DNA of 23,267 nucleotides from a virus, in the IMG/VR virus record IMGVR_UViG_3300025120_000580, positions 1-23,267 of that record. The stretch is one strand, 5' to 3'. The position numbers and the translations under genes are program-made. The notes beneath the pieces were generated by a model. It was not told the origin of the DNA and ran no database searches. It saw only the letters and a program-made list of their open reading frames with translations. Positions 1 through 23,267 of this stretch are shown here, one piece after another. Numbering within the stretch: position 1 is the stretch's first letter; the number at the start of each line of letters is the position of its first letter.

Positions 1-1
1 G

Positions 2-133
2 CAAGAATTAGCAGAAGTTAAAGCCGACATAGCAAAAATAGAGGCCTCTATGAGAATGGGTGAAGATTTATATAGGGTGCTCGCAGACCAAGTTAGAGAA
101 CATTCTTATGATATTAAAGACCTTAATCGTTAA
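2..133 (+). CDS. C-terminal end of a short coiled-coil phage protein (5' end outside window)
   Basis: An open frame enters from the left edge and gives 43 residues before TAA at 131. It reads QELAEVKADIAKIEAS, then RMGEDLYRVLADQVREH, ending DIKDLNR. The heptad-like spacing of Leu, Val and Ile and the high charge suggest a short helical or coiled-coil tail. I do not recognise the family. The next gene starts inside it (ATG 108), so the two are translationally coupled by a 26-base overlap. Only the end is visible, so no function is assigned. Confidence 0.6.
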   Translation, partial: QELAEVKADIAKIEASMRMGEDLYRVLADQVREHSYDIKDLNR

Positions 134-752
134 AATACTTATATTTTTAGCTGTATTTCCGGTAACTCCTACTATAGCACTCTTAACAACATTATATAGT
201 TCTATAGCTTACAGTCGTAACGATTACCTTCAAGGTCAGTTTCAACAATGTAACAAAGGACAATTTTCTGTAGATTCATCTTATAACGAAAGAGATAATT
301 CACATTCAAATAATTATCCTGGAAGTGCATCAAATAACAACTATGGCTATGGAGACGGTTCAGATAGACGAATAGGTGTTAGATGGACTTGGTTTTTAGG
401 AAGTAATTGCACTGATTATACTCAAAGTTTAATACAGCAGAACATGGAATTAGCTCAACAATTAGAGTTAATTAAAATGTGTAAAAGATATAATAACAAA
501 AAGCTACCACCACAATTTGCAACACTTGCTAAAAAATGTGAGGGAGTTGTAGATGGTATAGAAATTGAAAGCAGACCAGCAGAGGGTAGTGGGTCTTACT
601 ATGATAAAATTATGAAAGACATTAAAGATAATCCTAAAAAACACGAAAACCCTAATACTTATTATAGTGAAGACATAAAAAATGAATTACCTGAAGATGA
701 CCTGCGTAATATAGAGTTAAGCAAACCACTAGTAATTCCAGATTTTAATTAA
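108..752 (+). CDS. Exported or membrane-anchored four-cysteine protein, unknown function
   Basis: This is a 214-residue protein. A GTG at 60 is in frame, but ATG 108 is preferred: it has an AGAGAA site 8 bases upstream and places a hydrophobic segment (residues about 5-34, LIVKILIFLAVFPV and onward) right at the N-terminus, as a signal peptide or anchor. The rest is hydrophilic, with an Asn/Ser/Gly-rich stretch (62-85) and four cysteines (48, 101, 125, 144) that could pair once outside the cytoplasm. Residues 88-146 look like a folded helical core (RIGVRWTWFLG, then CTDYTQSLIQQNMELAQQLE). The C-terminus is acidic. I recognise no domain. It lies directly upstream of the pqqA-like gene and no terminator separates them, so read-through is possible. 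Superinfection exclusion or an envelope role is conceivable but unsupported. Confidence 0.75.
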   Translation: MILKTLIVKILIFLAVFPVTPTIALLTTLYSSIAYSRNDYLQGQFQQCNKGQFSVDSSYNERDNSHSNNYPGSASNNNYGYGDGSDRRIGVRWTWFLGSNCTDYTQSLIQQNMELAQQLELIKMCKRYNNKKLPPQFATLAKKCEGVVDGIEIESRPAEGSGSYYDKIMKDIKDNPKKHENPNTYYSEDIKNELPEDDLRNIELSKPLVIPDFN

Positions 753-767
753 ACTCATGAATATGCG

Positions 768-797
768 TAGTGCACTAACAAATTAAATAGATATAAT
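768..797 (+). promoter_or_regulatory. Putative promoter with a 10-bp palindrome in front of pqqA
   Basis: A perfect sigma70-type -10 box TATAAT lies at 792-797. No good -35 hexamer stands 16-18 bases upstream. Instead a perfect 10-bp palindrome TAGTGCACTA (768-777) covers that position, where an activator or repressor dimer could bind. The predicted transcript would start near 804 and carry a small hairpin (TCAGC-AAT-GCTGA, 805-817) before the ribosome binding site. That this promoter is used is inference. Confidence 0.35.
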
Positions 798-841
798 TCT
801 TCTATCAGCAATGCTGAAATTTAATATAAAGGAGATCTATC

Positions 842-916
842 ATGGCTTGGACTACACCTTCAGCAACAGAAATGAGATTTGGATTTGAAGTAACTATGTA
901 CGTAATGAATAAATAG
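842..916 (+). CDS. pqqA: PqqA, precursor peptide of pyrroloquinoline quinone (24 residues)
   Basis: This tiny gene encodes 24 residues: MAWTTPSATE, then MRFGFEVTMY, then VMNK. It matches PqqA along its whole length: N-terminal W-x-x-P, central R-x-G-F, the invariant E-V-T-x-Y, and a short N-K/R end. Glu16 and Tyr20 are the pair whose carbon skeletons become PQQ. In the known pathway the radical-SAM enzyme PqqE, with the chaperone PqqD, cross-links them, and proteolysis, PqqB and PqqC finish the cofactor, which serves periplasmic quinoprotein dehydrogenases. The start is fixed by AAAGGAG (828-834) seven bases upstream. No pqqB, C, D or E is in the window, so the peptide would feed host enzymes. 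It has its own -10 box and terminator. I counted 26 G+C in 75 bases, similar to its surroundings. The short form with GFEVTMY resembles beta/gammaproteobacterial PqqA more than the longer alphaproteobacterial type. Confidence 0.9.
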   Translation: MAWTTPSATEMRFGFEVTMYVMNK

Positions 917-939
917 TTGTTAAAATAGAGACATAAATT

Positions 940-979
940 AACAACAAACTAAAGGGGCTTCGGTCCCTTTTTTGTTGTA
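940..979 (+). terminator. Rho-independent terminator with UUCG tetraloop behind pqqA
   Basis: An 8-bp stem pairs 951-958 (AAAGGGGC) with 963-970 (GGTCCCTT plus the first part of the T run) and is closed by a C(TTCG)G tetraloop, with one G-T pair. It is followed by a run of T (968-973). An outer arm, ACAACAAA (941-948) with TTTGTTGT (971-978), pairs after a two-base bulge. It ends the pqqA transcript 24 bases after the stop codon and isolates it from the structural operon. Confidence 0.88.
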
Positions 980-983
980 TAAT
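978..983 (+). promoter_or_regulatory. Possible -10 box of the structural operon
   Basis: A perfect TATAAT hexamer follows directly after the terminator, with TG immediately before it. The position 17 bases upstream (GGGCTT) is not a -35 consensus, and lies inside the terminator hairpin. Its location between a terminator and the first gene of a long operon is what makes it plausible. The same bases are also part of the terminator's outer arm, so this could be chance in AT-rich DNA. Confidence 0.3.
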
Positions 984-1009
984 GGCATGAAAACGTGTAA
1001 CATAAATTA

Positions 1010-1067
1010 TCTGGGTAAAACCAGCTTATCAGACTGCCCCAGCAGACGCATACACGACTGATAAGCT
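1010..1067 (+). other. Folded RNA leader of the structural operon (three stem-loops)
   Basis: A perfect 10-bp inverted repeat, AGCTTATCAG (1023-1032) and CTGATAAGCT (1058-1067), encloses 25 bases that contain an inner hairpin CTGC-CCCA-GCAG. A short hairpin CTGG-GTAAAA-CCAG (1011-1024) precedes it and shares two bases with the main stem. The segment is richer in G+C than its flanks, has no convincing coding content, no T-run after the stem, and ends 24 bases before the ATG of the next gene. It could be an RNase III processing site, a stability element or a regulatory leader. I do not recognise a known RNA family. Confidence 0.5.
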
Positions 1068-1091
1068 TTAACTTTGTATGGAGAAACAATT

Positions 1092-1526
1092 ATGTCAAGA
1101 ACTACTTTTTCAGGCCCCGTTGCCTCAACTAACGGATTTATTCCAACATCATTTGTAGCAATCGATGTTACCCCCGCCGCAGCTATTACCGTAGCTCAAT
1201 TAACTACAGGAAAAATTACATCAACTTCTGCCGCAGCCGTTGCAATTACATTACCTACTGCTGCACTTTTAAGTACAGGAATAGCTGCTGTTGCAGGACA
1301 AGAATTTATTTTTATAGTAGATAACACAGCCGGAGCTAATACTGTAACACTTACTCTAGGTGCAGGCGGAGCAGTTTCTGGTTTAGGCGCACTTGTAGGT
1401 GCCACATTTGGATTACTTACAATTACTGCAGCACAAGACATAGCTAAATGTAGCTTAATATTCACCGGCGGCGATGGTATAACACCTGGTAGTGCTACAG
1501 GATATAGATATACACGTCTAGCTTAA
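1092..1526 (+). CDS. Small Ala/Thr/Gly-rich virion protein (decoration-type)
   Basis: This is a 144-residue protein. An in-frame TTG at 1074 exists, but ATG 1092 has GGAG 8 bases upstream and gives the N-terminus SRTTFSGPVASTNGF, a start I associate with small structural proteins of marine podophages. The body is almost all Ala, Thr, Gly, Val and Ile, with alternating beta-strand patterns (for example EFIFIVDNTAGANTVTLTLG) and one cysteine near the end. The composition suits a capsid decoration or surface beta-sandwich protein. It is the first gene after the leader and is followed after 13 bases by another protein of similar character. The structural role is inferred from composition and context; the precise place in the virion is not known. 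Confidence 0.7.
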   Translation: MSRTTFSGPVASTNGFIPTSFVAIDVTPAAAITVAQLTTGKITSTSAAAVAITLPTAALLSTGIAAVAGQEFIFIVDNTAGANTVTLTLGAGGAVSGLGALVGATFGLLTITAAQDIAKCSLIFTGGDGITPGSATGYRYTRLA

Positions 1527-1539
1527 TTAGGAGATAGAT

Positions 1540-2196
1540 ATGGAACAAACAGATATTTGGTCGATTAACCCATCTACTTCTGCTACATTTTTTAAGACCG
1601 CAGCAACTGTTACAGGCGGCGTATTTCCTAGAGCATTAACATTAACTAACACTAACCCTGTTGTCGCTAAAGAAGGCGCAGGATATAGACTTGTGTTTAC
1701 TTCCGCAGGCAATGATAGTGGTATCACATTTACTATTAATGGAGCTGTTGTAGGTAATCTTGTGGATGGTCCTAGTAGCGTTAATTATCCTGAAGTAATA
1801 ACCGGCGGAAATGCTGGTGCTGTTAACTCAGTATACTATTATTCAAGAATAGATAGTATTGAAATTAGTGCTGCCGCTGCAGGCACTCTTTCCGTAGGTA
1901 CAACAGGAAGTTTAGCTTTACCTCGTTGTAGAGTTAAAGGCTTTTATGTATTAGGTGGAGCTGGAGCGGGAAGTTTAAAGATAGACCGACACACTCATAC
2001 AGTTACTCCTGGAACTCCAACTACAGTTACTCCTGGAATAGCTGACAATGTACTAGATGTCACTACACCAGCAGGAGCTACACTAACTCAATTCTTATCA
2101 TTACCTGGACAAGGTATTCTGACAGGTCAACAACAAAATGACTTTGGTGTGGTAGTTGCTACTGCCATAACAGATTACACTCTATTCTGTGGATAG
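1540..2196 (+). CDS. Beta-rich virion structural protein, unknown
   Basis: This is a 218-residue protein with AGGAGA (1529-1534) ahead of ATG 1540. It opens EQTDIWSINPSTSATFFK and is rich in Gly, Thr, Val and Ala, with predicted beta strands throughout (YRLVFTSAGNDSGITFTING; YYYSRIDSIEISAAAAGTL). A short direct duplication TVTPGTPTTVTPG lies near residues 151-165, mirrored at DNA level by the repeated ACAGTTACTCCTGGAA. Residues 60-115 resemble a jelly-roll or Ig-like module that ends by naming a mean value and variation, as small neck or head proteins of marine phages often do. No domain is recognised with certainty. Together with the preceding gene it forms a pair of small head or decoration candidates. 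Confidence 0.65.
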   Translation: MEQTDIWSINPSTSATFFKTAATVTGGVFPRALTLTNTNPVVAKEGAGYRLVFTSAGNDSGITFTINGAVVGNLVDGPSSVNYPEVITGGNAGAVNSVYYYSRIDSIEISAAAAGTLSVGTTGSLALPRCRVKGFYVLGGAGAGSLKIDRHTHTVTPGTPTTVTPGIADNVLDVTTPAGATLTQFLSLPGQGILTGQQQNDFGVVVATAITDYTLFCG

Positions 2197-2198
2197 TA

Positions 2199-2285
2199 AT
2201 GGATGAAGAACCCAAACCAACCAAACAACAGGAACGCCTAGAAGAACTTAGGCGTTGGTTTGAGGCACTTGGAGATTGTGTATAA
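2199..2285 (+). CDS. 28-residue helical micro-protein
   Basis: ATG 2199 opens a 28-residue frame: MDEEPKPTKQQERLEELRRW then FEALGDCV. Its stop TAA overlaps the ATG of the next gene (TAATG at 2283-2287), the same junction used between many gene pairs here. Residues 8-24 form a good amphipathic helix. The ribosome binding site is poor. Most of the gene lies over a strong double inverted repeat (2214-2261), so the ORF could be real, or the RNA structure could be the functional element. The translational coupling is the main argument for coding. Confidence 0.5.
   Translation: MDEEPKPTKQQERLEELRRWFEALGDCV
2214..2261 (+). repeat. Nested inverted repeats forming a stem-loop before a basic-protein gene
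   Basis: An inner stem AACGCCTA (2233-2240) pairs with TAGGCGTT (2249-2256) over an 8-base loop. An outer pair AAACCAAC (2214-2221) matches GTTGGTTT (2254-2261) perfectly. The two share GTT (2254-2256), so either the arms stack with fewer pairs or they compete. No T-run follows, so this is not a terminator. It sits just before the GGAG (2271-2274) that serves ATG 2285. Confidence 0.6.
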
Positions 2286-2581
2286 TGGCAACAGCAAAAA
2301 AACGAGGAATGGGGATAAAAACTTCTGTAAAGTCAGGTAACTTTAGAAAGACTAAGACAGGAGCTGGGATGACAACGAAAGGTGTTAAAGCTTATCGGAA
2401 AGCAAACCCAGGTAGTAAACTTAAAACAGCTGTAACAGGAAAAGTAAAAGCAGGTTCTAAAGATGCAAAGAGACGTAAGTCATTTTGTGCTAGAAGTGCA
2501 GGACAAGCTAAGAAATTTCCTAAAGCTGCTAAAGACCCTAATTCTAGACTTAGACAAGCACGTAAACGATGGAAATGTTAA
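2285..2581 (+). CDS. Small basic Lys/Arg-rich phage protein (DUF6321-like)
   Basis: This is a 98-residue protein with more than a quarter Lys and Arg. ATG 2285 follows GGAG by ten bases and overlaps the stop of the 28-residue ORF; an upstream TTG at 2276 is less likely. Residues 29-50 (MTTKGVKAYRKANPGSKLKT), 63-70 (RRKSFCAR) and 84-98 (DPNSRLRQARKRWKC) match from memory a family annotated as DUF6321, common in marine and cyanobacterial podophages, of unknown function. Two cysteines are conserved in those blocks (68 and the C-terminal 98). The charge suggests nucleic-acid or virion-scaffold binding, which is inference. It starts a run of basic proteins that reaches 6697. Confidence 0.75.
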   Translation: MATAKKRGMGIKTSVKSGNFRKTKTGAGMTTKGVKAYRKANPGSKLKTAVTGKVKAGSKDAKRRKSFCARSAGQAKKFPKAAKDPNSRLRQARKRWKC

Positions 2582-2583
2582 AC

Positions 2584-2823
2584 ATGGATGATTCGACGAA
2601 ACACTTATTAGACTTCGCGTCTATATTTACAGCGGTAGGAACTTTATTATCATGGCTTCCTCACTTAGCTGCACTCTTTACTATTTTATGGACTGGGATT
2701 AGAATTTATGAAACTAAAACTATTCAAAAAGTAGTAGCAAACAGAAAGGCAAAAAAAGAAAGAAAGAAAGCTCTAACTGCAGAGGCTGTTAGTAAAATGC
2801 CAGCCCCAAGGATTAAGAAATAA
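2584..2823 (+). CDS. Small membrane protein, holin-like
   Basis: This is a 79-residue protein. Three ATGs are in frame (2569, 2575, 2584); the last is chosen because it lies just after the upstream stop and gives the acidic N-terminus MDDSTKHLLD. Residues 11-41 are hydrophobic with a turn at SWLPH (FASIFTAVGTLLSW, then LAALFTILWTGIRIYE), enough for one long or two short membrane helices. The tail (47-79) is strongly basic. The size, membrane core and basic tail fit small class II holins of T7-like phages, and the segment FTILWTGIRIYET is familiar from marine phages. No lysis function can be proved from sequence. A second, larger membrane protein with holin features lies at 13616. Confidence 0.65.
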   Translation: MDDSTKHLLDFASIFTAVGTLLSWLPHLAALFTILWTGIRIYETKTIQKVVANRKAKKERKKALTAEAVSKMPAPRIKK

Positions 2824-2824
2824 A

Positions 2825-3688
2825 ATGCCCGTTGTAAGCAAGAAGCAAGGAAAGTTTATGCAGGCGGTGGCTAATAGCCCTAAGTTTGCTAAGAAAGTAG
2901 GTGTTAAACAATCAATCGGACGAGAGTTCACTAAGGAGAAAGACATGAAAAAAGCAGTAAAGAAAATGAATATGGGTGGAATGGCAGATCGTGAAGGTCG
3001 CGCTATGGCGACTGGTCGTTATGCTAATGACCCTAGAATGATGGCGGATGCACGTGGTCGCGCTATGATGAAAAAAGGTGGTACAGTTAAAAAAATGAGA
3101 AAAGGTGGTAACACTTCTCGTATGAATGAGCTTGAAGAATTAGGTAGAGTTGATTCTGAAAAAGGCTATTCTGCTAAAGGCAAAAGAAATCTTAAAGATG
3201 AAAAAGCTCGTGTTGTAAGAGAAATTAAAAACAAAAAAGCTGGTGGTAAAGTAGGATATAAAGCTGGTGGTATGATGGCTGATAAAGAAGGTCGTGCTAT
3301 GGCAGCAGGTAAACTAAAAGGTTCTCCAGCTAAGATGGCAGATGCTAGAGGTAGAGCTATGGGTAAAGCTTTAGGATCTCCTAGAGTTGGAAAAGCAGCT
3401 AAACCAGCTAAAATGAAACGCCAAGGCGCTAATTCTAGACTTGATGAGTCATTAGGTATGAGAAGAGGCAAAGAAGCTACTAAATCTCAATCTATGAAAT
3501 CTCGTAGAGATGAATCTAGAGCTATGGCAACAGGTGGTATGCTAGCAAGAACCGGCGGTTCTTCAGCTAAAATGAAAGCTAAAGGCAAAGCTATGAAAAA
3601 AGGCGGGACTGTTAAAGGTCGCGGTAATGCATCTAAACGAGCAGACGGTATTGCTCAACAAGGCCACACACGCGGTCGTCACGTTTAA
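2825..3688 (+). CDS. Basic Gly-Gly-motif protein with internal duplication
   Basis: This is a 287-residue protein, very rich in Lys, Arg, Gly, Ala and Met. Residues 1-40 (SKKQGKFMQAVANSPKFAKK, then VGVKQSIGREF) form a block seen in other marine phage proteins. A module is duplicated: residues 50-86 and 148-184 share MAD(R/K)EGRAMA, then (K/R)MADARGRAM. Motifs of the type MKKGGTVK occur at 82-89 and 257-264. The end, DGIAQQGHTRGRHV, is shared in pattern with the protein at 6269. It starts two bases after the previous stop with only a distant AGGA, so it probably depends on coupling. The function is unknown; a virion-associated or DNA-binding role is inferred from charge and from sitting among neck genes. 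Confidence 0.72.
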   Translation: MPVVSKKQGKFMQAVANSPKFAKKVGVKQSIGREFTKEKDMKKAVKKMNMGGMADREGRAMATGRYANDPRMMADARGRAMMKKGGTVKKMRKGGNTSRMNELEELGRVDSEKGYSAKGKRNLKDEKARVVREIKNKKAGGKVGYKAGGMMADKEGRAMAAGKLKGSPAKMADARGRAMGKALGSPRVGKAAKPAKMKRQGANSRLDESLGMRRGKEATKSQSMKSRRDESRAMATGGMLARTGGSSAKMKAKGKAMKKGGTVKGRGNASKRADGIAQQGHTRGRHV

Positions 3689-3699
3689 GGGGAATTGAA

Positions 3700-4209
3700 A
3701 TGGTTGCAAGAGTAATACGAGAAGCAGTTAGATATGCTAAAAATAATGCCCCTAAAAGAGTTTCGGCAAAAAATAGTAGAAAGGCTGCAAACGAGGCAAA
3801 GAAAAGGGGCACTATTAGAAGAACTGAAGAAGTTAAACCTAAACGTAAACCACCTGTTAAAGATGTAGCAGCTAAAAAAGTGCCTAAATCAAAAGCAGCG
3901 AAAAAAAGTCTACTTAGAAAATATGGTGTTCCTGCTTCAATTATAGCCGGTGTATTAACAGGTTCTACTCTACTTAATAAAAAAGATAAAAAATCAGCAG
4001 CTAAAAAACCAGCAGTTAAAAAAGAAACACCAATGAAAAGAAGATTTAGAGCTGGACCAACAGCCGGATCAGGTTTAGGTAGTCAAAGAAGGTCAGGTAC
4101 TTTACGTGGAAAAAATGTGGTAGCCAATCCACCTAAGCGTAAAAATAAAGATACTGCTAAAAAACCTAGAAGACCGAGTCGTCCAAGTATGACAGGATTT
4201 AGAAAATAA
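3700..4209 (+). CDS. Lysine-rich histone-like protein with one hydrophobic segment
   Basis: This is a 169-residue protein with AAGGGGA just upstream of ATG 3700. It is Lys/Arg/Ala/Pro-rich, like bacterial H1-type proteins, over residues 15-73 and 93-169. A single hydrophobic stretch, YGVPASIIAGVLTGSTLL (75-92), breaks the basic region and could be a membrane or lipid-contacting helix. The N-terminus MVARVIREAV resembles that of the protein at 6269 (MVASVIKKVL), so the two may be distant relatives. No catalytic motif is seen. Possible roles are DNA condensation or a basic virion component with membrane contact during ejection; both are inference. Confidence 0.68.
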   Translation: MVARVIREAVRYAKNNAPKRVSAKNSRKAANEAKKRGTIRRTEEVKPKRKPPVKDVAAKKVPKSKAAKKSLLRKYGVPASIIAGVLTGSTLLNKKDKKSAAKKPAVKKETPMKRRFRAGPTAGSGLGSQRRSGTLRGKNVVANPPKRKNKDTAKKPRRPSRPSMTGFRK

Positions 4210-4332
4210 ATGAGGGCTTCTCGTGGAATGGGGGCTATACTACCAAGCAAATGCTGCAGTAAAGTATTATCACGCCCCTCTACTGTTAACAAAAAAAGGA
4301 CAACTAGATGTCGACCAAAAAAAAGAAGTTAA
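4210..4332 (+). CDS. 40-residue basic protein with RGMGA motif
   Basis: ATG 4210 starts at the last A of the previous TAA. The 40 residues open MRASRGMGAILPSK and end with a Lys/Arg-rich tail, CRPKKRS. The opening matches the start of the 53-residue protein at 4499 (MIKSRGMGRALPTK), and SRGMGA-x-x-P-x-K is a start I recognise from small cyanophage and marine podophage proteins. This protein-level match is the main support, because the ribosome binding site is weak. It overlaps the next gene by 25 bases in another frame. Three cysteines (15, 16, 34) are present. The C-terminal half may be degenerate, since it shares coding space with its neighbour. Confidence 0.58.
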   Translation: MRASRGMGAILPSKCCSKVLSRPSTVNKKRTTRCRPKKRS

Positions 4333-4502
4333 ACATTAAGAAAGCAATTAAAAAACCAGGGTCATTAAGAAAGTCTTTAGGTATTAAAAAAGGACAAAAG
4401 ATTCCGGCAAAAACATTAAACACTACTGCTAAAGCTCTGGGTAAATTAGGACAAAGAGCACGATTTGCTAAAACACTTAGAGGATTAGGTAGAGGAAGAT
4501 GA
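4308..4502 (+). CDS. Small basic phage protein, KKPGSLR / GQRARFAKTL family
   Basis: This is a 64-residue protein with AAGGA seven bases before ATG 4308. Its blocks IKKAIKKPGSLRKSLGI (9-25) and GKLGQRARFAKTLRGL (45-60) match a pattern I know from small proteins of T7-like cyanophages and marine phages (AIKKPGALR, then QRARLALTL); these carry no known function. Almost every third residue is Lys or Arg. It overlaps the 40-residue ORF upstream and its TGA overlaps the ATG of the next gene (ATGA at 4499-4502), so the three are read as one coupled block. Confidence 0.75.
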   Translation: MSTKKKKLNIKKAIKKPGSLRKSLGIKKGQKIPAKTLNTTAKALGKLGQRARFAKTLRGLGRGR

Positions 4503-4660
4503 TAAAGTCTAGAGGTATGGGAAGAGCACTTCCTACTAAATATAAAAAAGGTGGCACGGTAAAAGACGCGTGTTATCATAAAGTTAAAGCAAGTTATAAA
4601 GTTTTTCCAAGTGCTTATGCGTCTGGTGCTATTGCTAAATGTAGAAAGAAAGGCAAATAA
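4499..4660 (+). CDS. 53-residue basic protein, RGMG start and CYHKVK...FPSAYASG domain
   Basis: The 53 residues combine three recognisable blocks: the opening SRGMGRALPTK shared with the ORF at 4210, a Gly-Gly motif YKKGGTVK (15-22), and CYHKVKASYKVFPSAYASGA (25-44) followed by IAKCRKKGK. The last block is a conserved small domain in marine and cyanobacterial phages, and in related form in some large DNA viruses, where it often sits next to the RWFKEDW domain found in the following gene. Here the two are separate but joined by a TAATG overlap (4658-4662). Cys25 and Cys48 bracket the domain. The function is unknown. Confidence 0.75.
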   Translation: MIKSRGMGRALPTKYKKGGTVKDACYHKVKASYKVFPSAYASGAIAKCRKKGK

Positions 4661-5211
4661 TGGCAGTCCGCAAGACAGCTAAAGGAGCCGCTTTAAAACG
4701 TTGGTTCAAAGAAGATTGGAAAGATGTAAGCACCGGTAAAGCATGTGGAAGAAAAAAAGGTGATGGACGCAGTACACCTTATTGCCGACCCAGTAAACGA
4801 GTATCTAGTAAAACTCCAAAGACATCTGGAGAAATGACAGCAGCACAAAAGAAGTCTAGGATTGCTCAAAAGAAAAGTCTTGGACAACCAGCGGGTAAAC
4901 CACGTAGAGTGGCTTCCCTTACAAGGAGAAAGACAATGAAAAAAGGTGGTATGTTAAAAGCAGTACCCGAAGATAAGAAAAAAAGCTTAGGTAAATTACC
5001 TATGCCAGTCCGTAACAAAATGGGCTTTATGAAAGAGGGTGGAAAAGTTTTTAAATCTCATATGATGTATGATAAGAAAACAGGGAAAGCTGTAAAAGCG
5101 CCTACTAAAGCTAAACACTTAGAATTAAAAGATAAAGGCTATGGTCATACTAAACCTAAAAAAATGAAAGCAGGCGGTTTAGTAGATAGACAATATCTTA
5201 AAGGTAAATAA
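4660..5211 (+). CDS. Basic protein with DUF5872-like RWFKEDW domain and Gly-Gly motifs
   Basis: This is a 183-residue protein. Residues 13-57 (KRWFKEDWKDVSTGKACGRK, then STPYCRPSKRVSSKTPKT) resemble the DUF5872 family of phage and giant-virus proteins, as far as I can recall; Cys29 and Cys42 belong to it. The rest holds three Gly-Gly motifs (MKKGGMLK 93-100, MKEGGKVF 124-131, MKAGGLVD 169-176) and the C-terminal tag DRQYLKGK, which is identical to the end of the protein at 5887. The block GKLPMPVRNKMGFMKEGG (111-128) is also familiar from marine phages. It is very basic. No enzymatic motif is seen. It ends two bases before an adaptor-like gene. Confidence 0.75.
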   Translation: MAVRKTAKGAALKRWFKEDWKDVSTGKACGRKKGDGRSTPYCRPSKRVSSKTPKTSGEMTAAQKKSRIAQKKSLGQPAGKPRRVASLTRRKTMKKGGMLKAVPEDKKKSLGKLPMPVRNKMGFMKEGGKVFKSHMMYDKKTGKAVKAPTKAKHLELKDKGYGHTKPKKMKAGGLVDRQYLKGK

Positions 5212-5213
5212 TA

Positions 5214-5894
5214 ATGACTACAACAAATACGCATAACTTTAATTTAGATTTAAACTTACTGGTTGAAGAAGCATTTGAAAGATGCGGAGCAGAGTTAAGA
5301 ACAGGATATGATTTAAGAACAGCTACTCGTAGCTTAAACTTACTAACTATTGAATGGGCTAACCGAGGAATTAACTTATGGACAGTAGAACAAGGATCTA
5401 TTGCATTAGTTGCCGGGACAGCTACTTATAATTTGCCCGCGACTACCATCGACCTCATGAGCCAAGTCATAAGAACTGGGACGGGAACGACTCAGTCTGA
5501 CATAGCTATCACTAGGGTGTCAAATCCTACTTATGCCTCTATCCCAAGTAAGAATGACACGGGCAGACCGATACAAATTTATCTTGATCGACAAGCAGAA
5601 ATTCCAACAGTGACTATGTGGCCTATTCCTAATGACGCAAGTTATACCTTTGTGTATTGGTTTTTAAAAAGATTAGACGATGCAGGTACTGGTGTAAACA
5701 CACAGCATATACCGTTTAGATTTTTACCTTGTATGGTAGCTGGTCTTGCTTACTATTTATCTATAAAGATACCAGAAGCAGCACCAAGAATACCAATGTT
5801 AAAACAAGAATATGAAGAGCAGTGGCTACTCGCTTCTACTGAAGATCGAGAAAAAGCAACACTAACTATTTCACCAAGGAGTTCTTATGTCTGA
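5214..5894 (+). CDS. Head-tail adaptor-like protein (P22 gp4 / adaptor fold)
   Basis: This is a 226-residue protein with helices at both ends and a beta-rich middle (60-160). The blocks LNLLTIEWANRGINLWTVEQ (41-60), GTATYNLPATTIDLMSQVIR (68-87), then GRPIQIYLDRQ and MWPIPNDASYTFVYWFLKR, are those of a family placed with P22 gp4-like head-completion and neck proteins in marine podophages. The layout parallels the adaptor at 7264 (helix, P-x-D, beta hairpin, F/Y-Y-W/F strand, helix), so the two are probably ancient paralogues. Its role would be docking the tail to the portal ring. The middle (5401-5520, residues 63-103) has clearly higher G+C than the rest. The gp4-like name is moderately sure; a role in the neck is likely. 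Confidence 0.72.
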   Translation: MTTTNTHNFNLDLNLLVEEAFERCGAELRTGYDLRTATRSLNLLTIEWANRGINLWTVEQGSIALVAGTATYNLPATTIDLMSQVIRTGTGTTQSDIAITRVSNPTYASIPSKNDTGRPIQIYLDRQAEIPTVTMWPIPNDASYTFVYWFLKRLDDAGTGVNTQHIPFRFLPCMVAGLAYYLSIKIPEAAPRIPMLKQEYEEQWLLASTEDREKATLTISPRSSYV

Positions 5895-6267
5895 TAAAAA
5901 GAAAAAGAAATCAGGCGCTACACTTTCTGGAAGATATAGAGTGAGTGGTAAAAAACCATCAGCTAAAGATATAGCAGCACAAATAAGAGCAGACATCCGA
6001 GCGGGAATAAATTTAGAAGGAGATAATTACTTTGTTGAGCCGTATGTAAGTGGTTCAGCTTATAAAGGACCTAAAGGAAAACCACGAGCTGGAATAAATA
6101 GATATGGTATTCAAGGAGAAATTCGTCCCACAGAAAATACTTTTATTAGAGCCAGAGGAAGCATGGGCCCTAAAGGAGATAATAAACGAGGCGGGATTGA
6201 AGCAGGTGTTACATTCAAAGAAGGTGGAATGATAATTAAAGACAGGCAGTATTTAAAGGGGAAATAA
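5887..6267 (+). CDS. Small beta-rich protein with C-terminal DRQYLKGK tag
   Basis: This is a 126-residue protein overlapping the preceding gene by 8 bases, with AAGGAG ahead of ATG 5887. The N-terminus is Lys-rich; residues 22-40 form a helix; residues 66-110 alternate polar and non-polar residues (GINRYGIQGEIRPTENTFIR, then GGIEAGVTF), suggesting a beta meander, which recalls outer-membrane hairpins. It ends with the Gly-Gly motif FKEGGMIIK and the tag DRQYLKGK. The tag is identical in amino acids to the end of the protein at 4660, although six of eight codons differ. The function is unknown. Confidence 0.68.
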   Translation: MSDKKKKKSGATLSGRYRVSGKKPSAKDIAAQIRADIRAGINLEGDNYFVEPYVSGSAYKGPKGKPRAGINRYGIQGEIRPTENTFIRARGSMGPKGDNKRGGIEAGVTFKEGGMIIKDRQYLKGK

Positions 6268-6268
6268 G

Positions 6269-6697
6269 ATGGTTGCATCAGTAATAAAAAAAGTATTAAA
6301 GCCACTAACAAAAAAAATAGTGGATAAATTAAGAAAAAATCCAGAAGACCTTACTAGAGCAGAAAGAAAAGCTGTGCGCGATCACCAAAGATCAAGAGGT
6401 AAAACTTATATTAATAAAGATGGTATTAAAGTAACTAAATATCCATATATGGGGGAAGCGGGACAGATAGTTGCAAAAAGACCTAAATCAGGAAGTAAAA
6501 AATTTACAGCTGCTGAAATAAGAAAACAAAACGCACAAGAGAGAAATTTAGGAGCAAAAAACCTTCGAGAAAATCGAAAAGAAAGGACTACACCTTTAAC
6601 TGGAGAACTTGAATTTAAAAAAGGTGGTAGCGTAAAAGGTAAATGCAAAGTAGATGGTATTGCAGTACGTGGCAGAACTAAGGCTAAACATAAATAA
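6269..6697 (+). CDS. Small basic protein with C-terminal VDGIAVRGRTK tag
   Basis: This is a 142-residue protein with AAGGGG before ATG 6269. It opens MVASVIKKVLKPLTKKIVDK, similar to the start of the protein at 3700. The middle is helical and highly charged, with a block KTYINKDGIKVTKYPYMG (45-62) that looks like a short beta segment. It ends with the Gly-Gly motif FKKGGSVKGK (116-125) and VDGIAVRGRTKAKHK. The same ordered pair of motifs closes the protein at 2825, so both ends look like one portable module. Its TAA overlaps the ATG of the zinc-ribbon gene (TAATG). No function is known. Confidence 0.68.
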   Translation: MVASVIKKVLKPLTKKIVDKLRKNPEDLTRAERKAVRDHQRSRGKTYINKDGIKVTKYPYMGEAGQIVAKRPKSGSKKFTAAEIRKQNAQERNLGAKNLRENRKERTTPLTGELEFKKGGSVKGKCKVDGIAVRGRTKAKHK

Positions 6698-7065
6698 TGA
6701 GTAATAAATATACTACTAATAAGAACGCTATTGCAGATTGTGATGTCTGTGGATTTCAATTTAAACTAAAGCAATTAAAAAGTTTATTTGTAAGAGAAAC
6801 AAAAACAAATATACTAGCGTGTCCAGAATGTTGGAACCCTGACCAGCCACAGAATTTACAAGGAATGTATCCTGTAGATGATCCACAAGCTGTAAGGAAT
6901 CCAAGACCTGACCAAAGTTTTAATGACAATAACAGAACTGGGTCAAGAGATATACAATGGGGATGGGAACCTGTAGGTGGAGCTAGACCCCCAGCTAATG
7001 AATTTACACCTAATAAATTAGTAAGTTCAGGAGCCGTAGGAACTGTTACAATAACAATAACTTAG
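6697..7065 (+). CDS. Zinc-ribbon phage protein
   Basis: This is a 122-residue protein. Two CxxC pairs, CDVC (15-18) and CPEC (42-45), 27 residues apart, would bind one zinc ion as a zinc ribbon. The sequence around them (DVCGFQFKLKQLKSLF, then ACPECWNPDQPQ) and the following DDPQAVRNPRPDQS are typical of a conserved small protein located between neck genes in many podophages. The C-terminal third is different: GWEPVGG, then a beta-strand run GAVGTVTITIT at the very end, which looks like a virion-exposed or strand-exchange tail. The role is not established; being among neck genes suggests an assembly or structural part rather than a transcription factor. Confidence 0.75.
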   Translation: MSNKYTTNKNAIADCDVCGFQFKLKQLKSLFVRETKTNILACPECWNPDQPQNLQGMYPVDDPQAVRNPRPDQSFNDNNRTGSRDIQWGWEPVGGARPPANEFTPNKLVSSGAVGTVTITIT

Positions 7066-7074
7066 GAGAAAAAA

Positions 7075-7254
7075 ATGTCTAAAGAAAATCAAGAAAGAAA
7101 GCCTAAATTTAAAGGCATATATACACAACCTCAAGACGTACCTGTACCTCACGTTGCTGGTTACCCAGAAAAAAATGTTAAAACATCTGGTGTAGTAACT
7201 CGTGGTAATGGTGCAGCTACTAAAGGTACTAAAGCTCGCGGTCCATTAGCTTAA
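7075..7254 (+). CDS. 59-residue phage protein with GAATKGTKARGP C-terminal motif
   Basis: TAGGAGA precedes ATG 7075 by a suitable distance and the frame runs 59 residues: a basic start (SKENQERKPKFKG), a Pro-rich middle (QPQDVPVPHVAGYPEKNVKT) and the ending TRGNGAATKGTKARGPLA. The ending G-x-GAA-x-KG-x-K-x-RGP-x is a signature I recall from short proteins next to adaptor genes in marine and cyanobacterial podophages. The function is unknown. The gene fills the space between the zinc-ribbon gene and the adaptor gene, with 9 bases on either side. Confidence 0.75.
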   Translation: MSKENQERKPKFKGIYTQPQDVPVPHVAGYPEKNVKTSGVVTRGNGAATKGTKARGPLA

Positions 7255-7263
7255 GGATAAACA

Positions 7264-7926
7264 ATGACTTACGCAGAATTAGTGGCTCAGATAGAGTCTT
7301 ATACAGAAAATGAATATTCTACAGTAGATGTAAATACATTTATAACTCAAGCTGAAAACAGAATATTTAACTCTGTTAATCTACCTGATCTTAGAAGAAA
7401 TGATACGGGTACAATTAGTTTAGGTAACAAATACTTAAACGTACCAGATGATTGGTTAGCTACTTATAGTTTAGCTGTTATTGATAATACGACAAACGAA
7501 TATACTTTTCTTTTAAATAAAGACGTTAATTTTATTAGAGAATCTTTCCCTGATACTGATGTCGCACATTATGGGAAACCTAAATACTATGCTGTCTTTG
7601 ATGATACAACTTTTATACTCGGTCCTACACCTGATACAGGTTATGGTGCTGAGCTTCATTACTTTTTTTATCCTGAATCTATTACTACTGCCGCTAGTGG
7701 TCAGTCTTGGCTGGGTGATAATTACTCAACCGCTTTACTTTATGGGTCGTTGTTGGAAGCGAATACTTACCTAATGACCGATGCAGAGAAAATGAGTATG
7801 CTAGATAAACGATACCAAGAAGCAATGATAGAACTATTAGGATTAGGTGAGGGTAAAAATACTCGTGATTCTTATAGAAGTGGACAATCTAGAATACCTG
7901 TTAAAGGTAGTAGAGGTCCTGCATAA
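7264..7926 (+). CDS. Tail adaptor protein (phage SU10-type adaptor)
   Basis: This is a 220-residue protein. It follows the family pattern closely: helical start TYAELVAQIESYTEN, the block FITQAENRIFNSVNLPDLRR (26-45), the strand GTISLGNKYLNVPDDWLATY, then LLNKDVNFIRESFP, GKPKYYAVFDDTTFILGPTP (about 103-122), and helices with WLGDNYSTALLYGSLLEANT. Adaptors of this type form a ring below the portal and receive the nozzle and the fibres. The C-terminal tail (SYRSGQSRIPVKGSRGPA) is basic, as usual for these proteins. Its length is normal for the family. Its stop overlaps the start of the next gene (TAATG). A divergent second copy of the fold is at 5214. Confidence 0.82.
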   Translation: MTYAELVAQIESYTENEYSTVDVNTFITQAENRIFNSVNLPDLRRNDTGTISLGNKYLNVPDDWLATYSLAVIDNTTNEYTFLLNKDVNFIRESFPDTDVAHYGKPKYYAVFDDTTFILGPTPDTGYGAELHYFFYPESITTAASGQSWLGDNYSTALLYGSLLEANTYLMTDAEKMSMLDKRYQEAMIELLGLGEGKNTRDSYRSGQSRIPVKGSRGPA

Positions 7927-8354
7927 TGGCAGCGATAATACAAGGATTAACAAACACATTTATTGCTAAATCATTAGCTGGCGATATAGATTTTGATACT
8001 GATACTTTTAAAATAGCTTTATATACTAATGATGCTACTTTAGATGCTTCAACTTCGGCTTATACTACAACTAATGAAGTAGTAGGAACAGGATATGTAG
8101 CTGGAGGAAATACTTTAACAGGAGCAACAGTAACACAAGATGATGATGCTGACGTTGTATATATCACATTTGATTCTCCAACTACTTGGACAGGGACATT
8201 TTCAGTTAGAGGTGCTTTAATATATGATAGTAGCTCTAGTAATTATAGTATATGTGTATTGGATTTTGGAGAGATAAAAACTATTACTTCTCAAACTTTA
8301 ACCGTTACACTACCTGAAAATACAACAACAACAGCACTTATTCGATTTGAATAG
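7926..8354 (+). CDS. Beta-structural virion protein, paralogue of the one at 9795
   Basis: This is a 142-residue protein, all beta by pattern. Blocks DTFKIALYTNDATLDAST, TTNEVVGTGYVAGGNTLTGA, then VRGALIYDSS and CVLDFGEIKTITS are a pattern repeatedly found in marine phage structural modules. The protein at 9795 has the same order of blocks (YKMVLAKAAS, TNEIVAAGGYVTGGRSL, KYAVIRNSTG, LLCFCQL), so the two are paralogues separated by the methyltransferase fusion. A plausible role is a tail or baseplate-like decoration or fibre accessory. The exact position in the virion is not known. Confidence 0.7.
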   Translation: MAAIIQGLTNTFIAKSLAGDIDFDTDTFKIALYTNDATLDASTSAYTTTNEVVGTGYVAGGNTLTGATVTQDDDADVVYITFDSPTTWTGTFSVRGALIYDSSSSNYSICVLDFGEIKTITSQTLTVTLPENTTTTALIRFE

Positions 8355-8365
8355 AAAGGAATAAA

Positions 8366-9793
8366 ATGGCAGGTTTAATAGAGGGGATGGTTGGAAAAGC
8401 CCCGGCAGTAAAAGTATCACATAAAAGACCGTTAGAAAAAGATTTATATAAAAAAGTATGGGAAATGCCAGAATATAGACACGTTTCTCCTGGTGAAAAA
8501 ATAGCTCACATATTTTTAGAGCAAGCCAAACCTAAAGCAGGATCAAGTGTTATAGATTTAGGTTGTGGCACAGGACGTGGAGGATTAAATCTTGCGTTTT
8601 TTGGAGGAATGGATGTAACATTGGTAGACTTTGCTCCTAACTGTTTAGATGCAGATATAGTCCCAATGTTAAAAACACAAAAACATCTACTTAGATTTAT
8701 AGAAGCAGATTTATCTCAACCACTACCTGTTAAAGCAGCGTATGGCTATTGCACAGATGTGATGGAGCATATTAGACCTCATCATGTAGATAAAGTATTA
8801 GACAATTGTTTAGATGCAGCACAACATGTATTTTTTGCTATTTCTACTGTAGATGATGTGCTAGGTGAAAAAGTAGGACATAAATTACACTTAAGTGTTT
8901 TTCCTTATAAGTGGTGGTTAAAGAAGTTTAGAGATAGAAAATGTATTATCCATTGGTCAAAAGATATTGATGGAGCATGTTTGTTTTATGTTAGTTCGTG
9001 GGCAGATGGAAAAGATGTAGTTAATCTTGGACAACTAAATACAGACTTAGATATATTAAAAGAAAATGTAACACATAACATTAAACAAGAATTTTTACAG
9101 GTTCAACCTTATCCTACAAACGATTTAGAAGTTATGATAGTAGGAGGGGGACCTTCTTTAGAAGGACAGCTTGAAAAAATAAAGCAATTAAGAGCAAATG
9201 GTGTTAAACTTATAACAATTAATGGCGCTTATAAATGGTGTATTGACAATGGATTAACACCATCTGCAATGGTTATGGTTGATGCTCGTGAATTTAATGC
9301 TAGATTTGTTCAACCAGTAGTAAAAGATTGTAAATATTTCATAGCATCACAGTGTCATCCTAGTGTATTTAACGGTTTACCAAAAGATAAAACTTATATT
9401 TGGCATACACAGGCAGAAGAACATAGTGAAGTATTAGCACAACAATATGAAACTTGGCACCCTATACCAGGAGGTTCTACAGTTTTATTAAGGGCTATAC
9501 CTTTATTTAGAATGTTAGGTTTTAAACGGTTTCATCTATTTGGATGTGATTCATGTTTAGAAAAAAATAAGCATCACGCATATAAACAAACAGAAAATGA
9601 TGGACAGTTAGTAGTTCCTGTAAACGTGGGCGGGAAAATATTTGACTGTAATCCTTGGATGGTGTCACAAGCTCAAGAGTTTATTGATCTCATTAGAATG
9701 ATGGGCGATGAACTTGAGTTAGAGATATATGGAGGGTTACTACATCATATTTTAGAAACCGGTGCGTCATACACCGATATTAAGGAGATTTAA
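8366..9793 (+). CDS. Fusion of a SAM-dependent methyltransferase with a DUF115/MptE-like domain
   Basis: This is a 475-residue protein with AAAGGA ahead of ATG 8366. Residues about 45-215 are a class I methyltransferase: motif I VIDLGCGTGRGG (62-73), the acidic end of strand beta-2 at Asp88 (VTLVDF), and EADLSQPLP, then CTDVMEHI (129-136) as motifs II-IV. Residues about 250-465 match the DUF115 (Maf/MptE-like) fold: VMIVGGGPSLEGQLEKIKQL (257-276), ITINGAYKWCIDNGLTP, then MVMVDAR, a Gly-rich PGGSTVLLRA and FHLFGCDSC. DUF115 relatives include glycosyl- and diphospho-transferases, notably the Maf enzymes of flagellin glycosylation. The gene lies between virion genes, so modification of a virion surface or of the host envelope is plausible but inferred. 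Substrates cannot be told. Confidence 0.85.
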   Translation: MAGLIEGMVGKAPAVKVSHKRPLEKDLYKKVWEMPEYRHVSPGEKIAHIFLEQAKPKAGSSVIDLGCGTGRGGLNLAFFGGMDVTLVDFAPNCLDADIVPMLKTQKHLLRFIEADLSQPLPVKAAYGYCTDVMEHIRPHHVDKVLDNCLDAAQHVFFAISTVDDVLGEKVGHKLHLSVFPYKWWLKKFRDRKCIIHWSKDIDGACLFYVSSWADGKDVVNLGQLNTDLDILKENVTHNIKQEFLQVQPYPTNDLEVMIVGGGPSLEGQLEKIKQLRANGVKLITINGAYKWCIDNGLTPSAMVMVDAREFNARFVQPVVKDCKYFIASQCHPSVFNGLPKDKTYIWHTQAEEHSEVLAQQYETWHPIPGGSTVLLRAIPLFRMLGFKRFHLFGCDSCLEKNKHHAYKQTENDGQLVVPVNVGGKIFDCNPWMVSQAQEFIDLIRMMGDELELEIYGGLLHHILETGASYTDIKEI

Positions 9794-9794
9794 C

Positions 9795-10256
9795 ATGGCA
9801 GCAACAGCATGGCAATTATATAACAGTGCCAAAAAATATATAGGAAACGGCACAATTACATTAGGTACATCTGCTGTATATAAAATGGTTTTAGCAAAAG
9901 CAGCTAGTAACGCTTCTACATTTACCTTAAGCACATATGCATCAGTGACTAACGAAATTGTAGCTGCAGGCGGATATGTTACAGGTGGCCGAAGTTTAGT
10001 ACCAGCAACAGGTCAATGGGTAGTAGGAGCATCAGCTAAACAACAAAAATTTACAATGTCTACAGTAGGTTTAGCATTTACAGCTTCTGGAGCTAATTTA
10101 GTTGATATTAAATATGCAGTTATACGTAACTCTACTGGAGCAGCGGCAGGAAAACTTTTATGTTTTTGTCAGCTGTCAAGTTCTAATTTTACTGTAACTT
10201 CACCTAATACATTAACAGTATTACCTGCTGCAACCGGCATCTTTACGCTTACTTAA
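9795..10256 (+). CDS. Beta-structural virion protein, paralogue of the one at 7926
   Basis: This is a 153-residue protein. An in-frame ATG at 9762 lies inside the previous gene; ATG 9795 follows AAGGAG (9782-9787) and is chosen. The N-terminal AATAWQLYNSAKKYIGNGTI is helical or mixed, then a beta domain follows the same plan as the protein at 7926 (TNEIVAAGGYVTGGRSL is the clearest shared block). The chain ends with a beta-rich NTLTVLPAATGIFTLT. Its probable role is a structural part of the tail or fibre base. Genes on either side (methyltransferase fusion, tandem-repeat protein) suggest a surface-associated unit. Confidence 0.7.
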   Translation: MAATAWQLYNSAKKYIGNGTITLGTSAVYKMVLAKAASNASTFTLSTYASVTNEIVAAGGYVTGGRSLVPATGQWVVGASAKQQKFTMSTVGLAFTASGANLVDIKYAVIRNSTGAAAGKLLCFCQLSSSNFTVTSPNTLTVLPAATGIFTLT

Positions 10257-10266
10257 GGAGTAGTCA

Positions 10267-10845
10267 ATGACTACTCGCGGTTGGGGACGAAATACCTGGA
10301 GCTCTGGTCCTTGGGGTGAAGGGGATGTAATTACAACACCAGTAGGAGCATTGGTTCTTAGTGGGGTTGCACCTAGTGTAGTCGTAAATAATGTTATTAC
10401 TCCGGGTGTAGGAGCGTTAACATTAGCTGGAGCAGCACCTATAGTAATAGACGGTGTAATTATAACTCTAGGAGTGGGGGCATTAGCTTTAGCAGGAGTA
10501 GCACCTAGTGTAGTAGAAACTAAAGTAATAACTCCAGGAGTGGGGGCATTAACATTAGCTGGAGCAGCACCAACTGTAGCTGCAACATCAATACTTACTC
10601 CAGGAGTGGGGGCATTAACATTAGCAGGAGTAGCACCGCTAGTTATACCAGGAGATATAGCTTTACCCCCAGCGGGAGCATTAGCTTTAGCAGGAGTAGC
10701 ACCATCACTATTAGACGGAAGAGTAGTAGAACCCGCCAGTGGCGCATTAACATTAACAGGGCATGCCCCTACCATTAACAACCCTAATTGGGTTATAATA
10801 GATACTAATCAAACCCCTAATTGGGTAAAGATAGTTACAGGATAA
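10267..10845 (+). CDS. Tandem-repeat virion protein, seven 22-residue beta repeats
   Basis: This is a 192-residue protein. Residues 5-19 carry the tryptophan-rich motif GWGRNTWSSGPWGEG, found again in the tail nozzle (14042, residues 203-217). Residues 23-176 are seven repeats of 22 residues with consensus TPGVGAL(T/A)LAG(V/A)APxV, followed by six or seven variable residues and a short V-I strand. The tail, NPNWVIID then TNQTPNWVKIVTG, has a duplicated PNWV block. Such regular beta repeats suit an extended or solenoid surface element; a spike or a fibre-linked protein is a fair inference. It lies immediately before the tail fibre gene (9 bases). Confidence 0.75.
   Translation: MTTRGWGRNTWSSGPWGEGDVITTPVGALVLSGVAPSVVVNNVITPGVGALTLAGAAPIVIDGVIITLGVGALALAGVAPSVVETKVITPGVGALTLAGAAPTVAATSILTPGVGALTLAGVAPLVIPGDIALPPAGALALAGVAPSLLDGRVVEPASGALTLTGHAPTINNPNWVIIDTNQTPNWVKIVTG
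10333..10794 (+). repeat. Seven tandem 66-bp coding repeats
   Basis: The 22-residue protein repeat has a DNA period of 66 bases: seven units starting near 10333, 10399, 10465, 10531, 10597, 10663 and 10729. Central units are close at DNA level (GGAGTGGGGGCATTA recurs three times); the first and last two are diverged. Units 4 and 5 are the most alike, which points to recent unequal recombination or slippage. Confidence 0.8.
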
Positions 10846-10854
10846 GGAAAAAAA

Positions 10855-12933
10855 ATGTCAACATATTCAAATTTGTCAGTAGAACTAATAGGAACCGGCG
10901 AACAGTCAGGTACGTGGGGTACAACAACCAATACTAACTTAGGTACTGCAATGGAGGAAGCTATTGTTGGTACTGTAGACCAAGCAGTTACTACCGGAAA
11001 TACAACACTTACTTTAAATACTGCTTCTAACGCTACACAAGTAGTTCGTCACTTACGTCTTAATCTTACAGGAAGTGCGGGGGGCGTTGGTAATTTAATT
11101 ATACCTACTACCGCTGCAGGTGGTGCTAATACATTTCAAAAAAATTATATAGTTAATAATGCTTCAGATACTGCTATAACTGTTAAAACTGCTTCTGGCA
11201 CAGGAGTATTAGTTCCAGCTGGTAAATCAGCATGCGTATATGCAGATGGTACAAATGTTGATTATGCAATTGATTATCTTAGTGGCACAATTCTTTCAAG
11301 TGATGTAGACATTAATGGTGGTTCAATTGATGGCACTGCGATCGGAGCAGCTACACCTAGCACAGGCTCATTTACAACACTCGCAGCTTCGGGCGCAGTT
11401 TCAGGTACAGGGTTTACAGCACGTTTTGCTTCACCCGGACCAATTGGTAATACAACAGAGAGTACGGGTAAATTTACTACTCTTGAAGCTACAGGCAACG
11501 TTACACTTGGTGATGCTTCGGCAGATGAAGTAACTCATAATGCAAAAACCGTTAACATTCCAAATGATTTAATATACTCTGGTACTGGAGCAATAACTCA
11601 AGCAGTAGGGACTACAGTCCAAAGACCAGGTTCACCAGCAGAAGGAATGTTTAGATACAATTCTACAACAGATGAATTTGAAGGATATGCAGCTAGTGGA
11701 TGGGGTTCATTTGGAGGAGGAGGAGGTTTATCTTGGCAGTCAACTATAGTTACTGGAGCAACTCATACAGCAGTAGCTAACGAAGGTTACTGGATTAATA
11801 CAACATCTAATGGTTGTGTTATTACTTTACCTGCTTCTGCAACTGTTGGTGATCAAATTATCTTCAAAGATTATCTTAGAACGTGGAACATTAATACTAT
11901 TCAGATAGACTCAAATGGATTAAACTTTCAAGGACAACCAGATACTTTTTTAGTTGAATACAATCTAAATGGTCAAGTGGTTAATATTGTTTATTCTGGT
12001 GCATCTCAAGGTTGGACTCCTATAAATACTTCAGTAATAGAAGCAGTCCCAAGTGCTGCAGCAGAGGGTCTTTTCTCTAATGGTAATGTTGCTGGTACTG
12101 GTACTACTACTATAACAAACAAGGTAGGAACTACTGGAATTGTAGCTTCAGATATTTTACAAGCAGGTTTACATCAAACATACAAAACAGCTACTCGCTT
12201 TGGCTCTACTGGGCAAGGTATTTTACTATTTGGTGGTGCTTATGGAGCTTACGTATCATCTAATGTAAACTTAGTTTCTAATACAGGATTAATAGCAACT
12301 GCTTCTTCAGGTGTTGGTACTGGAAGACTAGCCGCACAAGCTGTTCCTTATGGAAGTTCTGGTTTAGCTTTAATGGCTTATGGTTATGATGGGTCTTCTT
12401 ATTTAAATACTATAAATCTTATAAGTGCTGGAGGGTCTCTTGCAAGTGATTCTTCAGGTGTAGGAACAGCATCTAATGAAAAAGCTGGAGCATCATATGG
12501 AGGAGATAAAGCTATTATAGGTTTTGGGAACTGTACTACTGGTAAGATTTCAGTAACAAATTTAGTGTCTAACTCTGGTGTAATATCAGCTGATGTTACA
12601 GGAGTGGGTACTGCAAGACAAGGTCTAGCAGCTGCTGGCTATGGTACTGATAAAGCTATATTTGCATATGGAGATACTGGAAGTACCACATCAATATCTA
12701 ATCTTGTTAATAGTTCTGGCGTTGTAGCTACAGATACTACAGGGGTTGGTACTGCTAGAAAGCATCTTGGTGCTAATACCTTTGGCTCTGATAAAGCAAT
12801 TTTTGCTTTTGGTAATGGTGGTGGAGAACTTTCTATATCAAATTTAGTATCTAATTCAGGTGTAGTAGCTACAGATACTGCAGGAGTTGGTACTCCAAGA
12901 AGTCAACTACCTGGTCTTGGCATTGGTACATAA
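10855..12933 (+). CDS. Tail fibre / receptor-binding protein with 48-residue C-terminal repeats
   Basis: This is a 692-residue protein, rich in Gly, Thr, Ser and Ala. The N-terminus (SNLSVELIGTGEQSGTWG, residues 5-22, then TNTNLGTAMEEAIVG) is a start common to marine podophage fibres and is likely the virion-attachment part. Residues 150-225 hold fibre-shaft modules (GAATPSTGSFTTLAASG; ESTGKFTTLEATGNVTLGD). Residues 255-290 (QRPGSPAEGMFRYNSTTDEF) are a knot seen in fibre shafts. From about residue 450 to the end come five repeats of 47-49 residues whose anchor VGT falls at 487, 536, 584, 631 and 678, with DKAIFAFG and NLVSNSGVVATDT as other landmarks; this may be a beta-propeller-like or kelch-like head. 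It probably binds the host receptor. The last repeat ends abruptly at LPGLGIGT. Confidence 0.83.
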   Translation: MSTYSNLSVELIGTGEQSGTWGTTTNTNLGTAMEEAIVGTVDQAVTTGNTTLTLNTASNATQVVRHLRLNLTGSAGGVGNLIIPTTAAGGANTFQKNYIVNNASDTAITVKTASGTGVLVPAGKSACVYADGTNVDYAIDYLSGTILSSDVDINGGSIDGTAIGAATPSTGSFTTLAASGAVSGTGFTARFASPGPIGNTTESTGKFTTLEATGNVTLGDASADEVTHNAKTVNIPNDLIYSGTGAITQAVGTTVQRPGSPAEGMFRYNSTTDEFEGYAASGWGSFGGGGGLSWQSTIVTGATHTAVANEGYWINTTSNGCVITLPASATVGDQIIFKDYLRTWNINTIQIDSNGLNFQGQPDTFLVEYNLNGQVVNIVYSGASQGWTPINTSVIEAVPSAAAEGLFSNGNVAGTGTTTITNKVGTTGIVASDILQAGLHQTYKTATRFGSTGQGILLFGGAYGAYVSSNVNLVSNTGLIATASSGVGTGRLAAQAVPYGSSGLALMAYGYDGSSYLNTINLISAGGSLASDSSGVGTASNEKAGASYGGDKAIIGFGNCTTGKISVTNLVSNSGVISADVTGVGTARQGLAAAGYGTDKAIFAYGDTGSTTSISNLVNSSGVVATDTTGVGTARKHLGANTFGSDKAIFAFGNGGGELSISNLVSNSGVVATDTAGVGTPRSQLPGLGIGT

Positions 12934-12957
12934 TAAAAATATATAAGGGATATATAA

Positions 12958-13563
12958 ATGGCATCAAAACTTAATACAGAATTTAATTATAGATACCAAG
13001 TAATGGGAAACACCCCTTGGGAAAAAATTAAAATATTAAAAGGATTTTTAGAGGGTAGAGTTAGAGCAGCTGCACTTGAAGAATGTGGAGATTTAAAATA
13101 TCAAGCTAAAGTTTCAAAGTTAAATCATTTAAAAGAACATGATGGTTTAGAGTATGAGATATTAGAACTTAAAGCTGAAGTTTTAGAAATAGAAAGTCAT
13201 AAAGAATCGGCAAAGGAAGCATATAAACTTAATAAAGAGGAAATTAAAACTTTAAAAAAACTATTAAAAGAACTTTATGTTATAGCAGAACCTACAAGAA
13301 TTAAAGATTATACAGATGAACAAATGTTTGAAGCTAATGCTGCTAATGATTTTACTGTTACTATTGGTAGAGAAATACAAGCTGAAATGATTGCAAATGG
13401 TAGACCTTCTCCAGCTAAATTGAGAAATGCAATGAGTAACCCACACACATGGAGTGCTTTAAAAGAAGTAGGATTAATACCAAAGGACACAAAATTACTT
13501 AATGGTAATGTTGACCCAATGGAAAAAATAAAACTTATCGGAGTAGAAGATGAAGTTATATAA
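12958..13563 (+). CDS. Coiled-coil protein, possible fibre chaperone
   Basis: This is a 201-residue protein with AAGGGA before ATG 12958. It opens with NTEFNYRYQVMGNTPWEKIK then ILKGFLEGRVRAAALEE, a block seen next to fibre genes in marine podophages. Residues 55-108 are a strong coiled coil (LEYEILELKAEVLEIESHKE, then KLNKEEIKTLKKLLKELY). The C-terminal part (120-201) is mixed helical. It has no transmembrane segment and no enzyme motif. Its position directly downstream of the fibre gene suggests a fibre assembly chaperone or cap; this is inference. Its end overlaps the 20-codon ORF at 13550. Confidence 0.65.
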   Translation: MASKLNTEFNYRYQVMGNTPWEKIKILKGFLEGRVRAAALEECGDLKYQAKVSKLNHLKEHDGLEYEILELKAEVLEIESHKESAKEAYKLNKEEIKTLKKLLKELYVIAEPTRIKDYTDEQMFEANAANDFTVTIGREIQAEMIANGRPSPAKLRNAMSNPHTWSALKEVGLIPKDTKLLNGNVDPMEKIKLIGVEDEVI

Positions 13564-13612
13564 TATATTAAGAGGGGATAAAGATACTTTAAGTTGGATA
13601 GAAGAAGATTAA
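13550..13612 (+). CDS. 20-residue micro-protein
   Basis: ATG 13550 lies in the end of the coiled-coil gene (14-base overlap) and has a well-placed GGAG (13540-13543) six bases upstream. It encodes MKLYNILRGDKDTLSWIEED, ending three bases before the next gene. The good ribosome binding site and the fit into an otherwise empty 52-base gap are the evidence. There is no known family. Alternatively it only serves to carry ribosomes to the membrane-protein gene at 13616, which lacks a strong site of its own. Confidence 0.5.
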   Translation: MKLYNILRGDKDTLSWIEED

Positions 13613-13615
13613 TTA

Positions 13616-14041
13616 ATGGGAATTTTAACTCATCTTATACCTATCGCATTAGGGTTTATTGCTAAACTTGTAGCAATTAAATCTCAACAAGCTCACGATC
13701 AGAACAAACTAATGCTTGAAGCATTGGCTGCAAAATCAGAACAGCTTAATTTAGCACGCGAACAAGCTAATAACGAAAGCCCAATGGCTGCATGGAACAG
13801 ACGAATACTTATGTTTGTAATATTAGCTTTAGTAGCTATTTATCCATTAGCCGGAATATTTGGAATTGAAACAATTATTCCTGTAACTTCAGAAGGATTC
13901 TCTTTTTTAGGTTTATTTAATATTGGTGGTGGTACAACTTTCGAAACTGTTAAAGGCTTATATAAGTTCGATGAAATATTTCAATGGGCTACTATGATTA
14001 TAGAGTTTTATTTTGGAGGCCAACTTGCAAAAGGAAAATAA
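13616..14041 (+). CDS. Membrane protein of holin type (three or more helices)
   Basis: This is a 141-residue protein with hydrophobic segments at about 2-21 (GILTHLIPIALGFIAKLVAI), 64-84 (ILMFVILALVAIYPLAGIFG), and a weaker one near 122-137 (FQWATMIIEFYFGGQL). A helical linker (22-58) with ESPMAAWNRR joins the first two. This order and the ending MIIEFYFGGQLAKGK recall the holin-of-three-TM family (GTA_holin_3TM) as found in marine phages. It lies between the fibre module and the nozzle gene. A holin or inner-membrane role is likely by type; lysis timing cannot be shown here. A smaller holin candidate is at 2584. Confidence 0.72.
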   Translation: MGILTHLIPIALGFIAKLVAIKSQQAHDQNKLMLEALAAKSEQLNLAREQANNESPMAAWNRRILMFVILALVAIYPLAGIFGIETIIPVTSEGFSFLGLFNIGGGTTFETVKGLYKFDEIFQWATMIIEFYFGGQLAKGK

Positions 14042-16231
14042 ATGCCTCTTAATAAATTAAAATTTAGACCGGGAATTAACCGAGATCGCACTAATCTAGC
14101 TCAAATGGGCGGATGGTATGACGGTAATATGATTAGGTTTAGAGATGGATACCCTGAAAAAATAGGGGGTTGGCAAGCTGAAACTTTTACTCGATATGTA
14201 GGTGAGGCTACTAAACTTTTTGTTTATTCTTTAGATACCGGTGCAGAAATTGCGGGGCTTGCTACTACTAAAAAAGTATATATTCGTGCTGGTACTGCTC
14301 TTTATGATATTACTCCTATCCGTGTAACTTATACTACTTCAACCACTCCTTCTACAGACAACTGTTTTACTACTAATACTACCGCAGGTACTGAAGGTCA
14401 AGTTCTAGTTACTTTAGCAAGTCATGGAGCTACCACAGGAGACTTTGTAACTTTTACTGGTGCAGTCGCAGTCGGTGGTATTACAGCCGTACAACTTAAT
14501 TTAGAGTTTGAAGTTACAGTTATTGACGGTAATACATTTACTATTGAAACTGCTGGAACAGCTACTTCAGCTGCTACAGGTGGTGGTACCGGAATTACCG
14601 CAGCTTTTCAAATTAATATTGGTACAGATACTTCAATAGCAGGTTATGGTTGGGGTGCAGGTACATGGAGTCGAGGAGCTTGGGGTTCAGGCGCAACTAC
14701 TCCAGCTATTGTTAATGTGCGTCTTATTTTTATGGACAACTTTAATAATGACCTTATTTTTAATTTAAATAATGAAGGACCTATTTACTATTGGACTTAT
14801 AGTGCAAGTTTTACTAACAGAGCAGTATTGTTAAGTTCATTAACAGGCGCAATTGCAGTACCCTCAAAAACAGAAAAAACATTGTTTGCACCAAGTGGGC
14901 ATTTATTAGCTTTGGGTGCTAGCGCTTATAGTGAAACTTCTACAGCAGGAATATCTATTACAAGTATTGTAAGTACAGGAACAACCGCTACTGTAACTAC
15001 TGGAAGCGCCCATGGATTAGCTACTAATGATTGGGTTTATCTTTTTGGTCAAACTCCTGTAATGTATTCAGGCACTTATCAAATTATAGTAACCGGTACT
15101 AGCACTTTTACATATACTCTTTTAGCTACTACTACATCACCCGCTGGAACAGCAGGAAGTTACCAAGCTATAAATTATACGGGTGGTGCATTTGATCCTA
15201 TGTTAATTAGATTTGCAGATGTTAATGCAGACATAGGGCCTAAACCAGAAGTATGGAGACCTGAATTAGCTAACTCAGCTGGGTTCTTATTTGTTAAAGA
15301 AGGTTCTAGAATTGTTACTGGCGCTAACGTAAGACAAGAAACTCTTATATGGACAGACACATCGTTAAGTACATTACAATTTTTAGGTACAGCAGAAGTG
15401 TTTGGGTTACAACTTTTATCTTCCGATACTAATATTATGGGTGCTAATGCATATGCTAGTGTTAATAATAATATGTATTGGATGGGAACCGATAGTTTCT
15501 TTATTTATGATGGTCGAGTTAATGTACTTAAATGTCCTTTATTAAAATATGTATTTGAGGATATTAATAGAGAACAAGCACAACTTGTTTATGGTGGTAC
15601 TAATAAAGAATTTAATGAAGTGATATGGTTCTATTGTTCAGGCGGAGCAGTACCTTCTCTAACAATTAACCGATACGTAATTTATAATTATAGAGACGAT
15701 ATTTGGTATTATGGTCAACTCAATAGAACTACTTGGATAGATGCTGGTATTAGTGAATTTCCATTAGCTACTTCAGGGGGTTATTTATATAGTCATGAAA
15801 ACGGCCCTAATGATGGACAACCTTTAGGTGCAGCACCAAATGCTATTAATTCTTATATTGAGTCTGCATTTATGGATATAGATGAAGGTGAATTCTACAT
15901 GTTAACTAAACGTGTAATTCCAGATGTAGACTTTACCACTTCTGAAACATCTAATCCTGTAACAGGAGCGACGATAGTTCCAACTGTTGATATGGCAATT
16001 GCAGTTACTAAATTTCCAGGAGCAGCTACTTCTACAACTGATGTAGCAGGCGCAACATTAACTCGTGGAGTAACTACTGCTACTGCAACAATAAGTCAAT
16101 ACACTAATCAAGTGTTTGTAAGAGCACGCGGACGACAAATGAATTTTAAAATATCATCAGATACTGTAGGCACACAGTGGCAACTTGGTGATACTAGAGT
16201 CGATGCTAAACCAGCAGGATTAAGGGGATAA
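14042..16231 (+). CDS. Tail nozzle (tail tubular protein B / P22 gp10-like)
   Basis: This is a 729-residue protein that starts directly after the previous stop. The opening PLNKLKFRPGINRDRTNLAQ then GGWYDGNMIRFRDGYPEKIGGW is the hallmark of nozzle proteins of this phage group, as is the end QVFVRARGRQMNFKISSDTV then GTQWQLGDTRVDAKPAG. Two inserted beta modules of one type lie at about 125-170 (SHGATTGDFVTFTG) and 314-361 (AHGLATNDWVYLFG); such inserts are often decoration domains. Residues 203-217 carry GWGAGTWSRGAWGSG, shared with the repeat protein at 10267. The middle, ANAYASVNNNMYWMGTDSFF then IYDGR, is part of the propeller core. It would form the tail tip through which DNA passes, attached to the adaptor ring. 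Confidence 0.85.
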   Translation: MPLNKLKFRPGINRDRTNLAQMGGWYDGNMIRFRDGYPEKIGGWQAETFTRYVGEATKLFVYSLDTGAEIAGLATTKKVYIRAGTALYDITPIRVTYTTSTTPSTDNCFTTNTTAGTEGQVLVTLASHGATTGDFVTFTGAVAVGGITAVQLNLEFEVTVIDGNTFTIETAGTATSAATGGGTGITAAFQINIGTDTSIAGYGWGAGTWSRGAWGSGATTPAIVNVRLIFMDNFNNDLIFNLNNEGPIYYWTYSASFTNRAVLLSSLTGAIAVPSKTEKTLFAPSGHLLALGASAYSETSTAGISITSIVSTGTTATVTTGSAHGLATNDWVYLFGQTPVMYSGTYQIIVTGTSTFTYTLLATTTSPAGTAGSYQAINYTGGAFDPMLIRFADVNADIGPKPEVWRPELANSAGFLFVKEGSRIVTGANVRQETLIWTDTSLSTLQFLGTAEVFGLQLLSSDTNIMGANAYASVNNNMYWMGTDSFFIYDGRVNVLKCPLLKYVFEDINREQAQLVYGGTNKEFNEVIWFYCSGGAVPSLTINRYVIYNYRDDIWYYGQLNRTTWIDAGISEFPLATSGGYLYSHENGPNDGQPLGAAPNAINSYIESAFMDIDEGEFYMLTKRVIPDVDFTTSETSNPVTGATIVPTVDMAIAVTKFPGAATSTTDVAGATLTRGVTTATATISQYTNQVFVRARGRQMNFKISSDTVGTQWQLGDTRVDAKPAGLRG

Positions 16232-16232
16232 T

Positions 16233-16415
16233 ATGGCACACGTTGTACAACCAAAAGCACCTAATCTAACTCTTCCTACAGTGGAATATAGTGAAGATGC
16301 ACAGAACCAACTACAAAATCAATTAAGATTGTATTTTGCTCAATTAGATAGAGCACATTTAGATGAGATTACTAATTTGCATACAAACAACACGATGCAT
16401 TGGATGGGATTATAA
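16233..16415 (+). CDS. 60-residue conserved phage protein
   Basis: This is a short frame with AAGGGG five bases before ATG 16233. The sequence APNLTLPTVEYSEDAQNQLQ then NQLRLYFAQLDRAHLDE matches in pattern small proteins (LP-x-P/T-x-x-Y, then NxLRLYFxQLD) that sit right behind the nozzle gene in many podophages. It is mostly a single amphipathic helix. The function is unknown; a cap or connector for nozzle or fibre is possible. Its TAA overlaps the next ATG (TAATG). Confidence 0.75.
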   Translation: MAHVVQPKAPNLTLPTVEYSEDAQNQLQNQLRLYFAQLDRAHLDEITNLHTNNTMHWMGL

Positions 16416-16765
16416 TGGCTGGAGAATTTCAAAACTTAACAGGTAAGAAACTAGCAAGGGCAGCTGTAACTGCTACGATGGCTATTGTGTATGAGACTCC
16501 TGCAAATACAAGAGCTTATATAAAAGACATTATGGTGACTAATCATAGTGGCGCATCGGGTGCTGCTGGACTTATTAGTATTCATATTGTTCAAGCAGGG
16601 GGCGCTGCAACGTTTGGTAATGTTATTATTGATGAGTATTCAATAGCTAAACAAGAGTATTTACATTGGTCGGGACTACAGATAACAGACCCCGGAGATA
16701 CCATACAAGTAGTGTCAGATGCAACTAATCTTTCGATTACAATTTCAGGGGCCGAAGCAGTATAA
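16415..16765 (+). CDS. Small beta-sandwich virion protein
   Basis: This is a 116-residue protein. ATG 16415 overlaps the previous stop; an ATG 15 bases upstream (16400) is inside the former gene and less likely. The pattern is all beta: AIVYETPANTRAYIKDIMVTN, then GLISIHIVQAG, EYLHWSGLQITDPGDTIQVV and LSITISGAEAV. This architecture (transformation of a T-P-A-N-T-R-A-Y-I-K-D-I loop into a sandwich) is frequent in small tail or head decoration proteins of marine phages. It is followed by a 49-base gap with no gene, a TATATATAGG stretch and an AGGGA ahead of the next gene. No specific role is assigned. Confidence 0.7.
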   Translation: MAGEFQNLTGKKLARAAVTATMAIVYETPANTRAYIKDIMVTNHSGASGAAGLISIHIVQAGGAATFGNVIIDEYSIAKQEYLHWSGLQITDPGDTIQVVSDATNLSITISGAEAV

Positions 16766-16814
16766 AACGGTTTATATATAGGCATATACATGATATTATT
16801 AGGGAATAAATAAG

Positions 16815-19097
16815 ATGAGTTATATAGACGAACATATAGACTATCTAGCAGGGCATGAAGGAATTAAAGGAGCTTCAGAAAGAGTAGAAGACTCAACCAA
16901 AACTGCTGCACCTTATGGTTTAGATAATCCGCCAATTTCAAGAACAAAGAAAGAATCGGATAGGGCATATGTAAAAAGAGTTTTGGAGCATTTTGAAGCA
17001 AAAGCAAGGACTACTTTAGGAGATGCTTATGATAATGCCCCAACTGGTGTAAAACGTGCAATATTGGATAGTTATTATAATTCAGGTCGTTTATATCCAG
17101 GACAGATTGCTAGTTTAAAAGGCACTAATGGAGTTTCAGATTATGTAGGATTTGCTAAAAATACATTAGATATTGTTTCTGCTAATGATTCTAAAACTAA
17201 CAGTGCAGGGATACTAAAAGGATTAGCTAATCGTAAAGCAGCAACCTATAATTTAATGGCTAATGAAGTTGAAGGACTGTCTCCAATAACGGGGGGCGAA
17301 TTAATAGATGTAGAAGGAAAGGCTCAATTAATTTATAACACAGGCAAAGACCCATATACTTATAATTTTAATAAACCTTTACATAGTAAAAGTAAAGCGG
17401 GACCATTAAATGTAAAAGCTCAACCACCAGGAAAAGCACCAGGCGTTAACCCTATGGAAGCGCAGCTACAAGCAGCTGAGAATGAAAAAGCACCATTAAT
17501 ACCTCCTTTTGGAGCACCTAAGCCAAGAGAAGAAGTTATTACAGAAAGAGAAACGGTAACAGAAAAAGGACCAGGATTTTACGACAGATTTACTTCTGGA
17601 ATAAAAGAACTTTTACCATTTAATAAAGGTGGCAACGTGGACGAAATGACACTAAATACAATTGATGTAATAGAACCTGACATGTACAAAAACTATATGA
17701 TGCAGGAAGCTGCAAGGCGCAGTATGATGCAAGGCAATGAGGAAGAACGAATGGCAGATTATGATTATGCACGGGACGAAGCTGAAGACTATCCTTATTT
17801 ATACCCTCGTAGAGCTAGAAGTGTAACTCGCCCTCCAATGCAAGCAGCTCAAAGAATGATGGGTGGCTTTGCTCAAGGTGGTGTTGTTGATCAAGCTCAA
17901 GGTTTAGCTTCTTTAGGTCGTGGTGGGGACTCAACTCTAGTACACATGCAACCACAAGAAGTAGCAGGTTTACAGCAACTTGCTCAAGCTAATGGCACTT
18001 CACTTACACGTAACCCAATGACAGGATACCCTGAAGCATTTAGCTTAGGTGGAATGTTTAAAGCAGCCTTACCAATAGCAGCTGGATACTTTACTGGAGG
18101 AGCAGCAACCCCATTTTTAGGAGCAGGTACAGCGGCTAGTTCTGCTATAACAGCAGGTGCATTGACAGGTGCAGGTGTTGCCGCAGCTACAGGAGATGAC
18201 CCAATTATGGGGGCAGTTTCTGGTGGTATGGGTGGTTATAGTGGTATGGGATTAGAAAGTGCTGTGGCAAATATGCCAGCTGCTACAGTTCCTATGAGCG
18301 GAAATATGGGGCAACAAATAGCTGCAGACGCAGCTTATACTGGTTCATTAGGTGGCATGCAAGTTGGGACACCAACTGCAAATATTGGGGCAGGAGGAAC
18401 AGGAATGAATATAGGAGGAGGAGGTTTCGGTGCTCAAGGTTCAGCTGTAAATGATCCTATGATGTTAGCAGGGTCTAAACCAGGGGGCACTATAATGCAA
18501 GATAGCCCGTTAAGCACTTTTGACAGAGCTATTGCAGGAGCTAAAACAGCTTCAGGTACTCCAGCTAGAGAAACCGGCATATATTCGGTAAGACCGGACG
18601 GCACAAGGATTAGTACACAAATGCAAAAAGCAGTAGCAGGAACTACCCCACAAGCACTTATGAAATTAGGTTCTCCAGTAGCAAGTTTAGGACTAGGCGG
18701 ATTAGAAGCAAGTGACTTTATGGTTAAACCTGATTTCAATGACCCAAGAGACAAGTACGATCCAAGAAGCAGATTAGATTTAAACAGAGATACAGGAATA
18801 GATGAAGCATTGAGTCGTGATACAGGCTTAAGGCTGTTAGCTAAAGGTGGATATTTAAAAGGCCCAGGTGATGGCATGAGTGATGACATTCCTGCAACTA
18901 TAAACGGCGAACAACCAGCAGCTTTAGCAGATGGAGAATTTGTAGTACCAGCAGATGTAGTCAGCCATTTAGGTAATGGCTCTTCTGAAGCTGGATCAAA
19001 ACAATTATATGCAATGATGGATAGGATAAGAAAAGCTAGAACAGGTAAAAAGTCTCAAGGAAAAGAGATTAAACCTGGAAAGTATATGCCTAGATGA
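16815..19097 (+). CDS. Virion protein with N-terminal lysozyme-like domain (ejection protein candidate)
   Basis: This is a 760-residue protein. Residues 1-155 resemble phage lysozymes of the GH24 type: LAGHEGIKG with Glu15 as likely catalytic acid, APTGVKRAILDSYYNSGRLY (75-94), and the typical end GILKGLANRKAATYNLM (132-148). The match is distant and the catalytic triad cannot be confirmed. A Pro-rich linker (195-245) follows, then Gly-Gly motifs (FNKGGNVD 269-276, FAQGGVVD 352-359), the block HMQPQEVAGLQQLAQANG (377-394), a glycine-zipper region (415-475) fit to enter membranes, and a conserved C-terminal domain (682-760: GPGDGMSDDIPATING, then ALADGEFVVPADVVSHLGNG). A virion-borne enzyme that opens peptidoglycan during DNA entry is the best inference; endolysin is the alternative. 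Confidence 0.75.
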   Translation: MSYIDEHIDYLAGHEGIKGASERVEDSTKTAAPYGLDNPPISRTKKESDRAYVKRVLEHFEAKARTTLGDAYDNAPTGVKRAILDSYYNSGRLYPGQIASLKGTNGVSDYVGFAKNTLDIVSANDSKTNSAGILKGLANRKAATYNLMANEVEGLSPITGGELIDVEGKAQLIYNTGKDPYTYNFNKPLHSKSKAGPLNVKAQPPGKAPGVNPMEAQLQAAENEKAPLIPPFGAPKPREEVITERETVTEKGPGFYDRFTSGIKELLPFNKGGNVDEMTLNTIDVIEPDMYKNYMMQEAARRSMMQGNEEERMADYDYARDEAEDYPYLYPRRARSVTRPPMQAAQRMMGGFAQGGVVDQAQGLASLGRGGDSTLVHMQPQEVAGLQQLAQANGTSLTRNPMTGYPEAFSLGGMFKAALPIAAGYFTGGAATPFLGAGTAASSAITAGALTGAGVAAATGDDPIMGAVSGGMGGYSGMGLESAVANMPAATVPMSGNMGQQIAADAAYTGSLGGMQVGTPTANIGAGGTGMNIGGGGFGAQGSAVNDPMMLAGSKPGGTIMQDSPLSTFDRAIAGAKTASGTPARETGIYSVRPDGTRISTQMQKAVAGTTPQALMKLGSPVASLGLGGLEASDFMVKPDFNDPRDKYDPRSRLDLNRDTGIDEALSRDTGLRLLAKGGYLKGPGDGMSDDIPATINGEQPAALADGEFVVPADVVSHLGNGSSEAGSKQLYAMMDRIRKARTGKKSQGKEIKPGKYMPR

Positions 19098-19504
19098 ACC
19101 AAGTACATACGGTAGCTTCAGACAAAGTTTATCAAGTATGGAATGAAGTTGAAGATTACTTAAAAGCTTCGATTGAAACAAATACAGGGGACTGTACATT
19201 AGAGCAGTTAAAAGGACTATTAGTATCAAACGCACAAACTCTGTTAGTTGCAATGAATAATGATAAAATAGTAGGTGCAATGACAGTAGAATTTATAAAT
19301 TATCCTAATGAAAGGGTAATGTTTATTACCGCTTTAGGTGGTAAAGGAATAGTAAATAACACAACTTTTAGCCAAGTAGAAAAATGGGCTAAAATGCAAG
19401 GAGCTACAAAATCAGCCGCTTGGGCTCAAGAAGCACAAGCAAGGTTATACAAAAATAAAGCAGGATTTACTACAATGAGATATGTTATGGAGAAAAAATT
19501 ATGA
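19094..19504 (+). CDS. GNAT-fold protein
   Basis: This is a 136-residue protein that overlaps the lysozyme-like gene by four bases (ATGA). The order of segments is that of a small GNAT acetyltransferase: helices (11-46), strand LLVAMNNDKIVGAMTVEFI (50-68), strand ERVMFITALGG (73-83), helix VEKWAKMQGATK, and the typical end ARLYKNKAGFTTMRYVMEKKL split over 116-136. The acetyl-CoA loop is not canonical (ALGGKGIVNN). Such small GNAT-like proteins sit among ejection-protein genes in T7-like marine podophages, where they may have a structural rather than catalytic role. The fold is likely; the activity is not shown. Confidence 0.7.
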   Translation: MNQVHTVASDKVYQVWNEVEDYLKASIETNTGDCTLEQLKGLLVSNAQTLLVAMNNDKIVGAMTVEFINYPNERVMFITALGGKGIVNNTTFSQVEKWAKMQGATKSAAWAQEAQARLYKNKAGFTTMRYVMEKKL

Positions 19505-20610
19505 GCGGTGGTGGCGGAGGCGGACCTTCAACAACTACAGGAACTACTTATTCCTCTAATCTTCCGGAATACGCTAAGCCGTATTACGAAGAACTTTTAA
19601 AACAAACCGGTAAGCAAGTTTATAAAACTGATGCTACGGGAAAAGCTATTGGGGTTCAAGAATTTACTCCTTATACAGGTGACCGTTTAGCAGGTTTTAC
19701 TGACCAACAAAAAACTTTACAATCTCAAGTAGCAGGATTAACTCCTACGGCAGCAGGATACACTACAGGTGCCGCAGGCACAGGCACGGCAACTGATTTA
19801 GGATTAGGTACCGCAGCTACTGGAATAGGTCGAGCTTTAGGTTATGACGCTGCTGCAATAGAAGATTTAAGTATGGCAGATAGAGCTGAGTTTGATGCAG
19901 CTGCTGCAACTAAATATATGGACCCTTACCAAGCTAATGTCACAGACATGCTCAAAGAAGAAGCTAGGCGTGATGCAGCAATTGCTAAATCTGGTCGAGC
20001 AATGGGTGCGATAGGTCGCGGAACTTTTGAGGGGGGTCGACAGGCTTTAATGGAAGGACAAGCAGATAGAGACTTACAAACACAATTAGCTAAAATTGGC
20101 TACCAAGGCGAACAAGATGCCTTTAGATTTGCAGCAGACCAATTTGAAAGAGACCAAGCTCGAGATTTATCAGCAGATCAAGCTAACCTACAAGCTGCTA
20201 TGGAAGCACGAAGACTTGCTCAAAGCGGCGAACAATTTGAAGCTGACTTAGATAGAGGTTTAGGACTTGCTGGATTAGAAGCTGGATTAGCAGGAGCTAA
20301 AACTCAAGCTGCTATAGCCGGCGATCAACGATTAACTGAATTAAAAACACTATTAGCACAAACAACTGATGCTGAAGAAGCTCAAAGATTAAATCAAGAA
20401 ATTGCAAGTCTTGATTATCAACAATTTAAAGAAGCCGAAGATTATGAAAAACAACAACTACAATATCTTAGTGATATTCTTCGAGGTAATGCAGGTGCAT
20501 TAGGTTCTACTAATGTTCAATACGCAGCAGCTCCTAGTTTAGCATCGCAGATTGGTGGTGGTGTAGCAGGTATTGCAGGTCTTTATGGTGCTCTTGGAGG
20601 GCTTAGCTAA
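19501..20610 (+). CDS. Ala/Gln-rich internal virion (ejection) protein
   Basis: This is a 369-residue protein joined to the GNAT gene by an ATGA overlap. The N-terminal SGGGGGGPSTTTGTTYSSNL and LPEYAKPYYEELLKQTGKQV (21-40) are a conserved opening for ejection proteins of marine podophages. Residues 130-330 are almost pure helix, rich in Ala, Gln, Glu and Asp, with a GRAMGAIGRGTFEGGRQALM turn (164-183). The last 25 residues (SLASQIGGGVAGIAGLYGAL) are a glycine-zipper hydrophobic end that could insert in a membrane. By analogy with T7 gp14-gp16 it may be one of the proteins ejected to form a trans-envelope channel. The analogy is by context and composition, not by sequence identity. Confidence 0.72.
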   Translation: MSGGGGGGPSTTTGTTYSSNLPEYAKPYYEELLKQTGKQVYKTDATGKAIGVQEFTPYTGDRLAGFTDQQKTLQSQVAGLTPTAAGYTTGAAGTGTATDLGLGTAATGIGRALGYDAAAIEDLSMADRAEFDAAAATKYMDPYQANVTDMLKEEARRDAAIAKSGRAMGAIGRGTFEGGRQALMEGQADRDLQTQLAKIGYQGEQDAFRFAADQFERDQARDLSADQANLQAAMEARRLAQSGEQFEADLDRGLGLAGLEAGLAGAKTQAAIAGDQRLTELKTLLAQTTDAEEAQRLNQEIASLDYQQFKEAEDYEKQQLQYLSDILRGNAGALGSTNVQYAAAPSLASQIGGGVAGIAGLYGALGGLS

Positions 20611-22079
20611 TGAGCATTAAAAATATAATTCAACAAGAAAATGATTTGCAGGAAATGTCTCCGCGATCATTAGCTAACTATCTTAATAATCCTACTGGTC
20701 AATATAATCCTTACCTTGTCGCAGGAGAGTTACAGCGCAAAGAAGCATTTGCTCAAAGACAAATGACAGAAGCTCCTCAAGAAACTGTGGTAGATGAGTT
20801 AGTAGCTCAAGCTATGCCTATGGGTGGAATGCCTATGGGTGGAATGCCTATGGGTGGAATGCCCATGCCTAGACCAGAAGAAGTTATGGTATCTGACACT
20901 ATTACAGAAACTGGGATTGCTAATTTACCTGCACCCAACATAGGACAGAACTATGCAGGTGGTGGTATTGTTGAATATGATAATGGTGGAGAAGTGGGCT
21001 TTTTTGATAAAATAAAAGACTTTGGTCGTGAAAGATTAAGTGGATTAGAAGCAGGACTCGATGAACGTACTGCGCGACACCGAGAACAGATGAGAATATA
21101 CGAAGAAACTGGCGAGTTTCCTCCAATGTCTGAACAAGATTTAGACGACGCTTTGTCCGTTAGTGGTCTTGGTGGTATAGCAAAAGTAGGCGGAAAAGCT
21201 ATGCCCTACATAAAAGATACTGCTAAAAAAGCTGCAGATTATATAAAAAACAAAATTAAACCTAGCCCTAAAAAATTAAATAAGAAGCAGAAAGCTCAAA
21301 AGATAAAAGATGATAAAGCTAAAGCTAAAGCCGCTAAAGAAGCACCTAAAAAAGGTCCTCTTACACAAAAAGTTATTGAGGGTGCCAAATATGTAGGCCC
21401 TAGAATAGGTCCTGGAATAAGAGGATTAGGTAGAGGGCTTAAAAATTATCCAGTAGAGGCTGGACTGGGGGCGTATGGCGCATATAAAGCTTATGATTAT
21501 TTTGATCCCTTTGGTACTAAAGAAGAAGCAGCGAGACTAAAAGAAGAAAAAACTAGACAAACTCTTGCAGATCAAGCAAAAAGAGAGGCAGACGAAGCAG
21601 CATACAACGCAAAAGTACAGGCTGAATTAGACGCAGCACAAGCAGCAAGAGATAGACAACGAGAAAAAGAAGCGTATCTTGCCCTTGCTTTAGGTGGTGC
21701 TAAAACCATGGCGGGACAATCTCCGTTTGCTTTAGCTAACATAGGTGAAGGTCTAGGCGCAGGTGTAGGTGCATTAGCAGCTTACGATCAAAACGAAATG
21801 GAACGTATGGCCGCAAGTCAAGCAGCGAGCGCAAAAGCTCAACAAGATATGAGAATAGCTTTAATGGATTATGAAATGAAATATTATGAGCGTGTAAATA
21901 AATTAGCTGATAATCAAATTTATAATGCCCGACTAAAACAAATTGAAGACAACGAAGAAGGTTTAGTAGATGAAGATGTGGCTAAACTAAAAGAAGCACT
22001 TTTAATTGAATTTGCGGGTCTTGATCCTCAATCTTATATTGCTAATATAAACGGTCAACAATTTACTGCAGCGGAGTAA
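20610..22079 (+). CDS. Internal virion (ejection) protein with MPMGG repeats
   Basis: This is a 489-residue protein that starts on the A of the former TAA (TAATG). Residues 8-66 form a conserved N-terminal block (SPRSLANYLNNPTGQYNPYL, then AGELQRKEAFAQRQM). Three MPMGG units follow (69-83). The Gly-Gly segment YAGGGIVEYDNGGEVGF comes next at about 116-131, then a charged helix, a hydrophobic AVGG-type stretch, a Lys-rich section (206-246), a Gly-rich segment KYVGPRIGPGIRGLGRGLKN, and a long Ala/Glu/Lys coiled coil (295-350 and 392-450). GGAKTMAGQSPFALANIGEGLG then AGVGALAAYDQNE (about 363-397) resembles blocks in other marine phage ejection proteins. It is probably a virion-internal protein delivered with DNA. 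There is no enzyme motif. Confidence 0.72.
   Translation: MSIKNIIQQENDLQEMSPRSLANYLNNPTGQYNPYLVAGELQRKEAFAQRQMTEAPQETVVDELVAQAMPMGGMPMGGMPMGGMPMPRPEEVMVSDTITETGIANLPAPNIGQNYAGGGIVEYDNGGEVGFFDKIKDFGRERLSGLEAGLDERTARHREQMRIYEETGEFPPMSEQDLDDALSVSGLGGIAKVGGKAMPYIKDTAKKAADYIKNKIKPSPKKLNKKQKAQKIKDDKAKAKAAKEAPKKGPLTQKVIEGAKYVGPRIGPGIRGLGRGLKNYPVEAGLGAYGAYKAYDYFDPFGTKEEAARLKEEKTRQTLADQAKREADEAAYNAKVQAELDAAQAARDRQREKEAYLALALGGAKTMAGQSPFALANIGEGLGAGVGALAAYDQNEMERMAASQAASAKAQQDMRIALMDYEMKYYERVNKLADNQIYNARLKQIEDNEEGLVDEDVAKLKEALLIEFAGLDPQSYIANINGQQFTAAE
20814..20870 (+). repeat. 15-bp tandem repeat coding for MPMGG
   Basis: ATGCCTATGGGTGGA occurs three times in perfect tandem (20814-20828, 20829-20843, 20844-20858), followed by a partial unit ATGCCCATGCCT. 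The frame is kept. Identical units point to recent slippage expansion; copy number may vary between related phages. Confidence 0.88.
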
Positions 22080-22088
22080 CTAAAGCAT

Positions 22089-23267
22089 ATGGCTATTTAC
22101 ACAGCTATACTTCCTAACGGGCAACCTTATCAAATACAAGGTCCGGAAGGCGCATCTGCAGAAGATATTCAAGCTGCAGGTCTTCAACTATATACTCAAC
22201 GTAACCCTGCGCCATTTGTCGATTCTGGCAAACGTGATTATTCATTAGGCACTGCTGCAAGTAAAGGACTTAGCCGAGGTACCGAAAGAATTAAATCTGC
22301 ATTTGGTGACGTTATTCCCGCTATGGTAGGGTCTGCAATAGGTGCTGACGAATATGCAGCAAAACAAATGAAAGAAGCTCAAGCTTCTCAAGAGTTAGTT
22401 AATAGAAAATATAGAGCTGAACTTCAATCTTATAAAGATGTACAAAGTATTGGCGATGCTATTAAGTTTGGTATAGAAACAGTAAGTGAACAAATACCTA
22501 ACTTAGCTACTATGGTAGTTCCCGGTGCAGGTGCTGGACAACTAGCTAAAGTAGGAGCTTTAAAAATGACCCCTGCTGCCTTTGCTAAAAGACAAGCAAC
22601 AGCTCAAGGAATTGGTGTTTACTTAGGTTCATACGCTCTTAATACTCCTGAAGTATTTCAAAACATTTATGATGAAACAGGTGAACTTGCAACCGGTACA
22701 TCATTATTATTTGGTGCAGCAGCAGCTTCACTAGATTCTGTGCTTCCTAGTGCTATCTTAAAAAATATTACTCCCCTTCAAAAACTTGCTATTTCTAAAG
22801 CAGTCATTAAAAAATCAGGCGCTCGACCAGGTTTAGTTGAGTCTGTGTTTAAAGGACTTGCTAAAGGTGCAGCAACTGAGGGCGTGACTGAAGGTATGCA
22901 AGAAGCTATTAGTATTAGTGCTGAAAACTTTGTCGGAGATAATCCTCAAATCTTTGATAGTGAAGACTGGGATCGCATTATGGAGTCATCAGTTCGAGGT
23001 GCAGTAGCAGGTGGTACATTTAGAGGTGTGAGTTCTCCACTTGAAAGAGCCCCTGCAGAACCTACAATACCCCCTGTAGTAACGCCAGAAGTAGTAGACC
23101 CATTAGCCGGAGCTGATACTACAGGAGTAATTCCGCCGGTAGAAACAGAAGTAGAAGCTCCGAGACCAGAAACAGAAGTAGAAGCTCCGAGACCAGAAAC
23201 AGAAGTAGAAGCTCCGAGACCAGAAACAGAAGTAGAAGCTCCGAGACCAGAAACAGAAGTAGAAGCT
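22089..23267 (+). CDS. Large ejection protein, N-terminal part (runs off the window)
   Basis: ATG 22089 opens a frame of 393 codons with no stop before the window ends; the GGAG upstream (22072-22075) is rather far. The start MAIYTAILPNGQPYQIQGPE then GASAEDIQAAGLQLYTQRNP resembles the short N-terminal module of large phage internal proteins. Residues about 130-280 include hydrophobic helices (IPNLATMVVPGAGAGQLAKV; GVYLGSYALNTPEVFQNIYD; TSLLFGAAAASLDSVLPSAI) and TEGVTEGMQEAISISAENFV (about 272-291), a set found in very large podophage ejection proteins. Then comes a Pro-rich linker ending in the ETEVEAPRP repeats. No catalytic motif is visible yet; larger relatives often carry enzymes farther on. 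Confidence 0.75.
   Translation, partial: MAIYTAILPNGQPYQIQGPEGASAEDIQAAGLQLYTQRNPAPFVDSGKRDYSLGTAASKGLSRGTERIKSAFGDVIPAMVGSAIGADEYAAKQMKEAQASQELVNRKYRAELQSYKDVQSIGDAIKFGIETVSEQIPNLATMVVPGAGAGQLAKVGALKMTPAAFAKRQATAQGIGVYLGSYALNTPEVFQNIYDETGELATGTSLLFGAAAASLDSVLPSAILKNITPLQKLAISKAVIKKSGARPGLVESVFKGLAKGAATEGVTEGMQEAISISAENFVGDNPQIFDSEDWDRIMESSVRGAVAGGTFRGVSSPLERAPAEPTIPPVVTPEVVDPLAGADTTGVIPPVETEVEAPRPETEVEAPRPETEVEAPRPETEVEAPRPETEVEA
23142..23267 (+). repeat. 27-bp tandem repeat coding for ETEVEAPRP, cut by the window edge
   Basis: Four perfect 27-base units start at 23142, 23169, 23196 and 23223, and a fifth (18 bases) is cut by the window end. They code for ETEVEAPRP in frame, a stiff acidic Pro-rich linker. 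Perfect identity over units shows recent expansion. The true copy number cannot be read here and short-read assemblies may collapse it. Confidence 0.9.

Follow-up and report, generated by a model that had tools for sequence, protein, structure and literature searches.

Gene content of the window

The window, by which we mean the whole stretch of 23,267 bases analysed here, is an uncultured virus record whose gene matches follow the plan of a P22-like short-tailed phage. It encodes two SU10-type adaptor proteins (5214 and 7264), a large virion structural protein (14042, matching phrog_3287) and an ejection protein (19501, matching phrog_4287), and a very large gene begins after 22,079. Long records of relatives show the order terminase, portal, scaffold-like protein, capsid protein, small-protein block and adaptors, followed by tail genes, proteins of the 14042, 16815, 19501 and 20610 types and a giant gene. 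The capsid protein of these relatives matches Phage_capsid_4. Judged by capsid and adaptor, the closest cultured relatives are the HTVC023P-type pelagiphages, Roseobacter phages CRP-901/902, Planktothrix phage Pag-Yong1 and phage DSL-LC04; in cultured relatives a GroES gene precedes the scaffold-like gene.

Within the window, several small proteins and two others encoded further downstream carry Gly-Gly motifs, conserved C-terminal ends or both (Table 1). The N-terminus of the 2825 protein is homologous to that of gp204 of the phiKZ-like phage PA7. In a profile search the 4660 protein matched DUF5872 (PF19197) above the curated cut-off (53 bits versus 27.5). The Cys domain that ends the 4499 protein occurs in 365 phage records, mostly of cyanomyoviruses, one of them annotated as a structural protein.

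Table 1. Gly-Gly joints, tags and associated conserved regions in the window
Feature	Coordinates	Strand	Remarks
2825 protein, 287 aa, basic, head block	2825..3688	+	N-terminal 46-aa family phrog_16759; weaker match to phrog_25121, 'virion structural protein'
Internal GG joint MKKGGTVK, 2825 protein	3068..3091	+	
R-tag of 2825, MKKGGTVKGRGNASKRADGIAQQGHTRGRHV-stop	3593..3688	+	Homologues found
GG joint and conserved C-terminal Cys domain of 4499, YKKGGTVKDACYHKVKASYKVFPSAYASGAIAKCRKKGK-stop	4541..4660	+	
Internal GG joint MKKGGMLK, 4660 protein	4936..4959	+	
Internal GG joint MKEGGKVF, 4660 protein	5029..5052	+	
D-tag of 4660, MKAGGLVDRQYLKGK-stop	5164..5211	+	
D-tag of 5887, FKEGGMIIKDRQYLKGK-stop	6214..6267	+	
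R-tag of 6269, FKKGGSVKGKCKVDGIAVRGRTKAKHK-stop	6614..6697	+	Predicted unstructured
G-tail of 7075 (third C-terminal tail), ...KTSGVVTRGNGAATKGTKARGPLA-stop	7180..7254	+	Without GG joint
FNKGGNVD in 16815	17619..17642	+	
FAQGGVVD in 16815	17868..17891	+	
LAKGGYLK joint and conserved C-terminal domain of 16815 (GPGDGMSDDIPA...)	18837..19097	+	
Tandem GG motif of 20610, YAGGGIVEYDNGGEV	20952..20996	+	

Enrichment of the Gly-Gly motif

A preliminary description of this DNA had drawn attention to Gly-Gly peptides in seven otherwise unrelated proteins, and all the peptides that it named were found there. The strict form of the motif, [FMYL]xxGGx[VIL][KDE], has 10 matches in six proteins of the window. 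MKEGGKVF and FKEGGMIIK fall outside the strict pattern and inside a looser form, which also matches YDNGGEVG (20610) and MATGGML (2825), two peptides missing from the earlier list. Enrichment over shuffled proteins was borne out: per-protein shuffles gave a mean of 0.31 strict matches (none of 2000 reached 10; the maximum was 5), and shuffles that preserved GG gave a mean of 0.65 and a maximum of 4.

The pattern had been picked post hoc, by eye, from the window data, and a held-out test was therefore run on proteins of relatives. The strict pattern matched 66 times in 1104 roughly non-redundant proteins of relatives; shuffling gave 8.4 (maximum 16), or 13.7 (maximum 22) when GG was held fixed. 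This is an enrichment of 5-8 times in relatives that were not used for defining the motif. Chance and composition are ruled out as its source by the shuffles of window and relatives. The strict motif is absent from T7 and P22.

The idea of a single motif common to unrelated proteins had to be given up. The Gly-Gly is rather a joint shared by several different, longer conserved modules, and one uniform short linear motif is ruled out by its standing ahead of at least four such modules.

Form, number and position of the tags

Two of the modules, the R-tag and the D-tag, are short peptides at protein C-termini. The R-tag (KKGGxV..ADGIAxRGxTxGxxx-stop) ends the 2825 and 6269 proteins, whose common C-terminal peptide, [V/A]DGIAxxGxT, leaves five more residues before the stop. 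The D-tag (K[EA]GG..DRQYLKGK-stop) ends the 4660 and 5887 proteins; DRQYLKGK is the sole 8-mer common to two different proteins of the window. LPxxVRNxMGFM, which precedes MKEGGKVF in the 4660 protein, recurs ahead of C-terminal tags on other proteins. In the 6269 family the invariant columns, besides the initial Met, are those of tag and joint; both are predicted unstructured, in an AlphaFold model that comes from a shallow alignment (pTM 0.24) and has a fold not worth comparing.

Scans with the R-tag core found at least 120 DNA stretches, and scans with DRQYLKGK found 19, several of them with two or three copies on as many different proteins. C-terminal R-tags number at least 204 on at least 120 contigs, counting relatives, the window and the D-tag contigs. 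Among the matches listed, the distance to the stop is identical in 191 of 204, which end 4 residues past the 12-residue core, and the bodies of these 204, once the tags are cut off, fall into about 98 BLAST clusters at E 1e-3. At least 55 contigs have two to four differently bodied R-tagged proteins. Copies also occur internally: 70 of 246 R-tag-like matches listed are not within 12 residues of the protein end. The contigs were collected by the tag pattern, so that conservation of the core is partly built in; tag position, multiplicity, upstream GG, neighbourhood and tagless homologues are not built into the search.

The GG joint lies 6-21 residues ahead of the conserved Asp (mostly 7-12) in 197 of 200 R-tags among the matches listed. 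It usually reads [MYF][KA][KS]GG, and both the residue after GG and the spacing vary. The carrier is the tag past the Gly-Gly and not the Gly-Gly itself, which resembles a linker or hinge; variable spacing and the predicted lack of structure in the 6269 model fit such a linker.

Tags keep to one part of the genome. For 74 tags a capsid gene was recognisable on the contig, and all 74 follow it on its own strand, 1.6-5.9 kb downstream (median 3.0 kb). Of 139 tags that could be placed relative to the 5214-type SU10-type adaptor, 134 are upstream. A hallmark gene of the lineage is present on 102 of 103 tag contigs. Seven of eight long records (50-87 kb) contain the tag pattern, confined to one short cluster each, and a reversed-pattern control gave 0 matches in the long records. 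The phage group that carries the tags is aquatic, uncultured and short-tailed.

Gain, loss and selection

Tags come and go as whole units, are conserved as peptides and occur on many unrelated bodies. Bodies of the 2288 type are 93-96% identical with and without a tag, which is appended beyond the body's last residues. A tagged protein of 107 aa (L165:4386) pairs with an untagged one of 84 aa (L194:11556), and further tagged and untagged pairs are L168:3286 with L206:1420 and L195:10044 with L191:2644. What is apparently the same short body start (MGAISIAKKLLKGK) has a D-tag in contig L109 and an R-tag in contig L118.

Between the 4660 and 5887 proteins, six of the eight codons for DRQYLKGK differ, every difference being silent. 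Tagged unrelated proteins within a contig have 81% identity of core residues and use the same codon at 48% of identical residues, versus 36% expected under independent codon choice. With residues conserved and codons largely diverged, the tags are old copies kept by peptide-level selection. A DNA-level element or a recent duplication is ruled out as their source by the divergence of silent sites. Tags on unrelated proteins resemble one another slightly more within contigs (0.809) than between contigs (0.774), a small effect that none of 2000 permutations reached, and one to be expected if tags track a common partner.

Gly-Gly sites of the ejection proteins

In the 16815 protein, the third motif (LAKGGYLK) opens a C-terminal domain, residues 678-759, that is mostly 73-80% identical across many contigs where the rest of the protein barely aligns. 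Most of the invariant columns of the 20610 family, whose members are about 20% identical, fall in the tandem motif. AlphaFold predicts that this motif lies in an unstructured linker joining an N-terminal helical domain to long helices; the model comes from a shallow alignment (pTM 0.27), and its fold is not worth comparing. The Gly-Gly sites of the ejection proteins are strongly constrained. The motifs of 16815 and 20610 form a class separate from the tags, with which they may or may not have a partner in common.

Interpretation

The tags may well serve as a C-terminal docking or virion-loading signal, a reading that we hold with moderate confidence and that comes from sequence comparison. The Gly-Gly would be a flexible joint ahead of conserved end modules, and the R-tag or D-tag on a small basic head-block protein would act as a free-end address. 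Each tag would have a single partner within its own phage, most likely a part of the prohead (scaffold, portal or inner capsid surface), through which a varying complement of small accessory proteins would be brought into the particle. The same joint would divide domains in the ejection proteins. We infer the binding to a partner, the identity of that partner as a head protein and the packaging of the tagged proteins. Counting against this reading are the internal R-tag-like copies, the small size of the within-contig resemblance and the nearest cultured relatives, which do without these tags.

A docking peptide or packaging signal had been proposed for the Gly-Gly motif at the outset. The proposal suits the tags, with their fixed distance to the stop, mobility between bodies, head-block location, predicted lack of structure and peptide-level conservation; it does not carry over to the Gly-Gly, since the carrier is the tag, and the ejection-protein copies, a separate class, may have another partner.

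More tentatively, the head might offer several docking sites, one for each member of a small interchangeable set of tags (R, D and perhaps the RGxGAATKG tail). A new accessory protein could then join the virion by acquiring a tag of ~23 residues. To this we give less credence than to loading as such.

Lys- and Arg-rich tags and bodies, on small proteins of the head block, would also suit basic tails (RGKTRGK-like) that bind nucleic acid, condensing or coating DNA, and have no specific protein partner. We think this unlikely. Unvarying non-basic residues (D, G, I/C, A, G, T) and a constant stop distance point to specific recognition, although the fixity of residues arises partly from the construction of the pattern search, and the D-tag is hardly basic.

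Modules might instead have spread by duplication and shuffling in a recombinogenic block, with common ancestry and no common docking function. Some shared descent is indicated by the excess of same codons over chance, and other segments (LPxxVRNxMGFM, HMMYDKKTG...) are likewise common to several proteins; yet the peptide is kept while silent sites are largely randomised, and the placement is exactly C-terminal on many bodies and in many lineages, which makes descent by itself a distinctly unlikely account.

The Gly-Gly had also been suggested to be a protease site of the double-glycine or prohead kind, and cutting after it by a phage or host protease would remove the C-terminal tag in maturation. 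Gly-Gly does stand ahead of nearly all tags (the same 197 of 200 among the matches listed), and the targeting peptides of T4 undergo cleavage (PMC9026906, PMC7411985). This suggestion fared poorly, and we consider it very improbable: spacing and the residue after GG are not fixed, cleavage would discard the conserved, downstream part, and ten head-block proteins of one relative were searched and yielded no separate protease. The capsid protein does match protease families, with alignments confined to the C-terminal portion of these long profiles; an enzyme for the cut could come from the host or escape recognition.

Least credible of all is that the ejection-protein motif xxGGI[IV]AF mimics the mobile loop of GroES so as to dock on the host's GroEL: cultured relatives do have a GroES of their own, encoded just before the scaffold-like protein, that of Pag-Yong1 has KTAGGII at what we take to be the mobile loop, and the phage motif lies within a predicted unstructured linker, but the likeness spans four or five residues only and the hydrophobic triplet is missing from the joints of R- and D-tags.

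If the tags load proteins, they offer a sequence rule for spotting small virion proteins that cannot otherwise be annotated in this uncultured phage group, and a possible means of putting chosen proteins into the particles of harmless aquatic phages.

Comparison with known systems

Searches beyond the lineage returned no R-tag, D-tag or G-tail among 50,697 phage records, cultured phages included; a local positive control, run with R- and D-tag queries only, was detectable at that collection size. Bacterial genomes gave nine pattern matches. Only one, on a contig binned with a gammaproteobacterium (L244), is of this phage type, and the other eight contain no tagged protein. The peptide strings were also looked for in the literature and no relevant paper turned up, which does not prove absence.

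The HTVC023P-type phages, CRP-901/902, Pag-Yong1 and DSL-LC04 have capsid and adaptor homologues in a matching gene order, and small proteins of HTVC023P resemble 2288 and the DUF5872 part of 4660, but these phages are without an R- or D-tag. Structural protein QBP06184 of cyanomyovirus S-B68, with its CYHKVK C-terminal domain, has the same Cys domain as 4499 and, fused to it in one protein, a region resembling the DUF5872 part of 4660; it lacks a KKGG joint of the 4499 form. In double-glycine leaders GG ends an N-terminal leader, whereas the tag joints lie near the C-terminus and the joint of 4499 precedes a conserved domain.

In encapsulins a short cargo-loading peptide brings cargo into an HK97-fold shell (PMC8346489, PMC11866011), and the tags are likewise short conserved peptides at the end of the carrier protein. 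Encapsulins, however, are host compartments, usually with one cargo, whereas the tags sit on many small phage proteins; the two are likened by description, not by sequence.

The closest known device is the capsid targeting sequence (CTS) of T4, found on the internal proteins IPI, IPII and IPIII and on Alt and proposed as a route for diverse proteins into the capsid (PMC9026906; PMC7411985). In both cases the same short peptide is found on several otherwise unrelated proteins of one phage, and the T4 carriers are divergent small basic head proteins. The T4 CTS is N-terminal, about 10 residues long and removed by gp21; no separate protease turned up among the ten head-block proteins noted above. 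The tags, by contrast, are C-terminal, end at the stop, have other sequences and come in more than one kind per phage, and they lie outside the T4 CTS family. If our reading of the tags is true, short head-targeting peptides arose at the C-terminus too, besides the T4-style N-terminus.

Conserved C-termini

Besides the R-tag and D-tag, the C-terminal peptides that end small basic head-block proteins behind a Gly-Gly joint, there is a third C-terminal tail, the G-tail, which lacks that joint and has the consensus KTSGxxxRGxGAATKGxxxRGPxA-stop in the window and in homologues. Its carriers are small proteins with variable N-termini, typically present in a single copy in each contig, and the distance from tail to stop codon is exactly identical in 74 of the 81. 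The G-tail had no match in the cultured phage collection.

One of the ejection proteins with GG motifs (16815) ends in a very conserved domain, present in many of 80 viral contigs, mostly at 73-80% identity. The whole protein had no match in PHROGs at 0.01 or in Pfam at 0.1.

Modules and gene overlap

Short segments, LPxxVRNxMGFM and HMMYDKKTGKAVKAPTKAKHLELKDKGYGHTK, are common to different small proteins of four related contigs (L104, L106, L115 and L116); the small proteins look as if they were built out of a short list of modules. In another related contig (L258) adjoining tag genes overlap. As a result, the peptide MVLP[NS]A..., with which the following open frame opens, comes from tag-coding DNA read in a different frame; the true starts may lie further inside the open frames.

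Coordinates of the features discussed
Sequence	Position	Feature
Window	60-752	Gene preceding cement-like gene; no family match
Window	4499-5211	Protein 4499 with C-terminal Cys domain (CYHKVK), and DUF5872 protein 4660
Window	7075-7254	G-tail protein
Window	8366-9793	Weak methyltransferase match; within tail gene block
Window	18846-19097	C-terminal domain of 16815, residues 678-760
Window	~23120-23267	Giant gene, incomplete in window; ends with tandem peptide repeat of EAPRPETEV
L258	11438-12076	Tag gene
L258	12027-12353	Adjoining tag gene

Occurrence in known viruses

Curli-type secretion genes are a topic of one paper about HTVC023P-type phages; the window gene at 60-752 may or may not be related to them. 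According to a literature search, DUF5872, the family of the window protein 4660, is mentioned for an algal virus. The CYHKVK domain occurs in many T4-like cyanomyoviruses, in one of which it adjoins a region resembling DUF5872.

Follow-up and report, generated by a model that had tools for sequence, protein, structure and literature searches.

A short C-terminal tag on unrelated basic proteins in a variable slot beside the head-tail adaptor gene of uncultured phages

Why should two proteins with unrelated bodies end in the same eight residues, written in different codons? The question is raised by an IMG/VR viral record of 23,267 bases, the whole of which was analyzed and is referred to here as the window. 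Two of its genes, which start at positions 4660 and 5887 (Table 1), close with ...KMKAGGLVDRQYLKGK-stop and ...FKEGGMIIKDRQYLKGK-stop, respectively, and as an initial sequence-only reading had proposed, both carry the same DRQYLKGK end after a Gly-Gly motif. The codon pairs of the first and second copies are GAT/GAC, AGA/AGG, CAA/CAG, TAT/TAT, CTT/TTA, AAA/AAG, GGT/GGG, and AAA/AAA; indeed, six of the eight differ and every change is synonymous, as that reading had also claimed. These synonymous differences rule out a recent DNA duplication as the source of the two tags. A degenerate DNA pattern for the tag has two matches in the window, and 100 shuffles gave none.

The bodies ahead of the two tags are unrelated: a DUF5872 domain with other modules in the 4660 protein, and a predicted six-stranded beta domain in the 5887 protein. 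By its N-terminal domain, the 4660 protein belongs to DUF5872 (PF19197; E 6e-14, 53 bits against a curated Pfam cut-off of 27.5). The model of the 5887 protein has six strands and a tail that is disordered from residue 112 on (pLDDT 62 overall), and a fold search with its beta domain gave a best match of only E 0.28.

Table 1. Positions of the tagged genes, tags, and slot borders in the 23,267-base window.
Feature	Position	Strand	Basis or description
B-tagged basic protein, same putative operon, ends DGIAQQGHTRGRHV	2825..3688	+	sequence
Tagged protein 1	4660..5211	+	DUF5872 domain, then KKSLGKLP and HMMYDKKTG modules, GG linker, tag A
Linker GGLV ahead of tag copy 1	5173..5184	+	sequence
Tag A copy 1, DRQYLKGK-stop	5185..5211	+	sequence; sense codons 5185-5208
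SU10-type head-tail adaptor 1, left slot border	5214..5894	+	Pfam PF24175, E 7.5e-10; synteny
Tagged protein 2	5887..6267	+	predicted six-stranded beta domain; tag A on disordered tail
Linker GGMIIK ahead of tag copy 2	6223..6240	+	sequence
Tag A copy 2, DRQYLKGK-stop	6241..6267	+	sequence; sense codons 6241-6264
Third slot protein, ends in alternative tag B	6269..6697	+	sequence, synteny
Tag B, DGIAVRGRTKAKHK-stop	6653..6697	+	sequence
Conserved 122-aa gene, right slot border	6697..7065	+	synteny
59-aa protein ending RGNGAATKGTKARGPLA (GG-type tail "C")	7075..7254	+	same position in many relatives

We defined tag A as DR[QN]YLKG[KR]-stop. With a TAR stop codon, this pattern matches 75 stretches in the viral collection (viral_contigs). 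Apart from matches truncated at a contig end, all of them terminate open frames of 70 to 245 codons. The genome collection (genome_contigs, 257 Gb) holds only three matching stretches, which close frames of 34, 245, and 13 codons and were used as the chance level. A search of C-termini for DRQYLKGK-type ends found many further carriers in related phage contigs, which excludes the possibility, allowed for at the outset, that only the two window genes carry the tag. With clustering at E 1e-5 and coverage of half of both bodies, the 65 distinct A-tagged proteins that were called make up 23 body clusters; a few of these proteins are contig-edge fragments, so their true number is slightly lower. 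An earlier clustering with nine clusters was dropped because chance similarity joined lysine-rich bodies, and a second with 18 was replaced because families were still mixed.

The tag is all or nothing, and it is found at one end only. Among 19,403 distinct ORF ends from all collected loci, including loci fetched by the tag pattern itself, 54 match the tag at 8/8 positions, five at 7/8 (DKQYLKGK twice, NRQYLKGK, DRQMLKGK, and DRQHLKGR), none at 6/8, and three at 5/8. No internal octamer matched at 6/8 or better in 173,046 sampled positions, and a full scan of the ORFs found no internal copy at 7/8 or better. Based on the ORF-end histogram and these internal scans, tag A is a discrete, purely C-terminal module on many unrelated bodies. 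A chance origin is ruled out by the shuffles, the genome-collection scan, and the comparison of ORF ends with internal octamers. We did not find tag A in cultured phages, in tests that were weak (short basic queries are filtered, and five cultured records were covered); likewise, tblastn of the 5887 protein, the 6269 protein, and short tag tails against cultured phages gave no match, a result weakened by low-complexity filtering. A search of the open-licence literature with a small set of terms yielded no description of a phage C-terminal tag of this kind.

Small size (median 111 aa) and strong basicity (median pI 10.2) mark the proteins that carry tag A; their net charge per residue is +0.17 compared to -0.01 for 2,125 other ORFs, and a K-rich composition is common to all of them. 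Family scans of 23 A-tagged representatives returned DUF5872, a 42-aa module of unknown function, and two marginal matches, while PADLOC gave no match; neither approach found, for any body among these representatives, a likeness to known anti-defense or ejected proteins. The bodies are mosaics of reused lysine-rich modules with GG between them. For example, L096:4336-4947 fuses the front of one tagged family with the rear of another; mosaic bodies are also seen in L095 and L073.

Tag A is not the only ending of this kind, and here the initial picture of a single tag has to be corrected: it is one of at least two interchangeable tags. Tag B, of the form DG[IC]AxxGxTxxx (also written DGIAxRGxT...), is far commoner than A in the collected loci, with 159 distinct called proteins in 66 body clusters. 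The two tags replace each other on the same body. In the beta-domain family, L226 (tag A) and L228 (tag B) share 95% identity over 79/79 body residues, and other A/B pairs share 88% over 120 residues (L303 and L242), 91% over 100 residues (L137 and L130), and 91% over 105 residues (L104 and L078). There are 32 such pairs at ≥60% identity over ≥60 aa, in seven body groups, one of which includes the window's 4660 protein; in the example pairs, the swap point lies at or near the Gly-Gly hinge. We also searched for homologs of tagged bodies with 60 of the 71 A proteins as queries, leaving out the L002 fusion (described below) and the DUF5872 proteins. This returned 21 ORFs without tag A or B: three that end in variants of B, two with other GG-preceded tails, and 16 that match one and the same module, HMMYDKKTG, on which a sole A protein is built. 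The sequence-only reading had held that tag loss among close relatives would count against it, and here the answer is divided. Most of the 83 DUF5872 ORFs found by text pattern (L001-L083 plus the window, whose own ORF is also counted as L001) end right after the domain, without a tag, although tag A directly follows the domain in L006 and L029; in the beta-domain family, by contrast, A is not simply lost but replaced by B.

Several other tails were also seen. Two further GG-preceded endings recur, RGxGAAxKGxxARGPxA ("C") and VRGAGMAKKGVRPCKMR ("D"), in the 59-aa window protein at 7075-7254, in L063, and at L070:1070. In the cultured phage HTVC023P (L153 gp59-gp62), glycine-rich proteins share an identical tail, IRYKFQ, and look homologous. 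At the other end of the B-tagged protein at 2825-3688, the first ~35 residues (MP-VSKKQ-KFMQAVANSP...), a stretch noted also in L313 and L314, have matches among the small hypothetical proteins that jumbo phages encode, including Pseudomonas phage PA7 and Klebsiella phage N1M2.

The tagged genes sit in a slot with conserved borders. On its left is a gene for an SU10-type head-tail adaptor (5214-5894), which scores 40 bits against the family PF24175 with a curated cut-off of 27, and on its right is a conserved 122-aa gene. Two window genes, 5214-5894 and 7264-7926, are members of the adaptor family and border tagged genes or lie close to them, while the tagged proteins themselves are neighbors, not members. 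In a first census of 56 loci with distinct adaptors at ≥80% identity, 47 kept both slot borders; the slot of L011 was empty, and the ORFs called in the other 46 slots all carry tag A or B, apart from four that are antisense. Since this census was biased by the tag scan, we collected the loci again via the 122-aa gene. Of the 80 loci obtained, 12 reach the contig edge before the adaptor and were left out, and 27 have an adaptor at <80% identity; the remaining 41 represent 32 distinct gap contents. Two of these 32 slots are empty and 30 are filled, and all 40 distinct genes in the filled slots are tagged: 18 with A, one with DRQMLKGK, 20 with B, and one with a DGVA form of B. No untagged gene was found among them with a gene caller that ignores ORFs <40 aa and favors the sense strand, and which could miss very small untagged genes. 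The slot beside the adaptor takes only genes ending in tag A or B, with a one-residue variant of each included. It is empty in all 27 loci with the more distant adaptor, and because it can be empty within the clade as well (2/32, and L011), the tag system is dispensable. In L002 (2812-3882), the adaptor and a tagged beta-protein form one open frame of 356 aa, whereas in the window they are separate, overlapping genes; the AlphaFold model of this natural fusion (pLDDT 43) was too poor for a docking readout.

The wider gene order places the slot among head genes. Profiles confirmed the terminase large subunit, portal, and major head protein on one strand of contig G001. Five tagged genes, two with A and three with B, follow the major head protein on this strand at a distance of 1.7 to 5.2 kb downstream, with other genes between. 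G002 and G004 have the same gene order where they are covered, and the head genes of G004 are profile-confirmed. None of the three contigs examined for gene order, G001 included, has a tagged gene on the early strand. G007, whose adaptor is 70% identical, has an empty slot; if its record is taken to be circular, it has an A gene at the opposite end of the head gene cluster, beside a 199-aa gene upstream of the terminase. L121 shows this arrangement directly, and L093 has the same neighbors. We infer that the 199-aa gene encodes the small terminase subunit, for which profile searches returned no family match. The nearest cultured phages to the protein at 14042-16231 are Roseobacter, Pelagibacter, and freshwater phages, at 27-35% identity in the best-covered matches. 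Based on these relatives, the phage group is apparently marine.

Is it the peptide that is conserved, or the DNA? The claim that it is the peptide was made for two genes, and it holds beyond them. For 24 A-type tags gathered independently of the tag itself, we obtain a pS of 0.67 and a pN of 0.12, and identity between carriers falls from 0.84 in the tag to 0.40 in the preceding octamer and 0.10-0.16 further upstream. A first set of non-homologous carriers gave pS 0.70 and pN 0.11, values biased by the retrieval pattern, as loci L084-L152 were retrieved via the tag itself. Peptide-level purifying selection on tag A is thus clear. The notion that the constraint lies on the peptide alone does need correction. 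The AAR-GGN codons of the tag closely precede the start of the next gene and look like a Shine-Dalgarno (SD) sequence; in 65/65 A genes, a start codon lies at -1 to +2 nt from the stop, and an SD-like site precedes the next start in 24/24 slot A genes compared to 10/26 other genes at the same junctions (two of the 26 are truncated adaptor fragments). The Lys-Gly codons may therefore double as the ribosome-binding site of the next gene. One could go further and attribute the whole tag to the nucleic acid, with AARGGN conserved as the ribosome-binding site and the rest hitchhiking or serving as a recombination anchor in a mosaic slot, which would also agree with the likeness of tag codons within one slot. 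However, 16 of 26 other genes at these junctions lack an SD-like site, and [KR]G[KR] closes only 16/370 other coupled genes from tag-bearing loci, so that coupling by itself does not impose this ending. Coupling cannot explain DRxYL, which encodes no SD sequence and still varies synonymously, and pN is far below pS. We consider conservation at the nucleic acid level very unlikely as the explanation, and a ribosome-binding site as the sole cause of the tag is ruled out by the coupled-gene endings and the SD comparison.

What, then, would the peptide be for? Tag A is very probably a sorting or docking signal of some kind that acts at the peptide level. Our preferred explanation is, more specifically, a C-terminal address peptide that loads variable basic cargo into the virion, and we see its chances as about even. 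Such loading is favored by the slot that admits only A or B, by the tag swaps, and by bodies that change while the tag stays constant, as expected of a cargo label; the strongly basic bodies are themselves cargo-like. Through a flexible Gly-Gly linker, the address peptide would be joined to proteins of the putative head/connector operon that are small, very basic, and exchanged rapidly, and both A and B would be docked by a conserved component of the head or prohead, such as the capsid lumen, scaffold, portal, or connector. Any body with either tag would thereby be loaded into the particle. The bodies would be DNA-associated cargo, and might be injected and act early on the host, as T4 internal proteins do. 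A fuller version of this proposal is more tentative: at least two interchangeable C-terminal tags, A and B, and probably C and D too, could form an address code that works on any body and defines an open slot, by which exchangeable basic proteins are loaded into the head and some are injected against host defenses.

Three other readings of the peptide need to be weighed against virion loading. The tag may instead bind the adaptor or portal ring, or another assembly factor, with its carriers being accessory structural or assembly proteins of the head-tail junction. The slot does flank the SU10-type adaptor on both sides in the window, and the single frame in L002 joins adaptor and tagged protein; yet tagged genes lie elsewhere in G007, L093, and L121, toward the terminase within the head gene cluster in the case of G007 and L121, the bodies vary too much to occupy a defined structural position, and the 27 more distant phages keep the adaptor with an empty slot. 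We think this reading unlikely. Short C-terminal peptides are also classical recognition signals for bacterial proteases, and the tag could be read inside the cell, for example by a protease or chaperone of host or phage origin that governs turnover, or by some target in the host. The tag is, however, essentially absent from 257 Gb of prokaryote genomes (three stretches) and so is no copy of a common host tail. In the three gene-order contigs, all carriers that were located lie in the presumed late operon, and a purely host-side role would leave the A/B-only slot unexplained. We judge an in-cell role of this type unlikely as well. Finally, all carriers could descend from a single ancestral protein whose body diverged beyond recognition while its end was kept. 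Some carriers do have internal modules in common and all are K-rich, but DUF5872 and the beta domain have untagged or B-tagged homologs, the tag comes straight after DUF5872 in L006 and L029, and A/B swaps on near-identical bodies reflect recombination, not divergence. The swaps largely exclude simple descent, as judged from these alignments, and we regard it as highly improbable.

Virion loading, if correct, would have practical value. In uncultured phages, internal and injected proteins are difficult to recognize because their bodies share nothing, and a fixed end-tag together with a slot that takes only tagged genes amounts to a sequence rule for finding such proteins. If the address code is real, sequence data would suffice to draw up a list of candidate injected proteins for uncultured phages, by searching C-termini.

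Two known systems invite comparison. Encapsulin cargo is described as binding the lumen of an HK97-fold shell through a C-terminal peptide of ~10 residues (PMC7355545). The likeness lies in some ten C-terminal residues on unrelated proteins, which here are putative cargo, and in the HK97-fold shell that the cargo-loading peptides serve and the tags here would serve. Encapsulins are host nanocompartments built from a single shell gene, whereas here we have tailed phages with DNA-filled heads and two tags. The internal proteins of phage T4 (IPI, IPII, and IPIII; Ip1-Ip3) are reported to have an N-terminal capsid targeting sequence (PMC3012670, PMC12373910). As in T4, a short conserved peptide sits on otherwise diverse small proteins and serves to recognize family members, and, by our slot census, the genes are exchanged at a fixed locus. 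The T4 signal is N-terminal and proteolyzed, whereas tag A is C-terminal in every match; here, two tags are interchangeable and encapsidation is putative, with no sequence similarity to T4 claimed. The position of the signal excludes membership in the T4 class, but not a mechanism that works like that of T4. If the tag is a packaging signal, it would provide a small C-terminal handle for loading phage heads, the mirror image of the N-terminal T4 signal.
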